Notes under the pieces: model-generated
What the model saw: the letters and a program-made list of their open reading frames with translations, nothing else
Database searches by the model: none
Told to the model about the DNA's origin: nothing
Part shown: positions 1 through 64,000 of the stretch, one piece after another
How the letters are laid out: every line of letters starts with the position of its first letter
Numbering within the stretch: position 1 is the stretch's first letter
From: Fodinibius roseus
Lineage (GTDB): Bacteria; Bacteroidota; Rhodothermia; Balneolales; Balneolaceae
Assembly (NCBI RefSeq): GCF_900129315.1
Contig: NZ_FQUS01000008.1
Coordinates: forward strand, 124,001 to 188,000
Direction: 5' to 3'
Length of the DNA: 64,000 nt
Translations under genes and position numbers: made by a program

Positions 1-399
1 CCCTTTATGCGGATATCACCAAAGCTTGTCAATCTTAGTTGTTCTAATATATTATATAAACCCGGCCAGACAAGATACGCTAAAAATTATTTATTTCCGG
101 GATATAGCACTAATGCCCTATTTCATTATATATCGCATTGTGTGTTTGGTTCCCAATGGTTTTTAGGATCCCCCAAGGCCTGAAAATATGGTTTTGCAGT
201 GCCTTTTAAAGATGCTGAGGGAATGAATGCCCCGCTGGCACGCTGGAGATCAGTTAATCATATAACGGACTATTGAATAATAAAAAGATTTATGGAATAA
301 AATACTATCCGTGCTTAACGGATTAATGCTTTTTTATGCGTTTATATATTTGGAATCAGAGAAATGAGGCAGCAGCAAACAGTACTTTCGGGCGGTCGC
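1..399. other. Intergenic, no gene seen
   Basis: No convincing reading frame with family features was found on either strand here. The sequence is AT-rich at the left and ends at the 3' side of the minus-strand VOC gene. An open frame at 364-678 on the plus strand lies antisense to that gene and is taken as a shadow. Confidence 0.5.
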
Positions 400-1212
400 T
401 TAGCGGGACATTTCCTGTTCACGCCTTTTCAACTCTTCCTCCGAAACATCCTCTATATGGGTCGCCATCCACCACTGGTTGTCCCATTGATCCCTGATAC
501 CGGCGGAGCGATCCCCGTAAAATTCATCGGTGGGCTCGCGGAGGGATGCTCCCCCGGCCCCGATGGCCTGTTCGTAGGTTGCGTCCACATCCCTGACATA
601 CAGATGAAGCATAAAGGTGGTGGGGGGATAGTCCTTGGTACTGCTGGATACCATGAGGTGCGAATCCCCGATTCGTAGCGCAGAGTGCCGTATTAGTCCG
701 TCATCGGACTTCATCATGGATTCCACCTGCGCGTTGAACGCTTCCTGCAAAAAATCGATAAACGCCTGGGCACCATCGACAATCAGATAAGGGGTGATCG
801 TGTGATAGCCCTCGGGAATGGGACGTACCGCTTTTTCCCGGGCCGGTTCAAACAGCTCTATCGGGTTCCCTGAAGGGTCCAGCAGAAGTACCTGTTTCCC
901 CCCTTCGCCTTCCACGATGTCATTTCGAAAAGAGCCCCCTTTTTCCTGTAAGTCGGCATAAAACGATGCCAGATCATCGACCTCAAGCTGCATGCGGTTC
1001 CATCCGCCCGGTTCCGGCGACTGTCCGTCGGGCATATCCTGTCCCGCACCGCCCGCTCCCGGCTGATTCAGCAAAAGCCGGAGTCCCTCTTTTTCAAGGG
1101 CTGCGAAACCCGGGGCGGGATGCATCCGGAGCTCAAACCCCAGCAGGTTGGTATAAAAGTCAATTGCCGATTCCACATCATCTACGATATAACGGATAGT
1201 TGTTTTCTTCAT
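400..1212 (-). CDS. VOC (glyoxalase/bleomycin-resistance) family protein with two domains
   Basis: The protein has 270 residues and two vicinal-oxygen-chelate modules. The first (about residues 1-125) starts with a typical beta strand and the helix motif VESAIDFYTNLLGFEL and ends in DPSGNPIELFEP. The second (about 137-255) is of the PhnB-like type, with ITPYLIVDGAQAFIDFL and the end motif DQWDNQWWMATHIEDV. Such proteins bind a metal and act on small molecules or antibiotics, but the substrate cannot be read from sequence. Each half resembles a full family member, so this is a fusion of two different VOC subtypes. The gene lies 3' of an AraC regulator on the same strand with about 100 bp between, so co-transcription is possible. 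The function beyond the fold is unknown. Confidence 0.85.
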   Translation of the reverse strand: MKKTTIRYIVDDVESAIDFYTNLLGFELRMHPAPGFAALEKEGLRLLLNQPGAGGAGQDMPDGQSPEPGGWNRMQLEVDDLASFYADLQEKGGSFRNDIVEGEGGKQVLLLDPSGNPIELFEPAREKAVRPIPEGYHTITPYLIVDGAQAFIDFLQEAFNAQVESMMKSDDGLIRHSALRIGDSHLMVSSSTKDYPPTTFMLHLYVRDVDATYEQAIGAGGASLREPTDEFYGDRSAGIRDQWDNQWWMATHIEDVSEEELKRREQEMSR

Positions 1213-1315
1213 AACAGTGTTCCCCTGTTTGTTGTTTTTGCTTACCTGTGAATGTTCATTTCCAATATAGCGGGGCCGGGGGGATCCCTATTGTATAAAT
1301 GGGAGATAAAACGGC

Positions 1316-2131
1316 TTATGCCGGCACGTGGTTCTTAGCGTCTCCCTGGTTCCGGTAATATTCCGTGGGCGAAATGCCGGAAAGACGCTTGAAATCCCGG
1401 TTAAAATGCGGCTGGTCGTAGTAACCGCCGGCAAGCGCAACTTCCGCCCAATCCCGGATGTTGCGCTGGTGCATGAGCGTGAGAGTGTGCTGGAAACGGC
1501 GTATTTTGGCATACTGCTTGGGCGTAATGCCCACTATTTGCTTAAAAAGCCCGGAAAAATGGCGCCGGCTGTAGCCGATCTTATCCCGGATTTCGGCAAT
1601 GCGGGGCGTCCCGTTTTTGTTATTCAGCTGCGCAACGGAATAGATAACGGCCGGATTAGGTTGAAAGGATGTGTCAAGGCGCCGGGATAAAAAGGTCTCG
1701 AGCAGCTTGCATTGTGCTTCTGCAGATGCTGTTTCGATGAGCCGCTCTCGCAGTGCGGGTACCTGCGAGCCCACCAGGTCCTGGAGTGAGATAACATCGT
1801 TTGTGAATGCATGGGCCGGTGTATTAAACAGGGCCGAAAGAGCACCCGGACGAAAGACCGCACCTATGGTTGAAATGCGGGAGTGGGAGTCCAGGAAGAT
1901 ATTGTGAGTATGAATGCCCGTGATTACAGCAGGGTCATACTCTTTCTCTGTAGGAGAATCAGCCGTATCAAAGTGACGAAATTTTTGGTGTCCCATATTG
2001 ATGATCAGCTGAGAGGAGCCATTCGGCAATAACCGCTCCCGGGAACTCGCCGGAGTATAATTGTCACTGATCCAGATGAATTTTACATAGGAAGAAATCG
2101 GTCCGTTCGGTATGTATTCGTATTCCGCCAT
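1316..2131 (-). CDS. AraC family transcriptional regulator
   Basis: The protein has 271 residues. The C-terminal third (about 160-262) carries the AraC double helix-turn-helix: RIAEIRDKIGYSRRHFSGLF for the first unit and DWAEVALAGGYYDQPHFNRDF with GISPTEYY for the second. The N-terminal part resembles the DUF6597-type sensor domain (start MAEYEYIPNGPISSYVKFIW). This is the arrangement seen in many one-component regulators near small detoxification or metabolic genes. The VOC protein gene follows on the same strand and may be its target or partner; that is inference. No cofactor or ligand residues can be named. Confidence 0.9.
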   Translation of the reverse strand: MAEYEYIPNGPISSYVKFIWISDNYTPASSRERLLPNGSSQLIINMGHQKFRHFDTADSPTEKEYDPAVITGIHTHNIFLDSHSRISTIGAVFRPGALSALFNTPAHAFTNDVISLQDLVGSQVPALRERLIETASAEAQCKLLETFLSRRLDTSFQPNPAVIYSVAQLNNKNGTPRIAEIRDKIGYSRRHFSGLFKQIVGITPKQYAKIRRFQHTLTLMHQRNIRDWAEVALAGGYYDQPHFNRDFKRLSGISPTEYYRNQGDAKNHVPA

Positions 2132-2781
2132 GCAGAGGGGATTTTTTTAACATCAGTTAGATGATTTTTAGGTGGTGGTATAATGTATGTTCCCCAATAT
2201 TGTACCTAAAAGGGAAAACTGCAAGAGAGGGTATGTTCGTTCATTTTTTCTATGAGGTAACGCAAAAGGTCTCTTGTTCCATTTTTTGAACGACCAAAAA
2301 ACGGAACCCAAAAAAATCGCCACCTGAGAATACTTTGCCTGGGCTGCGCATCGCCAGGCCTGCAAAACGCAAACTCACTCGCTACTGCTCGCTTAAACAA
2401 GCATATTTGCGGACGGCTTGCCGGTGCTTGCTCCGTGGCGACTTTGAATTCGCAGGGTGGATCTAACTTCTACACTGTGCTCCTCCACCTCCGCTAAAAT
2501 CATTTAAATCGAATGCCTCCGACATTCTCAAATAAAAATAAATTCCTTACGTTTCGGTCAGCCCTGCCACCCCGCTGTCACCGCGCCCGCCTATCTTATA
2601 CAATCCACACTGGAAACTGGATGCCAGAACTCTGATATTGACTTCCGTAGTGAGCTTGAGTCCCAGTGCGGTTAGCAGAACTCCGAAGCTCATCCTGCGG
2701 GAGGGGTACAACATACAGGTACTTACCACCAGTTTATTCTTTTGTTAATTTTTCATTGAACCATTTTTCATTTACTACGCT
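2132..2781. other. 650-bp intergenic stretch without a recognisable gene
   Basis: No credible gene was found between the AraC start and rmuC. Short open frames exist on the minus strand (2168-2400 and 2547-2729), but none has a recognisable domain or start context. The middle (about 2300-2740) is richer in GC than its flanks and has gene-like composition, so it may be a decayed gene or an unrecognised repeat. The last 60 bp are AT-rich and probably hold the rmuC promoter. Confidence 0.4.
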
Positions 2782-4182
2782 ATGGAACTGATCTCAATCC
2801 TGTTTATCCTCCTCGGACTCATCCTGGGTTACGCCCTCGCGCATTTCAAATACAAAAGCAGTCAGCCTCTGACCAAGGAAGAAGCGGAGGCCCTGGAGCA
2901 GGAGCGGGAGGAGGCGATGCAGGTGATCTCCCGGCTCGAGGAGCGGAATGAGCGTTTGGATGCCGAAGTTTCCGAAGCGAAGAATACTTACCACCAGGAG
3001 CAGAGCCGTGCCAACGAAGCCGAGAAGCAGCTGGCCTCGCTCAGTGCGGACTACCGCAATCTGAAGGAGCGGCTCTCCGAGCAGAAAGAGGAGATGGAGA
3101 ACCTGCAGGAACGGTTCAAGGATGAGTTTGAGAACCTGGCAAATAAGATTTTAGAGGAGAAATCCCGGAAATTTACCGAACAGAACAAGGAGAAGCTGGA
3201 CCAGCTCTTGAAGCCGCTGGGCGAAAAGATGGAGGCGTTTAAGACAAAGGTGGAGGAGACGCACAAGGAGGATATCAAGGGACGCAGTTCGCTGGAGCAG
3301 CACCTGAAGCATCTGAAAGAGATGAATAAGCAGATGGCTCAGGAAGCCAAGGATTTAACGAGAGCACTTAAAGGAGAGTCTAAGACTCAGGGAAGCTGGG
3401 GGGAAGTGATTTTGCAGCGCATCCTCGAAAAGTCGGGGCTGAGCAAGGGCCGGGAGTATGAGATACAGGAGCATCATACCACCGACGACGGGCGCCGCCT
3501 GCATCCGGATGTGGTGGTGCACCTGCCGGACGAAAAGCGGCTGGTCATCGATTCCAAGGTATCGCTGACGGCCTACGAGCGTTTTACGTCGGCCGATGAC
3601 AAAGCGGAGCGCCGCCAGGCATTGAAACAGCATGTCAGCTCGCTGCGCAGCCATGTAAAAGGACTCAGCAGCAAAAACTACGAGCAGCTTTACGGGGGCC
3701 GCAGTCCTGATTTCGTACTTATGTTCGTGCCTATCGAATCCGCTTTCGGTGTGGCTCTGCAGCAGGACGCCAGTCTGTATTACGATGCCTTTGACCGGAA
3801 TATCGTGATGGTCAGTCCCTCCACGCTGCTGGCCACCCTTGCGACCATCGACAGCGTGTGGAAACAGGAGTACCAGAGTAAGAACGCGCAGGAGATTGCC
3901 GAGCGCGGCGGAGCGCTCTACGATAAATTTGTGCTGTTTGTGGAAAGCATGCAGGATATCGGTCAGCGTATTCGCCAGACGCGGGAGAGTTATGAGGAGG
4001 CGATGGGACGCCTTTCGGAGGGTCGCGGTAATATGGTCCGCCAGGTGGAGATGCTGCGTGAGCTCGGGGCTAAAACAGGGAAGCGAATGCCGGGTGAGCT
4101 GGCCGATCGCCAGCGGATTGGTACAGAGGAGGATGGGGATGATTACAGGGAGGAGAACGGGGAGGGAGACTCTATCCGGTGA
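2782..4182 (+). CDS. rmuC: DNA recombination protein RmuC
   Basis: The 466-residue protein matches RmuC in size and layout. A membrane segment lies at about residues 3-20. It is followed by a long coiled coil rich in E, K, Q and R (about 30-185). The conserved RmuC core begins near ALKGESKTQGSWGEVILQRI and includes HPDVVVHLPDEKRLVIDSKV, a nuclease-like PD-(D/E)xK region with D and DSK. The conserved PSTLLATLATI and AQEIAERGGALYDKF segments follow. RmuC limits inversions at short inverted repeats in Escherichia coli, and its nuclease activity is inferred from the fold. The charged tail is variable. It is transcribed alone and faces the small minus-strand gene at 4297. Confidence 0.95.
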   Translation: MELISILFILLGLILGYALAHFKYKSSQPLTKEEAEALEQEREEAMQVISRLEERNERLDAEVSEAKNTYHQEQSRANEAEKQLASLSADYRNLKERLSEQKEEMENLQERFKDEFENLANKILEEKSRKFTEQNKEKLDQLLKPLGEKMEAFKTKVEETHKEDIKGRSSLEQHLKHLKEMNKQMAQEAKDLTRALKGESKTQGSWGEVILQRILEKSGLSKGREYEIQEHHTTDDGRRLHPDVVVHLPDEKRLVIDSKVSLTAYERFTSADDKAERRQALKQHVSSLRSHVKGLSSKNYEQLYGGRSPDFVLMFVPIESAFGVALQQDASLYYDAFDRNIVMVSPSTLLATLATIDSVWKQEYQSKNAQEIAERGGALYDKFVLFVESMQDIGQRIRQTRESYEEAMGRLSEGRGNMVRQVEMLRELGAKTGKRMPGELADRQRIGTEEDGDDYREENGEGDSIR

Positions 4183-4296
4183 CAGGATACGGCCCGGGGT
4201 GAAAGCGCAGGAATGGACATGTGGGGAGGATGCGGGAGAGAATGAAAATATAAATGAGGAATTGGATGTCGTTTTTTGGTTGTATCCCCGCCGCCG

Positions 4297-4572
4297 TCAG
4301 CAAATGGAATCATTATTGGTCGGATCGGCATCCTGATGCTGGTTGATCAGCCGCTTGATCTCTTTCCGAAGGGCATCGGGCGCACAGGCGCAGGGGCAGC
4401 GAGACCCCATCAGCGATTTGATATTCTTTGCCGACTCATATTTCTTTCTAACATCCTTATGGTTGGCAATGTACTTAAAAAAAGCGGTGCGTTCTTCCTC
4501 ACTTACCTCATCGTCCACAACGGGGGTAATCAGTTCAAGCGCTTCATATTTTGTGAGGCTTTCTTTATTCAT
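4297..4572 (-). CDS. Small hypothetical protein, possibly anti-sigma-like
   Basis: The protein has 91 residues and no signal or membrane segment. Its N-terminus (ALELITPVVDDEVSEEERTAFF) resembles the helical start of zinc-binding anti-sigma factors of the zf-HC2/mycothiol type, where the sequence VDxExxxxExxxF is common. A late cluster of cysteines (CPCAC near residue 59-63) could bind metal or form disulfides. There is no sigma factor gene next to it, so the anti-sigma idea is weak. It lies convergent to rmuC and downstream of the methyltransferase gene on the same strand. I cannot assign a function. Confidence 0.6.
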   Translation of the reverse strand: MNKESLTKYEALELITPVVDDEVSEEERTAFFKYIANHKDVRKKYESAKNIKSLMGSRCPCACAPDALRKEIKRLINQHQDADPTNNDSIC

Positions 4573-4703
4573 AATGTTTTGTACCCTGAGAATGGCTTAG
4601 GTAAATTAGAGTGGCTCAGTTTCACTTTTTTCAACATTTAGGAATTCATTAGTGTTCCAATTCAAATGACCGATTATAAGAAATTATTTGAAAAGTTGAT
4701 TAT

Positions 4704-5576
4704 TTATCGGGCAGAAAAGAGATAAAACCCCCTCAGCATCGGTAAATCGGTGTTTACGGATGATAACAAGTTTTCACTGATCGCATCTGGACCGTATTCT
4801 TTCTGAATACGGAAGCCGGAATTCTGCAGAAGCGCCCTGAATGTTTTCATGGAAACACCGAATTCCGGTTTTTCTCCGACGATCCGAAGACTCGATCGAA
4901 AGATAAATCGATGGAATGAGGACAGTTCATTCAGTGCGAAATGGGTGCTGACCAGGACGGGTGAGGCAAAGTGACGGCGAAGGGTTGAAAGCAGTTCTGT
5001 GACAACCTTTTTTTCGAGATAATCAAAAAAACCTTCTGCAATGATTATCGTCTTTTTTCCCGGGTTGGGCATATGCTGCTGAAGGAGGTCGGAGAGTGAG
5101 TGGTCGGGCAGGGTAAGCGGCAGGATATCCGGCTGCGGTTTTCCCGGGTAGTGCTGCTCCAGAAGCTGCCTTTTCAATTGCGCCATGCGCGGAGTGTCGA
5201 GTTCCAGCGAGGGAATCCCCCGGCCGGCATACCGGAGTCCCAGGTGGTCAAAGCCAGCGCCCAGCACGAGTATTTGTCCATATCCCCGGTCCACGAGCTC
5301 ATCGACCATTTGTTCCATATACCATTTGCGCGCCAGGATATGCATAAGGTCCCCGGGCAAAAAAAGCTCCTCCGCTGCAATGTAAAAGGAGCGTACCGGG
5401 CGAAACCGGAGCCAGTGATGGTAATACTTCAACGGAAAAGGCAGCGACTGGACGACCTTTTCGTAAAACCGGACGGTGTGCCCGTCAAAAAGATCTCTGA
5501 ATTCGGCTTTTCTTGTCAACCCGAAAAATTTGATGGCTATGAAGGCGGCGGACTGACTGAGCTTATTTGAACGCAT
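4704..5576 (-). CDS. Class I SAM-dependent methyltransferase, PPM1/leucine carboxyl methyltransferase family
   Basis: The 290-residue protein has the SAM-binding loop ILVLGAGFDHLGLRY at about residues 103-117, followed by the acidic strand end LELDTP at about 127. The segment KKTIIIAEGFFDYL is the family's EG(L/V)xxYL motif. These features place it in the COG3315 group related to leucine carboxyl methyltransferases. Bacterial members methylate small molecules, and the acceptor is unknown. It is a single gene with no obvious partner. The start is an ATG giving a normal family length. Confidence 0.8.
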   Translation of the reverse strand: MRSNKLSQSAAFIAIKFFGLTRKAEFRDLFDGHTVRFYEKVVQSLPFPLKYYHHWLRFRPVRSFYIAAEELFLPGDLMHILARKWYMEQMVDELVDRGYGQILVLGAGFDHLGLRYAGRGIPSLELDTPRMAQLKRQLLEQHYPGKPQPDILPLTLPDHSLSDLLQQHMPNPGKKTIIIAEGFFDYLEKKVVTELLSTLRRHFASPVLVSTHFALNELSSFHRFIFRSSLRIVGEKPEFGVSMKTFRALLQNSGFRIQKEYGPDAISENLLSSVNTDLPMLRGFYLFSAR

Positions 5577-5771
5577 GAGTGCGCAAATGTAACGGTTTCT
5601 CCTATGAAGACCAACACGCCCGGCTATTATCAGCCCTCACCGGGATAAACTGAAAGAGAACCCGGAGTCAGGAGGGAACAAAATTCCCTGGCAGGATTGA
5701 TGTACGACCCGTAAGGGATCGGGGAAAGATCGATCGTCAATATTGAAATCCGGACCCGTGGAAGTATTGCA

Positions 5772-7235
5772 TCAGCCTTTCTTCAGGTCAAAGTAGAACA
5801 TCGTGCCCCGTCCCTCTTCACTTTCAACATGAAGGGTCGAATGATGAAGCTCAAGGATTTTTTGAGCGATAGCGAGACCGAGCCCCGAACTGCCCTTGGA
5901 CCGGCTTTCATGCTTTTTACCGCGGTAGAAGCGGTCGAATATATGGGGTAGTTCGTCTTTTGGTATTCCACAGCCGCTGTCCGTTACTGAAATCCGGATC
6001 TTTCCGTTGACTTCGGAGGCTGAAAGATCCACATTCCCTTTTGGAGGGGTATAGTGAATAGCATTATGGAGCAGGTTTGAAAGGGCCCGCTCCACCAGTC
6101 GGATATCGGCTTTTACAAAGGGAAGAGAACGCCTGATGTCGGTACGAAGCGAAATATTCTCTTTATTCGCTACCGGTTTGAATTTCAGCATCACATCCTG
6201 GCCCAATTCGGCAATGGAAAAGGATTCGATCTGTGTGTCCACTTGTCGCGCTTCCAGCTTTGAAAGCTCAAACAGGTTTTCAACAAGTTTCGAGAGTACC
6301 GTTGTATTTTTGAGGATGATATCGATGTATTCTTGCCTTTCGCTGTTATCCAGGGAGGGTCCTTTTATTTGGATGGTTTCAATGTATCCGCGGATGGAAG
6401 CGAGGGGACCCCTCAAGTCATGAGAGATATTGGCAATGAGGTTCCTCCGCATCCGATCGTTCCGGCGCAATTTTTCAATGAGTAAAACCAGTGTGTCTGC
6501 CATCGCGTTAAAGCTGCGGGACAGCTCTCCCAGCTCATCCTGGGAGTCGACTTCTATACGGACATCATGATTTCCCTGCTCAAAATCAGTCACTGCGGCG
6601 GCTATCTTTCGAAGACGCCGCGTTAAAAAACCGAAAATAATGAGACCGATGACCCCAGTAGCAAGTATGGCTGTAACCAGGGCCACCAAGCTGTTGCGTA
6701 CCACATAACTGCCGCGAACCATACTTAGGGCGGTCTCGTACTGCTCTCCCCCCAGAATGATATAAAGATATCCCGACCGGTCTCCTATCTGGATGGATGA
6801 AGCCGAAAAGGGTTTCTGTTGCCCGGGCTGGCGGGGGTCGGGACCCAGGATAAGGTTGGGGGTTTCCTGTCGAAGATAGGAATGAATGGCGGCAAGAGGG
6901 ACGGAGTCGGCTTTTACTTTTTGGGGAGGATCCGCAAAAAAAGCCAAAATTTTTCCCTCCGGGTCCAGCAGGTAGATCTCTATCCTGGGATTGAAGACCA
7001 TCATATAATGGATGGAATGGTGAATCTGCTCGAGAGGGAGGGTATCGCCGGGCAACGGCTCAAGTTCAGCGGCCATGTTGGAAGCGAGATCAAGGTTCAG
7101 TTTCTGATCGGCTTCATTAACCAGTTGCATGGAGGTGCGGTACGTCAAATAGGCCTGAACACCGCCCAGCAGAATCAGAAGGGCCAGGAAAATCGCGGAT
7201 ATCTTTCCATAAAAACTCTTAAAGAAGGAAGTCAT
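5772..7235 (-). CDS. Sensor histidine kinase with HAMP domain
   Basis: The 487-residue membrane kinase has two membrane helices (about 11-30 and 181-204) that frame a periplasmic sensor of about 150 residues. HAMP spans about 204-256. The phospho-acceptor His is about residue 272, in ISHDLRGPLASIRGY. The N box is NLLHNAIHYTP, and the G boxes are DSGCGIP and GSSGLGLAIAQ. It autophosphorylates and passes phosphate to the regulator encoded just upstream, with which it overlaps by four bases (ATGA), so the two are translationally coupled. The sensed signal cannot be deduced. Confidence 0.95.
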   Translation of the reverse strand: MTSFFKSFYGKISAIFLALLILLGGVQAYLTYRTSMQLVNEADQKLNLDLASNMAAELEPLPGDTLPLEQIHHSIHYMMVFNPRIEIYLLDPEGKILAFFADPPQKVKADSVPLAAIHSYLRQETPNLILGPDPRQPGQQKPFSASSIQIGDRSGYLYIILGGEQYETALSMVRGSYVVRNSLVALVTAILATGVIGLIIFGFLTRRLRKIAAAVTDFEQGNHDVRIEVDSQDELGELSRSFNAMADTLVLLIEKLRRNDRMRRNLIANISHDLRGPLASIRGYIETIQIKGPSLDNSERQEYIDIILKNTTVLSKLVENLFELSKLEARQVDTQIESFSIAELGQDVMLKFKPVANKENISLRTDIRRSLPFVKADIRLVERALSNLLHNAIHYTPPKGNVDLSASEVNGKIRISVTDSGCGIPKDELPHIFDRFYRGKKHESRSKGSSGLGLAIAQKILELHHSTLHVESEEGRGTMFYFDLKKG

Positions 7236-7951
7236 GGGTTAAGTTCATCAAGTTCTGTAAAGCGATAACCGACACCCCAAACCGTCTTTATATAAGTCGG
7301 ATCAGAGGGATCTTCTTCAATCTTGGAACGGAGCCGGTTTATATGGGTATTGACCGTATGTTCATAACCGTCAAACTGGTATCCCCATACGTTGTCAAGC
7401 AACTCCTGTCGGGAGAAAGTACGCCCCGGATGCCTGGCAAAAAGCAGCAGCAATTCAAACTCTTTGGCTGTCACCTCAAGTATCCGGTCCCCCAGACGGA
7501 CCTGGTGTTTTACCGGTTCGATAAGGAGATTTCCGAATGAAAGCGGATCCCGGCTGGTGCTCGCACTCATGGAAGGTTGTTGTGCGCGTCTCAGCAGTGC
7601 TTTGACACGCGCCAGCAGTTCGCGGATGCTGAACGGCTTGGTGATATAGTCGTCCGCCCCCAATTCCAGGCCCAGAACTTTATCGAACTCCTCGGATTTT
7701 GCAGTAAGCATCAGAAGGGGTGTCGAAGTATCGTCGGCGCGAAATTTCTTGCAAATATCGATTCCGCTCATACCGGGCAGCATCAGGTCGAGAATAATAA
7801 GATCATAGTCTCCCGAGGTAATCATCCGGTATCCTTTATGGCCGTTTTGGACAAACTCCACACTGTAGCCTTCATCCTTGAGGTTAATCTGAACCAGCCG
7901 CGCTATTTCGGTATCGTCTTCGATTATTAGTATGTTGGCCGTTGTGTCCAT
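7232..7951 (-). CDS. OmpR/PhoB family response regulator
   Basis: The protein has 239 residues from the chosen ATG. The receiver domain starts NILIIEDDTEIA, has phospho-acceptor D55 in LIILDLMLPG, and has the conserved lysine in LMLTAKS and the KPF motif in DYITKPFSIREL. The C-terminal winged helix of OmpR type shows the usual ELLLLFARHPGRTFSRQELL and RLRSKIEEDP with TVWGVGYRF. An open frame extends to 8023, but the extra 24 residues are not family-like, so the ATG at 7951 is preferred. It is the first gene of a two-gene operon with the histidine kinase. Its target genes are not evident. Confidence 0.95.
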   Translation of the reverse strand: MDTTANILIIEDDTEIARLVQINLKDEGYSVEFVQNGHKGYRMITSGDYDLIILDLMLPGMSGIDICKKFRADDTSTPLLMLTAKSEEFDKVLGLELGADDYITKPFSIRELLARVKALLRRAQQPSMSASTSRDPLSFGNLLIEPVKHQVRLGDRILEVTAKEFELLLLFARHPGRTFSRQELLDNVWGYQFDGYEHTVNTHINRLRSKIEEDPSDPTYIKTVWGVGYRFTELDELNP

Positions 7952-8156
7952 ACACTGAATTAGTATATCAAAAAAATAGGTGCTGCGGAAGTGGCGGTAG
8001 TTATTTGATCCGGAGGCATGCATTTCATTTGATACAGTCTCCGGATCAGATTAGGTAGTATTATGAAGAGCCGATCTCTACATCTGCATATACGAATAAT
8101 GAAAGCGTAAAAGGCGGTTGTTATCTGTCTGTTTTAAATATGAATGTAGATGGTGG

Positions 8157-9104
8157 TTATGGCATAACGCTGACAATGGGACAATTCACGATGGCTGCGC
8201 CTTCCGCCAGGATATCAGTGTTTTGGGCCGAGGTAAGGTCGGATACCATATCGAAATCGGCGTTGTCATAAATGTTTACAAACCAGAGAGGTGAGTAGTC
8301 GTCATCCGTTGGGATGGTTGCGGCTACATTGTGGGTCTGGTCGCTATCCTGTTCCGTCATAAATCCCGAGGGAGGTCCCCCTCCTTCTTCATCCGGATTG
8401 ATATTGAAAGTAACATAAATAGGGGAAGTGGGGACACTTCCGTCTCCTCCGGGAGAAAGCGCTTTTTCTTCAAAAGAGAAATAATAGACGACCTGTTCTT
8501 TGTACCAGCCGCGTATCAGGCCGGGCTCCTCTTCCCCGGTAAAGCGCTTGTTGGCCGTCGAACCCTCAGGCACAACAGGACAATTGACCAGCATGTCGGT
8601 TTCCTCAATTTCAAATCCCCGCTGTTGAATATCAGCCATGCTGGTTACGGTGTTGGCCGTATAGCCGGATGGAACAGTGACTTTGTGGACATGCCAGAAG
8701 TCATTATATCCCTCTTCGCCCGGAAGGACATTGATGATGTTGAGCTGACCGTCCACAGGCTGATCTTCTCCTTCGCGGAAGAGGACAAAGATGGGAGCCG
8801 GCTGGGTGGAGAGGACATCAAAGTTGTAATACTCGACGATCTCGCCGGCGGGACCGTATCCCTGTGTGATAAAAGGTCCCTGGTCGAAGTTAATCGGTTC
8901 ATCGGGTCCGGGAAGGGTGGGGTTGGAGCTCCGCCGGAAGAGGGTTCCCGCGGAGTCGCTAAACCGGTCTACGGATACCTCGGGCGCTTCATCCGGGTCT
9001 GTCACCTCCGGACCCGAGGGGTCATCTTTACAGCCGTCGATTCCAAAAGCTGCCAACAGCAAAAACACGAACAGATAGTTGAGTGATGGTAATTTGTTCT
9101 TCAT
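8157..9104 (-). CDS. Secreted lipoprotein with two DUF7482-like repeats
   Basis: The chosen start gives 315 residues and a lipoprotein signal peptide (MKNKLPSLNYLFVFLLLAAF, then a Cys preceded by Gly near residue 24). Upstream in-frame ATGs at 9149 and 9131 are possible but spoil the signal. The mature part has two related units. The first has YNDFWHVHKVTVPSGY followed by SMADIQQRGFEI and the end VNCPVV. The second has YSPLWFVNIYDNADF followed by SDLTSAQNTDILA and VNCPIV. The pattern of a (D/P)xW..N/H box followed by VNCP(I/V)V recalls DUF7482 proteins known from haloarchaea; that is from memory, not a search. The paired Cys could form a disulfide. The role is unknown, and the gene stands alone after the two-component operon. 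Confidence 0.75.
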   Translation of the reverse strand: MKNKLPSLNYLFVFLLLAAFGIDGCKDDPSGPEVTDPDEAPEVSVDRFSDSAGTLFRRSSNPTLPGPDEPINFDQGPFITQGYGPAGEIVEYYNFDVLSTQPAPIFVLFREGEDQPVDGQLNIINVLPGEEGYNDFWHVHKVTVPSGYTANTVTSMADIQQRGFEIEETDMLVNCPVVPEGSTANKRFTGEEEPGLIRGWYKEQVVYYFSFEEKALSPGGDGSVPTSPIYVTFNINPDEEGGGPPSGFMTEQDSDQTHNVAATIPTDDDYSPLWFVNIYDNADFDMVSDLTSAQNTDILAEGAAIVNCPIVSVMP

Positions 9105-9471
9105 GGTATTGAGGATTGGTTGGATTTTCATTTTGTATATATGATCCATGATTCGCCTGCTTCTTTAAAGCAGAACACCGGTAATATCCCATTTGAGAAG
9201 AGGAGAGTTATCACAGAAGTGTAACAAAAGATGTACTTCTGTATAACATAAGGTGAGGTTGACAAAGGTTTCATTTCCCGGACCCATTTTCATGGTAATC
9301 GAAATGAGAGAAAGAGGAGGAGACCTCCTGATAAAATATAGGTGAAGTTATTCTATTAAATGAATGATATACAAAACATTATGGAATATAAAAAACGCTA
9401 ATAATATGTAGACATTATTTCGCATTCATATGTAAATAACTCAGGGTATACCGGAAAACGGGTGGAACAGA
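9105..9471. other. Intergenic region, probably promoter of the lipoprotein gene
   Basis: No gene was seen in these 367 bp. The stretch is AT-rich, and the part next to 9104-9200 should hold the minus-strand promoter of the lipoprotein gene. The left end of the pseudouridine synthase gene (its 3' end) borders it. No clear hairpin was found. Confidence 0.4.
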
Positions 9472-10170
9472 TTATGATTGGAATGATGCGAAATAAACCC
9501 ACGGCTCTTCTTCGGGGGCCGCCTGTTCAAACTGCAGCTGCTGGCCGGTAGCGGGATGGCTGAGTGCCAGCTCCAGGGACCGCAGGGCGATCTGGCGTCC
9601 GTCGGGCTGCCCGGAACCGTATTTGTAGTCGCCCCAGACGGGATAGCCCTCATGGGCAAGCTGCACCCGGATTTGATGGGGACGCCCGGTTTGCAGGTGA
9701 ATCGACAGCAGATGTAATCCCTTTTCCCGGGCAAGGGTGGCAAAGGAGAGGGTCGCCTCTTTGGCTTTGCGCTGTCGGGGAGAGGTTACTTTTACCACAT
9801 TCCTGTTGCGATCTTTCAGCAGGTGGTGGGTAAGGACGCCGTTGGGAGGCGGGTCTCCTTCCGTTACGGCCCAGTACGTTTTCTGGATCGTGCGGTCGCG
9901 TATCTGTCGGGCCAGTGCTTGTGCACTCTGGCGGGTTTTTGCCAGCAGCATGAGTCCGCTTACGGGACGGTCGAGCCGGTGGACAAGTCCCACGTAGACC
10001 GTACTGCTGCCGCTGCGTTGTTGTGCCAGGTATTCCCTGCAGAGCGTGAGTACATCCGGGTCGCCGGTATGGTCTGCCTGCGAGAGCACGTTTGCCGGTT
10101 TGTCGATAACCAGCAGATGCTCGTCCTCAAAAATAACAGGGATGTCGGGATCGGTTCGGGTATGTTTCAT
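9472..10170 (-). CDS. RluA family pseudouridine synthase
   Basis: The 232-residue protein carries the family's catalytic motif VHRLDRPVSGLMLLAKT with the active-site Asp at about residue 67. The usual C-terminal block is HLLSIHLQTGRPHQIRVQLAHEGYPVWGDYKYG. It isomerises uridine to pseudouridine in rRNA or tRNA. There is no S4 domain, so it resembles RluA/RluC-like or TruC-like short members; the target base cannot be told. Its start codon shares one base with the stop of the upstream symporter gene (TGATG), so it is the last gene of a three-gene operon with the DUF3311 protein and symporter. Confidence 0.9.
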   Translation of the reverse strand: MKHTRTDPDIPVIFEDEHLLVIDKPANVLSQADHTGDPDVLTLCREYLAQQRSGSSTVYVGLVHRLDRPVSGLMLLAKTRQSAQALARQIRDRTIQKTYWAVTEGDPPPNGVLTHHLLKDRNRNVVKVTSPRQRKAKEATLSFATLAREKGLHLLSIHLQTGRPHQIRVQLAHEGYPVWGDYKYGSGQPDGRQIALRSLELALSHPATGQQLQFEQAAPEEEPWVYFASFQS

Positions 10171-11651
10171 CAGGCGTTGCTGTAGCGTTGTATTCGTTCT
10201 TTCGATTCCGGTTTGGTCATCAGGCTTACGCCGGCCAGCAGGGGGATATTTACGATTAATCCGTAGATCCCTTCATGCATGGGGAAGGGACGAAGATCGG
10301 GATAGAGCAGGAAAAAAATCGTGACGGACACCCCGCCCAGGAGTCCCGCCAGTGCCCCGGACCCGGTGGCGCGCTGCCAGTAAAACATGCAGAAGACCAG
10401 CGGAAATATCTGGGCCACCCCGCCATACGATCCCAGCAGGAGATTCACGATCGGCACCTCCGATATGACCGCAAAGTAATAGGCGAGGAGACTGATGACC
10501 ACGACTAATATACGGATATAACGGCGCTGCAGGTGATCGGTTTTCAGGTGGTCGGGAAGAAACAGTGAAAGTCCGTCGCGCACGCCGATAGAAGCGGCCG
10601 AATGAAGGATCGCGTCGCCCGACGACATCGAAGCGGCCAGCGTGCCGGCAAAGACCAGGCCCACTAAAACCACCGGCAGGTCAAGCTGTGTGAGTACGTA
10701 GGGCAATATGGTATCGGCGGGGGTAACATTCGGGTAGACCAGGATGGCGGCAAACCCGATCATCAGGATGGGGACCAGGAACAGCTGGAAGGTGGGGTAG
10801 AGGACGGCCGTGAGTTTCATTGTCCGGTCGCTGTCGGCGGCGAAGGCCCGCATAAAGAGATGGGGCCACACGGAGAATCCCACGGCCGAAACCAGGACGG
10901 CCGAGCTAAAGCCCCACCAGCTCCACGGCTTCCCCTCGGCATTGAGTCCCGGTGCCTGGAGCATGAACTCCGAGACGGCGGGACTCCGGGCAATCTGGGT
11001 GAACATCGCACCTACGCCCCCGAACAGCTTATACGGGAGGTACAGCCCCAAAAACCAGGCAAGTGCCATCATGAACATACCCTGAAAGGTGTTGGTCCAC
11101 CCCACGCCCATAACCCCGCTGAAATAGACGTACAGCAAGACCACCAGGTAGGCAATACCGGCGCCCATCCACTGGGGGATGGCGCCTTCGCTGACGGTGG
11201 TGATTACATAGCCGGCGCCCTTCATCTGGAGCGTGAGGTAGGGGATAAAAACGACGATGCTCAGTATGGCCAGCAGCACGGAAAGGGTCCTGCTGTTAAA
11301 GCGATCCTGCAGGATTTCGGCCTGGGTGACGAAACCGTACCGCTCGCCCAGCCGGCGCACCTTGGGACCGAAGAAATAGATCGGGATCATGCCGGTGATG
11401 CCGTAGCCGATAATATAATAAGCAGCAGCCCCCCGCGAATACGCCCATCCGGGCCCCCCGAGAAAAGCAAAAGACGAAAAGACCGATGCCCCCATCACAA
11501 AATAGAGGATCAGCAGGTTCATGCTGCGGTCGCCGGCCACAAAGCCCGTTACGCTGTCGGAAACCTTTAGGCCGGGTATAATACCCATCGCCAGCGTGAC
11601 AGCCAGGTAGATCCCGCAGATAATCAGAATGACAATCCAGTCTTCCATCAA
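10170..11651 (-). CDS. Sodium:solute symporter (SSS family)
   Basis: The protein has 493 residues with about thirteen hydrophobic segments. It is typical of the sodium/solute symporter family, with the characteristic early motif ASVFSSFAFLGGPGWAYSRGAA and the later LVFAGTLAASMSSGDAILHSAAS block that contributes to sodium binding. This subgroup carries monocarboxylates, amino acids or pantothenate-like solutes. The preceding DUF3311 gene is the usual partner of such symporters. It overlaps that gene by four bases (ATGA) and the next gene by one base, so the three form one tightly packed operon. The substrate is not known. Confidence 0.92.
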   Translation of the reverse strand: MMEDWIVILIICGIYLAVTLAMGIIPGLKVSDSVTGFVAGDRSMNLLILYFVMGASVFSSFAFLGGPGWAYSRGAAAYYIIGYGITGMIPIYFFGPKVRRLGERYGFVTQAEILQDRFNSRTLSVLLAILSIVVFIPYLTLQMKGAGYVITTVSEGAIPQWMGAGIAYLVVLLYVYFSGVMGVGWTNTFQGMFMMALAWFLGLYLPYKLFGGVGAMFTQIARSPAVSEFMLQAPGLNAEGKPWSWWGFSSAVLVSAVGFSVWPHLFMRAFAADSDRTMKLTAVLYPTFQLFLVPILMIGFAAILVYPNVTPADTILPYVLTQLDLPVVLVGLVFAGTLAASMSSGDAILHSAASIGVRDGLSLFLPDHLKTDHLQRRYIRILVVVISLLAYYFAVISEVPIVNLLLGSYGGVAQIFPLVFCMFYWQRATGSGALAGLLGGVSVTIFFLLYPDLRPFPMHEGIYGLIVNIPLLAGVSLMTKPESKERIQRYSNA

Positions 11652-11884
11652 TGATCCCCTGCTTTGTCGGAGGTCCGGGATGGGTTGTGGGCGGGATCAC
11701 TCCAGTAATACCAGAGAAGCAGAAAAAAAGAGGCAAAAAGCATCGCAATGATCCAGGCAAAAGAAAGGGGGAACCCCAGGATCATCGGATAAACGCCTCT
11801 AAACAGCGAATAGACCGGCCAGATGATGCTCAGCTGTATGATAAACAGAAGCACCAAAAAGATTTTCTTTCGTGAACGCATCAC
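11648..11884 (-). CDS. DUF3311 small membrane protein
   Basis: The protein has 78 residues with two membrane helices (about 7-27 and 37-60) and a WYYW segment near the end. This fits the DUF3311 family, small proteins encoded immediately before SSS symporters and presumed to be accessory subunits. The stop overlaps the symporter start by four bases. It is the first gene of the operon; its promoter should lie in 11885-12203. Confidence 0.8.
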   Translation of the reverse strand: MMRSRKKIFLVLLFIIQLSIIWPVYSLFRGVYPMILGFPLSFAWIIAMLFASFFLLLWYYWSDPAHNPSRTSDKAGDH

Positions 11885-12203
11885 CAGCTGTTATGATCTC
11901 AGAAATAGTTAAGTGAAATAGTATTTATCCTGTATCGCCTAAAAAAAGATAAACCATGATATGTCGTTGTGCACGATTAGAATATTGTGCCCTTTCAGTT
12001 GTAATACGGATAATAAATCTCAGCCAATGGCCTTACTATCTCGCTGTTTTCAAAAGTAATGAATTTGGTTTGTGATGCAAACAGAATCTTTCCGGCAGTG
12101 ATCGCGTTTCCATTCCAGGTGCAGACTCCTTAAATTTAAGCAAGTATGGAGTAAACAATAACTCCGGTTAATATAAAAGATAGATAGTCGATCGCCAGTC
12201 ATC
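11885..12203. other. Divergent intergenic region between DUF3311 and uvrC
   Basis: Two divergently transcribed units start on either side of these 319 bp, so promoters for both are expected here. I see no gene and no motif clear enough to call. The sequence just before uvrC is AT-rich (12150-12190). Confidence 0.4.
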
Positions 12204-14072
12204 ATGAGCAACTCCCACAGTCCCGATGTAGCGGTGAAAGAGAAAGTCGATCACCTGCCGCTTTCACCGGGTGTATACATGTTCAAAGACCGCAAAGGCC
12301 GCCGGCTGTATATTGGCAAGGCGAAACGGCTGCGCAACCGCGTGCGATCGTATTTCCAGGATTCCGGGGGACATGACGGGCGCATTCGGGTGATGGTTAA
12401 GAAGATCGATGATCTTGAAGTGATTGTCACGGACTCGGAGTCCGAGGCGCTCATCCTGGAAAACAACCTGATTAAAAAACATCAGCCGCGCTACAATGTG
12501 ATGTACCGGGATGACAAAACCTATCCCTATATCTGTGTGACCAACGACGAACGTCCCCGCGTCTATCCCACCCGTACCGTCATTAACGACGGCAGCAAGT
12601 ACTACGGTCCCTACGACAGCGTGGGACATATGAAGCGGATGCTCGAGACCATCCGCAAGGCATTCGGACTCTGTACCTGTGCGGTCTCCCGGAAGACGAT
12701 TGACCGTACCCGGGGAGCCCCGAAGTGGCACTCCTGTTTTGACGACTACCTGGAAAGCTGTTCCGGTGACTGGGAGCTGGAAGAGTACCGGGAAACCGTT
12801 AATAAAGTGGAGCGCATGCTCAACGGCCGCACGGATGCGCTGGTTCGGGACCTGAAAGAGGAGATGTCGATTGCTTCCGACGCCCTGGCCTTTGAACAGG
12901 CGGCCCGCATACGCGACAGTCTCGAGGCGGTCCGGAAGTACAGCCGCAGGATGAAGGTTGTGGCAAAGAGGCAGGTGGATCGCGATCTGTTTGCCTTAAA
13001 AGTGGACAAGGAGATCTCGGAAGCGTGCGGGGTGCTGTTTAAAGTGCGGGAAGGCAAGCTCATCAGTAAGTTTCACCGCTTCCTGAAAAATATCGATCAT
13101 CTGAAAAAGGGAGAGATGCTGCAGTCGTTTGTAGAAGATTATTATACGGGGCAGTATGCCGGAGCCATCCCCGACGAAGTCTATGTAAGTGACGAGCTGG
13201 CGAACGACGAGCCGCTGCGGCAGTACCTCCGCGAGCAACGCGGCAAGAAGGTGAGGGTCCATCGTCCCCAGCGCGGCGACAAGGCCAAGATGATTCGCAT
13301 GGCGCTGTCCAATGCCAAGCTGCTGCTGGGCGAGCGAAAGCTCGAAAAAGAGAAGGCCGCCCGGAAAAGGATCCCGCATTCCGTAAAAGAGCTGAAAGAA
13401 CAGCTCGATCTGGATCGCCTGCCGCGGCGTATCGAGTGTTTTGACAACTCCAACCTGCAGGGGAGCGACCCGGTAGCCTCAATGGTCTGTTTTGTGGATG
13501 CTCGCACACGAAAGAGCGGATACAAGCGATTTAATATCAAGACGGTGGAAGGCCCAGACGACTTTGCCTCCATGAAAGAGGTACTGAGCCGCCGTTACAA
13601 GCGGGTAATGAAGGAAAAGCAGCAGATTCCGGATCTGATTGTAGTAGACGGTGGAAAGGGACAATTGAGCAGTGCAGTTGAAGCTTTGCGGGAAATTGGT
13701 TTTTATGGGGAGTGTGAGATTATCGGTCTGGCGAAGCGACTGGAGGAAGTTTTTGTACCGGGCAAATCGCAACCGATCATGATCCCCAAAAAATCATCGG
13801 CTTTGAAGCTTTTGCAGCGGGTGCGGGATGAAGCCCACCGGTTTGCGATCTCGTTTCACCGGAATAAGCGCTCCAAACGCACCATAAAAACGGAGCTTAC
13901 AGAAATTAAAGGAATTGGAGAAAAAACAGCACAAAAATTGTTAAGTAACTTTGGATCCGTTGAGTCAGTGAAAAAAGCTACGTTGGAGGACCTGCAGGCC
14001 GATATAGGAAATACCATGGGCCGCAGGGTGTTCGATTATTTCGATCAGCAGAAGAAGCGGGCATCACATTAA
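12204..14072 (+). CDS. uvrC: Excinuclease ABC subunit C
   Basis: The 622-residue protein is UvrC. The N-terminal GIY-YIG nuclease contains LSPGVYMFKDRKGRRLYIG (about residues 21-39). The UVR interaction domain lies near residues 210-240 (SIASDALAFEQAARIRDSL). The RNase H-like C-terminal nuclease contains RIECFDNSNLQGS and LIVVDGGKGQL. The tail holds helix-hairpin-helix units (IKGIGEKTAQKLLSNFGS). It makes the dual incisions of nucleotide excision repair. The cysteine region at about 153-192 reads LCTC, then HSC and ESC followed by SGDW. The closing Cys of the usual CxxxC pair is therefore absent, though an extra CxC is present. It is transcribed alone. Confidence 0.97.
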   Translation: MSNSHSPDVAVKEKVDHLPLSPGVYMFKDRKGRRLYIGKAKRLRNRVRSYFQDSGGHDGRIRVMVKKIDDLEVIVTDSESEALILENNLIKKHQPRYNVMYRDDKTYPYICVTNDERPRVYPTRTVINDGSKYYGPYDSVGHMKRMLETIRKAFGLCTCAVSRKTIDRTRGAPKWHSCFDDYLESCSGDWELEEYRETVNKVERMLNGRTDALVRDLKEEMSIASDALAFEQAARIRDSLEAVRKYSRRMKVVAKRQVDRDLFALKVDKEISEACGVLFKVREGKLISKFHRFLKNIDHLKKGEMLQSFVEDYYTGQYAGAIPDEVYVSDELANDEPLRQYLREQRGKKVRVHRPQRGDKAKMIRMALSNAKLLLGERKLEKEKAARKRIPHSVKELKEQLDLDRLPRRIECFDNSNLQGSDPVASMVCFVDARTRKSGYKRFNIKTVEGPDDFASMKEVLSRRYKRVMKEKQQIPDLIVVDGGKGQLSSAVEALREIGFYGECEIIGLAKRLEEVFVPGKSQPIMIPKKSSALKLLQRVRDEAHRFAISFHRNKRSKRTIKTELTEIKGIGEKTAQKLLSNFGSVESVKKATLEDLQADIGNTMGRRVFDYFDQQKKRASH

Positions 14073-14120
14073 CATGTGATATACAGTAACACTTCCAACA
14101 GTTACCATACAAACGGATCA

Positions 14121-14151
14121 TTGACTGAAACGGAACAAAAAGTGTTATATT
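14121..14151 (+). promoter_or_regulatory. Possible sigma-70-type promoter before the sigma factor gene
   Basis: TTGACT at 14121-14126 and TATATT at 14146-14151 resemble -35 and -10 boxes with a long 19-bp spacer. They lie about 130 bp before the sigma factor start. Bacteroidota mainly use a different consensus, so this is a weak call from pattern alone. Confidence 0.25.
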
Positions 14152-14284
14152 ACGTATTGTGTAGTAGACAAATGAATCATAACGGCTATAAATTTTGTTC
14201 TGATAATGGATATAGTCAATGACATGCACGTATTAGGTAGTTGCATAATTGACCGAAAATTCTTAAATCAGGCGTGAGGATATT

Positions 14285-14932
14285 ATGAAGCTTGAACAAT
14301 CAAAACATATCAGTAAAAAATATAAGCAGCTGGATGATAAGGATCTGGTTCGTTTTTACCGTCAAAACGGTGACGAACAGGCATTCAGTGAATTAATGAA
14401 TCGTCATCAGACGAAGATCTATTCCTATATCTATAGTATGGTAGGAGGGGCCGGCAAGGCCGATGACATCTTTCAGGAGACCTTTACCAAGGTCATCACA
14501 AAGATGGATGACACCTACAACGAGCAGGGAAAATGGATCGCATGGGTGATGCGTATAGCCCATAATGCAACAATTGATTATTTAAGAAAACAAAAACGGT
14601 TTGTGGACGTTAGTTCTAACTACGACGAGGAATCAAACACTGATTTCTACGATCGTTTGCCTGATGAAGATCTTGTCAGCGCACAGGAACAGCTTGAGAA
14701 AGAAGAGGCTAAGAGCAGCTTGATGACTCATATAGCCGAGCTTCCTGAGGAACAACGTCAAGTGGTAATGCTGCGACATTATTACGAAATGCCGTTTAAG
14801 GAAATTGCCGAATTGACGAATGTTTCTATAAATACCGCGCTGGGACGTATGCGGTATGCGTTGATAAATCTTCGAAAACTTTTTGATAAAGAAAAAGAAC
14901 AAGAAGAACAAAATTATGCGCAACGAGGATAA
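14285..14932 (+). CDS. RNA polymerase sigma factor, ECF type
   Basis: The 215-residue protein has sigma-70 region 2 (FSELMNRHQTKIYSYIYSMV and ADDIFQETFTKVI, about residues 35-80) and region 4 (LPEEQRQVVMLRHYYEMPFK with NVSINTALGRMRYALINLRK, about 155-200). Regions 1 and 3 are missing, as in extracytoplasmic-function factors. The next gene overlaps it by 17 bases and encodes a membrane protein, the usual place for a cognate anti-sigma factor. Regulation therefore is probably by sequestration at the membrane. The regulon is unknown. Confidence 0.92.
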   Translation: MKLEQSKHISKKYKQLDDKDLVRFYRQNGDEQAFSELMNRHQTKIYSYIYSMVGGAGKADDIFQETFTKVITKMDDTYNEQGKWIAWVMRIAHNATIDYLRKQKRFVDVSSNYDEESNTDFYDRLPDEDLVSAQEQLEKEEAKSSLMTHIAELPEEQRQVVMLRHYYEMPFKEIAELTNVSINTALGRMRYALINLRKLFDKEKEQEEQNYAQRG

Positions 14933-15578
14933 TGATTGTATTCGGTACCTGATGAAGGAAATGGATCCTTCGGAAGAGCTGCTGATGGAGCGAGCGATGA
15001 TGGAGGATGAAAATCTCCTTATCGAAGTCGAGAGTATGCGCCAGACGCTTGCTAAGCTGGATAAGCTTCCCGAAAAAAATCCTCCTCCGGAGCTTTCCAG
15101 CCGCATTGTAGAGCAGGCAGCGAAACATGCGGGACAAAAGAAAAAAGACGCTCAAAAGCCGTTCAAGCCGGTCTATAAATATGCTGTAGCGGCGACGCTG
15201 GCGCTTACGATAACGGCTGGTGGCACATGGTTTTTTGTAGACCGGGGGGGAGGGGCTGATAAAGAACGGTCAACAGCGTCCGTTCCCTCAACATCGCAGT
15301 CCGCTCAGCCTACAACCGGTAGTGCGGGAATTTCTTTGGACAACGCAGGAAATAATATGTTCAGTACCAATTCCGCAGAAGAGCAACAGACCGGAGATCA
15401 ACGGGAAGTGGAACCCTGGGTTGACCGGGAGAATGTCCTCCGGTTCGAGGATCAGATGACCAACGGTGATTTTAACGCACTTATCGAACGTTCAACCCGG
15501 AAATTAAAATTGATTGAGAATTCCGTCATTAACAACCGGCCTGTGAAGTCCGTTCAACTGACGGGAACCGGAAATTAA
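14916..15578 (+). CDS. Putative membrane anti-sigma factor
   Basis: From the ATG at 14916 the protein has 220 residues. An earlier in-frame start at 14883 would overlap the sigma gene more and adds only a lysine/asparagine-rich tail. The cytoplasmic part (about 1-80) is acidic and helical (CIRYLMKEMDPSEELLMERA). One membrane segment lies at about 84-104 (YAVAATLALTITAGGTWFFV), followed by an extracytoplasmic low-complexity Ser/Thr/Gln region. Layout and overlap with the ECF sigma gene indicate an anti-sigma regulator, but there is no zinc-binding HxxxCxxC motif, so this is inferred from context. The C-terminal end has no family I recognise. Confidence 0.7.
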   Translation: MRNEDNDCIRYLMKEMDPSEELLMERAMMEDENLLIEVESMRQTLAKLDKLPEKNPPPELSSRIVEQAAKHAGQKKKDAQKPFKPVYKYAVAATLALTITAGGTWFFVDRGGGADKERSTASVPSTSQSAQPTTGSAGISLDNAGNNMFSTNSAEEQQTGDQREVEPWVDRENVLRFEDQMTNGDFNALIERSTRKLKLIENSVINNRPVKSVQLTGTGN

Positions 15579-15582
15579 TAAC

Positions 15583-15723
15583 AGAAGCCTTTGAAAAACC
15601 AGGAATATTGTTCAAGGTCAAGGCCAGTGGAAGGGTGGAATCGCAGCATATCGCCCTTATGTGAGATTTCAACCGGCCGATAACGCCGACATTGGCCAAA
15701 GGAACGGCTTTGCAAGGGGGCTA
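15583..15723 (+). repeat. 141-bp dispersed repeat, copy 1 (subfamily B)
   Basis: This copy begins AGAAGCCTTTGAAAAACC and ends near GGCTTTGCAAGGGGGCTA. It shares the core CGCAGCATAT and the box CCGATAACGCCGACATTGG with the copy at 28788-28929. Its length is exactly 141 bp when the ends are aligned with better-preserved copies. The right inverted repeat is degraded, and no flanking direct repeat is seen. Confidence 0.75.
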
Positions 15724-15780
15724 CTAATTACCGGTTGCATTTCTAAGGGTACTATACGTCCTTTTCTATAGAACTATTGA

Positions 15781-15922
15781 TGGGGACTTTGAAAACCCGG
15801 CATTTTGGCCAGTATTACGGCTTGAGCGAATTCAGAAACGCAGCATATGAGGAATATATGAGGATTCTGGACTCGCGAAAAAGTAGAGACGAGCCCAAAA
15901 GTATGGCGTTGCCAGGTCCTCT
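15781..15922 (+). repeat. 142-bp dispersed repeat, copy 2 (diverged)
   Basis: This copy starts TGGGGACTTTGAAAACCC and ends GCCAGGTCCTCT. The middle keeps TTGAGCGAATTCAGAAACGCAG followed by CATATGAGGAATATATGAGG in line with the family core. It lies 57 bp after copy 1 and just before recO, in the same orientation. It is the most diverged full-length copy. Confidence 0.6.
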
Positions 15923-15945
15923 AACAGGTTGATGATAGAAAAGGA

Positions 15946-16689
15946 ATGATTACCCACACCGAAGCCATTATATTCAGGACGGTAGATTACCAGGAGTCGA
16001 GCAAAATTGTGACCATGTTTACCCGTGAGCACGGTAAGATCGCCCTGATAGTTCGCAGCGCCAAGAAACCCAAGAGCAAATTTTCCGGACTCATCGAAGT
16101 GGGTAATCTACTCGATGTAGTCTATTACTATAAAGGCTCGCGTTCGGTACAGCTCCTCAGTGAGGCCAGTTATATTGAGAAGACGATGAACGTACGTACC
16201 GATTTTGAGAAGATGGCTACGATGACCTCAGCCGTCGAGCTCATCAGCCAGCTGGTGCATGAAAACGAGGTGAACAAACCGCTCTTCGATTTCACAAAGA
16301 AAATGCTGCTCTGGCTCGATGAGACGAGTATTCATCCCTCGCTTCTGTTTCCCTACCTCCAGATTCGCCTGGCCACCCTGGTCGGGATCGGCCTGCAGCT
16401 TGAAGACACATCCTCTTCGGAAAAAACGAACTATTTGAACCTCGAATCGGGTTTAGTATCTACAGAGAGCGTGTCGCCGCACGCGTACAAGCTTACGGAA
16501 CATCAATACCAATTTATGGCGATTGCTCTCCAGTCGAAAAGTTCGGTACTGTTCGATATTCCGTTTCAGAACGGAGAGCTCAAAGCGCTGATAGAACACC
16601 TGGATCGCTATCTGAAATACCATGTGGAAGGATTAAAGGACCGTACGTCGGATGCTATCTTTGAACATATTTTGCAGGAGTCATTATGA
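15946..16689 (+). CDS. recO: DNA repair protein RecO
   Basis: The 247-residue protein starts with the RecO OB fold (MITHTEAIIFRTVDYQESS, then TMFTREHGKIALIVRSAKK), the family's most conserved stretch. A helical C-terminal part follows. RecO works with RecR to load RecA on gapped DNA. The zinc-finger cysteines seen in some RecO proteins are absent; the protein contains no Cys. The stop overlaps the start of the protease gene by four bases (ATGA), so the two form an operon. Confidence 0.93.
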   Translation: MITHTEAIIFRTVDYQESSKIVTMFTREHGKIALIVRSAKKPKSKFSGLIEVGNLLDVVYYYKGSRSVQLLSEASYIEKTMNVRTDFEKMATMTSAVELISQLVHENEVNKPLFDFTKKMLLWLDETSIHPSLLFPYLQIRLATLVGIGLQLEDTSSSEKTNYLNLESGLVSTESVSPHAYKLTEHQYQFMAIALQSKSSVLFDIPFQNGELKALIEHLDRYLKYHVEGLKDRTSDAIFEHILQESL

Positions 16690-17888
16690 AAACACGTGAT
16701 CGTTATTTGTCGGGAATTTTATTGCTCCTCATAGGAATGGTGCTGGGCACGCTGTTTGCTATCTACCGGCAGGATTCCCCGGATGACCGGGCGGAGGTTC
16801 AGGCAACGGAGATCAAGTACAGCAGTCAGCCCATTTTTTCAAACGAGCAGCTGCAGCGGATGGACGACCGGTTTCTTTTTAAAAATATAGCGGAGCGGGT
16901 TAAGCCAACGGTGGTGTATATCGAAACGGAAGTGCCTCTCCGTCAACGGGAGATACCTGATGATGAGTTTCATGAGGAGGGAGAGCCGGATTTTTGGGGA
17001 CAAATCTTCCCGCGCAGGGCCCGAACAGTCGGATCAGGTATTATCATCAGCAGCGACGGGTATATACTGACGAATAACCACGTTATCGATGGAGCGGTGG
17101 AAGACGGGATCGAAGTTACGTTGAATGACAAGCGCACCTTTGAGGCAAGAGTCGTGGGGACCGACCCGAGCACGGATTTGGCGGTCATGAAAATCGATGC
17201 CCTGGATTTGCCGGCCATCACGGTAGGCAATTCGAATGAGGTGGAGGTGGGTGAGTGGGTGCTGGCCATCGGCAATCCCTTCCGGTTGCGGTCCACGGTA
17301 ACCGCAGGTATCGTCAGTGCGCTCAGTCGCGACATGCGGATTATTCAGGACCAGATGCGGATCGAAAGCTTTATCCAGACCGATGCCGCCATCAATAAGG
17401 GAAACAGCGGCGGGGCTTTGATAAATACAAGCGGCGAGCTTATCGGTGTGAATACCGCTATTGCTTCGATGAGTGGTAACTACCAGGGCTACGGCTTTGC
17501 GGCCCCCTCGAACCTGGCCATGAAAGTGGCCGAAGATATTATTGAACATGGAGAGGTACGCCGGGCGCTGCTGGGCGTCAGGATAAGCACGGTTGATGCG
17601 GCTACCGCAGAAGAATTGGGCATGGACAGCATCCGGGGGGTTCGGATACAGGATATTAGCCCCGGGGGGGCAGCTGAGAAATCCGGCTTGATGCGGAATG
17701 ATGTGATCCTGAGCGTCGACGGCTCTTTGGTTAACGAATCCAATGAATTACAGCAGAAAATAGCCGTTTCAATTCCCGGTGAGGTCGTGGCTCTTACCAT
17801 ATGGCGCGAGGGAGAAGAGCTGGTCAAGCGGGTAGAACTCGGCATGCTGGAACGGGATCAGGTGGAATCCCCGACCCGGGAAAACTGA
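16686..17888 (+). CDS. HtrA/DegS-type serine endoprotease with one PDZ domain
   Basis: The protein has 400 residues. A single membrane anchor or uncleaved signal lies at about residues 9-26. The trypsin-like domain has catalytic His132 in GYILTNNHVID, Asp164 in DPSTDLAVMKI and Ser241 in NKGNSGGALI. One PDZ domain (about 285-385) includes GGAAEKSGLMRNDVILSVDG. One PDZ and an N-terminal anchor resemble DegS rather than DegP. It acts in the periplasm in protein quality control or envelope stress signalling. It is translationally coupled to recO. Confidence 0.93.
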   Translation: MKTRDRYLSGILLLLIGMVLGTLFAIYRQDSPDDRAEVQATEIKYSSQPIFSNEQLQRMDDRFLFKNIAERVKPTVVYIETEVPLRQREIPDDEFHEEGEPDFWGQIFPRRARTVGSGIIISSDGYILTNNHVIDGAVEDGIEVTLNDKRTFEARVVGTDPSTDLAVMKIDALDLPAITVGNSNEVEVGEWVLAIGNPFRLRSTVTAGIVSALSRDMRIIQDQMRIESFIQTDAAINKGNSGGALINTSGELIGVNTAIASMSGNYQGYGFAAPSNLAMKVAEDIIEHGEVRRALLGVRISTVDAATAEELGMDSIRGVRIQDISPGGAAEKSGLMRNDVILSVDGSLVNESNELQQKIAVSIPGEVVALTIWREGEELVKRVELGMLERDQVESPTREN

Positions 17889-18342
17889 GTTACAGAAGGG
17901 TTTTACAATACCTCAATCCCATATACCCTTACCCTTAACACGTCCGTCCGGGGTATCCGTGCTGCGGTCAGACAGGCCGAGGCACTTATTGGATGACAAA
18001 ATGAACTGTTTGAGGATTATTTAAAGCTTTTTCAAGGATAAATGGGTTATGGATGAAAGTATTCTTGCTCGGAATGATCCTGGGTACATTCACCGGCAGG
18101 GAACCTTTTGATCGCTTGACAGTATCTAAACTTTAGGTGATCTTAACGCCGGTTATTCAAGCTGTCTTAAGGCCCGGATTTCATTCCCGGAACCTGAACT
18201 GTGAAGCAGGTCGCGGCACCGGCTTGAAGGTTCAACTTTTCCGCATGTTCGGGAGGGAGCACCCGGGCCGGGGACTTGGACAACGGGCGATAATATCGTC
18301 CCATAGTTGGAAACCGGCTGTAATCTCAAAAAAATAAGATTT
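17889..18342. other. Intergenic region before the LPP20-like lipoprotein gene
   Basis: No gene was seen in these 454 bp on either strand. An open frame at 18137-18337 has no recognisable feature. A promoter for the lipoprotein gene is expected in the right part, but none is clear. Confidence 0.4.
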
Positions 18343-18909
18343 ATGCATCGTACTGTTATAAGCATCGTTATTCTCACGGCAATAGTGCTGGTCGCTGCGG
18401 CCTGTTCCGGCACCTCGAATACCACTCGTCCCCCTGACACGCCCCAGAAAGAAACGGCACACAAAGACGACGCGCTGCCGGATTGGTTTGGCGAAGAATC
18501 AGTGATGTACGACAGCAGTGCCGTTCAGGCTTATGCGGGCGCCATCGGCCCTGATGCGGCTTCTGCGGAGGCCAAAGCAGCTGAACGTGCTACAACCCTG
18601 CTGAAACGGTCGATATCCGGCAGGCTTGAAGCCGTACGGGCGGAAGCCGTACAAGAGTTGGGCATGGAGGCCGGTTTGGCGAATGCCGATTTTTTGGTTG
18701 ACCTCCGTAAGGCTGACGGCGCGGTGGATGAGACGGTAACAACACTGCAAACCGGTACGATGCCGGTGGAAGGGCAGAGCAGCATGCGGGGGCTGGCGGC
18801 GGTCGAGCTTTCGAAAGAAGAGCTTATAGAGCAGTTGAATAAGCGAATGTCCGCGCATGCGGAGACCTGGAATGCCATGAAACAGTCGGGGGCATTTCAG
18901 GAATTTTAG
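18343..18909 (+). CDS. LPP20-like lipoprotein
   Basis: The ATG at 18343 gives 188 residues with a lipoprotein signal (MHRTVISIVILTAIVLVAAAC). The upstream in-frame ATG at 18307 would put 12 extra residues before it. The mature part contains DALPDWFGEESVMY and an alternating alanine-rich helix (ASAEAKAAERATTLLKRSI). This is the pattern of the LPP20 lipoprotein family, whose members sit in the outer membrane and whose role is poorly known. It is a single gene. Confidence 0.7.
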   Translation: MHRTVISIVILTAIVLVAAACSGTSNTTRPPDTPQKETAHKDDALPDWFGEESVMYDSSAVQAYAGAIGPDAASAEAKAAERATTLLKRSISGRLEAVRAEAVQELGMEAGLANADFLVDLRKADGAVDETVTTLQTGTMPVEGQSSMRGLAAVELSKEELIEQLNKRMSAHAETWNAMKQSGAFQEF

Positions 18910-19290
18910 CTCGTACTGCGCATTTTTCAACCGACATTCCCGGAATGATTGTTACGAAGCTCATCAGTCGGTCTGCCTGTTTGATAACTTCCCGCCGCCG
19001 CAAGCATCCGAAGATCCCGGAAAGAAGTCTCTAAATACTATGCATCGTTCTCTCATCCCAATCCTTCGAAGGCGTAGTAATCCCGCGGTCCATGTTTTTT
19101 ATATAAAAAGAGTTTTTGAAAACCCTGCCATTTCATACTGAACACCCCCGGCGGCAGTCGGGGCAGGCACAGTTTTTCCGTATCTGTTGCAATGGTGCCT
19201 TAGATGCTGGTAACGCTATTTCCTGCAGCAGATCCTGAGCACAATTCTGGATAGACGCCTGTGTTGGAAAGCCCCTTCCTTTAAAAAAAG
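18910..19290. other. Intergenic region with a possible repeat fragment
   Basis: No gene was seen. At about 19106-19135 the text GTTTTTGAAAACCCTGCCATTT resembles the left end of the dispersed 141-bp repeat (copy 2), but the rest of the element is missing, so it is listed only as a possible remnant. Confidence 0.3.
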
Positions 19291-19323
19291 AAACCCGCAA
19301 AATTGTGAAAATTTTGCGGGTTT
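19291..19323. terminator. Rho-independent terminator for icd
   Basis: The arms AAACCCGCAAAATT (19291-19304) and AATTTTGCGGGTTT (19310-19323) pair perfectly over 14 bp with a 5-base loop. Read on the minus strand the hairpin runs on into a T tract (TTTCTTTTTTT), so it best terminates the icd transcript. On the plus strand a short T run follows, so it may also act on transcripts from the left. Confidence 0.9.
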
Positions 19324-19415
19324 TGGAGAATGAAAGCTGAGAATAGGGATATATGCTATATATCAGAGCTATTGCTAATATCCCGATGGCTCTTGCCTCG
19401 GGCTCAGTTATTATA

Positions 19416-20663
19416 TTACATATTCTCAACAATTTTATCGCCGAATTCGGAGCATTTCAAGAGCGTAGCTCCTTCCATCAGGCGTTCGAAATCATAGGTT
19501 ACCTGCTTCTGGCTGATGGAAGCCTCGATCCCTTTCTCTATGAGGTCTGCAGCTTCATTCCAGCCCATGTAGCGCAGCATGATCACCCCGGAAAGGATAA
19601 GCGATCCCGGATTTACCTTATCTTGCCCCGTATACTTGGGTGCAGTCCCGTGGGTCGCTTCAAAGACAGCCAGGCCGGTATTGTAGTTAATGTTGGCGCC
19701 CGGAGCGATGCCGATTCCGCCTACGCAGGCAGCAAGCGCATCCGAAATGTAGTCGCCGTTGAGATTCATCGTAGCGATGACATCATATTCGTCGGGACGG
19801 GTTAAAATCTGCTGCAGGAAGGCGTCCGCAATGACATCTTTGACAACCAGTCCGTTTGGAAGCTTGCACCAGGGTCCTTCGCCAATGACTTCCGCATCAT
19901 ATTCTTCGCGCGCCACTTCGTAGCCCCACTCCTTGAAGCTGCCTTCTGTAAACTTCATGATATTGCCTTTGTGGACCAGGGTTACGCTGTCGCGGCCGGT
20001 CTCGAGGGCATAGTCGATGGCAGAGCGGACGAGGCGCTTGGTCCCCTCAATGGAAATGGGCTTAATTCCGAGGGAAGTGGTATCGGGAAAGCGAATTTGA
20101 TCGACTCCCAGTTCATTTATCAAAAAGTTTTTGAGTTTTTCGTTCTTCTCTGTGCCTGTCTGGTATTCGATGCCGGCATAGATATCTTCGGTATTTTCCC
20201 GGAAGATGACCATATCGGTTTTTTCGGGATGCTTTACGGGGCTGGGCGTGCCTTTGTAATACCTGACCGGGCGGACACAGGCAAAGAGATCCAGTTTCTG
20301 GCGGATAGCAACGTTCAGCGAACGAATCCCTCCGCCCACCGGAGTCGTCAAGGGTCCCTTGATGGCGATTTTATACTCTTCAATCGCCTTGAGCGTATCT
20401 TCAGGCAGCCAGTGATCGTCCCCGTAAAATTTGAGGGCTTTTTCACCGGCATAAATTTCAAACCATTCAATTTCTTTCTGTCCGTCGTACGCTTTTTCAA
20501 CAGCGCTGTCCAGGACATGGCGCATCGTGGGGGTGATATCGATGCCGATACCATCTCCCTCAATAAAAGGGATAATAGGATTATCACCGACTTTGAGTGA
20601 ACCGTCGGATTTTTTTTCAACTTTTGTGCCCGTTTCGGGAGCAGTAATTTTGTCGTAACTCAT
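19416..20663 (-). CDS. icd: Isocitrate dehydrogenase, NADP-dependent
   Basis: The 415-residue protein aligns end to end with the Escherichia coli type. Signature blocks are [27 protein letters not shown] (the Ser that binds substrate), [34 protein letters not shown] and [21 protein letters not shown] with the catalytic Lys. [22 protein letters not shown] carries the metal-binding Asp residues. It converts isocitrate to 2-oxoglutarate in the TCA cycle in the cytoplasm. A strong terminator follows its 3' end. Confidence 0.97.
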
Positions 20664-20923
20664 GTGTGTTCAGCAATATATTTGAATTTTATTTGCCTAT
20701 AAGTATACCAAAAAAAAAGAGCAGGTGCACAGCCTGACCTGGATTATTCATGAATAATATGGAATGCTTCGTTATCCTATTATTTGTTAAAGCCTTAGCA
20801 TCTAATTGGGTCTTTTTTTGTGAATAATCCAGCCTGAAAATAAAGAAAATGGAACTGCTGCATTTTCACAATTTTTCTGGTTATATTATTAGGGATTAAT
20901 GGAAAACTTCTATGCCAACTTGA

Positions 20924-20930
20924 AAGGAGG
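20924..20930 (+). promoter_or_regulatory. Strong Shine-Dalgarno site
   Basis: AAGGAGG lies five bases before the ATG at 20936. Such a perfect site is rare in this window, where most genes lack one. It decides the start of the small membrane protein in favour of 20936 over the ATG at 20948. Confidence 0.7.
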
Positions 20931-20935
20931 CCCCC

Positions 20936-21136
20936 ATGATTACGCCAATGTTCGGGCACCGTCCCAAGCCCAGGAAATTTAATTATCAATTTCGCCATCA
21001 TGATCCTGAAAAGGAGAAAAGCCGAAGAGAGCGATTAAGGATTGAACGCAAGCACAAGAAATATCACCAGGGACGTTCGGTTATGCTGTATGCCCTGGGG
21101 TTATCGCTGGTACTCTATATTATGTATCTGCTATAA
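20936..21136 (+). CDS. Small basic single-span membrane protein
   Basis: The protein has 66 residues. The N-terminal two thirds are highly basic and rich in R, K and H (RRERLRIERKHKKYHQGR). The last 18 residues form a membrane helix (VMLYALGLSLVLYIMYLL). It would be tail-anchored with the basic part in the cytoplasm. A perfect ribosome binding site supports it as real. It lies before mutL, with about 117 bp between. I do not recognise a named family. Confidence 0.7.
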   Translation: MITPMFGHRPKPRKFNYQFRHHDPEKEKSRRERLRIERKHKKYHQGRSVMLYALGLSLVLYIMYLL

Positions 21137-21253
21137 CGGACCTTACTGTGTAGATTCATAAGACCCTTATTTATATATAATATTCCCCGCCGGGATCAGC
21201 GATCCTTCCGCTGTATTGATAACAAATGCCAAACCTGAAACTCAGCGCGTACA

Positions 21254-23104
21254 TTGACCCAGGAAACGGATTCTCAACATTCCATTATACATCCACTGCC
21301 TCCCGAAATTTCCAATAAAATTGCTGCCGGCGAAGTTATCCAGCGTCCCAGCTCGGTGGTGAAAGAACTGCTGGATAATGCTATTGATGCCGGGGCCGAC
21401 CAACTGAAGATTGTCATTCAAAATGCGGGTCGGACGCTCATCCAGGTGGTGGACAACGGCTGTGGGATGGGGAAGGAAGACCTGAGACTCTGCTTTGAGC
21501 AGCATGCCACTTCCAAGATACAGGATGTGGATGACCTCTTTCGCGTGCGTACCCTCGGGTTCCGCGGCGAAGCCATGGCGTCCATCGCATCCGTAGCGCA
21601 GGTGACCCTCAAGACCAAGCGTCCCGGTGATGATATCGGATACAAATACGAAATCTGGGGCGGCGAGGAAAAGTCTTTTGAACCGGCGGCAGTCGATGAC
21701 GGAACCTCGGTAGCCATACGCAACCTCTTCTATAACGTGCGGGCCCGCCGGCAGTTTTTAAAGACGGATGCCACTGAATTCCGGCATATTCTCAGAACGG
21801 TTCAGCAGGCGGCCCTGGCAAACCCGGAGCTGGGGTTTGAACTTGTTGCGGATACGGATACGATTTACGACCTGCCGAAAGAGCAGCCGCTGAAAGAGCG
21901 CATTGCCGAGATGTTCGGCAAAAGCTATAAGGCCAGTCTTATTCAATTTGAGGAAGAGACAAGCTACCTGACGGTCCGCGGGGTCCTGGCAGACCCGAAG
22001 CTGACGAAAAAAAGTCGCGGGGAACAGTTTCTTTTTGTGAATGGCCGCCCGTTTCAGCACCGGTACCTGACGCATGTGATTTTGAAGATCTATGACCGGT
22101 GGACCGGAGAGAAGGAGTATCCGTTCTATGCTATCTTCCTGAGCGTTGATCCCGCCCAGGTGGATGTCAATGTACACCCGGCCAAAGAGGAGGTCAAGTT
22201 TGAAGATGAACGCAGCGTGATCAAGCTGACAAAGTCGGTGGTAAAAAAAGCACTGAATGAGCAGTTCCTGGTCCCGGAGGTGCCGGAACACAGCGACTAT
22301 TCGCCGCAAAGTCGCTCTTCGGGAGGGTTCGCTTCTGATATTAATTTCGGGGGACCCACCCAGAAGCGGAGCCGGGAAAGCGGACCGATGAAATTTCCCT
22401 CGCGGATCAATTCCGACCGGTCGAAACCACCACAACAAAATAAAGACTTTTCACAGCAGCTGTATGATTTTGGAGAACAAGCCGATACCTCCTCTAAGAA
22501 GAGACAGCAGGAGGAACGCAGTCAGCAGCCCGACCGCATGCGCGAACGAGGGTTCTGGCAGCTGCATGACCGGTATATCCTGACTCAGACGCGGTCGGGA
22601 CTCTGTATGATTGACCAGCACGCGGCCCACAAGCGTATCGTCTATGAGAAGGCATTGAGCGCTACCGAGGAGGCGATTCCCAGCACCCAGCAGCTCCTTT
22701 TTTCTCAGAATATCGAGTTCTCCGCCTCAGAATTTTCGCTCCTCGAAGAGCTGCACCCTATACTACAGCGTATGGGATTTAATGTTCAGCTGCTGAGCGG
22801 CAATACGGCCATGATAAGTGGCGTGCCGGCCGATATCGATATAGGAGATGAACAATCCGTGTTGAAGTCTATGTTGCAGCAGTATCGCGAACTGGGAGGC
22901 AAAGTAGAGCTGGATGAGCGCAAGAAGCTGGCGATCGCCTTTGCTTCAAAGACGGCTATTCCAAAAGGAAAAAAACTGACGGATATGGAGATGGAGAACT
23001 TGCTGGACCAGCTTTTTGCCTGTGACGAGCCGTATAAAGATCCGTTGGAGAAACCGACGCTCGAGTATATTCCGTTAGAAGAGATCGAATCCCGTTTCCG
23101 GTGA
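21254..23104 (+). CDS. mutL: DNA mismatch repair protein MutL
   Basis: The protein has 616 residues. The N-terminal GHKL ATPase shows LPPEISNKIAAGEVIQRPSS, KELLDNAIDAGA, VDNGCGM and TLGFRGEAMASI. The transducer domain contains VDVNVHPAKEEVKF. A low-complexity linker spans about 350-430. The C-terminal dimerisation domain has MIDQHAAHKRIVYEKAL. No ATG exists near the start in this frame and a stop lies at 21236, so TTG at 21254 is the likely start. The endonuclease motif DQHAxxExxxxE is altered (Lys in place of the first Glu) and the CxHGRP motif is absent, so this may be a nicking-deficient MutL. Confidence 0.95.
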   Translation: MTQETDSQHSIIHPLPPEISNKIAAGEVIQRPSSVVKELLDNAIDAGADQLKIVIQNAGRTLIQVVDNGCGMGKEDLRLCFEQHATSKIQDVDDLFRVRTLGFRGEAMASIASVAQVTLKTKRPGDDIGYKYEIWGGEEKSFEPAAVDDGTSVAIRNLFYNVRARRQFLKTDATEFRHILRTVQQAALANPELGFELVADTDTIYDLPKEQPLKERIAEMFGKSYKASLIQFEEETSYLTVRGVLADPKLTKKSRGEQFLFVNGRPFQHRYLTHVILKIYDRWTGEKEYPFYAIFLSVDPAQVDVNVHPAKEEVKFEDERSVIKLTKSVVKKALNEQFLVPEVPEHSDYSPQSRSSGGFASDINFGGPTQKRSRESGPMKFPSRINSDRSKPPQQNKDFSQQLYDFGEQADTSSKKRQQEERSQQPDRMRERGFWQLHDRYILTQTRSGLCMIDQHAAHKRIVYEKALSATEEAIPSTQQLLFSQNIEFSASEFSLLEELHPILQRMGFNVQLLSGNTAMISGVPADIDIGDEQSVLKSMLQQYRELGGKVELDERKKLAIAFASKTAIPKGKKLTDMEMENLLDQLFACDEPYKDPLEKPTLEYIPLEEIESRFR

Positions 23105-23273
23105 AGAGAGGGATGGTTAGCCCGTTAAATGAATGAGGCATAGGATTATTGTTTGAATCACTTATCTTATCGCTTTGTTCATTCAGGCTGCCCGGGAAAC
23201 AGCGTGTGTTCCCGAATGAGCCGGAAAAAAACACCATCGGGGTACTTAAAAAAACTATAAGTCAACAATTTTC

Positions 23274-24407
23274 ATGAACATTTTAGCGGTTGAACCTTTT
23301 TACAGCGGTTCTCATAAAGCCTTTTTGAAAGGACTCCGGGAGCATTCGCGTCACGAGGTGATTCCTGTAAACCTGAGTTACAAGGGAAGGAAGTGGCGCA
23401 TGCACGGGAATTCGGTTGTGCTGGCGGGGATGGCCCGGGAAGTGAAAGTGAATATCGATCTGCTGCTGGTAAGCAGTATGACGGACCTGCCTTCTTTTTT
23501 GTCGCTGACGAATCCCCGGTTTTCGGAGGTGCCCAAGGTGATGTACATGCATGAAAACCAGTTCACCCAGCCGATGCCGGAGGGAGAGGAGCGGGACCAG
23601 ACGTACTGTTACCTGAATTATTTGAGTATGCTTTCGGCCGACCGGCTGATCTTCTCGTCGCGGTTCCACCGGAATGACTTTCTGCAGGCATTGCCTGAAT
23701 TTTTGGAGCAGTATCCCGACGACAAGCACTATTACCCGGTCGACAAAATTGCCGACAAAAGCATCGTCATGTATCCCGGTCTCGATTTAAAGCGTTTTGA
23801 TGCCCAGCCCGACCAGCGGGAGTCGAATGAGCACCCGGTCATTGTCTGGAATCAGCGCTGGCAGTTCGATCGCAACCCGGCCATGTTTTTCCGGGTGCTC
23901 AACCGCCTGAATGATATCGATCTTACGTTCGACTTAATCCTTGCAGGGGATACCCAGCATGAAAAACCCGAAGAATTTGAAAAGGCATGGGAACGGTACG
24001 GGCGACATATTACCCATTTCGGCTATGTGGAAAACAAGGAAAGCTACAGCCGGCTGCTCCATAAAGGGGATATCGTGGTATCCACGGCGACGTACGAGTT
24101 TTTCTGTGTAGCCATCATGGAGGCCATTTATTGTGGCTGTCACCCGCTGCTGCCCAACCGCCTGCATTACCCGGAGCTGATTCCGAAAAGCCTGCACCGG
24201 CCGCTGCTGCATGCGCCCGTCCTCTATGATACCGAAGACGACCTGTTTCATTATCTCAAGGACCTGCTTACCCAAGAGACGGATCCGCTGCCAAAAGCCT
24301 CGCTGCAGAATATTAACCGGCATTTGGACTGGTCGCACCGTATTGATGAGTACGATGCCGTCTTTGAAGAGTGCAGCCGGATGAGGATCTCTTCGGCGTT
24401 GTCATAG
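23274..24407 (+). CDS. Glycosyltransferase of the DUF3524/queuosine mannosyltransferase-like family
   Basis: The 377-residue protein starts MNILAVEPFYSGSHKAFLKG and continues with KVMYMHENQFTQPMP and SADRLIFSSRFHRNDFL. These are hallmarks of the DUF3524 N-terminal domain found in the animal protein GTDC1 (QTMAN), which mannosylates queuosine in tRNA-Asp. The second half is a GT-B glycosyltransferase family 1-type domain (VWNQRWQFDRNP, HFGYVENKESYSRLLHKGDIVVSTATYEFFCVAIMEAIYCGC). The acceptor in bacteria is an inference from homology. It is a single gene between mutL and the aldo/keto reductase. Confidence 0.85.
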   Translation: MNILAVEPFYSGSHKAFLKGLREHSRHEVIPVNLSYKGRKWRMHGNSVVLAGMAREVKVNIDLLLVSSMTDLPSFLSLTNPRFSEVPKVMYMHENQFTQPMPEGEERDQTYCYLNYLSMLSADRLIFSSRFHRNDFLQALPEFLEQYPDDKHYYPVDKIADKSIVMYPGLDLKRFDAQPDQRESNEHPVIVWNQRWQFDRNPAMFFRVLNRLNDIDLTFDLILAGDTQHEKPEEFEKAWERYGRHITHFGYVENKESYSRLLHKGDIVVSTATYEFFCVAIMEAIYCGCHPLLPNRLHYPELIPKSLHRPLLHAPVLYDTEDDLFHYLKDLLTQETDPLPKASLQNINRHLDWSHRIDEYDAVFEECSRMRISSALS

Positions 24408-24656
24408 GAGACCTCTGAGAATGAGTCGAAATGTGTCCCCTTACCTTCAATTATTGTCACTGCTCACTTGCCGGCGCATTCGCGTATCGTAGCCGGTGAA
24501 AATGCCTTAGCAGTCAACCTGAAACCCAAAAATCCTCACTGCGCCGACCGGGCCTCTCAGACAGTTGGGATGGATACATGATCTTCAATGGATAAGACCG
24601 TTTGTTTGCTTATATTTCCATACATTTAAAACGGTAAACAAATCAGCTGGCACTTC

Positions 24657-25652
24657 ATGAATTACAGATCTTTTGAAGAAGCGTCCATAGCGGAAGTCGG
24701 ACTCGGTACCTGGCAATTGGGAAGCAGTGAATGGGGCGAAGTGAGTGAGGAAGAGGCGCTGTCCATACTGCAGGCGTATGTCGACCGGGACGGGAATTTT
24801 ATTGATACCGCCGACATTTACGGGATGGGGATCAGTGAGCGGACCATCGGAGCCTTTTTGAAACAGGTGGATATGGATACCGACCGCGAGATATACGTGG
24901 CGACCAAGCTCGGACGCCGCCAGGACGACGGCTATGGCTGGCCCCAGAATTTTACGTACGAGGTGATGCGAGAGCATGTCGTGAGCTCACTTGAAAACCT
25001 GGGCCTGTCACAGCTGTTTTTGGATCAGTTTCACTGTATCCCAAAGGAAGAGCTCGAAAAGGGAGCCGTCTTCGATCACTTTCGAAAAATACAGGAAGAG
25101 GGACTGATTAAACACTGGGGAGCCAGTGTCGAGACGACGGAAGAGGCGCTTATATGCCTGGAGCAGGAAGGCCTCAGCTCGCTTCAGATCATTTTCAACT
25201 TGTTTCGGCAGCACCTGGCCGATAAATTTTTTGAGAAAGCGGCCGAGCGGGACGTCTCCCTCATTGTGCGGGTCCCCCTCGCCAGCGGTATGCTCACCGG
25301 CAAGTTCGATGAAAATACGACGTTCGCGGAGGACGATCACCGGAATTTTAATGCGGACGGGGAAGCATTTAATGTGGGCGAGACCTTTTCCGGCATCCCG
25401 TTCGACAGGGGACTACAACTCGTTGATAAGATTGAGAGACTTATGCCCGGGGGATCGATGCCGCAGCTGGCGCTGCGCTGGATTTTGGATCACCCGCAGG
25501 TCACGACCGTCATCCCCGGCGCCACCAAAAAAGTGCATGTAGAGAGCAATACGGGAGCCTCCTCGCTCCAGCCGCTGGGAACGGAAACGCACCGGAGGCT
25601 ACGAGAATTATACGACGAGGAAATACGGCCTCATATCCGGGGACGATATTAG
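24657..25652 (+). CDS. Aldo/keto reductase
   Basis: The 331-residue protein is a TIM-barrel aldo/keto reductase. The catalytic Asp and Tyr lie in FIDTADIYGMGISERTIGAFL and the Lys in YVATKLGRR. The C-terminal NADP-binding segment QLALRWILDHPQVTTVIPGATK is typical. It reduces carbonyl groups with NADPH; the substrate is not clear. It is separated from its neighbours by 250 bp and 110 bp, so it is probably transcribed alone, converging on the permease gene. Confidence 0.92.
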   Translation: MNYRSFEEASIAEVGLGTWQLGSSEWGEVSEEEALSILQAYVDRDGNFIDTADIYGMGISERTIGAFLKQVDMDTDREIYVATKLGRRQDDGYGWPQNFTYEVMREHVVSSLENLGLSQLFLDQFHCIPKEELEKGAVFDHFRKIQEEGLIKHWGASVETTEEALICLEQEGLSSLQIIFNLFRQHLADKFFEKAAERDVSLIVRVPLASGMLTGKFDENTTFAEDDHRNFNADGEAFNVGETFSGIPFDRGLQLVDKIERLMPGGSMPQLALRWILDHPQVTTVIPGATKKVHVESNTGASSLQPLGTETHRRLRELYDEEIRPHIRGRY

Positions 25653-25764
25653 TTGATGATTATTTGTGTACTGGTTATGAGTTGAATATTGCTGCTAACT
25701 ACATTCGGGTAATAATTAGAAAGGCCCCCCAATGACCAATAACAATTAACTTATAACAAAAAAA

Positions 25765-26991
25765 TCACCGCCCGTAGGCGATCACTTTCAGGGGATCGGT
25801 CTTGGAGGCGATGCGGGCCGGCAGGTAGGAGGAGAGGGAACACAGAAATAACGTGACGACCGTTACGAGAAGAAAATCGAGTCCGTGAGGCTCCGTGGGC
25901 GCGTACGCCATGTAATAGTTTTCTTCGGACAGCGGGATGATATGGTAGGTCGTTTGCAGCCAGGTAAAGAGCAGCGAGATCGCAATCCCGATAATAAGTC
26001 CCACTACCGCCACAAACAGTCCCTCGAGCAGAAAGACCCACCGGATGCTTTTGTCGCTGGCTCCCATTGTTTTCAGGATGCCGATATCACGCGTGCGCTC
26101 CAGGACCATCATCAGCACGGTGCCTATGAGATTGAAAGCCGCGACAATAATCATGACGCTTATCACAAAGGGGATGGTTTCTTCCTGCAGGTCGACCCAG
26201 GCAAAGATGCTGCTGTACTTTTCGTAGATACTCTGGGTAAAATACGGGAAACCCAAGTCACTGCTCAGCTGTTCTTTCAGTGGTTGGATATCGGCGGGGT
26301 TGCCGAGCTTGATCTCCATGACCGAGGCCTGGTCGCCGGGCACCTGAAGCAGCTGTTGGGCGTGGGGGCGTGCAACCAGGGCAAAGATATCATCGAACTG
26401 GCCGATGCCGGTTTGATAGATGCCGCTCAGCCGGAACTGCTTGATTTCGGGCGAACTGAGGGGAGAGGGATGTCCCTCTACCGTATAGGCGGTAAGCACC
26501 GAATTGATATCCGCATTGAGCGACTGGGCCAGTTTTGATCCCACCACCATGCCCGGCATGCCGGTGCTGTCTTCTCCCAAAAAATAGCGTCCCCGGTCGA
26601 TATACTGGCGAATGTCGGTCACATCCCCTTCCTCGTCGACCCCTTTCACAAGGATGCCCGTAACCTCCCCGGAAGACTGCACCATCGCCTGTCCCTCTAC
26701 CACCGCCTGGGCTTGCCGAATGGCCGGATAATCGGCGAGATCAGCAAGCAGCGTATCTGCGCGCAGGATCGGCCGGTCACTAAAGGTAGTGACGGTCACA
26801 TGGGGCGCAAACCCCAGTACCTTGTTGTCGATGGCAGACTTGAAGCCATGCACGATCGACAGGGCGATAAGCAGTCCCGCCGAACCGACGGCGACCCCGG
26901 TAATCGCCATCGCTTTGATAAAACTCAGGAACCGCGAGTCTTGCCGCTTGCCTTTAAAATACCGAAGCGCCAGATACCATTCGAACTTCAT
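25765..26991 (-). CDS. ABC transporter permease of the LolC/LolE (FtsX-like) family
   Basis: The 408-residue protein has an N-terminal membrane segment (about 23-46) and a large periplasmic MacB-like domain. Three C-terminal membrane helices follow (about 272-300, 320-345 and 373-395), with TRDIGILKTMGASDKSI in the loop, the FtsX-family signature. Members extract lipoproteins from the inner membrane together with a LolD ATPase, which is not encoded nearby. The start FEWYLALRYFKGKRQDSRFLSFI is typical for this family in Bacteroidota. It lies 89 bp downstream of lysS on the same strand. Confidence 0.92.
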   Translation of the reverse strand: MKFEWYLALRYFKGKRQDSRFLSFIKAMAITGVAVGSAGLLIALSIVHGFKSAIDNKVLGFAPHVTVTTFSDRPILRADTLLADLADYPAIRQAQAVVEGQAMVQSSGEVTGILVKGVDEEGDVTDIRQYIDRGRYFLGEDSTGMPGMVVGSKLAQSLNADINSVLTAYTVEGHPSPLSSPEIKQFRLSGIYQTGIGQFDDIFALVARPHAQQLLQVPGDQASVMEIKLGNPADIQPLKEQLSSDLGFPYFTQSIYEKYSSIFAWVDLQEETIPFVISVMIIVAAFNLIGTVLMMVLERTRDIGILKTMGASDKSIRWVFLLEGLFVAVVGLIIGIAISLLFTWLQTTYHIIPLSEENYYMAYAPTEPHGLDFLLVTVVTLFLCSLSSYLPARIASKTDPLKVIAYGR

Positions 26992-27080
26992 TGCGGCGTG
27001 ATTATGTATTAACAGTTAGTTATTCCTGCTTATTTTTTTATAGGGTTGCCGCCCATCAACCAGTAACAAATAACCAACAA

Positions 27081-28616
27081 CTATTTCTCCGGTTTCATCT
27101 GGGGAAAAAACAGGACGTCCCGAATGGAGTCGGAATTCGTCATAATCATCGCCAGCCGGTCGATGCCGATACCCAGTCCCGCCGAGGGAGGCATCCCGTA
27201 TTCGAGGGCCTGCAGGAAATCCTCATCCAGGGCCATGGCTTCCTCGTCCCCATCGGCACGCAGGCGCGCCTGCTCCTCAAAACGTTCCCGCTGGTCAACC
27301 GGGTCATTCAGTTCGGAGAACGCATTGGCAATTTCCTTCCCGTTGCAGATACACTCGAAACGCTCGACCAATCCCTCTTTTTCGCGATGTTTTTTGGCGA
27401 GGGGACTCATTTCAATGGGGTAGTCGGTAATGAAGGTCGGCTGGATGAGTTTCGGTTCCACATGTTCGCCGAAAATTTCATCAATGATCTTTCCTTTTCC
27501 AAAGCTTTCCTCGAGCTCGATATTCAGATCACCGGCAGCTTTCTTCAATGCTTCGAGATCCTTCCCGTACAGGTCTTTGCCGGTTTCCTTTTCAATCGCT
27601 TCGAACATGGGAATCCGTGGCCAGGGGCGTTGAAAGTCTATTTCATGGTCGCCTGCCGTTACCTTGGTGGAGCCATGAAGTGCTTTGGCGACGTGTTCCA
27701 CCATCGCTTCCACAAAATCCATCATCCAGTTGTAGTCCTTGTATGCAACATACAGCTCAACCTGGGTAAACTCCGGGTTATGAAAACGGGAAAGTCCCTC
27801 GTTCCGGAAATCCTTTGAGAATTCATACACACCGTCGTAACCGCCGACGATCAATCGCTTGAGATACAGCTCGTTGGCAATGCGCAGGTACAGTTTCATG
27901 TCGAGAGCATTGTGGTGCGTCACAAACGGTTCCGCCGATGCGCCGCCGTAGATAGGCTGCAGGATGGGCGTTTCAACTTCCATATAGCCCTTGTCGTTCA
28001 TAAAGTTGCGCATCGCCTGAACCATTTCGGTTCGCTGCTGAAAGACTTCACGCACTTCGGGATTAACGATCAGATCGAGGTAGCGCTGGCGATAGCGCTG
28101 TTCCTTATTGGTAAAGGCGTCATACACTTTGGTCTCTCCATCCTCCGTTTCGACCTCCTTGGGAACCGGAATGGGACGGAGCGTTTTGCTGAGCAACTGG
28201 AATTCTTCGGCATAGACGGTGGTTTCGCCGGTACCGGTTTTGAATACATATCCTTTGACACCCACAATATCCCCGATATCGGAGAGCTTTTTGAAGATGG
28301 TATTGTAGTTTTCTTCTCCCACATCATTGCGCCTGATGTACACCTGAATTTCCCCCGTGGAATCCTGGAGATTAAAAAATGTGGATTTGCCCATGATACG
28401 GCGCGTCATAATACGTCCCGCCACCGAAACGCGCTCAACCTCGCCGGGATCCTGCTCGTCCTGTTTTATCAGTTCAGGATGCTCCAGGATGTACTGGCTC
28501 TTATGGGTGACGTCGAATTCGTAGGGATAGGGATTAGCATCCAACTCCCGAAGTTCCTGTAATTTTTCGAGACGAATTTCGTGTTGTTCACTTACTGAAG
28601 ACTCAGTGTTGCTCAT
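27081..28616 (-). CDS. lysS: Lysyl-tRNA synthetase, class II
   Basis: The 511-residue protein has an OB-fold anticodon-binding domain (about 55-165, with [20 protein letters not shown]). The class II catalytic core has [18 protein letters not shown], motif 2 in [20 protein letters not shown] and motif 3 in [16 protein letters not shown]. It charges tRNA-Lys with lysine. The length is normal. It probably forms a unit with the permease gene downstream. Confidence 0.98.
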
Positions 28617-28787
28617 GGAAAAAGGGCTAAACTTTGTTCTGTGTATTATTGATTATATGATTTTAAGTTGCTAAAAATAGGGAATTAGCCAGAGAGTTGT
28701 GAGTTTTTTCTATATCCCAATTGTCACCGGAAAATTTATTCCTGTGCCGGGGTAAGGCAACCGGGGTCAACGTTCGCTGTTATTCAT

Positions 28788-28929
28788 AGAGGGCTTTGCA
28801 AAACCGGTCTTTTCCCCAATGTCGGCGTTATCGGTCGGTTGAAATCCTCACATATGGGCAATACGCTGCGATTCCAACCTCCCTCTGGCCTTGACCTTGA
28901 ACAAAATTTCTGGTTTTTCAAAGGCCTCT
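28788..28929 (-). repeat. 142-bp dispersed repeat, copy 3 (subfamily B)
   Basis: The ends are AGAGGGCTTTGCAAAACC on the left and, read from the right, AGAGGCCTTTGAAAAACC, giving an inverted repeat of about 18 bp with two mismatches. The trinucleotide CAT flanks both sides (28785-28787 and 28930-28932). The core GCTGCGATTCCAACC and ATCGGTCGGTTGAAATCCTC matches copy 1 in reverse. It lies between lysS and the phosphopantetheinyl transferase gene. Confidence 0.85.
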
Positions 28930-29176
28930 CATATCCTGCTTATTTTGCGTATGGAGATGCTATGGGGGCCATGCTACAGGCCAATGCCCTGTAAGAATAT
29001 CAGGCAAAAAGTTGTGAGAGATGGGAGAAAGCGACCTGAATTTTATCTCATCGAATAAAGGCAATAATTTTGTAGTTTTGAAAACACAGAGGCCACAAAT
29101 TTTGCAAAGTTTCCAATAATTAGCTGTATTGGTGGAATTAAAAAAGAAAAGCTTTTTGAGTTCAGACCACCTTCAT

Positions 29177-29809
29177 ATGAACGATATTCTTACAGATTTA
29201 GCCGATTCCCTGCCGTTTAAGAGTATCTTTGCCCTGCAAGAGATTGAGCGGCTTACGCCGGCGTTGTTGGACCAGCTGGGTGAGCAGGAACGGCGGGAAC
29301 TGGAGTCATTTCAACACGAAAAGCGCAGGCGGGAGTACGCTTCATCCCGGAGGCTGCTCAGGCAGTTGGCCGGGGAGTGGGGGGTGACAGGCGAAGGATT
29401 TTTAGTCTGTAAAAATGAATTGGGCAACCCTTTTGCGGAAACATCTTCAACCCGGTTCGAAGTAAGCATCGCCCATACCGACCGGGTGGTATTCGGGGGA
29501 CTCAGTTCGAGCGAGCCTATCGGTATTGATGTGGAACCGCTGAACCGGAAGGTTTCGGACCGGGTACGCTCACGGATGATGCACCCTGTCGAACGGCAAA
29601 ACGGGCTGGATATTCCGACCATCCGCCTGTGGACGGTCAAGGAGGCGTATATCAAGCTTCGGGGACAAGGGTTGCGGTTAAATATGAACGAGGTATGCGT
29701 GCAGCGGAAGGGAGAGGATTTTGTCGTCGCCCCGGATCGTGACAAAACGGCCAAAATTTGTAGTTTTGCATACCGGGGACACTGGCTGGCCGTAGCATTT
29801 TATCTGTAA
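29177..29809 (+). CDS. 4'-phosphopantetheinyl transferase family protein
   Basis: The ATG at 29177 gives 210 residues; a TTG at 29129 would add 16. The signature blocks are IGIDVEPLNRKV (with the metal-binding Asp and Glu) and LWTVKEAYIKLRGQGLRLN, the WxxKEAxxK motif of Sfp-type enzymes. SIAHTDRVVFGGLS supplies the conserved SxSH-like segment, here SIAHT. It transfers phosphopantetheine from CoA to carrier proteins. No polyketide or peptide synthetase is nearby, so it may serve fatty acid or another carrier protein. Confidence 0.85.
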   Translation: MNDILTDLADSLPFKSIFALQEIERLTPALLDQLGEQERRELESFQHEKRRREYASSRRLLRQLAGEWGVTGEGFLVCKNELGNPFAETSSTRFEVSIAHTDRVVFGGLSSSEPIGIDVEPLNRKVSDRVRSRMMHPVERQNGLDIPTIRLWTVKEAYIKLRGQGLRLNMNEVCVQRKGEDFVVAPDRDKTAKICSFAYRGHWLAVAFYL

Positions 29810-29960
29810 CTATTATAGACATCTCCTGTGAATACCATCTCTTACATCCTGCGGGAAACGGAAAGGGAAAAATTGAAAGCCCGGAAGCTTTATCGGAGGC
29901 CACGAGCCAAGATCTCCGGCTGTGCTTTGCGGGGGAAGGATTCAACAAAGATAATATAGC

Positions 29961-30857
29961 ATGAACATATCTGATATCGAAATAACTGTTATTGGCCTGG
30001 GGGCGCTGGGGACTGCATTGACGGAGGCCTTTGCGAGTCATAACATCAAGATTAAGAGCGTATTTAACCGCAATGAACAGCGGGCCGGGACCGTTGCCGT
30101 AACGCAAAAAGTAGCGACCGCCTCCTCGTTTCCGTCCGAATTGGACCAGCTGGGGGAGGTGGTATTCCTGACGGTGACGGATGCGGCGATTGCGGGCGTT
30201 GCGGCCCGGCTGTCCGCACTCGGCGGCGATTTATCGGGCAAAACGTTTGTCCACTGCTCGGGAAATGAATCCGCTGCTCTGTTGGACCCTCTAAAGGAGA
30301 AAGGAGCCCGGACTACCTCTATGCATCCCCTGCAAACCTTTAATGCCCGTTCGGGCGCCTCGGATTTTAAGGACATCTATTTCAGCCTGCAGGGGGATGC
30401 TGCGGTCTTCCCCCTGCTCGAGCGCATGGCTCATCTGCTGGGAGCCGAAACGCTGTCCGTTACGGAGGAACAGAAATCCCACCTGCATGTTGCGGCCGTG
30501 TTAGCTTCCAACTACCTGATAACCCTGCTGGATGCCGCAACCGATACCGGCGGACTGAGCGGACTCGATAAGAAGCAGGTCCGCGAGGCCCTTTACCCGC
30601 TGATCGGCACAACATTGAAGAACGTTCAGTCCACCTCCTTCAAGGAAGCCATCAGCGGACCGATTGTCCGCGGTGACGTGGAAACGGTCACCCGACATCT
30701 CCAGCTGTTGCGTAATCAACAGGGGCTGCTGGGGTTGTACACCGTTCTGGGGCAACAGACTGCGGACAGGGCAGAAGAGGCGGGCAGGCTGGACCGGGCG
30801 TCTGCAGATGAGCTTCGCAGTCATTTTACGGAGACAGAGGGGAGGGATGACGGCTGA
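29961..30857 (+). CDS. Rossmann-like and DUF2520 domain oxidoreductase
   Basis: The 298-residue protein starts with a Rossmann fold (ITVIGLGALGTALTEAFAS, about residues 8-26, with the GxGxxG-like GLGALG). It continues with VVFLTVTDAAIAGVA and the DUF2520 block around HPLQTF and HLHVAAVLASNYLITLLDAA. Such proteins resemble NADP-dependent beta-hydroxyacid or ketopantoate reductases, but no reaction is established. Its stop lies two bases from the stop of the minus-strand enzyme gene. Confidence 0.85.
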   Translation: MNISDIEITVIGLGALGTALTEAFASHNIKIKSVFNRNEQRAGTVAVTQKVATASSFPSELDQLGEVVFLTVTDAAIAGVAARLSALGGDLSGKTFVHCSGNESAALLDPLKEKGARTTSMHPLQTFNARSGASDFKDIYFSLQGDAAVFPLLERMAHLLGAETLSVTEEQKSHLHVAAVLASNYLITLLDAATDTGGLSGLDKKQVREALYPLIGTTLKNVQSTSFKEAISGPIVRGDVETVTRHLQLLRNQQGLLGLYTVLGQQTADRAEEAGRLDRASADELRSHFTETEGRDDG

Positions 30858-30859
30858 CC

Positions 30860-31735
30860 TTACTTCACCTTTATTTCCGCAAAAACCGGGAGATGATCCG
30901 AGGGGTAATAGCCATTCCGGAAAGAAGTAATGGTAGCGTGCTTTAGGACTTCAACCGCGTTATTGGTAAAGACGTAATCGATGCGCCGTCCCCGTGAGGG
31001 AATCTGCACCTCAAATCCCCCGCCGGTAAATGCCGGTCCCACATGCGGGAGATCGGAGGTATGGATGGCATCCGTCATGAAAGAGGACGTCAGTACTTGA
31101 TAGGGCTTGCTGTCATCGACGATATTGAAATCCCCCATCAGCACGACGGGACGATCACCCGCTGTTTTTTTGATGGTATCGAGGATGATTCGGGCGCTTT
31201 CGGTGCGGGCCGTTTCCCCCACGTGATCAAAATGCGTGTTAAAAACGAAAATACGGTCCCCGCTCGATTTAACCTCAAATTCTCCCCACGTCAGGACCCG
31301 GGGCAGGGCGGCATCCCAGTCTTTGCTGGGCTGGCCAGGTGTTTTGGAAAGCCAGATTGTACTGTCGCTACCCGCAACCAGTTCCACCTTCCGGGAGTCA
31401 TAGAAAAGAGCGGAAAACTCACCGCCTTTTTTGCCGTCTTTCCGTCCTTTGCCGATCCACCGGTAGTCGGTGAGCGCACGGTCAATATCCTCAAGCTGGT
31501 GGAAGAGCACTTCCTGGGTTCCCAGGAAGGCTGGTTCGTACAATTGCATGAGATTCGTTACGCGCTCCTTGCGGTTGTCCCACGTATTGGGAGCATCATC
31601 GGGGTTGTCATACCGGATGTTGTAGGTCATCACGCCCAGCGGCTCCTGCTGCGCCTGGGCCCGCAGCTGGGGGGTGATGACTGCAACCACTATTACGGAG
31701 GACAAAAGAAGAAGGATGGGAAATAACGTTTTCAT
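30860..31735 (-). CDS. Secreted endonuclease/exonuclease/phosphatase family protein
   Basis: The 291-residue protein has a signal peptide (about 1-27, LFPILLLLSSVIVVAVITPQ then RAQA). The fold's motifs are VMTYNIRYDNP (metal Asn), GTQEVLFHQLEDI (metal Glu), FNTHFDHVGETAR (His/Asp), VLMGDFNIVDDS (Asp, Asn) and YPSDHLPVFAEI (terminal Asp-His). This subgroup in Bacteroidota is secreted and cleaves phosphodiesters or phosphates of unknown identity. It is convergent with the DUF2520 gene, with a 2-bp gap. Confidence 0.9.
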   Translation of the reverse strand: MKTLFPILLLLSSVIVVAVITPQLRAQAQQEPLGVMTYNIRYDNPDDAPNTWDNRKERVTNLMQLYEPAFLGTQEVLFHQLEDIDRALTDYRWIGKGRKDGKKGGEFSALFYDSRKVELVAGSDSTIWLSKTPGQPSKDWDAALPRVLTWGEFEVKSSGDRIFVFNTHFDHVGETARTESARIILDTIKKTAGDRPVVLMGDFNIVDDSKPYQVLTSSFMTDAIHTSDLPHVGPAFTGGGFEVQIPSRGRRIDYVFTNNAVEVLKHATITSFRNGYYPSDHLPVFAEIKVK

Positions 31736-31992
31736 AGGAGTGAATCAGTATATTGATAATTGTGTTTTTATTTTCTGTTCAGCCAGGATTTCTCACCGGT
31801 AAAGTGGTCTGGAACCATGGCACCTCACACAAGTATGCGAGAGGGTACCGTTAAGTGAGCGTATTGGGATTCAACGTGCCTACAGGAGCATTTCGCTGAT
31901 GTCACAGCAATCGTAATGTTCGTTGTTATTCTAAAGAATCGCAACTCGGAGTTATTAACAATTTATTATCATTATTTCACAGAATCATTAGG

Positions 31993-32031
31993 AGAGGCCT
32001 TTGAAAAATCAGGGGTTATGCAAAGGCCTCT
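31993..32031. repeat. 39-bp palindromic minimal derivative of the dispersed repeat
   Basis: The two ends of the family, AGAGGCCTTTG and CAAAGGCCTCT, are present as a perfect 11-bp inverted repeat with only 17 bases between. The central 100 bp of the element are missing. It lies 3' of the symporter gene and could fold as a hairpin that stops transcription. The internal bases GAAAAATCAGGGGTTATG keep parts of both inner ends. Confidence 0.7.
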
Positions 32032-32136
32032 GGGATTCTCCGAAATAGAAACATCAACCATCTATAGCTGAGTGATTGTTACAGAAAAACTTGCATGCCG
32101 TTATGTAAGAACACTATCGCTTGGTGGTCATATCAA

Positions 32137-33723
32137 TTACCAAAAGGAAATAACAAGTATCAAGGTAGCCGTACAAACAAAGAAAGCAAATCCTTTGGAA
32201 GAAAGATACCAGGGTCCGCTGTACTCATCAGCAGGTTGATCGTGGTCCGCCATCTCCCGGATGGTTCCCAGCGCACCCTCTTTTTCACGCCCCGCCCGGG
32301 TACGGGGTTGCAGCGCACTGGTAACAACCATGACCAGGCAGCTGAAGGTAAAGATCATCGTGGCGGAATAAAGGTAGTGCACGGTTCCCCAGATCGGATA
32401 AACATAATTATTGATGACCATCAGGAAAGCGAAAAAAGTGCCGAGCAGAAGGGTGTAGAAGGCCCCTTCTGCAGAAGCCCGCCTCCACAGCAGTCCCCCC
32501 AAAAAACAGGTGACCACGGGGGGCGTAAGATAGGCGAGTACCGCCTGCAGGTATTCCCAAAGCGTCGGGAACTGCTCAATAAAGGGAGCCCACAGTGAGG
32601 CGATGGTTACAAAAAGGATAATGAATATCTTGCCCACCAGGATAAAATGGCGTTCACTTTTAGCCGGAACTATATTTTTATAGATATCGAGGGTGGCGAT
32701 ACTCCCGGAGGCCGTAAGAGCAGAGTCTATGCTTGACATCAGGGCGGCAATGAACCCTGTCATGACGATTCCCAGGAGTCCCGCCGGCAGGAGATCGTAA
32801 AGCATCGTCGGAAAGATGAAGTTGGCATTTTCCAGATCCGGGTACAGCAGGAGTCCCATGGTGCCCGGGAGGACCAGCAGAAACAGGATCGGCAGCTTCA
32901 GAAAACCGGCGAAAATAGCTCCTTTTTTTCCATCCTCGATCGATTTCGCCCCCAGGATTCGCTGGACCATGTGCTGGTTGGAGCACATAAAGTAAAAACC
33001 GAGAATAGGGATACTGACAAACAGGGTAGGCCAGGGGGTCAGCTCGTCGTCGAGCGGCTGGATCAGGCTCATAAAATTATCCGGAAGCGCCGCCGTGATT
33101 TCCGTCCAGCTCCCCAGCTTCATGAAAAGCATAACAGAAATAATGCCGGTCCCCACAGCCAGCAGGATGCCCTGCACGGAGTCGGTGAGCACGACGGCCT
33201 TCAATCCCCCCACGACGGTATACAGTCCCGCTATCAAAGCCATGACTCCTACAAAAACAAACAGGTCGATATCCGGGAAGAGCCCCCTCAGAAACAGGCT
33301 GCCTGCATACAGGGCGCCGGCAATATCGATGAGTACGTTGATGAGGATCGAAATGACGGAAAAATAGAAGCGGGACCGGTGATCGAAACGCCGCTCCAGG
33401 AACTCGGGCATGGTTGTCAGGCGGTTCCGGATATAATAGGGGGCGATGAACAGGGCAAAGATCACCAGCATGATGGCCCCGGTCCACTCGTAATTAAAGA
33501 CGGATATGCCCGTTTTATACCCGCTTCCGCCGAGCCCGATAATGCTGCTGGTAGAGATATTCGTCGCAAAAAGAGAGAGCCCGATAACGGGCCAGCTCAG
33601 GGAGCGATTGGCCAGGAAGTAATCGTCTGCGGTGCTATAAGACGTGCGGGCGCTGATACCGCGCCAGCAGATAAAAAGTATATAGGCAGTAATGATTAGC
33701 AGATCAATTCCGGCCAAAGGCAT
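32137..33723 (-). CDS. Sodium/solute symporter, sugar (SGLT)-like SSS family
   Basis: The 528-residue protein has about fourteen membrane helices. The N-terminus has DYFLANRSLSWPVIGLSLFATNIS and GYKTGISVFNYEW, as in SGLT-like sugar symporters. PVVTCFLGGLLWRRASAEGAF is the late conserved helix. It takes up a sugar or similar solute with sodium. Lying next to the LacI regulator and the first SusC/SusD locus, it may carry the degradation products of that polysaccharide; this is inference. The gene may extend its transcript into the minimal repeat. Confidence 0.92.
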   Translation of the reverse strand: MPLAGIDLLIITAYILFICWRGISARTSYSTADDYFLANRSLSWPVIGLSLFATNISTSSIIGLGGSGYKTGISVFNYEWTGAIMLVIFALFIAPYYIRNRLTTMPEFLERRFDHRSRFYFSVISILINVLIDIAGALYAGSLFLRGLFPDIDLFVFVGVMALIAGLYTVVGGLKAVVLTDSVQGILLAVGTGIISVMLFMKLGSWTEITAALPDNFMSLIQPLDDELTPWPTLFVSIPILGFYFMCSNQHMVQRILGAKSIEDGKKGAIFAGFLKLPILFLLVLPGTMGLLLYPDLENANFIFPTMLYDLLPAGLLGIVMTGFIAALMSSIDSALTASGSIATLDIYKNIVPAKSERHFILVGKIFIILFVTIASLWAPFIEQFPTLWEYLQAVLAYLTPPVVTCFLGGLLWRRASAEGAFYTLLLGTFFAFLMVINNYVYPIWGTVHYLYSATMIFTFSCLVMVVTSALQPRTRAGREKEGALGTIREMADHDQPADEYSGPWYLSSKGFAFFVCTATLILVISFW

Positions 33724-33900
33724 ACCCGCATGTGTGTGGATTCAGGGGTCATAAGAAAACGGGTAAGATAGCTTTTAATGCATAGTTGTGAAAATGGATA
33801 TTGAAAAAGCGGGAAATCTGTTTGTTCTCTTCTCTCACATACCGGCCGTTGCCGGGAGCCCATTTATTTGCAGGCGATCATACTACTTATCCTCTATTAT

Positions 33901-34041
33901 TGAGGGCTTTGCAAAACCAGGAATTTTGATCAATATCAACCCCTGACAAGTTCAAAACCGCAGCATATGATGTATATGTGAGGATTTTGAATGAGCAAAA
34001 ATGCAGAGATTGGCCGAAAGGACGGTTTTGCAAAGCCCTCT
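33901..34041 (+). repeat. 141-bp dispersed repeat, copy 5 (subfamily A, best inverted repeats)
   Basis: The left end GAGGGCTTTGCAAAACC is matched perfectly over 17 bp by the right end read in reverse. The trinucleotide TAT flanks both sides (33898-33900 and 34042-34044). The middle reads GATCAATATCAACCCCTGA, then CGCAGCATATGATGTATATG and TGAGGATTTTGAATGAGC. A one-base loss relative to copy 11 breaks the conserved reading frame. It sits between the symporter and the first LacI gene. Confidence 0.9.
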
Positions 34042-34119
34042 TATTATTGGTGAAGGTATTATTGATGATAGGAAAATATCTGGGGATCTGAATAATATAT
34101 TTATTCATCCACCCTGGGT

Positions 34120-35121
34120 TTATGAGGACTGGCGGTGGCGCAGGGAGACCGAAACAAAGCTCAGCATATTGTTATTCTGAGCGGGATTTTCCACCAGTTC
34201 CCGTAATAGCTTCATCGTGGTCATGCCCAGGGCCTCGTAATCCGTCTTAATGGAGGATATGGTCGGCTGGTTGTGACGGCAAACCGGTAAATCATCATAG
34301 CCGATTATGGCTACATTGTCGGGAAATTGTATGCCTTCCTGTTTGGCAGATTCCATGAATCCATTAGCCATATCGTCATTACCGGCAAAAATAGCGCGGG
34401 GTTTTTGGTTCAGCTTTTTATACTCCTCATAAGCCCGGGCACCCGATTCAAACGTAAAGTCACCTTCATGAACCCAGCGGAGATCCAGGTGATTGTGCTG
34501 GTGGATGTAATCTTTAAACCCGTTGCTCCGGTAGCGTGCCTCCGCCCGTTCAAAAGGTCCCTGTATAAGTCCCAGGTCGCTGTACGACTGATCCTCAAGA
34601 TGTCTGGCAGCAAGATAGCCCCCGCTGTACCCATCAAAGGTCACCGTGGGGAACACCGGGTTTTCTATAAGAGCATTTGAAATGATAGGTAATCCGCTGG
34701 GAATATTGTTTGAAAGCTCTTCATACTCACTGCGGGTGTATTCCGGGATATAGAGAATGGCGGCATCGTAATAGTGAAGCGAAATTTCTTTCAGCAGCTT
34801 GTGAAGCTCTTCTTCCGGATCAACAAGACCGATAAGAGAAAGCCTGATATTGTTCCTTTTGGAGGCCTGATTGAGTCCGTCAAAAAAGGAGACATAGAAT
34901 TCCCCCTCCTTAAAATCACTTGCGATCAGTGCTACATTCAGAAATTTCCCGGAAGAATCACTGTTCTGCTGTCCGGGGGACAGGTATCCCAGCCGCCGCG
35001 CACTTTCCATGACAATGTCCCGGGTCCGGGCACTGATTTTGGGGGACCCGTTAAGGACCCGCGAAACGGTTGATTCCGAGAAGCCCGAATCCTTTGCAAT
35101 GTCTTTCAGTGTTACTTTCAT
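34120..35121 (-). CDS. LacI family transcriptional regulator (paralogue 1)
   Basis: The 333-residue protein has the LacI helix-turn-helix MKVTLKDIAKDSGFSESTVSRVLNG (residues 1-25) and hinge helix, then a periplasmic-binding-protein-like sensor domain with PRAIFAGNDDMANGF and VAIIGYDDLPVCRHNQPTIS. It shares start and end motifs with the two LacI proteins at 44677 and 45799. It is divergent from SusC, with a 353-bp spacer holding repeated TTGCAT boxes, so it is a good candidate to control the PUL. The inducer is probably a sugar but unknown. Confidence 0.93.
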   Translation of the reverse strand: MKVTLKDIAKDSGFSESTVSRVLNGSPKISARTRDIVMESARRLGYLSPGQQNSDSSGKFLNVALIASDFKEGEFYVSFFDGLNQASKRNNIRLSLIGLVDPEEELHKLLKEISLHYYDAAILYIPEYTRSEYEELSNNIPSGLPIISNALIENPVFPTVTFDGYSGGYLAARHLEDQSYSDLGLIQGPFERAEARYRSNGFKDYIHQHNHLDLRWVHEGDFTFESGARAYEEYKKLNQKPRAIFAGNDDMANGFMESAKQEGIQFPDNVAIIGYDDLPVCRHNQPTISSIKTDYEALGMTTMKLLRELVENPAQNNNMLSFVSVSLRHRQSS

Positions 35122-35252
35122 AAGAAATTATAAGAACCTTTGACTGTACCCCTGTGGCTGAATGTTATTTCGCTACTATGCTATCAAATTGGGTCCACAC
35201 CTGCAAATGGAATAATGTGGAAGTATAAACGACCAACTGACGTACCGTATTC

Positions 35253-35393
35253 TTGCATAAAATTGCATTAAATGAAAGTAGTTAACATTAATTTTCTTTT
35301 ATTTCAAGCTTAAATGGAGGTAAATAGTAAAATAAAAGCAATAAAATGCAAGAAATAATATTTATTAATATAAAATTGCATAATAAATTGCAT
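35253..35393. promoter_or_regulatory. Cluster of TTGCAT boxes upstream of SusC
   Basis: TTGCAT occurs at 35253-35258, 35263-35268, 35377-35382 and 35388-35393, and its complement ATGCAA at 35346-35351. The two pairs are spaced 10 and 11 bp, about one helical turn. They lie between divergent LacI and SusC genes. An operator role is inferred from layout; the LacI family usually prefers palindromes with a central CG, so the binding protein is uncertain. Confidence 0.4.
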
Positions 35394-35474
35394 CATTCCC
35401 ATTTAATTTTTAGTCTTACAACAGTTCCTGGTTGTTCCAGCCATAAAATTATTATCAACGACGACGGAAAAATT

Positions 35475-38400
35475 ATGAGATACCAAAGCCTATCTATTGT
35501 TGCCCTGACCTTCATCTGCTCCCTGTTTCTGTTCCCTGAGGAAAGCCTTTCCCAGGCCCACAGCGTAGAGGGAACTGTGAGTGATCAGAATGGAGAGCCG
35601 CTGCCTGGCGTTAATATCCAGATAAAGGGCACCACGCGAGGTACATCCACCGGTGCGGAGGGCAGCTATAAGCTGACCACGGAAAGTGAAACGGATACCC
35701 TGGTGTTTTCTTTTATCGGTTTTGAAACGCAGGAAATACCGATACAGGGTCGCAACCAAATCGATGTGGCCATGACTCCGGCAACGCTCGAATCGGGAGA
35801 GGAACTGGTGGTCATTGGCTATGGGACACAGCAGCGAAGCGACCTGACCGGGTCGGTCTCGAGCGTCAGGGGCGACGCCCTTACGGCTCCCGCCGTTTCT
35901 AATCCCGCCCAGGCACTGCAGGGTACGGCTTCGGGCGTACAGGTCGTATCCTCCGGGGAACCGGGATCGTCCCCCTCCATAAATATCAGAGGGATTGGTA
36001 CGACGGGCGACAGTTCCCCCTTGTTCGTCGTTGACGGGGTATTTGTCAATGATATTTCGCATTTAAACAATAACGACATTGAATCCATGGAGGTGTTGAA
36101 AGACGCTTCCGCAACGGCGATCTACGGTTCAAGGGGAGCCAATGGGGTAGTATTGATTACGACCAAACAGGGGACCAGTGAGGAACCGGTTTTTAATTTT
36201 ACCATGTCTGAAGGGGTGGAAGTGCCTACTTCCTATAGTATGGTCAATGCCCGGCAATATGCCACGCTTATTAATGAGGGGCTCGAAAACATTGGAGAGG
36301 AATCGAGGTATGATCTCAGTCAGATCGACAGCTCCACCGACTGGTTTGACGAGGTAATGGATCCCGCTTCCGTGCGGAAGTACAACATTTCATTCAGCCA
36401 GGGAACAGACCGAAACAGCTATTACGTCAGTTTAGGATATGACAACCAAAACGGGACTGTTGATAAAAGTGGCTACAAAAGGTATTCGGTTCGCGTGAAT
36501 AACCGGTATCATCTGAGCGATAATGTTACGATCGGCCATAACCTGTCAGGCAACTGGTCGGATAAAGACAATCGATTGGGAGAGGCCTTCGGCTGGACGT
36601 ATAGAATTCCTTCTACCGTACCGGTACGGAATCCCGATGGCTCGTATGCGTCTACCGGCATCGGTTCTAACGGGAATGTTATCGCAGCTCTTGACTATCA
36701 TCATAACTTTACAAAATCCAGGGCTTTGGTGGGAAATGCGTTTGCTGAAGTCAGTTTTCTGGAAAATTTTCAGTTTAAGTCCAGCCTGGGCGTTGATATG
36801 AGTCACGCCGAGAATACGAACTTTGATCCCGTATTTTTTGTGGACGAAAACCAGAGAAACCAGGAAAGCAGCCTCTCAAAAAGGTGGGCCAAGACCCAGA
36901 ATTGGCTGTGGGAGAATACTCTTACCTATAACCAGACGGTAGATATGCACAAGATTGACGCGGTGGTCGGGATTACGGCCCAGGAAAACAATTTTGAGCA
37001 GTTGGGGGGAGAGCGTAATAATATTTTCTCCGATGACAGAGATCTCTGGTATCTGGATGCGGGAGCGACCGAGGGACTTGGGAATTCAAATATTGCCAGC
37101 TCCAGCAGTATTGTTTCTTACCTGGGACGGGTTAATTATACCCTGATGGATAGGTATCTGTTTACGGGGACTCTGCGCATTGACGGTTCTTCAAAATTTC
37201 CGGAAGATGAGCGGTGGGGAACCTTCCCGTCCTTTGCCCTCGGCTGGCGGATTATCGAAGAGCCTTTTATGGATGAAGCGGGCTGGCTCTCCGATCTTAA
37301 AATCCGGGGCAGTTGGGGACAAATTGGCAACCAAAAGATCGGGGATTACCGGTACTACGCTACCGCAGCTACCGGTATCGGCTACGCCGGCATCTGGGGG
37401 AATAGTATCGACCGGGGAGCAACGATTACGAACCTGGTCAATCAGAATGTGACATGGGAAAAGAGTGAACAAACAGACATCGGATTGCAGTTCGCACTTT
37501 TTGAAGACAAAATTGAGGGAGAAGTGGACTGGTATAAACGTACCACCAAGGATATGTTGGTGGAGGTGGGAGTGCCGGGCTCCGTTGGGTTGAATGCCAC
37601 CGAGGGAAATGTCGGGTCCGTAGAGAATTCAGGTATTGAGTTTAGCCTCGACCTTAGCGGATCACAAAGTGACTTTTATTATAACATCGGATTAAGAGCA
37701 TCTACAATAAATAATAAGGTGGTGGATCTCGGTACCAGGGATGAACTGATCGGCGGAAATATCGGAGCGGGTAAAAACGTGAGTCGCGCCCGCGTAGGTC
37801 AGCCAATCGGATTCTTCTACGGCTATAAGTCCCTCGGCCCGTTTGATACGCAACAGGAGATCGACAATGCCCCCACCCAGTCTAATGTTGCCCCCGGGGA
37901 CCTGAGAATGGCCGACATCAACGGCGATGGTACGATCAGCAGTGAGGACCGGACGAAGATCGGTTCTCCGATTCCGGATTATACGGGAGGCCTGAATATA
38001 ACCGTGGGCTACAAAGCATTCGAGTTATCGGTTGATATGTACGGTTCCTTTGGAAGCGAGATTTACGACGGTAACAATAATGTGCGGTATTCCGGCGACG
38101 ACAACTTTTCGAAAGAGTGGCTGGATCGCTGGACGGGTCCCGGTACAAGTGATGAGGTCCCGCGAATTACTTTCGGCGGGGATTGGAACTATGAAGTTTC
38201 TTCACGGTGGGTACACGACGGATCCTTTGTTAAAATCCAAAATGTGCGATTGCAGTATACCCTCCCGGCATCCACGCTGGAGGCCTTGCCGGTATCATCC
38301 GCAAATGTGTATATCAGCGGTAATAATCTCCATTACTTTACAAAGTATGAAGGGCTTACTCCGGAAATCCCGGGTAGTGTCAGGTCGCCCGGCAGCGTTG

Positions 38401-38513
38401 ATGATCCGAACAATGCCAATGTGAACAACAATAGTGCCTTAAATGCAGGCATTGATAACAACATCTACCCGGTGTCGAGTTTTTTCCAGCTTGGAACTTC
38501 CATAACTTTCTAA
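35475..38513 (+). CDS. SusC/RagA family TonB-linked outer membrane protein (PUL 1)
   Basis: From the ATG at 35475 the protein has 1012 residues, with a signal peptide (RYQSLSIVALTFICSLFLF). An open frame to 35346 adds non-family residues. A CarboxypepD-regulatory-like domain follows (VEGTVSDQNGEPLPGVNIQI). The plug contains VVIGYGTQQRSDLTGSVSS and LFVVDGVFVND, and the beta barrel ends in the aromatic SITF. It imports oligosaccharides across the outer membrane with TonB energy and pairs with the SusD encoded 18 bp downstream. It is the first gene of the PUL 1 run. Confidence 0.95.
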   Translation: MRYQSLSIVALTFICSLFLFPEESLSQAHSVEGTVSDQNGEPLPGVNIQIKGTTRGTSTGAEGSYKLTTESETDTLVFSFIGFETQEIPIQGRNQIDVAMTPATLESGEELVVIGYGTQQRSDLTGSVSSVRGDALTAPAVSNPAQALQGTASGVQVVSSGEPGSSPSINIRGIGTTGDSSPLFVVDGVFVNDISHLNNNDIESMEVLKDASATAIYGSRGANGVVLITTKQGTSEEPVFNFTMSEGVEVPTSYSMVNARQYATLINEGLENIGEESRYDLSQIDSSTDWFDEVMDPASVRKYNISFSQGTDRNSYYVSLGYDNQNGTVDKSGYKRYSVRVNNRYHLSDNVTIGHNLSGNWSDKDNRLGEAFGWTYRIPSTVPVRNPDGSYASTGIGSNGNVIAALDYHHNFTKSRALVGNAFAEVSFLENFQFKSSLGVDMSHAENTNFDPVFFVDENQRNQESSLSKRWAKTQNWLWENTLTYNQTVDMHKIDAVVGITAQENNFEQLGGERNNIFSDDRDLWYLDAGATEGLGNSNIASSSSIVSYLGRVNYTLMDRYLFTGTLRIDGSSKFPEDERWGTFPSFALGWRIIEEPFMDEAGWLSDLKIRGSWGQIGNQKIGDYRYYATAATGIGYAGIWGNSIDRGATITNLVNQNVTWEKSEQTDIGLQFALFEDKIEGEVDWYKRTTKDMLVEVGVPGSVGLNATEGNVGSVENSGIEFSLDLSGSQSDFYYNIGLRASTINNKVVDLGTRDELIGGNIGAGKNVSRARVGQPIGFFYGYKSLGPFDTQQEIDNAPTQSNVAPGDLRMADINGDGTISSEDRTKIGSPIPDYTGGLNITVGYKAFELSVDMYGSFGSEIYDGNNNVRYSGDDNFSKEWLDRWTGPGTSDEVPRITFGGDWNYEVSSRWVHDGSFVKIQNVRLQYTLPASTLEALPVSSANVYISGNNLHYFTKYEGLTPEIPGSVRSPGSVDDPNNANVNNNSALNAGIDNNIYPVSSFFQLGTSITF

Positions 38514-38531
38514 ATTTAAGATTGAGCAGCC

Positions 38532-40040
38532 ATGAAGAAATTCATAAACGTTACCTTGTTAAGCATCTTTGTACTTGCAGGGACTGCCTGCGACGACGGG
38601 GTTGTGAATTTAAACAAAGAGCCTTTGGGAGAACCCTCCAGTTCTACGCTGTATACTACAGAGGAGGGGATTCATAAACTTCTCAACGGGGCCTATGCCC
38701 AGACCAGGAGTTTTGGGTTAAGCGGATTTGGCCGGTTTGTCGCTAAAGAAGTGGGATCTGATGATACGAATCCCGGCAGTACCCCCGCAGATGGCAGTGT
38801 GCCCCGGATGGAACAAGTCAATAACTTTACGTACCTGACCAGTCAGGGTGATTTGGGTTCTTATTATGACAGTAATTACACGTTGATTGCACGCGCCAAT
38901 ATGGTCATCAACAATGCCCCGGATGTTGAGATGGATGGCGGACTCCAGTCACGATATATCGGGGAGGCTAAGTTTTTAAGAGCGGTTGCCTACTTTAATC
39001 TGGTGAGAGGATGGGGCGGGGTACCCCTCTATGAGGAAGTACCCGGAGACCCGGAAGAAGCGGCACAGGTAAAGCCGAGAGCATCGGAAGAGGAGGTTTA
39101 CCAGTTAATTGTAACCGACCTGGAGAGCGCGGTCGAGGATCTGCCACTTAAAAGTGAATATGCTTCTTCGGAACGGGGAAGAGCGACAAAGGGAGCGGCC
39201 AGGACCATGCTTGCCCAGGTATATCTTTTCCGGCAGGATTATGAAAACGCGCTGAGCTATGCCATGGATGTAATTGATTCCGGTGAATATAATTTGCTGG
39301 ACACTTATGACCAGAACTGGAGCGTTGAGCACCAAAATGGTGCGGAGTCTATTTTTGAAGTCCAGTTTATAACACGAGATGAACAGGATATATCAAACGA
39401 ATGGAACAAATGGCAGGGAGTCAGAGGGAATATAGGATGGGGCTTCTTTTCTCCCTCCGAAGATCTGGCGAATGCCTATGAAGATGGCGACCCAAGAAGA
39501 GATTACACCATATTTTTCGAAGGAGAAGCCTGGCCCGGAACACCGGATGAGGTTCCGGAATTTGCCGAGGGCGCCGATCCGCGGGCGAATCAAAAAACGC
39601 TGCTTCCCAAACCGTGGCCCGTCGGCTACCCGTCAAATTCACCGGTCAATATGGTGGTTATGCGTTATGCCGATGTGCTGCTCATGGCTGCAGAAGCTCA
39701 TAATGAGTTGGGTAATACGGGAGAGGCTTTAATGTACCTTGAAATGATACGAGCCCGTGCAAGAGAAGGCGAGCCGTCGGTATTACCGGAGATTACGACG
39801 ACCAGCCGAGAAGAGCTGCGTCATGAAATATGGCAGGAACGCCGGTATGAGCTGGCCCTGGAAGGCTACCGTTATTATGATATCATGCGCTATAACAAGG
39901 TAGAGCCGGGGTATGCCAAGGAATTATTTGATGCCCTGGGGAAAACCGATTTTGATCCCAATAAGCATACACTGTTTCCTATTCCCCAAAGTGAAATCGA
40001 CTTTTCAGGGGGACAGTTGGAACAGAATCCGGGGTGGTAG
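38532..40040 (+). CDS. RagB/SusD family nutrient uptake lipoprotein (PUL 1)
   Basis: The 502-residue protein has a lipoprotein signal (MKKFINVTLLSIFVLAGTAC). The SusD fold shows LNGAYAQTRSF, YIGEAKFLRAVAYFNLVRGWGGVPL and RGRATKGAARTMLAQVYLF. The C-terminal block is RYADVLLMAAEAHNELG, ELRHEIWQERRYELALEGYRYYD and FPIPQSEIDFSGG. It captures the polysaccharide fragment at the cell surface and closes the SusC channel. It lies 18 bp from SusC, as is usual. Confidence 0.95.
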   Translation: MKKFINVTLLSIFVLAGTACDDGVVNLNKEPLGEPSSSTLYTTEEGIHKLLNGAYAQTRSFGLSGFGRFVAKEVGSDDTNPGSTPADGSVPRMEQVNNFTYLTSQGDLGSYYDSNYTLIARANMVINNAPDVEMDGGLQSRYIGEAKFLRAVAYFNLVRGWGGVPLYEEVPGDPEEAAQVKPRASEEEVYQLIVTDLESAVEDLPLKSEYASSERGRATKGAARTMLAQVYLFRQDYENALSYAMDVIDSGEYNLLDTYDQNWSVEHQNGAESIFEVQFITRDEQDISNEWNKWQGVRGNIGWGFFSPSEDLANAYEDGDPRRDYTIFFEGEAWPGTPDEVPEFAEGADPRANQKTLLPKPWPVGYPSNSPVNMVVMRYADVLLMAAEAHNELGNTGEALMYLEMIRARAREGEPSVLPEITTTSREELRHEIWQERRYELALEGYRYYDIMRYNKVEPGYAKELFDALGKTDFDPNKHTLFPIPQSEIDFSGGQLEQNPGW

Positions 40041-40155
40041 GAGAAAGATGGAGCTCTGCATTTATATTTTTTGCATGTTCTGATCCCAATGCCGGCAGGA
40101 GATGGGATAATTGGGGCAATACCGAATATTATGAATTAAAATCCCGGTTACTGGT

Positions 40156-41748
40156 TTGTCAACTGCTAAGACTATATTTATTATTCTCCTGGCTTCTGTC
40201 CTCCTTTTTTCCTGTTCCCAAAAGTCGGAAGAAACCGAGAATACAGGCGAAGGCAAACGGCCGAATATTATCTTTATCATGACGGACGATCAGGCGACCC
40301 GCACGGTCAGCGCCTACGAGGGAGCTATAAACAGCACGCCCAATATCGACCGACTGGCTGAAGAAGGAGCGGTCTTCCGGAACAGCTTTGTGGCCAATTC
40401 CATATGTAACCCGAGCCGGGCTGCGATCCTCACCGGCAAGCACAGCCACAAAAACGGCGTAGTCGGCAATGCCTCTTCCTGGGATAACCGTCAGGCTAAT
40501 CTGCCGCGACTGCTGCAGGATGCGGGTTATACCACGGCCCTGATCGGCAAATGGCATATGAACAACCCACCGGGCGACGAGTTTGATTATTCAGACCGGC
40601 TTACGGGAGCGGGGAAACAGGGCTTTTATTATAACCCTGAATTTGTCACCGGTGACGCTGATACGAGCAAAGCGGTACAGGGACACTCCACCGACCTGGT
40701 AACCGGTAAAGCCCTCCTGTGGCTTACAGGCCACACCGGTCGCCAGCAGGATCCCTTTATGCTCTTTGTCCAGTACAAAGCTCCTCACGTGCCCCGCATG
40801 CCGGAGTTCCGCTTTCTCGACCGGTATCAACATGTCACCATCCCCGAACCCCCGACCCTGTTTGACGACTATGATACCCGGGAGCCCTATGCCGAAAAGG
40901 CGAATATGAACATCCATTACAACCCGCTGCCCCCGCTGGAGGAACATGATCCTTGCGAAAATATCTATTATGACCGGATGACCCAGGAGCAGCTCAGGCG
41001 ATGGCACCGATACAAGGATCCTGAGGCGGAGAGGTACCGGGAACGGACGAAAACGAACGGAAAAGAGCTCCGTAAATTCGAATATCAGCTGTTCATTAAG
41101 GATTACCTGCGCCTTATCGACGGCGTGGATGAAAATGTAGGCAGGTTACTGGACTGGCTCGAAGAGCACCCGGAGATCCGGGATAATACCGTGGTGGTTT
41201 TCACCTCCGACCAGGGATTCTTCACGGGTGAGCACGGTTGGGCGGAGAAACGGTTTATGTACGAGGAATCACTGACGATGCCCCTTTTGATGCGATGGCC
41301 CGGCCATATTAAGCCCGGCAGCAGCATTGACGCCATGGTACAGAACATCGATTTTGCTCCCACTTTCCTGGATCTTGCCGACACTAAGATATCCGATGAC
41401 ATGCAGGGACGATCATTCGCACCGCTGCTGGAAGGAGAGACTCCCGACGACTGGCGGCAAAGTATCTATTACCACTATTATGATCACGGACTGCACGGCG
41501 TTCCGCGGCATGACGGCGTGCGAACCGGCCGCTACAAGCTGATCCATTTTTATACGGATGACGTGTGGGAATTCTACGATTTGGAAAAGGATCCCCGTGA
41601 AGTGGAGAATCAGTATGGTGACCAGGAATATGAGGAGACGATTAAAGAACTCAAAGAGGAACTGGATCGGCTGAGAAATTATTATGAGGTGCCCGCGGAG
41701 CATTTTCAACCGCCCTATGTTACAGCCGGACAAGATCAGAAGCTGTGA
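40156..41748 (+). CDS. Secreted sulfatase, formylglycine type
   Basis: The protein has 530 residues. No ATG is available after the stop at 40132, so TTG at 40156 is chosen. It begins with a lipoprotein signal (STAKTIFIILLASVLLFSC). The alkaline-phosphatase-fold sulfatase shows NIIFIMTDDQATR (calcium Asp44, Asp45) and the catalytic NSICNPSRAAILTGK with Cys84 to be converted to formylglycine. VVFTSDQGFFTGEHGWAEK and KWHM motifs are also present. It belongs to the S1 sulfatases that cut sulfate esters from glycans. It is third in the PUL 1 run, suggesting a sulfated substrate. Confidence 0.93.
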   Translation: MSTAKTIFIILLASVLLFSCSQKSEETENTGEGKRPNIIFIMTDDQATRTVSAYEGAINSTPNIDRLAEEGAVFRNSFVANSICNPSRAAILTGKHSHKNGVVGNASSWDNRQANLPRLLQDAGYTTALIGKWHMNNPPGDEFDYSDRLTGAGKQGFYYNPEFVTGDADTSKAVQGHSTDLVTGKALLWLTGHTGRQQDPFMLFVQYKAPHVPRMPEFRFLDRYQHVTIPEPPTLFDDYDTREPYAEKANMNIHYNPLPPLEEHDPCENIYYDRMTQEQLRRWHRYKDPEAERYRERTKTNGKELRKFEYQLFIKDYLRLIDGVDENVGRLLDWLEEHPEIRDNTVVVFTSDQGFFTGEHGWAEKRFMYEESLTMPLLMRWPGHIKPGSSIDAMVQNIDFAPTFLDLADTKISDDMQGRSFAPLLEGETPDDWRQSIYYHYYDHGLHGVPRHDGVRTGRYKLIHFYTDDVWEFYDLEKDPREVENQYGDQEYEETIKELKEELDRLRNYYEVPAEHFQPPYVTAGQDQKL

Positions 41749-41789
41749 ATATTATTCGTACATCCGTTAATTCCAACTTAACCTGAGTC

Positions 41790-43169
41790 ATGAAAAAATT
41801 ACTTCGCATTGCAGCACTTGCCGTTTTCGCATCGGTTGCCACCATCGGCTGCCGGTCCCCCGAACCCACGTCCCCGGCCAAACAGGCCCCGGAAGGCGCG
41901 GCCACGCAAATTTCAGAAGATTCGCTTTTGACGCTTACCCAGGAGCGAACCTTCCAGTATTTCTGGGATGGCGCCGAACCCAATTCCGGGATGGCGCGCG
42001 AGCGTTTTCATATGAACGGCAACTATCCGCAAAATGATAAGCATATCGTTACCTCGGGCGGGTCCGGCTTTGGCATTATGGCTATTATCGTGGGCATGGA
42101 GCGCAATTTTATCACGGACCAGAAGGGGGTTGACCGGCTGGAGCGGATCGTGAAGTTCCTGAAGGAGGCCGACCGTTTTCACGGCGCGTGGCCCCACTGG
42201 TTAAACGGGGAAACAGGCGAGGTAAAACCTTTCGGAACGCAGGATGACGGCGGAGATCTGGTGGAAACGTCATTTCTGGTTCAGGGACTCCTTACAGCGC
42301 GGCAATACTTGCGGCGGGACGGCGGCCAGGAAGAAGTATTTCTGGCCGCCCAAATGGATACGCTCTGGCGGCAGGTGGAGTGGGACTGGTATACCAAAGG
42401 GGGCGAGGATGTGTTGTACTGGCACTGGTCTCCCGATTACGGCTGGGAGATGAATTTTCCTCTCGAGGGATATAATGAAACCCTGATAACCTATGTGCTG
42501 GCCACCTCGTCCCCCACACATACGATTTCAGCGGATGCGTATCACGAGGGCTGGGCGCGCAACGGAAATATAACGGCCGATGTCACAACCTACGGATATG
42601 AGCTGCAGCTTTCTCACAACGGGGCGCCCCGGTATGGGGGACCCTTGTTCTGGGCGCACTATTCGTACCTGGGACTCGATCCCCGGGGACTCAAAGACCG
42701 GTATGCCGACTATTGGCAGGAAAACAGGAATCATACGCTTATCAACAGGCAGTGGGCCGTTGAAAATCCCCATAATTACGAGGGATACGGGGAGGATTTA
42801 TGGGGACTTACCGCCAGTTACTCGGTCAACGGATACGCGGCACATCGCCCCGGGGAGGAAGATCTGGGAGTCATTTCCCCGACGGCAGCTCTTTCCTCCT
42901 TTCCCTACACCCCGGAATACTCGATGGATGTGCTGCAGAATTTCTACTCTAATCTGAGCGGCAAAATCTTAGGTCCCTATGGATTCTATGATGCCTTTAG
43001 CCTGGAAGATGACTGGTTTCCCCAAAAATACCTGGCCATCGACCAGGGACCTATTGTGGTGATGATTGAAAACCACCGCACCGGACTGCTGTGGGAGTTG
43101 TTCATGTCGAGCCCGGAAGTACAGGAGGGACTGAAAAAGCTGGATTTTCAGAGTCCCCATCTGGAGTGA
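41790..43169 (+). CDS. GH144-type glucoamylase-like family protein (endo-beta-1,2-glucanase candidate)
   Basis: The 459-residue lipoprotein (signal ending VATIGC) has the glycoamylase-like fold. RTFQYFWDGAEPNSGMARER opens the domain. The family then shows TSGGSGFGIMAIIVGMER, GDLVETSFLVQGLLTAR and YWHWSPDYGWEMNFPLEGYNE. The late blocks are YGEDLWGLTASYSVNGYAA and PTAALSSFPYTPEYS. GH144 enzymes cut beta-1,2-glucan to sophoro-oligosaccharides; the specific activity here is from homology. It lies 41 bp from the sulfatase gene, in one transcription unit. Confidence 0.88.
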   Translation: MKKLLRIAALAVFASVATIGCRSPEPTSPAKQAPEGAATQISEDSLLTLTQERTFQYFWDGAEPNSGMARERFHMNGNYPQNDKHIVTSGGSGFGIMAIIVGMERNFITDQKGVDRLERIVKFLKEADRFHGAWPHWLNGETGEVKPFGTQDDGGDLVETSFLVQGLLTARQYLRRDGGQEEVFLAAQMDTLWRQVEWDWYTKGGEDVLYWHWSPDYGWEMNFPLEGYNETLITYVLATSSPTHTISADAYHEGWARNGNITADVTTYGYELQLSHNGAPRYGGPLFWAHYSYLGLDPRGLKDRYADYWQENRNHTLINRQWAVENPHNYEGYGEDLWGLTASYSVNGYAAHRPGEEDLGVISPTAALSSFPYTPEYSMDVLQNFYSNLSGKILGPYGFYDAFSLEDDWFPQKYLAIDQGPIVVMIENHRTGLLWELFMSSPEVQEGLKKLDFQSPHLE

Positions 43170-43382
43170 TGGGATGGAGGACAGACGAGAATTACCGGCT
43201 AAATCGCCTCCTTCAGAGGTGAATAGAAAGAGTTAGAACGGTCTGTTTCACAAAATTTCCTTTGCGCTTTTTTATGAGAGCCGGCAAGGAAACATATGAA
43301 GTGGTTCTGTATATCGTCTCTGTATATGGTCGACGAAAGATAACATGGTCAATAAAGGTTAAGATAAAATAGTGAGAAAGAG

Positions 43383-44393
43383 ATGAATATTCGTAAACAA
43401 CACTATTTAATTTCTGCGGCAGAGGTCCTTTTAATCATGCTGTTGCTGGCCACGCCCGGGGCAGGTCAGCATACCGATATAGTTTCCGATGAGCAAGAAA
43501 TTGATCTAAAAGTAGATTCTTTGCTCAATCGCATGACGCTGGAGGAAAAAATCGGCCAGCTCACGCTATTCACAAGCGATTTAACGACTACGGGTCCGAC
43601 TATCAGGGATGATTATAAGAAACTGATTAATGAAGGGAAGACCGGAGCTATATTCAACGCTTACGGCACCGGGTATACCCGCCAATTGCAGGATGTGGCG
43701 GTGGAGAACAGCCGGCTGGGCATTCCTTTGTTGTTTGGCTACGATGTCATTCACGGCTTTCGAACCATTTTTCCCATCCCGTTGGGTGAGGCGGCAAGCT
43801 GGGACCCCGGGTTAGCCCGAAAAACATCCCGCGCAGCCGCCCGGGAAGCCGCCGCCACCGGCCTGCACTGGACCTTCGCGCCCATGGTGGATGTGTCCCG
43901 TGACCCCCGGTGGGGACGCATAGCCGAGAGTGCCGGCGAAGACCCTTATCTCAACTCGCGGTTTGCCGAAGCCCGGGTCGAAGGGTTTCAGGGTACTGAC
44001 TTGGAGGATGCCGAGACTATTCTGGCTACGGCCAAGCATTTCGCGGCCTATGGGGCCGCGGAAGGGGGGCGGGACTATAATACGGTCAATATGTCTGATC
44101 GACGGCTTTGGGAAGTTTACCTGCCTCCGTTCAAAGCGGCTATAGATGCCGGGGTCGGCAGCTTTATGACGGCTTTCAATGAGTATAACGGCGTGCCCGC
44201 AACCGGGAATAAATACCTTTTCAATACTATTTTACGCGACCGGTGGGACTTTGAAGGGTTTGTCGTCACCGATTATACCTCCATCCCCGAAATGATTGCC
44301 CACGGGGCCGCAAAAGATGAAGCGGCGGCGGCAGCCATGGCGATGGATGCGAATGTTGACGATGTGAAAAAAGCCGAAGTGATCATTCAATGA
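43383..44393 (+). CDS. GH3 beta-glucosidase, truncated to the N-terminal domain (probable decayed gene)
   Basis: The frame encodes 336 residues; complete BglX-type enzymes have about 750. A signal peptide is followed by VDSLLNRMTLEEKIGQLTLF, LFGYDVIHGFRTIFPIPLGEAA, DPRWGRIAESAGEDP, AKHFAAYGAAEGGRDYN and GFVVTDYTSIPEM, with nucleophile Asp at about residue 297. The protein then ends abruptly as AMDANVDDVKKAEVIIQ. The GH3 C-terminal and fibronectin-like domains, which supply the acid/base residue, are missing. The final DVKKAEVIIQ resembles the extreme C-terminus of full-length members (a DVxxAEF-like end), which suggests an in-frame internal deletion. It is probably inactive. Confidence 0.85.
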   Translation: MNIRKQHYLISAAEVLLIMLLLATPGAGQHTDIVSDEQEIDLKVDSLLNRMTLEEKIGQLTLFTSDLTTTGPTIRDDYKKLINEGKTGAIFNAYGTGYTRQLQDVAVENSRLGIPLLFGYDVIHGFRTIFPIPLGEAASWDPGLARKTSRAAAREAAATGLHWTFAPMVDVSRDPRWGRIAESAGEDPYLNSRFAEARVEGFQGTDLEDAETILATAKHFAAYGAAEGGRDYNTVNMSDRRLWEVYLPPFKAAIDAGVGSFMTAFNEYNGVPATGNKYLFNTILRDRWDFEGFVVTDYTSIPEMIAHGAAKDEAAAAAMAMDANVDDVKKAEVIIQ

Positions 44394-44676
44394 TCAGATC
44401 AGTCTGTCAAATGTCAGCTACCAGATATCAGACGTTATGCCAGGTCCAGGTACCGGGGCACAGGGAACTGCCAGATCCTGTAAAAGTAAATGAAACCTTC
44501 CATTTCCTCCACTTTTATTTTATTTACACCTGCACGGTCTATCCGTTCCTGTGATACCGCAGATCCCGAGCGTTCACATTCACTCTCACCTACACTCTGC
44601 ACTGGCCACAGTTATCCCCGGCCCCCTACTATCTGTTTACAGGTCGCGTAGCCATGATGATGCTATTATGCTGTTA

Positions 44677-45672
44677 TTATGAAGATTCACGCACCTTGAG
44701 GGTTGTGGGAACAAGGTTTAGCATTCGGCCCGGGTGATTGTCGTTGCCCAACAGGGTTTTCATTTTTTGAATGGAGACGGTCCCCAGATGTTCGTAGTGG
44801 GTATGTACGGAAGAGATCTTGGGACGATGCCGCGAGCAGATAGGCAGATCGTCAAATCCCACAATAGCGATATCATCGGGAAAAGATAGTTGCTCGACCA
44901 TCGCCTGCTGCATAAAACCCTGACACATATTATCATTCCCGGCAAAAACGGCTCGCGGGGGGTCCTCAAGCTTGTTAAAGTCATCGAAGGCCTCGATGCC
45001 GGACTCAAAGCTGAAATCTCCTTCAAACTCCCAGCTGAGCTCCATATCCTCCTCGTAGGTTACGTAGTCGATAAACCCGTGGGCCCGTTGACGCGATACA
45101 TTCTTGTCACTGGGACCGTAAATGATGCCAAAGCTCGAATAGCCCTGCTCTTTAAAATGCTGTCCCACCAGTTGTCCACCCCCGTAATTATCGAATCCCA
45201 CCGTCTCAAAGATAGGATAATCCAGGATTTCATTGGAGACTACCGGAAAATCCTCAGGCAGCGCTTCCTTAAGATCTTGATACTGTTGCGTGGAAAATCG
45301 GGGAACATTAATGATCAATCCGTCGTAATCCTCCTTTTCAATCTTTTCTGCAATATCTTTGGTTTTTGGAATATGATCTTCGAGGCTGGAAAAACTGAGC
45401 CGTACATTCTGACGGGAGGCGGCCTTGTTTAATCCGTCAAAGAAGGAAGCATAGAATTCTCCGATCTCTATTCCTGCGATAAGCAGAATATTAAGCAGCT
45501 CGTCGGAACTAATCCCTTTGTCAAAGTTTTGGATCGGGTAGTTGAGCTTCCGGGCACTTTTCAGGATGGTTTTCTTGGTATCCGGATTCGTATCAAATCC
45601 ATTCAGAACTCTTGAAACCGTTGAAATGGAGTATCCGGTATCGTCGGCAATATCTTTTAGTGTAACTTTCAA
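44677..45672 (-). CDS. LacI family transcriptional regulator (paralogue 2)
   Basis: The 331-residue protein starts MKVTLKDIADDTGYSISTVSRVLNG, the LacI helix-turn-helix. The sensor domain contains PPRAVFAGNDNMCQGF and IAIVGFDDLPICSRHRPKIS. It resembles paralogues 1 and 3 throughout. It is encoded on the minus strand, convergent with the truncated GH3 gene and following paralogue 3 in the same direction after 126 bp. Its operator is probably upstream, in the AT-rich 45673-45798 stretch. Confidence 0.93.
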   Translation of the reverse strand: MKVTLKDIADDTGYSISTVSRVLNGFDTNPDTKKTILKSARKLNYPIQNFDKGISSDELLNILLIAGIEIGEFYASFFDGLNKAASRQNVRLSFSSLEDHIPKTKDIAEKIEKEDYDGLIINVPRFSTQQYQDLKEALPEDFPVVSNEILDYPIFETVGFDNYGGGQLVGQHFKEQGYSSFGIIYGPSDKNVSRQRAHGFIDYVTYEEDMELSWEFEGDFSFESGIEAFDDFNKLEDPPRAVFAGNDNMCQGFMQQAMVEQLSFPDDIAIVGFDDLPICSRHRPKISSVHTHYEHLGTVSIQKMKTLLGNDNHPGRMLNLVPTTLKVRESS

Positions 45673-45798
45673 AGCGTAAAAAGGGTTATATGTTAATAAA
45701 TTATTATTTGATTTAAATATGCATGATAAAATAAATAAAATTTAATTATTTATGTAATTAAATTAAATTTAAGGATGCCATAATTTATTTTTGCTTTG

Positions 45799-46803
45799 TT
45801 AAGTAGATTCCCGGGCTTCGACCGTGACCGGCACCAGGCTTAAAACGCCCTGCCTCTTCACCGGATTGTTGATTACTTCTTTGATTTTCTCCATGGTTAC
45901 CATACCCAGTTTCTCATAGTCAGTATTAATGGAGGAAATGGTGGGCTGGTGCCGCCTGCATATCGGCATATCATCATAGCCTATGAGGGCAACATCATCC
46001 GGAATATGGTAATGGTGACTGATTGCCTCCTCCAAAAAAGCATGTCCCATATTGTCATTACTGGCAAACAGAGCCCTCGGCCTGTCTGCTGTATTATGGA
46101 ATGCTTCAAAAGCTTTCTGGCCCGATTTAAAACTAAAGTTTCCATCATACGTCCAGATCAACTCCATATCACGGGTCTGCGTGATGTAGTCGCGAAACCC
46201 ATTGAGGCGATAGCGTGCTTCCGGCTTTTCCATCGGGCCTTTTAAAATACCGCATTTTTTATAGCCTTGATCGTACAAATGTTCAGCAGCCATAAAACCG
46301 CCGCTGTAACCATCGAACGTTACAGTAGGGAGAACAGGATTTTCAATAAGAGCGTTTGATACGATGGGAAAGTTTTTTGGAAGTGTGTTAAACAGCTTTT
46401 GATAGTGCTCTCGACGAAATCCAGGGGCGTAGAGTATCAGACCTTCATAATAATGGTCCTCTACCAGCCTTTGGAGCATTTGCAGGGACTGTGTGAATGT
46501 CTGAGGCAAACTGGTCATCGACAGATGGATCCGGCTTTTTTGGGCCGCTCTGTCCAATCCGAAGAACAGGGAGGAGTAAAATTCCCCCAGCCGAAATTCT
46601 GTGGCAATGCATATATTTTTTAAGGCCTTGTCGGCGTACGTATCGTTATCCCTATTTAAAATAGGATAGTTTAATCGCTGAGCACTTTGGTATATCTTGC
46701 GGGTTGTTTTGCTGCTTATCTTGTCCGATCCATTTAGAACGCGCGATACCGTGGATATCGAGTACCCCGTATCCTCAGCAATATCTTTGAGTGTTACTTT
46801 CAA
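45799..46803 (-). CDS. LacI family transcriptional regulator (paralogue 3)
   Basis: The 334-residue protein begins MKVTLKDIAEDTGYSISTVSRVLNG, almost identical to paralogue 2 in the DNA-binding helices. The sensor has RPRALFASNDNMGHAF and VALIGYDDMPICRRHQPTIS. Similar first helices suggest overlapping operators for paralogues 2 and 3, while paralogue 1 differs slightly (DSGFSEST). It is the first gene of the tandem pair, read leftwards, and an inverted repeat lies 75 bp upstream. Confidence 0.93.
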   Translation of the reverse strand: MKVTLKDIAEDTGYSISTVSRVLNGSDKISSKTTRKIYQSAQRLNYPILNRDNDTYADKALKNICIATEFRLGEFYSSLFFGLDRAAQKSRIHLSMTSLPQTFTQSLQMLQRLVEDHYYEGLILYAPGFRREHYQKLFNTLPKNFPIVSNALIENPVLPTVTFDGYSGGFMAAEHLYDQGYKKCGILKGPMEKPEARYRLNGFRDYITQTRDMELIWTYDGNFSFKSGQKAFEAFHNTADRPRALFASNDNMGHAFLEEAISHHYHIPDDVALIGYDDMPICRRHQPTISSINTDYEKLGMVTMEKIKEVINNPVKRQGVLSLVPVTVEAREST

Positions 46804-46877
46804 GCCTAAGTTGTTTTTTCAGAGTTTTCAATCATCTTGATAAGACGACCGTGATTAGCCAAACGTTATTTGTACAA

Positions 46878-46898
46878 TGCGTGCAAAAAATTTACGCA
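46878..46898. promoter_or_regulatory. Inverted repeat upstream of LacI paralogue 3, possible operator
   Basis: TGCGT at 46878-46882 and ACGCA at 46894-46898 face each other across an 11-base AT-rich centre. The site lies 75-95 bp before the LacI start. LacI-type operators are usually more compact, so this could also bind another regulator. Confidence 0.35.
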
Positions 46899-47012
46899 CC
46901 CGAATATAAGAAATAGTTTATATTTATTTTAATGCCCGTCAGATCTTTGTAGTACTATTCTACGATTGAAAAAAGACATTATTATAAAAAAAAGAAAGAA
47001 AAATTTATAAAA

Positions 47013-47050
47013 CTGACCTTAAACAAAATCCCTGGTTTTTCGAAGTCTTT
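47013..47050 (-). repeat. Fragment of the dispersed repeat, copy 8 (end only)
   Basis: TGACCTTAAACAAAATCC followed by CTGGTTTTTCGAAGTCTTT matches the right end of copy 3 (subfamily B). The rest of the element is not present, so this is a truncated copy about 150 bp left of the full-length copy 6. Confidence 0.6.
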
Positions 47051-47203
47051 GAAAGGAATACGACTGGAATTCTTTTTTCCGGGAAGGGATGGCGGATGAA
47101 AAGGGATTGTAGCATTTCTGTGATATTTTACTTTATTTGAGAATATCTGTCGCTTCATTAAATTTTTTTTAACAAAAGATCAGGCTGTGGGACTATATAT
47201 TTT

Positions 47204-47347
47204 AGAAGGTTTTGATAAACCAGAACTTTTAGTCAATATCAACCCCTGAGTGCATTTATAACCACAGCATATAATAACAGTATATGAGGATGCTGAATGC
47301 GCGAAAATACAGCAATTGACAAAAAGAACGGTTTTGTAAAGGATTCT
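47204..47347 (+). repeat. 144-bp dispersed repeat, copy 6 (subfamily A)
   Basis: It begins AGAAGGTTTTGATAAACC and ends CGGTTTTGTAAAGGATTCT, degraded forms of the family ends. The centre has AGTCAATATCAACCCCTGAG and CACAGCATATAATAACAGTA. It is 3 bp longer than the standard 141 bp. It lies about 95 bp before the second ECF sigma gene and may separate that locus from the LacI genes. Confidence 0.8.
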
Positions 47348-47442
47348 TTAATAAAAGATATTCCTGGATGATGTGAGGATGGATTAGTGCTGGGTTACAA
47401 TGGATGACAGCTGATGAATAATATCAATATTGACCGGAATTT

Positions 47443-48072
47443 ATGATAGAACCGATACAGTCGGGCGGTGATTCAGAGTATGAGACATTAAGTGATTCCG
47501 AAGCCTGGAAGGCGTTCCTGGACGGGAATTGTGACGCCTTTCAATATCTGTTTCGAACGTATTACGACGATCTGTATCATTATGCGGTGAAATTTAGCGG
47601 GGAGCCCGCAGTTGCTGAGGATCATATACAAAAGCTTTTTTTTAAACTATGGCGGCGAAGAGACCAGCTGGATGAGGTGGAAGGAGTAAAGACCTATCTA
47701 TGGACTGCTTTACGGAGGAGTATGATCGATACTCATCGCAGGAAGAAAACAGAAGAAAAATACCTGAATAAGCTCGAAGGTACCCGTGATCGGATGCAAT
47801 TTACGGCCGAGGAACTTATTATCCGCCATGAGAGAGATGCGATCCAGTCAACAGCATTAAAAGAGGCTATAAATCAACTCACCCCCAAGGAGCGTGAAGT
47901 GTTATACCTGAAATTTTATGAAGGGATGAATTATGAAGAGATCGAGCAGATTATGTCTGTGAGTTATCAGACCTCACGGAACTATGTGTACAGAGCACTG
48001 CAGTCATTAAAAGCAATATTGACCTCAGAAGTGGCCCTGGGAGTGCTGTTATTGGGACTTTTATCGTTTTGA
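47443..48072 (+). CDS. ECF RNA polymerase sigma factor, FecI-like (PUL 2)
   Basis: The 209-residue protein has region 2 (FQYLFRTYYDDLYHYAVKFSG and AEDHIQKLFFKLWRRRDQL) and region 4 (LTPKEREVLYLKFYEGMNYE with SYQTSRNYVYRALQSLKAIL). A hydrophobic tail (about 190-207) follows. It belongs to the ECF group that works with FecR proteins and STN-type SusC receptors in Bacteroidota. The FecR gene comes next after 452 bp. Signalling is presumably from the outer membrane receptor through FecR to this factor. Confidence 0.93.
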   Translation: MIEPIQSGGDSEYETLSDSEAWKAFLDGNCDAFQYLFRTYYDDLYHYAVKFSGEPAVAEDHIQKLFFKLWRRRDQLDEVEGVKTYLWTALRRSMIDTHRRKKTEEKYLNKLEGTRDRMQFTAEELIIRHERDAIQSTALKEAINQLTPKEREVLYLKFYEGMNYEEIEQIMSVSYQTSRNYVYRALQSLKAILTSEVALGVLLLGLLSF

Positions 48073-48077
48073 GCATG

Positions 48078-48186
48078 GGTAAAACCGTTCTTTTGCCCTT
48101 TGACGATGTTATCGGTCGGTTGAAAACGATCCATATGGACTATATGCTTCGATTTTCTGCCTTTTGATCTTGATTTCAGTAGAATA
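48078..48186 (-). repeat. Diverged dispersed repeat, copy 7 (subfamily B)
   Basis: GTAAAACCGTTCTTTTGCC and TTATCGGTCGGTTGAAAACG align with copy 3. The later TATGCTTCGATTTTCTGCC and GATCTTGATTTCAGTAGAAT follow the same order. The outer inverted repeats are lost. It begins just after the sigma gene stop at 48072. Confidence 0.55.
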
Positions 48187-48524
48187 CCGGACTTTTTATC
48201 CCCCCGTTGTAATACAAAACCGGTGGCCTGGTGGAACATCAAGAAGAAATGCATTGCTTTTATCCCTTCTTTACGGTCACATTCACATAGGTTCTTTATT
48301 CGTTTTTTTCAGGTATGATTCTTCTCTGCTTCTCCTCAGCCTGGTGAATTCGTGTAGTGTACCAGTGTACGATGTCCTTGATACGTACGGTTCAAAGGTG
48401 GAATATTTCCGGACGTATTTAAAAAAAATTGAACCGGGTAAAAAAAAGCTGCAATTTTTTTGATTACAATTCCATTTCGCACCCGTCTATTGAATGAAAC
48501 AGAAAAAGAATCGACGGGAAACCA
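48187..48524. other. Intergenic region before fecR, no gene seen
   Basis: No convincing gene was found in these 338 bp. An open frame at 48164-48463 has no recognisable domain and overlaps the repeat. The part next to the fecR start is AT-rich and may contain a sigma-dependent promoter. Confidence 0.4.
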
Positions 48525-49604
48525 TTGAAAAAAGCCAATTACAGTGTTGACGAGCTGATCGAAAACGAGTCCTTCAGGCGCTGGGTACGTGGGAGTGCTT
48601 CAGAGCAGGAGAAATCCTATTGGGACAAGTGGGTTGCGGGGGATTCCAAAAACCGCAGATCGGCCATACGGGCTCAGCAAAAGATCACGGGATTGAGTAT
48701 TCAACCCTCTTCTCAGCCTGATCAGCAGGAAGCGTGGGATCGTTTGCAGAAGAAAATGGTGGGCGGTAGAGACAGCGCCCATGCTGTTAATAGATCCGGC
48801 AGATCACGAAACACAGGTCTGCAATGGATATACCGGGCAGCGGCTGTATTTTTGTTGGTAGCGTTAACCGGGTTGGCTGTTCGTTTTTTTGCCGATTCTC
48901 AGCCGGACCCGAACCAGACCGGTGAGATGGTTCGCAATGAAGTGGTCACGGACTACGGGGAACGCAAGACGATAAGCCTAAGCGACGGGTCAGAGATCAT
49001 GCTGAATGCTCATTCCAGTTTGGTTTATACGATGGACCCGTCTGATCCGAATGCCGTGGAAGTCTTTTTGGACGGGGAAGCTCACTTTTCGGTAGCAAAA
49101 CGGGAGCAAGCCACCAGTGCCGCCTTCAGAGTAAAAACGTCCTCGGGCACCGTGAAAGTGATGGGGACACAGTTTGTGGTTTCTACGCGAAACCGGGATA
49201 CGAGAGTCGTGCTGGAAGAGGGGGAGGTGGCTCTGGTACCTGCCAACCAACAGAAAGAGACCATCATGCAACCCGGCCAGCTGGCCGAATTCAGCGCGGG
49301 AAGTGACCCGATCCACACGAAATTTGTCAATCCCGAGGTGTATACCTCCTGGACCACCTACACGCTGGTCTTCGATAAAACGCCTTTATCGGATGTAATC
49401 GCCCGGCTGGAAAATACCTATGGCGTAAAAGTGGTGGTCAGGGATACGGATTTATATGAGCGCAAGATATCCGGATCGGTAGATAATACCAGCCTGGATG
49501 TAATTACGTCAGCACTCTCCAATACCCTTGATACTCCCATAGAGGTTACGGACCGGGCCGTTTATATAGGCAAACAGTATTCGAACCGGGATTTTGAACA
49601 TTAA
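48525..49604 (+). CDS. FecR family anti-sigma factor (PUL 2)
   Basis: The 359-residue protein is typical of Bacteroidota FecR. The cytoplasmic N-terminal part (about 1-100) has YSVDELIENESFRRWVRGSA. One membrane segment lies at about 104-123 (AAAVFLLVALTGLAVRF). The periplasmic FecR domain has SDGSEIMLNAHSSLVYTM, GEAHFSVAKRE, VKVMGTQFVVS and LEEGEVALVP, and the C-terminal DUF4974-like end has LSDVIARLENTYGVKVVV. No ATG exists close to the start in this frame and a stop lies at 48495, so TTG at 48525 is chosen. It receives the signal from the STN domain of the SusC that follows. Confidence 0.93.
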   Translation: MKKANYSVDELIENESFRRWVRGSASEQEKSYWDKWVAGDSKNRRSAIRAQQKITGLSIQPSSQPDQQEAWDRLQKKMVGGRDSAHAVNRSGRSRNTGLQWIYRAAAVFLLVALTGLAVRFFADSQPDPNQTGEMVRNEVVTDYGERKTISLSDGSEIMLNAHSSLVYTMDPSDPNAVEVFLDGEAHFSVAKREQATSAAFRVKTSSGTVKVMGTQFVVSTRNRDTRVVLEEGEVALVPANQQKETIMQPGQLAEFSAGSDPIHTKFVNPEVYTSWTTYTLVFDKTPLSDVIARLENTYGVKVVVRDTDLYERKISGSVDNTSLDVITSALSNTLDTPIEVTDRAVYIGKQYSNRDFEH

Positions 49605-49644
49605 AAACGTAATAAAAGCTAACTATAAATCTAAAACTGCTGTT

Positions 49645-52600
49645 ATGAAAAAGAAGGGCAACAAATTATATACGTTCATAGGAATAGCTCTGTTGTTGAT
49701 GGTGGTCGGTTGTATCGGCTCGGGCATAGATAACATGGCCTATGGTCAGACGACGGATAACTACTACACCTTAAATGAATACGAGAGACTGCATCAAGAA
49801 GGAGTGGAACGGGTCGTGACGTTACAGGAGGTTCTGCAGGAGATCGAGCAGTCACACAACATCTCCTTTTTCTACGATGACCGCTTAGTGGAGGGTAAAT
49901 TCATTGCCGTCCCGGAGATGAAGTCCGACAGCCTCGCAAATTTTTTGGGGGAAATGCTTTCTCAAAAGGGACTGGTCTATAAAAAGCAAACCGACCGGAC
50001 ATATGTGATTATGGAGAAATCCGACTGGTCTGCGGATATTTCGATACGACAGGAAACGATTTCAGGAACGGTTACGGATGCACAGTCGGGCGAGACGCTT
50101 CCGGGCGTAAACATACTGGTAAAGGGAACCTCCACGGGAGCATCAACTGATCAGAGTGGAAACTACGAATTGACCGTATCTTCTCTGCAGGATACGCTGG
50201 TATTCACCTATATCGGTTACCAGCGGGAGGAAATTCCGATCAACGGCAGGGAACAGTTAAACATTGCCCTTCAGCCACAGACTATTGCAGGCGAGGAGCT
50301 GGTTGTCGTGGGTTATGGAGAGCAGAGGAAAAGTGATTTAACAGGATCCATTTCCTCGGTTTCAAGTGACGAAATTAATACCTATCCCAGCCAGGGAATG
50401 ACCGATGCCATTCAGGGAAAAATTTCGGGAGTCCAGGTTCAAAGTGTTAATGGAGGAGAGCCTGGAACCGGCTACAGGATCCGGATCCGGGGCGGAACGT
50501 CCATCAATGCCGGTAGTGATCCACTGTATGTCGTAGACGGCTTCCCCGGAAGTACACCGCCGCCCCCTCAGGATATTGAATCAATTGAAGTGTTGAAAGA
50601 TGCTTCTGCGACTGCTATTTATGGGGCAAGGGGAGCAAATGGCGTCGTATTGATCACCACAAAACAAGGTTATGAGGGAGATACCCAGATTGATTTAAAG
50701 CTCTCGAATTCATTTCAACAAACCACAAAGCGACTTGATTTGCTCAATGCTTCTGAATTCGGATCATTTATGAATGATATTCATCTCAATGGGGGAGGAG
50801 ATGCTAATGACGTACCTTATCCTGACGCCTCTTCCCTGGGCGAGGGTACTGACTGGCAGGAGCAAATATTTCGGGACGGTTATTTGCAAAACTACCAGCT
50901 TTCCGTTTCGGGGGGCACGGACAGGATAAATTATTATGTTTCCGGTAATCTTTATGATCAGCAGGGGGTCATTATTAACTCAGATTATAAGAGAATGAGC
51001 GTGTTAAGTAACATTGATATCCAGGCTTCTGAAAAGTTCAAGATTGGGGGTAAGCTGTATTTTGCTCGTTCCGAACAGAACGGTGTAAGAACGCAGGAAG
51101 GGAGCAGTGGGACAACAGGTGCCGGGGTCATCTCAGGGGCATTTAAATTTGAGCCCACGAAGGGAGTTTATGATGAAAATAACGAATTTACGACAAGTGG
51201 AATAGGAGACCCGCATGATAATCCCTATGCCGTTGCAACACAACGGGAGTCAGATAATGTTGATGATCGTTTCGAGGGTAATGTATTCGGGGAATATTCT
51301 ATTGTGGATGATCTCATTTTAAGAGTTACGGCCGGAGCCAATATTAACAATGGCCGGTATGGAAGTTTTGTGCCGACGACCTTGGTCGGAGGACGCAATA
51401 CAGGAGGTTCAGGGGCCATAAATGCCGGTAAAAGCACCAATTTTATCAATGAGAATTACCTGAATTACGAGCATGCCTTCGCCCGGGTTCATACGGTTAA
51501 TTTTAGCGGCGGTTTTTCCTATCAGCATTACCGCTCGGAGGGGTGGAATGCGAGTAACCAAAACTTTATCAGTGACAGTTTCTCCTTTTGGAATTTGGAT
51601 GGAGGATCAAACTTTCAAAGCCCGAGTTCATACTTGTCAAGATGGACACTGGCGTCCTGGTATGGTCGTTTGAACTATAATTTTGATGACAAGTATTTGC
51701 TAACCTTTACCGGCCGGTATGATGGTTCATCCCGTTTCGGTAAAAACAATAAATGGGCGTTTTTTCCATCCGGCGCTGTAAGTTGGAATATTTCCAATGA
51801 ACAATTTTTGGAGGATTCCGACGTCCTCAGCAACTTAAAGCTGAGAGCAAGTTATGGCATTACGGGGAATACCGAAATTGGAACCTACCAGTCGCTGGCA
51901 AGATTTTCGCCGGTATTCAGTACGGTAGGCGGACAGCCTGTAAATGCCATTCGTCCCACCGATGTGGCCAATAACAACCTGACATGGGAAAGCACCACGC
52001 AATATGACATTGGACTTGACATCGGTTTGCTGAATGACCGGATAGATATCACGGCTGATTATTACCATAAAAAAACCGAGGATTTGTTGTATAATATCCC
52101 GCTTCCGGAATATTCCGGGTATGGAACATCTCTTCAAAATATAGGGAGCATTGAAAACAAGGGATTTGAGCTGTCGATAAATAGCCAAAATGTTACGACG
52201 GAGCAATTCTCCTGGTCAACAAGGTTGAATATTTCCTTCAACAGGAACAAAATAGCTGAACTTGCCGGCGGGGATGTCAAGTACAGCGAGGCACCGGGAC
52301 ATATGATTTCCACCGAATCCCAGATTCTTCGGGAGGGAGAACCCGTCGGTTCCTTTTATGGATGGATTTTCGACGGCCTTTACCAGGAAGGAGATGACTT
52401 CAGTGCCGAACCCAACAAGCAGCCGGGGGATGTTAAGTTTAGGGATATTAACGGTGATGGCACGGTTAATAACTCTGATCAGACGATCATAGGGGACCCG
52501 CATCCTGATTATATCTGGGGATTTACAAACAATTTCAGCTACCAAAACTTTGACTTGAGTGTTTTTCTTCAGGCTTCAGCGGGCAATGATATGCTGAATT

Positions 52601-52989
52601 TTACAAGAATGGAATTGTTGTGGATGTCGGGTAAAAGCAATCAGCTCGCGGAAGCGACAAACCGGTGGACTCCAAACAACACAGATACGAATATACCGAG
52701 GGCTTCCTCGGGCCGCAGTGCCATCGTATCTTCACAGTGGGTCGAAGATGGCTCTTATGTGAGGGTCAAAAATATTTCCCTGGGTTACAATATTCCGGCA
52801 AGCGTATTAGGAAGCAGGGTGCGGTCGGCAAGAATTTATGCAAGTGGACAGAACTTGCTTACGTTCACCGATTTTTCCGGGTATGATCCGGAAGTAAGTT
52901 ATCAAAATTCCAATACGAATATCGGGTTAAACTATGCCAGTTATCCCAACATACGATCATTTACTGTTGGTTTGGATATTGGATTTTAA
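49645..52989 (+). CDS. SusC/RagA family TonB-linked outer membrane protein with STN domain (PUL 2)
   Basis: From the ATG at 49645 the protein has 1114 residues. An open frame to 49594 (TTG) overlaps the fecR end. A signal peptide is followed by an STN signalling domain (about 50-125, TLQEVLQEIEQSHNISFFYD), then a CarboxypepD-like domain (ISGTVTDAQSGETLPGVNIL). The plug has VVVGYGEQRKSDLTGSISS and VVDGFPGS. The barrel ends VGLDIGF. The STN domain contacts FecR in the periplasm, so uptake and gene expression are linked. It follows fecR by 40 bp. Confidence 0.95.
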   Translation: MKKKGNKLYTFIGIALLLMVVGCIGSGIDNMAYGQTTDNYYTLNEYERLHQEGVERVVTLQEVLQEIEQSHNISFFYDDRLVEGKFIAVPEMKSDSLANFLGEMLSQKGLVYKKQTDRTYVIMEKSDWSADISIRQETISGTVTDAQSGETLPGVNILVKGTSTGASTDQSGNYELTVSSLQDTLVFTYIGYQREEIPINGREQLNIALQPQTIAGEELVVVGYGEQRKSDLTGSISSVSSDEINTYPSQGMTDAIQGKISGVQVQSVNGGEPGTGYRIRIRGGTSINAGSDPLYVVDGFPGSTPPPPQDIESIEVLKDASATAIYGARGANGVVLITTKQGYEGDTQIDLKLSNSFQQTTKRLDLLNASEFGSFMNDIHLNGGGDANDVPYPDASSLGEGTDWQEQIFRDGYLQNYQLSVSGGTDRINYYVSGNLYDQQGVIINSDYKRMSVLSNIDIQASEKFKIGGKLYFARSEQNGVRTQEGSSGTTGAGVISGAFKFEPTKGVYDENNEFTTSGIGDPHDNPYAVATQRESDNVDDRFEGNVFGEYSIVDDLILRVTAGANINNGRYGSFVPTTLVGGRNTGGSGAINAGKSTNFINENYLNYEHAFARVHTVNFSGGFSYQHYRSEGWNASNQNFISDSFSFWNLDGGSNFQSPSSYLSRWTLASWYGRLNYNFDDKYLLTFTGRYDGSSRFGKNNKWAFFPSGAVSWNISNEQFLEDSDVLSNLKLRASYGITGNTEIGTYQSLARFSPVFSTVGGQPVNAIRPTDVANNNLTWESTTQYDIGLDIGLLNDRIDITADYYHKKTEDLLYNIPLPEYSGYGTSLQNIGSIENKGFELSINSQNVTTEQFSWSTRLNISFNRNKIAELAGGDVKYSEAPGHMISTESQILREGEPVGSFYGWIFDGLYQEGDDFSAEPNKQPGDVKFRDINGDGTVNNSDQTIIGDPHPDYIWGFTNNFSYQNFDLSVFLQASAGNDMLNFTRMELLWMSGKSNQLAEATNRWTPNNTDTNIPRASSGRSAIVSSQWVEDGSYVRVKNISLGYNIPASVLGSRVRSARIYASGQNLLTFTDFSGYDPEVSYQNSNTNIGLNYASYPNIRSFTVGLDIGF

Positions 52990-53031
52990 AATGCTTCCAG
53001 TCATAAATAAAATTTATAGAGCTATACAGAT

Positions 53032-54549
53032 ATGAAAAATTTAAATTTTGTCGTCATAACACTTGTAATCTTAATCGTATCGATTAGCAGTTGTACTGAT
53101 TTAGAGGAAAACCCGGTGGGCCTGTTAGCGCCGGAATCCTACTTTAAAACTACCCAGGATGCCCAGAATGCCGTAAATGGGGCTTATGCTGAACTGGCAT
53201 ATGAATCGCTTTATGGCAGAAAGCTACCCCTTACCCTTTCCCTTTTAAGTGATATGGGCGATATCGGCGACCCCGGTACGGCCTCCCGGCGTATTAATCT
53301 GAACACTTTCACCCATGATCCCAACAACGGGATGATTTCGGCCGTGTGGCCCCAGTTCTACCGGGTCATAAGTGCTTCAAATAACGCCATTGATGGGATC
53401 CCATCCGTGGAGATGGATGAGAACAGGAAAAATGCGCTTATAGCTGAAGCTCGTTTTGCCAGAGCGCTGGCCTACTATCACTTGGTGCGGCTGTTTGGTG
53501 CCGTGCCGTATATAGATCAATATGTAGAAGATCCCAATTCGGTTAATGATATCGAAAGCACCGCTCCCGATCAGATATATACAGGCATTATTGATGATCT
53601 GGAATTTGGGATGGATCACCTGCCCGACACCCATGATGGAGATATCAGAAGCAGGGCCACCGTGGGTTCAGCGGCAACCATGCTCGCTTCGGTCTATCTG
53701 ACCAGGGAAAATTATGACAAGGCTGCAGAAATGGCTGAGTTTGTCATACAGAATAAAGACAGGTTTGGCTACGGTCTGGTCGATGACTATCAGGAGTTAT
53801 TCAATGCTGATAACCATGATACCCGGGAACATATATTTACCATCGATTTCCTGGGCGGGGTAACCGGATCATGGCCGGCCAATGTTGACTATATGGCTCC
53901 TATAACGGGTATCCGTGACGCGGATCAGCAGGGATGGAGTGTCCTTGTCCCCTCTATGAAAGTCTTCAACAGTTTTAATGATGAGGATTATCGCAAGGAG
54001 GTAGGATTTCAAAAAGAAGCGCTGATAGGCGGGGAGATGAAGCCCTATACGGAATATAATTTCTCGAGGCCGCATATTGCTAAGTATGCCCTGTTCCCCG
54101 GGAGTAACGCTAATGCCAACGGAAGCATCTCAGATATCAATTATACCGTTTTCCGGTATGCGGAAGTGTTGCTTATTGCTGCAGAGGCATTGAACGAAAT
54201 TAATGGCGGTCCCACCCAGAACGCCTATGATTATATCAATCAGGTGCGCAACCGGGCCCGGAGCGCTGATGGCAGTGCCCATAGTTACCCGGCCGACTTG
54301 ACCATGGGGCTGTCTCAAACGGCCTTCCGGGATTCCGTAATGGAAGAGCGGCGAATAGAACTCTCTTTCGAATACAAACGGTGGTACGATATTGTAAGGC
54401 GGGATATGCTGCAGGAGGTCTTTACGGGAACGGATGCGCTGGAAACACGCAGCGTAGATCCTTCCAAGCATTACCTGCTGCCGCTGCCCCAGGATGAGCT
54501 GGATCGAAATCCGAACCTGAGACCGGACGGCAGTAACAACGGGTATTAG
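53032..54549 (+). CDS. RagB/SusD family nutrient uptake lipoprotein (PUL 2)
   Basis: The 505-residue protein has a lipoprotein signal ending ISSC (Cys near residue 21). SusD features are DAQNAVNGAYAELAYESLYG, AEARFARALAYYHLVRLFGAVPY and SRATVGSAATMLASVYLTRE. Near the end FRYAEVLLIAAEALNEING and VMEERRIELSFEYKRWYDIVRRD with LPLPQDELDRNPN are typical. It binds the glycan at the surface and works with the SusC 42 bp upstream. Confidence 0.95.
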   Translation: MKNLNFVVITLVILIVSISSCTDLEENPVGLLAPESYFKTTQDAQNAVNGAYAELAYESLYGRKLPLTLSLLSDMGDIGDPGTASRRINLNTFTHDPNNGMISAVWPQFYRVISASNNAIDGIPSVEMDENRKNALIAEARFARALAYYHLVRLFGAVPYIDQYVEDPNSVNDIESTAPDQIYTGIIDDLEFGMDHLPDTHDGDIRSRATVGSAATMLASVYLTRENYDKAAEMAEFVIQNKDRFGYGLVDDYQELFNADNHDTREHIFTIDFLGGVTGSWPANVDYMAPITGIRDADQQGWSVLVPSMKVFNSFNDEDYRKEVGFQKEALIGGEMKPYTEYNFSRPHIAKYALFPGSNANANGSISDINYTVFRYAEVLLIAAEALNEINGGPTQNAYDYINQVRNRARSADGSAHSYPADLTMGLSQTAFRDSVMEERRIELSFEYKRWYDIVRRDMLQEVFTGTDALETRSVDPSKHYLLPLPQDELDRNPNLRPDGSNNGY

Positions 54550-54562
54550 AATTGGTTACGGT

Positions 54563-55783
54563 ATGTTATTATACAGGATGAACAACCCTTGCAGGTCTCT
54601 CATGATATCATATGCGGCGGTTCTTTTCGTGGCGGTGATGTTTTGCCTGCCGGGTTGCGGCGTGGAAACTGCGAAAAATCCGAGACCGGAAGTAGACCTG
54701 GTCCAAATTGAGCGGGAACGGGTGCTTTCGGCGGCCGACAGCATCCTCGGCGCCCCGGTGGTGACGGTCACCGATACGGTATCTCCCCGCAGCGCCGGGG
54801 GACGCCATGACTATTATTCCGAAGGGGATTACTGGTGGCCGGACCCGGACAACCCGGAGGGGCCGTACATCCGCCGGGACGGGAAAAGCAACCCGGATAA
54901 CTTTCTGGCCCACCGCCGGGCCATGCGCCGGCTCAGTCAGATGGTGCCGGCGCTGGTTGCGGCCTACAAAGTGACCGGGGAGCAACAATACGGCGAGGAA
55001 GCAACCAGGCACCTGCAGGCCTGGTTTATTGATGAAGAGACCAAAATGAACCCCAACCTGCAGTATTCCCAGGCGATCGAGGGTCGAAATGAAGGCCGGA
55101 GTATCGGGATTATCGACACCATCCATTTGGTGGAGGTCGCCCAGGCGATCAAGGTACTGGGGGAGGCGGGCGCCCTGCCGGAGGAGACGGCGGCGGGACT
55201 CCACGAGTGGTTCTCGGCGTACCTGGAGTGGCTGACGACCAGCGATTTCGGACTGGAGGAGAAGACCCACGGGAATAACCACAGCACTGCCTGGGCCCTG
55301 CAGGCCAGCGCCTTCGCGCGGATGGTGGGGGACGAGACGGTCCTGGAGGAGTGCCGCAGGCTGTATAAAGAGACCTTGCTGCCGGACCAGATGGCCCGGG
55401 ACGGGAGCTTTCCGGATGAGCTGGAACGGACCAAGCCGTACGGCTATTCGTTGTTTAACCTGGATGTGATGACTTCGCTGGTCCACATTATCTCCAGACC
55501 CGGCCATGAGTTGTGGATCTATGAGACCCCGGACGGGAAATCCATCGATGACGCCCTGGCGTTTATGTACCCGTATATCAAAGACAAGAGCAGCTGGCCT
55601 TACGGGGAGGATGTGATGTATTACGAGCAGTGGCCGGTGCGGCACCCGGCGCTGCTGTTTGGGGGACTGGCCCTGGATAAGCCCGAATATATTGAGCTGT
55701 GGAAAACCCTCGATCCCGATCCCTCCACCCCCGAGGTCGTACGGAACTACCCGATCCGGCAGCCTCTTTTGTGGGTCGACTGA
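54563..55783 (+). CDS. Alginate lyase family protein, PL38-like
   Basis: The 406-residue protein has a lipoprotein-type signal ending at Cys32 (FCLPGC). Starts further in, at 54578 (Met6) or 54602 (Met14), are also possible. The alginate-lyase domain (Pfam 05426 type) shows HDYYSEGDYWWPDPDNP, LVAAYKVTGEQQYGEEATRH, EGRNEGRSIGIIDT, EKTHGNNHSTAWALQ (catalytic Asn-His region at 238-244) and FPDELERTKPYGYSLFNLD. PL38-type lyases cut uronic acid polymers by beta-elimination. It follows SusD closely and is the only polysaccharide-degrading enzyme in PUL 2. Confidence 0.85.
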   Translation: MLLYRMNNPCRSLMISYAAVLFVAVMFCLPGCGVETAKNPRPEVDLVQIERERVLSAADSILGAPVVTVTDTVSPRSAGGRHDYYSEGDYWWPDPDNPEGPYIRRDGKSNPDNFLAHRRAMRRLSQMVPALVAAYKVTGEQQYGEEATRHLQAWFIDEETKMNPNLQYSQAIEGRNEGRSIGIIDTIHLVEVAQAIKVLGEAGALPEETAAGLHEWFSAYLEWLTTSDFGLEEKTHGNNHSTAWALQASAFARMVGDETVLEECRRLYKETLLPDQMARDGSFPDELERTKPYGYSLFNLDVMTSLVHIISRPGHELWIYETPDGKSIDDALAFMYPYIKDKSSWPYGEDVMYYEQWPVRHPALLFGGLALDKPEYIELWKTLDPDPSTPEVVRNYPIRQPLLWVD

Positions 55784-56258
55784 GCAGGATTGTAACAAAG
55801 AATTGGATTCTTGTGGTGCTGGAATTCCGTTTTTAGTCATTGCAGCCGGAAGCCGCGCCCGTGCAAGTTTAGAGGATGGGATCAGATGCTTATGCAGGAT
55901 TAGATGATAGGATTCCTTTCTTATATCTTATTTTATATAATGCGTTCTGCGATTGGTTTCTAACATCCGTTTAGCGCCTATGATATGAAAGCGTTGTTTG
56001 GATGGGAGATATGAAAAGAATCTAACGTCCTCCGGTGCCCTGTTGGGTCAGCTTTCCTTTTTGCCACATGAATGGGCAAGTTTTTTCTTAGCTAATTTTA
56101 CCAAAACAAGTATATGCAGCGAACATAACGGGTTATAGTTGTATATGTAAGATGTTATTTCAGGGGCGGGTGGAGCAGAAATAACTTTTTGAATTATTGA
56201 ACAGGAGAAATTACCTTGGAATTCGAGATTCCTTTAACAAATAGCCGGGGATAATGAT
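55784..56258. other. Intergenic region before repeat copy 9, no gene seen
   Basis: No gene was found between the lyase stop and the repeat (475 bp). The stretch is AT-rich and may hold a promoter for the dehydrogenase gene. An open frame at 55659-55907 is a shadow. Confidence 0.4.
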
Positions 56259-56399
56259 AGAGACTTTTGCAAAACCGTTCTTATGGCCAATCTCTGTATT
56301 TTCGCGCATTCAACATTCTCACATATGTCTTATATGCCGTAGTTTTAAATGCGCTCAGGGGTTGATATTGATCAAAATTCCCGGTTTTGCAAAGTCTCT
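56259..56399 (-). repeat. 141-bp dispersed repeat, copy 9 (subfamily A)
   Basis: The ends AGAGACTTTTGCAAAACCG and, from the right, AGAGACTTTGCAAAACCGG are inverted. The trinucleotide GAT flanks both sides (56256-56258 and 56400-56402). Read on the minus strand, a reading frame similar to copy 11 is kept for 36 codons (LCKTGNFDQYQPLS...) before a stop. It lies 36 bp before the dehydrogenase gene. Confidence 0.9.
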
Positions 56400-56434
56400 G
56401 ATACGAAATAAGACAATACAACGGTCGGGGTCCC

Positions 56435-59356
56435 GTGACTGACATGAAGCATTTCTGCGAGTATGCATGCGTATATTTGTATATAATAGGAGCCGCGTTA
56501 ATTGTTACGGGGTTTCCCGCGGAAACTGCGGCACAAACATCCCCCTCCGGGGAGAAACAAGCGATGGAAACGGATCGGGCAGACCGTGCGTATACCCTGG
56601 AGGCGGTTATTACGGGGTACACCGGGATAGGCGGGGAGATTGACGGGATCAGAAACCCGACGTTGCAGGCTCGGAAGGGGGAAACGGTGCGCATCACGAT
56701 CGTAAACGGGGAGACGCTGACCCACGATATCGCCCTGGAAGGCATGGACGTTCAAAGCGAGTCGATCATTGAAGAAGGAGCCTCCACCAGCGTCACCTTT
56801 GTCGCCGAATCCGGCGACACCTATTACTGCAGTATCCCGGGCCACCGGGCCGCGGGGATGGAGGGCCGGTTCGAGATTATCAGCGCCTCCACCGGGGAAA
56901 CGGTTGCGGAAGGGATCATCCCGCAAAAAGACGGGCAGCCGGTGAACCTGGACTTTGAGTACGCGAGCCTGGAGGGTTGGTCGGCCGAGGGCGGGGCGTT
57001 TACGGGCCAGCCGGTGTCGGATCGGTCGTCGGAGCTATACGAAGAGGATATGGATGTGGATCCCAGCGGGCAGTTTTACGTGAGCAGCGGGGGCACAAAG
57101 AAGGCTCAGGCGACCGGGACATTGACCTCCCCGGCGTTTGAGGTCACCCACCCCTGGGCGGCGTTTAAGGTATCGGGGGGCGCCCTGAAGGAGACGCGCG
57201 TTGAAATTGTGGCGGCCGAAACAGATACGACCATTTTTGAGATTACCGGCAATGACCACCAGCGGCTGCGTCCGGTGGTGGTGGATCTGCGAGGCCACAG
57301 GGGCCAACAGATCTATATCCGGCTGATCGATAAGGAAACGGGCGTCTCCCAGATCCCCTATATCGAGGATAATGGGTGGGCGCATATCAGCTTTGATGAT
57401 TTCCGGTTTTACCCGGAAAGGCCCCGGTTTCGGGATGAGCTTAGCCCGGAGGATATCGTGATCCTGCCGCCGCGGGATATTATCGAAAATGCCGGTCTCT
57501 CGGGCGAGGAGGCTGTCAAAGAGATGGAACTGCCGGACCCGTTTTCGGTCACCCTCGCCGCCTCCGAACCGGACGTCGTCCGCCCGATCGCCTTCACCCT
57601 GGATCACCGGGGACGCCTGTGGGTGGCCGAAGCGCATACCTATCCGGAGCGGGCCCCGGAAGGGGAAGGGAAGGACCGCATCCTTATTTTCGAGGACACC
57701 AGCGGGGACGGCAAACTTGACAGCCGCAAGGTTTTTATCGAAGGACTGAATTTGGTCAGCGGCCTTGAAGTGGGCCACGGAGGCGTGTGGGTGGGCGCGG
57801 CGCCGAACTTACTGTACATTCCCATCGACGAGAGCGGCGATAGCCCTGCTGGCGAGCCTGAGGTGCTTTTGAACGGCTGGGGCTACCAGGATACCCACGA
57901 GACCCTCAACAGCTTCCGGTGGGGACCCGACGGCTGGCTCTATGGCGTGCAGGGGGTGTTTACCCAGTCCAACGTAGGCAAGCCGGGGACCCCGGACGAT
58001 CAGCGGCAAAAGATCAACGCCGGCGTGTGGCGGTATCACCCGACCCGCCACGAGTTCGAGGTGTATGCGAGGGGGACCAGCAACCCGTGGGGACTCGATT
58101 TTAATGCGTACGGTCATCCCTTTATTACGGCGTGCGTGATTCCGCACCTGTTCCACGTGATCCAGGGGGCCCGGTACCGGCGCCAGGCCGGCGACCACCA
58201 GAACCCGCATACCTATGATGACATCAAAACCATCGCCGACCACGTCCACTGGGTGGGGGATCAGGGTCCCCACGCCGGCAACCACCGCTCGGGTTCGGCA
58301 GGGGGCGGCCATGCCCATGCGGGAGCGATGTTTTACCTGGGGGCCGACCACTGGCCGCAGGAATTCCGCAGTACGCTGTTTATGAATAATATTCACGGCT
58401 TCCGGGTGAATGCGGATAAAATTGAGCGGGAAGGCTCCGGCTACAGCGCCTCACACGGGAAGGATTTTCTGAAGACCCACGACTCCTGGTCGCAGTGGCT
58501 GGATTTCCGGTACAGTCCCGGCGGCTCGGTCTGGGCGATTGACTGGTATGACAAAAACCAGTGTCACAGCCCGAACCCGGATGTCCATAATAAGACGCTG
58601 GGACGCATTTACAACATTCGCCACGCAGAGGATGAGCATGTCCGGGTGAACCTGAAGGAGAAATCCAGCCTGGAGCTGGTGGAATACCAGCGGCACACCA
58701 ATGAGTGGTACGTGCGGCACGCGCGGCGTATCCTGCACGAGCGGGGGCCGGATGAGCGGGTGCACGAGGCCCTGCGGAAAATGCTGAGAGGCGCCCCGGA
58801 TATCACCCGGAAGCTCCGCGCGCTGTGGACGCTGCATGTGACAGAGGGACTCAGCGATCAGGAGTATATCGATCTGCTGGATCATGAAAACGAGTACCTG
58901 AGAAGCTGGGCCCTGCAGCTGCTGGGCGAGGATAACGATATACCGGAGAGAGCCCTCAAAAAAATAGCCCGGATGGCCCGGGAGGAGGACTCAGCGCTGG
59001 TCCGCCTGTATATCGCCTCGGCGCTCCAGCGCATCGCCCCGGCTCAGCGGTGGTCCATCGTGGAGGGGCTTTACGGCCATTCCGAGGATGCGGATGATCA
59101 CAACCTGCCGCTGATGATATGGTATGGTACCGAGCCGTTGGTGACCCGGGACATGGAGCGGGCTGCGGAGATGGCCATGAATACCGAATTGCCCGGCATT
59201 CTCACTTTTACGATTAGGCGTATCGGGGCTATCGGGACGCCGGAGGCCCGGAAGCTTCTTAAAGAGGTAGAGGGACAATTAGAGCAGAAGCCGCAATCGG
59301 ACCGGTACGATCAGGCCCGCCGGGAGCTGGAGACGATCTTCGGGCAAGCGGATTAA
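56435..59356 (+). CDS. Secreted cupredoxin-fused PVC-type dehydrogenase-like protein
   Basis: The 973-residue protein has a signal peptide (about 12-34). A cupredoxin domain (about 50-150) holds a full set of type-1 copper ligands: H97 in LTHDIAL, C132, H137 and M142 in YCSIPGHRAAGM. A beta-rich domain of unknown function follows (about 165-335). A beta-propeller of the PVC membrane-bound dehydrogenase type spans about 365-700 (GRLWVAEAHTYPER, FRWGPDGWLYGVQGVF, GTSNPWGLDFN). Helical repeats end the protein (about 740-970). The heme-binding CxxCH domain usual at the end of this family is absent. A role in oxidising sugars or uronates is inference. Confidence 0.8.
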   Translation: MTDMKHFCEYACVYLYIIGAALIVTGFPAETAAQTSPSGEKQAMETDRADRAYTLEAVITGYTGIGGEIDGIRNPTLQARKGETVRITIVNGETLTHDIALEGMDVQSESIIEEGASTSVTFVAESGDTYYCSIPGHRAAGMEGRFEIISASTGETVAEGIIPQKDGQPVNLDFEYASLEGWSAEGGAFTGQPVSDRSSELYEEDMDVDPSGQFYVSSGGTKKAQATGTLTSPAFEVTHPWAAFKVSGGALKETRVEIVAAETDTTIFEITGNDHQRLRPVVVDLRGHRGQQIYIRLIDKETGVSQIPYIEDNGWAHISFDDFRFYPERPRFRDELSPEDIVILPPRDIIENAGLSGEEAVKEMELPDPFSVTLAASEPDVVRPIAFTLDHRGRLWVAEAHTYPERAPEGEGKDRILIFEDTSGDGKLDSRKVFIEGLNLVSGLEVGHGGVWVGAAPNLLYIPIDESGDSPAGEPEVLLNGWGYQDTHETLNSFRWGPDGWLYGVQGVFTQSNVGKPGTPDDQRQKINAGVWRYHPTRHEFEVYARGTSNPWGLDFNAYGHPFITACVIPHLFHVIQGARYRRQAGDHQNPHTYDDIKTIADHVHWVGDQGPHAGNHRSGSAGGGHAHAGAMFYLGADHWPQEFRSTLFMNNIHGFRVNADKIEREGSGYSASHGKDFLKTHDSWSQWLDFRYSPGGSVWAIDWYDKNQCHSPNPDVHNKTLGRIYNIRHAEDEHVRVNLKEKSSLELVEYQRHTNEWYVRHARRILHERGPDERVHEALRKMLRGAPDITRKLRALWTLHVTEGLSDQEYIDLLDHENEYLRSWALQLLGEDNDIPERALKKIARMAREEDSALVRLYIASALQRIAPAQRWSIVEGLYGHSEDADDHNLPLMIWYGTEPLVTRDMERAAEMAMNTELPGILTFTIRRIGAIGTPEARKLLKEVEGQLEQKPQSDRYDQARRELETIFGQAD

Positions 59357-59391
59357 TCGCCCATTATTTATTATACTGTTTACTATACTGT

Positions 59392-59532
59392 AGCAAGCTT
59401 TGAAAAACCTGGGGTTTGTTCAATGCCAGTCCCTGAGCGATTTCAAAACCGTAGTGTGTAGACTCTACACGAGAATTTTAAAATCTCAAAGATGTAAGGG
59501 TTGGGCAAAACAACGGTTTTGCAAAGCTCGCA
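59392..59532 (+). repeat. 141-bp dispersed repeat, copy 10 (subfamily A)
   Basis: It begins AGCAAGCTTTGAAAAACC and ends GGTTTTGCAAAGCTCGCA. CTGT lies directly on each side (59388-59391 and 59533-59536). The inner part keeps the family's order (CCCTGAGCGATTTCAAAACC) and an open frame throughout, but the core GCAGCATAT is changed to GTAGTGTGT. It sits between the dehydrogenase and the VCBS gene. Confidence 0.8.
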
Positions 59533-59565
59533 CTGTAATGAAATGGATAAAAAAACAAGTCCCCC

Positions 59566-60828
59566 ATGAAAAAACAGCATACGATGAAAACGTTACGTGC
59601 CATGAAGACCTTATCACCCGGACCGGGGACAATCCCCCTGCTCGGGGCGGCCCTGCTGCTGTGTCTGGCCTGCCGGCCTGTATGGGGACAGGGGTCCGGG
59701 CACACCTTTGAGAAGATCCAGCTCTCCTCCACCTTTTATGCGGAGGGTGCGGCCATCGGTGATCTGAACGGTGATGGCCATCCGGATGTGGTGGCCGGTC
59801 CGTACTGGTACGAAGGACCGGACTTCGACGACAAGCATGCCTTTTATGAGCCCCGGATGTTTGATCCCCGAAACTATTCCGACAATTTTATAGCCGGTGT
59901 GGATGATGTAAACGGGGACGGGAGAAACGACATCCTGGTGGTGGGTTTCCCCGGGGAGTCCGCCCGCTGGTATGAAAACCCGGGCGAGTCCGGCGGCTAC
60001 TGGGACCCTCACCTGATCCATGAGTCCGTGGATAACGAGTCACCGCAGTTTTATGATCTGAACGGGGACGGGGCCCTGGAGCTGGTCTTCCACACCGGGG
60101 GACGGCTGGGATATGCCGCTCGGGATGAGGGGGATCCGACCCGCCCGTGGTCGTTCACGGCGGTTTCCGGCCGGCACGACTGGGGTAAATTCACCCATGG
60201 ACTGGGGATCGGCGATATTGACGGCGATGGGCATGAGGATATCCTCAAAAAGGAGGGCTGGTGGGAGAACCCCGGAACAGATGAGATGAGTGACCAATGG
60301 AAATACCACGAAGCCGCGTTTGCCGGTCCCGGGGGCGCACAGATGTATGCCTATGATGTGGACGGGAACGGGCTTAACGATGTGATCACCAGCCTCGATG
60401 CCCACGGGTGGGGGCTGGCCTGGTACCGGCAACACCGGGAGGGGGATGAGATCCGGTTTGAACAACGCCTGATTATGGGCGCCTTGCTGGGTGACAATCC
60501 CTATGGCGTGCGTTTCTCACAGCCGCACGCCCTGGAGCTGGCGGATATGGACCAGGACGGAGTGAAAGATATCGTATCCGGGAAACGATTCTGGGCCCAC
60601 GGTCCGCAAGGCGGACTCGAGCCTAATGCGCCCGCTGTGGTATACTGGTTTAACCTGCAGCGGGGCAGCCCCGGAAGCGCGGGATTTGTCCCCTACCTCG
60701 TGGATGACAACTCGGGCGTCGGCGTGCAGTTTGACACCGGCGATGTGACCGGCAACGGCTATCCCGATATTGTGACCTCCAACAAGAACGGGACGTTTGT
60801 CTTTTTGAATCATCCACCGGAACACTAA
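59566..60828 (+). CDS. Secreted VCBS/FG-GAP repeat protein
   Basis: The 420-residue protein has a signal peptide (about 20-42, ending near LLCLACRPVWGQG; an internal ATG at 59584 or 59605 is also possible as start). At least five calcium-binding FG-GAP type repeats follow: IGDLNGDGHPDVVAG, VDDVNGDGRNDILVVG, FYDLNGDGALELVFH, IGDIDGDGHEDILKK, YDVDGNGLNDVITS, ADMDQDGVKDIVSG and VTGNGYPDIVTSN. Beta-propeller proteins of this type bind or process glycans at the surface. It sits downstream of the cupredoxin-dehydrogenase and is probably part of PUL 2. Its stop overlaps the stop of the opposite gene by two bases. Confidence 0.88.
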   Translation: MKKQHTMKTLRAMKTLSPGPGTIPLLGAALLLCLACRPVWGQGSGHTFEKIQLSSTFYAEGAAIGDLNGDGHPDVVAGPYWYEGPDFDDKHAFYEPRMFDPRNYSDNFIAGVDDVNGDGRNDILVVGFPGESARWYENPGESGGYWDPHLIHESVDNESPQFYDLNGDGALELVFHTGGRLGYAARDEGDPTRPWSFTAVSGRHDWGKFTHGLGIGDIDGDGHEDILKKEGWWENPGTDEMSDQWKYHEAAFAGPGGAQMYAYDVDGNGLNDVITSLDAHGWGLAWYRQHREGDEIRFEQRLIMGALLGDNPYGVRFSQPHALELADMDQDGVKDIVSGKRFWAHGPQGGLEPNAPAVVYWFNLQRGSPGSAGFVPYLVDDNSGVGVQFDTGDVTGNGYPDIVTSNKNGTFVFLNHPPEH

Positions 60829-61277
60829 TTATCTGGGCCGCCCAAATTCTCTATATCAGCTAAATCCTGGTAGCGACCAGTAGCTTTTTTATTAGTAATC
60901 AAATCCGATCGATGAATGAATTTAGCTGTACAGTTCTCTAATTCTACTTCGATTCGACGATAATAACAATCATCGAAATCAATCCCTTTTAAATCATTTA
61001 GCAGATCAATTCTGTTAGGTGGGACACCGAGCTGAACAACTTGATCGCTGTCTAAAAAGTCTTCTTTTTTTAGATCTAAACTTCCAAAGCCAAAGTCGTC
61101 AAGGGCTTTGAGAAGGCGTCCGGCATTTACGGGATCTCCCTTAATCCAAATATCAAGATCTTTGGTATAGCGAGGGTGACCATGGAAGGCTACAGCATAA
61201 CCTTCTACAATCAGGTACTGGACATTATTATCGTTTAACGACTGTATAAACTCTTTGAAATCGGGATTGAGAATCAT
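60825..61277 (-). CDS. Nucleotidyltransferase-fold protein (MNT/DUF6036-like)
   Basis: The 150-residue protein has the polymerase-beta-type fold with YLIVEGYAVAFHGHPRYTK and DLDIWI, the DxD metal-binding pair. The usual start of the motif is GGYAV; here the first Gly is replaced by Glu. C-terminal features are QLGVPPNRIDLLNDLKGIDFDD and RYQDLADIENL. Similar proteins are encoded next to a tiny partner and are sometimes parts of toxin-antitoxin pairs. The 59-residue gene at 61228-61407 overlaps its 5' end by 50 bp in another frame. It lies convergent to the VCBS gene. Confidence 0.85.
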   Translation of the reverse strand: MILNPDFKEFIQSLNDNNVQYLIVEGYAVAFHGHPRYTKDLDIWIKGDPVNAGRLLKALDDFGFGSLDLKKEDFLDSDQVVQLGVPPNRIDLLNDLKGIDFDDCYYRRIEVELENCTAKFIHRSDLITNKKATGRYQDLADIENLGGPDN

Positions 61278-61407
61278 ATTTCCATCTATGGTATTCTTTG
61301 CGAATTTCTTCGAGTGTTTTCAGTCGTTTTTCGTACGATTGTTTTTTCCAATATTCGAAATCATTACCGGTCTCTTTTACAGAGACTTTGTTGAACACTT
61401 TCTCCAT
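61228..61407 (-). CDS. Small protein encoded with the nucleotidyltransferase
   Basis: An ATG at 61407 opens a frame of 59 codons to a TAA at 61228-61230. The product is highly charged, with MEKVFNKVSVKETGNDFEYW at the start, then YEKRLKTLEEIRKEYHRWKY and SRFQRVYTVVKR at the end. This pattern, NDFEYW...R...LE.IR..Y..W...QPRFQRVY, is known from small genes placed directly before nucleotidyltransferases of this type. It overlaps the nucleotidyltransferase start (61277) by 50 bp in a different frame. It probably forms a two-gene operon with it; its function is not known. Confidence 0.75.
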   Translation of the reverse strand: MEKVFNKVSVKETGNDFEYWKKQSYEKRLKTLEEIRKEYHRWKYDSQSRFQRVYTVVKR

Positions 61408-61443
61408 GGCTGAGATAATTTATTTAGCCTGACTACTACTGTA

Positions 61444-61584
61444 AGAGAACTTTGCAAAACCGTCCTTTTGTCCATTCTCTGTATTTTCGCTCATTCAAAA
61501 TCCTCATATATGCCTTATATGTTGCGGTTTTGAAATCGCTCAGGCTTTGATATTGATCAAAATTCCTGGTTTTCAAAGCTCCCT
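61444..61584 (-). repeat. 141-bp dispersed repeat, copy 11 (subfamily A, full open frame)
   Basis: The left end is AGAGAACTTTGCAAAACCG and the right end, read inward, AGGGAGCTTTGAAAACCAGG. GTA flanks both sides (61441-61443 and 61585-61587), consistent with a target duplication. On the minus strand the whole element is one open frame (ALKTRNFDQYQSLSDFKTA, then TYKAYMRILNERKYREWTKG). Removing the element and one GTA restores a continuous sequence there. Confidence 0.9.
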
Positions 61585-61760
61585 GTAATTCTTTAATAGC
61601 TATGTGATCTAATTCTCTGACTCCCTGGATCGGAGATAATAAACAAAGTTTGTGGAGCATAATCGAATGAATACCTCGATGGCTCTTCCTAAAATATAAC
61701 GATTCATTTCTGAATTAACATATTGAAAAGGTACAGTAATTTCTTAATGGTTTGGCAACA

Positions 61761-61819
61761 AAAGGTGTGTAGAAAAAAACTTTCATTTGTTCTTCGGTTT
61801 TGCCAAATTTTAATATCAG
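61761..61819 (+). repeat. Diverged direct repeat, unit 1
   Basis: This unit shares TTTCATTTGTTCTTCGGTTT with unit 2 at 62342-62400 (TTTCATTTGTTGTTCGAGTTT) and the following AAATTT and ATATCA. It may be an old copy of the promoter region before the LuxR gene. Confidence 0.5.
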
Positions 61820-62341
61820 GATATGGTCGCTGAAAAGGGATTGTGAGGATAAGGATATACGCTGAGACGTCGAGCGCGTAAAAATTCCCTGTCATTCAGT
61901 GATAGGAAGAGATCATTTTTATCAATACCTGCAGGTCACCGATCATTATATCTACCTCTTGATGGAAATCCCACAGCTCAATATCTCATACCCGAGGAAT
62001 ATGATTAATCAACCTTTGACGTGGATGAGGAACATAAAACTTTTTATGGATCAAGTTACAACAACGACGCCATCTATGTATTTAATTATGAGTGAAGAGG
62101 GTGTTTAATCTAAACGGATAAAAACCGCCGGACCGTAAGGTAGTGCGTACTATCTTCCCGAAATTTTTAAGGGGTTAGTACAAGATCTTGAAATATTTTT
62201 TTACTGATACGAAAGGTTACATAATAAAGTTATTTCGTTTATATTCATTCTGATAAAAATGGTGCATCCTGTTTTAACATTGTATAAAGTACAAAAATAC
62301 TTAAAATAGGCTTTTTATAAAAAGAGAAATAAAATAAAAAG

Positions 62342-62400
62342 AAAGGTATACGGATAAAATGCTTTCATTTGTTGTTCGAGTTTATCAAATTTAAGTATCA
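62342..62400 (+). repeat. Diverged direct repeat, unit 2
   Basis: This unit lies about 55 bp before the LuxR gene and pairs with unit 1. It contains TTTCATTTGTTGTTCGAG and AAATTTAAGTATCA, roughly 70 percent alike by eye. Confidence 0.5.
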
Positions 62401-62454
62401 TTAACTTCCTTACTATTAAAAGGGGATACAACTTTTAAACAGGGGAGCACCACT

Positions 62455-62709
62455 ATGGATAGAGAGCAAAAGTCATCAAATCAACCAAGCGAAAAGTATA
62501 CGCAGGCGTTATTGAAGTTAAGCAGTCGGGAAGGCGAGGTATTAAAGCTTATAATCGAGGACAAGACGACTTCCGAAATTGCTAATGACCTCCATTTGAG
62601 CGTCCGTACTATTGAAAACCACCGGTATCGAATATGTAAAAAACTGAATTTAAGAGGGCGAGGCGCTCTCAAACGGTGGATAGAGAACGTCAAGAGTAGT
62701 ACATCCTGA
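62455..62709 (+). CDS. Small LuxR-type (GerE) DNA-binding protein
   Basis: The 84-residue protein is almost only a LuxR C-terminal helix-turn-helix (residues 20-75): LSSREGEVLKLIIEDKTTSE, then IANDLHLSVRTIENHRYRIC and KKLNLRG. No receiver or ligand domain is present, so it is a stand-alone binding module. It precedes a glycosyltransferase gene by about 220 bp and may control that cluster; this is inference. The frame is AT-rich compared with the rest of the window. Confidence 0.85.
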   Translation: MDREQKSSNQPSEKYTQALLKLSSREGEVLKLIIEDKTTSEIANDLHLSVRTIENHRYRICKKLNLRGRGALKRWIENVKSSTS

Positions 62710-62929
62710 GAAGTATTTCTGATGAAAGGCATAAGTCGACTACTCAAAATAATGAGTAGTGCCCGGGGTTGAAAGCTTGCAAGATGTTTGGCAGTATTTG
62801 AATATCAAAAGTAACCAAGCCAGTAATCAAACCTTGGGCCATCAGAATGATTAATTGTAAAAATAAGCGCTTATGGTCTGGAAGGTTATGTAAGAAAAGA
62901 AATATCAAAGTTCAGGTTACATACCTGAT

Positions 62930-63658
62930 GTGATGATACCCTTCCAGAACAAATATAAAAAAGAGCATCCGGTAGATGTTGTCGTGCCTTGCTATAATCC
63001 TCAGAAAGGATGGCATGTAAATCTTATCAATTCATTTAATTATTTTAAACAAAGTATCGGCCATAAATGTACGCTTATTTTGGTAAATGATGGTTCGGTT
63101 CGTGGTATAAATCAAGACCACATATTAACTATTCGATCAGCGATTCCTTACTTCAAATTCATATCATATGCTGATAATAAAGGAAAGGGTCATGCTCTTA
63201 GAAGAGGAATGTCTTGTACTGAAAATAATTATATAATTTTAACAGATGTTGATTTCCCCTATACCAATGAAAGTATGGTTAAAATTTACGATGGACTTTT
63301 AGCAGGTAACGATCTCATGTTAGGATATCGTGAAACATCTTATTATAGGAATGTTCCCTTTATGAGGTTGATGATTTCAAAGACTTTCCGCTATTTACTT
63401 AAAATCTTAATGACCATTAATATAGACGACACTCAATGCGGGTTGAAGGGGTTAAATTTAAAAAGCAAAGAAATTTTCCTACAATCAAAAATCGATAGTT
63501 ACCTCTATGCTTTGGAATTGTTCAATAATGCATCAAAGTCAGGATTAAAGATTGACAGAACTGTTGTCAATTTAAAAAAGGAGATAGAATTTACTCACAT
63601 ACGACCCCACATATTATGGCAGGAACTTAAATCACTCGGCCGGATTCTTTTCGAGTAA
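62930..63658 (+). CDS. Glycosyltransferase family 2 protein
   Basis: The 242-residue protein is a GT-A enzyme. VDVVVPCYNPQKGW starts the nucleotide-binding fold. TLILVNDGSVRG and ISYADNKGKGHALRRGM follow. The DxD-like motif is YIILTDVDFPYT, and DDTQCGLKGLNLKS is a conserved C-terminal block of dolichol-phosphate-type GT2 proteins. It has no membrane helix, so it acts at the inner membrane's cytoplasmic face. The acceptor may be a lipid carrier, suggesting a polysaccharide or protein-glycosylation role with the next gene. Confidence 0.9.
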   Translation: MMIPFQNKYKKEHPVDVVVPCYNPQKGWHVNLINSFNYFKQSIGHKCTLILVNDGSVRGINQDHILTIRSAIPYFKFISYADNKGKGHALRRGMSCTENNYIILTDVDFPYTNESMVKIYDGLLAGNDLMLGYRETSYYRNVPFMRLMISKTFRYLLKILMTINIDDTQCGLKGLNLKSKEIFLQSKIDSYLYALELFNNASKSGLKIDRTVVNLKKEIEFTHIRPHILWQELKSLGRILFE

Positions 63659-63721
63659 AACTACCAATGCTATTGTTAGTTGAAATCTACTTGTTATTAA
63701 TATCCTCTTACACAGTTCAAA

Positions 63722-64000
63722 ATGGTACAAGATTACCTGCAGTCAAGAAAAGTCCAAAGCGTTATAGTAGTTACAATGAGCGCTACTATTGCGATTGTAT
63801 ATTCTCCTATTCTATATAATGATTTTTTGAATAATTGGGATGACCAGTGGATGGTCACGGGAAATCCGTATTTGAATGAATTAAACTGGTCGGGGATTTA
63901 TTCAATTTTTGTTGAACATTATCAGGGCCAGTATTCTCCAATCAATACTATTGCCTATTTGGTAACAAAAGAATTGGCAGGGATGAAACCTTTTGGATTT
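63722..64000 (+). CDS. Partial integral membrane protein, possibly PMT/GT39-like glycosyltransferase
   Basis: The frame runs from ATG at 63722 to the window edge, with 93 residues visible. The start holds a membrane helix (about 12-30, VIVVTMSATIAIVYSPILY), followed by NDFLNNWDDQWMVTGNPYLN and HYQGQYSPINTIAYL. The pattern resembles the first extracytoplasmic loop of large polyprenol-phosphate-dependent glycosyltransferases such as TMTC/PMT-type proteins, where a D-D pair follows helix 1. The rest lies outside the window, so the assignment is tentative. It follows the GT2 gene by 63 bp. Confidence 0.6.
   Translation, partial: MVQDYLQSRKVQSVIVVTMSATIAIVYSPILYNDFLNNWDDQWMVTGNPYLNELNWSGIYSIFVEHYQGQYSPINTIAYLVTKELAGMKPFGF

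Follow-up and report, generated by a model that had tools for sequence, protein, structure and literature searches.

Repeat copies and genes in the window

The window, the whole stretch of 64 kb that was analysed, corresponds to positions 124001-188000 on contig 13 of a 5.08-Mb draft genome of 64 contigs, referred to here as G000. The best protein match among named genomes, at 65% identity, is to a metagenome-derived Balneolaceae genome, and the host therefore most likely belongs to that family. The window contains nine copies of a short element, hereafter the MITE, and one 37-bp end-to-end derivative of it. Direct repeats flank five of the copies, at 28789-28928 (140 bp, minus strand; 28784-28933 including the duplications, TCATA on both sides), 33902-34040 (139 bp with perfect ends, plus strand; 33897-34045, TTATT), 56260-56398 (139 bp, minus strand; 56255-56403, TGATA), 59393-59531 (139 bp, plus strand; 59387-59537 including the flanking repeats, ACTGTA) and 61445-61583 (139 bp, minus strand; 61440-61588, TGTAA). 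The repeat ACTGTA at 59393-59531 can be taken either as 6 bp long or as a 5-bp repeat combined with a 1-bp shift of the right end, which then reads …GCTCGCA followed by CTGTA.

Older copies lie at 15584-15721 (plus strand, flanks TAACA/TACTA, with 3 of 5 positions in agreement), at about 15782-15920 (plus strand, profile match at 15787-15916) and at 47205-47346 (plus strand, flanks TTTTA/TTTAA, 4 of 5 in agreement), and a decayed copy with unreadable ends was matched by the profile at 48079-48190 (minus strand); where copies have decayed, their boundaries can be given only approximately. About 60 bp separate the copies at 15584-15721 and 15782-15920, which have the same orientation. The 37-bp sequence at 31994-32030 (plus strand) is a palindrome in which 3 bp separate the two 17-bp ends; it is flanked by TAGGA and TGGGA (4 of 5 in agreement) and resembles a minimal form derived from the MITE.

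Among the neighbouring genes, Pfam matches identify a sodium:solute symporter (32137-33723), a LacI-type regulator (34120-35121) and a SusC/SusD-like pair (35346-40040). In the segment 56435-60828, a gene for a DUF7133/HEAT protein precedes one for an FG-GAP repeat protein, and the two are adjacent in relatives too (L270, L271).

Structure and copy number of the element

The MITE is about 140 bp long, which is too short for a transposase gene, and carries none. Its ends, GAGGgCTTTGAAAAACC and GAgggCTTTGCAAAACC, form 17-bp inverted repeats with the consensus GAGGGCTTTG[A/C]AAAACC. A copy was counted as readable when both 17-bp ends were found with at most three mismatches per end, which was the case for 35 of 78 loci, and in these readable copies the ends are asymmetric, C predominating at one of them (31 of 35) and A at the other (29 of 35). 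Copies are largely self-complementary, the RNA fold z-scores of five window copies ranging from -2.2 to -6.6, the latter for the copy at 33902-34040.

The census by profile search covered 1.204 Mb, about a quarter of G000, and returned the 78 loci mentioned above; by extrapolation, the whole genome is estimated to hold about 330. A search of the entire genome with one MITE end, allowing up to two mismatches, gave 212 matches versus a single match for the reversed control. The 3508-bp contig C14 of G000 (L071), on which relaxase-like and replication-like open reading frames were recognised by eye, is possibly a small mobilisable plasmid.

Two longer copies, G000:C30:239491-239720 (230 bp) and G000:C28:296200-296510 (310 bp), have a different repeat, GGATTATTCAC...GAAATTTGGTCATGAACGAG, inserted near the central CATATG, possibly a member of another MITE family. 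They were considered as nests of the MITE within itself, an interpretation rejected on the grounds that the inserted repeat is a different one.

Length of the flanking duplication

A preliminary description of this DNA had reported CAT, TAT, GAT and GTA as perfect 3-bp repeats directly on both sides of four copies, and CTGT on both sides of the copy at 59393-59531. All five are found where they had been placed, but the lengths given were too short, each being the core of a longer repeat. In the element tips as drawn, the A that precedes GAG and the T that follows CTC had wrongly been counted inside the element; as the outer two bases of each 5-bp repeat were thereby read as element tips, the repeats were seen as 3 bp.

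With the edges set at GAG and CTC, perfect 5-mers flank 10 of the 35 readable copies, compared with a mean of 0.7 when the right flanks were shuffled, and 0 of 5000 rounds of shuffling reached 10. None of the 35 copies has a perfect 3-mer or a perfect 4-mer at these edges. Comparison of left positions -5 to -1 with right positions +1 to +5 across these copies gave an identity of 0.66-0.80 per position (mean 0.71); in the other registers tested, covering lengths of 2 to 11, mean identity was about 0.33, within a range of 0.29-0.41, so that 5 is the sole peak. The agreement between flanks is thus far above chance, as had been claimed, and the repeats are target-site duplications from transposition. 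Their match spans five positions, however, and the proposed length of 3 bp has to be abandoned, as has its use as a guide to the transposase family. It had further been stated that decayed copies show no repeat, to which the older copy at 47205-47346, with its TTTTA/TTTAA flanks, is a counter-example.

A transposase that duplicates 3 bp, acting on an element with the ends AGAG...CTCT and at a target that happens to be TNNNA, deserves separate consideration, since a 3-bp duplication inside fixed A…T tips lies on the same diagonal and the outer base pair therefore has to decide. GAG is preceded by A, and CTC followed by T, in 27 of 35 copies each, a pattern that fixed tips and a TNNNA target would explain equally well. 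Among the 16 cases with an outer base other than the usual A or T, however, the partner base across the element agrees 7 times, versus 1.8 expected (P=0.001). The relatives provide further cases. In a first set, 7 of 19 readable copies (20 rows in the table, with the row for the window's own 33902 copy left out) have perfect 5-bp repeats, including AATTA, GTTTA, TATTG and TAAGT with deviating outer bases; in relative G030, with copies 94-98% alike, perfect 5-bp repeats flank 5 of 7 (AATTA, TTCAC, TTCAA, TCTTA, ACTTA); and one copy in relative G040 is flanked by a CAATA repeat. The repeats of the young copies in relatives that read AATTA, ACTTA, CAATA, TTCAC, GTTTA, TATTG or TAAGT all count against 3 bp, as does an insertion sequence (IS) copy flanked by ATTAA. 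These covarying outer bases contradict fixed A/T tips, and we consider a 3-bp duplication highly improbable. The preferred target of the 5-bp duplication is, loosely, TNNNA.

Occurrence in related genomes and search for empty sites

When one window copy served as the query, MITE matches came, apart from those in G000, from 13 of 58 related genomes, distributed over four families of the order, and among 247 sampled genomes of the phylum matches were restricted to the order Balneolales. In the same-genus genome G001, the genes flanking the locus at 33902-34040 are adjacent (78% and 75% DNA identity), and the spacer between them, a few dozen bases long, is without the element, its divergence being too great for the scar to be located. 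The picture is similar at three other loci, beyond the window, with the element absent from G001 and spacers too diverged for a single 5-mer. As G001 is without any MITE match, this represents absence of the element there, not loss.

Searches with the joined flanks of all 78 loci revealed no paralogous empty site in the G000 sequence searched, and no clean empty site was found in the sister genomes of G030. For the gene beside the 56260 and 59393 copies, there was no close match within the same genus.

A candidate source of transposase

The corrected scar length of 5 bp implies that a different transposase family has to be looked for. Contigs C25, C34, C29 and C39 of G000 each stop 78 bp inside an identical element starting with GAAGGCTTTGCAAAACC; four contigs ending in an identical IS end indicate that the draft assembly is broken at a repeated IS. 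At C59:245-767, G000 contains an IS that has lost internal sequence but kept both ends and a 3' transposase fragment, and this fragment, used as a query, led to intact relatives within the order. Their transposases match NF033581 with 237-246 bits (cut-off 140) as well as the Pfam families PF01609 (DDE_Tnp_1) and PF05598 (DUF772), and the elements themselves, members of the IS5 family, are about 1.0-1.3 kb long and have the same 17-bp ends as the MITE.

Ten of these IS copies have both ends, and perfect 5-bp repeats flank four of them (ATTAA, TATTA, TTTTA, TTAAA), with a 6-bp repeat (GATATA) at one and no perfect repeat at the remaining 5 of 10. In nearly all, the end at the 5' side of the gene is marked by TTTGC and that at the 3' side by TTTGA, the exceptions at the 5' end being L248 with TTTGT and L251, L253 and L264 with TTTGA. 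The MITE retains this IS-type asymmetry, with C at one end and A at the other; no sequence common to the MITE and the IS was found beyond the 17-bp ends.

In the relatives, an IS5-type DDE transposase thus lies between MITE-like ends, and G000 has yielded remnants only. No intact transposase of this group was visible in G000, in which the candidate short contigs read as N, and a search of the genome with NF033581 returned only a frameshifted remnant, at C42. Common ends, a common asymmetry and a common 5-bp scar point to the IS5 group as the mover, and judged from these sequence features it is most likely the IS group of family NF033581 that mobilises the MITE.

One of the relatives' transposases was compared with InsH of Escherichia coli IS5, to which it is 30% identical over 315 residues. 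IS5 of E. coli generates a 4-bp (YTAR) duplication and has different ends. The 4-bp duplication that marks the IS5 subgroup sensu stricto is found in none of the ten IS copies with both ends, as opposed to 5 bp in four. Elements of the IS1031 group generate a 3-bp TNA duplication, a scar to which none of the 35 readable MITE copies conforms, perfect 3-mers at their edges numbering zero. Maley and Roberts are said to have reported, in 1994, a 5-bp duplication for IS1126 (ISPg1).

Proposed mode of spread

The repeats very probably represent a non-autonomous MITE of about 140 bp that is moved by an IS5-family transposase acting in trans, with duplication of 5 bp of target. Under this proposal, a related insertion sequence of about 1.3 kb would provide, in trans, the IS5-family DDE transposase that recognises the 17-bp inverted ends of an element without coding capacity. 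This enzyme would cut the two strands of AT-rich, loosely TNNNA targets at a distance of five bases and join them to the element, and repair of the gaps would leave the 5-bp direct repeats. Copies would survive mainly between genes. The sequences themselves show the element, its ends, the 5-bp scars in G000 and in relatives, and IS5-family elements in relatives with the same ends and scar length; the identity of the mover, the biochemical route and the recency of activity in G000 are inferred.

The placement of the copies was assessed on empty sites rebuilt in silico by removing the element and one 5-mer. Of the 78 sites, 11 lie within an open frame of 150 codons or more, versus 750 of 1000 random positions, and the copies are hence mostly located between genes. 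Placement of this kind and the self-complementarity of the copies, with their fold z-scores, would also suit a family of immobile structured RNAs or regulatory hairpins that was spread by recombination and flanked by chance repeats in AT-rich spacers. Such a family should not show flank agreement far above shuffles in one register alone, nor ends that match those of an IS, and an Rfam search with the MITE returned no matching family; we therefore give this account almost no weight. Retention of the IS5-type MITE as a transcriptional signal (a terminator or mRNA-stability hairpin) beside many genes would add to transposition rather than replace it. The capacity to form hairpins and the intergenic placement speak for such a role, but selection against gene disruption alone explains the placement, and the copies decay, which makes this addition rather unlikely.

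Comparison with known elements

IS5-linked MITEs are an established kind, exemplified by BrickBuilt, MITE464/PgRS and ATR (PMC4596501), and the MITE is a new family of this well-known kind. BrickBuilt and MITE464/PgRS of Porphyromonas gingivalis have the ends GAGACCTTTGCA(AAA) or near variants thereof, which match ISPg1/ISPg4 (PMC4596501). They are gene-less, intergenic and multi-copy, with IS5-family ends and without a transposase remnant (PMC4596501), all of which they share with the MITE. BrickBuilt differs in containing 23-nt tandem repeats, and the reported duplications of BrickBuilt/PgRS are irregular (CT, GAAA, AAAAA) (PMC4596501), in contrast to the regular 5-bp scar observed here; the comparison is one of ends. 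Among the insertion sequences, IS1126/ISPg1 of P. gingivalis, with the ends GAGACCATTGCA (PMC4596501), resembles the IS group in these ends and differs in its host.

For ATR, the AT-rich repeat of Neisseria meningitidis, PMC4596501 names ISNme1, of the IS5 family, as the proposed parent. The ATR ends given there, GAGACCTTTGCAAAA, are very near GAGGGCTTTGCAAAACC of the MITE, the comparison again being one of ends. ATR is described there with about 19 copies (PMC4596501), compared with the roughly 330 estimated for the MITE, and resides in a different host phylum.

A literature search, mostly of open-access papers, produced no paper on Balneolaceae insertion sequences and none on IS5-family MITEs with 5-bp scars. 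The MITE accordingly adds a high-copy family, present in multiple genomes, for a bacterial group in which this search found no published one. More tentatively, the IS5-type elements of the Balneolales might constitute a subgroup of their own, characterised by GAGGGCTTTG[A/C]AAAACC ends, asymmetric A/C end marks and a 5-bp TNNNA target, with MITEs derived from them in four or more families of the order, although we lean slightly against it. Since an IS group matches the MITE in its ends and scars, mobilisation of the MITE in trans can be tested directly.
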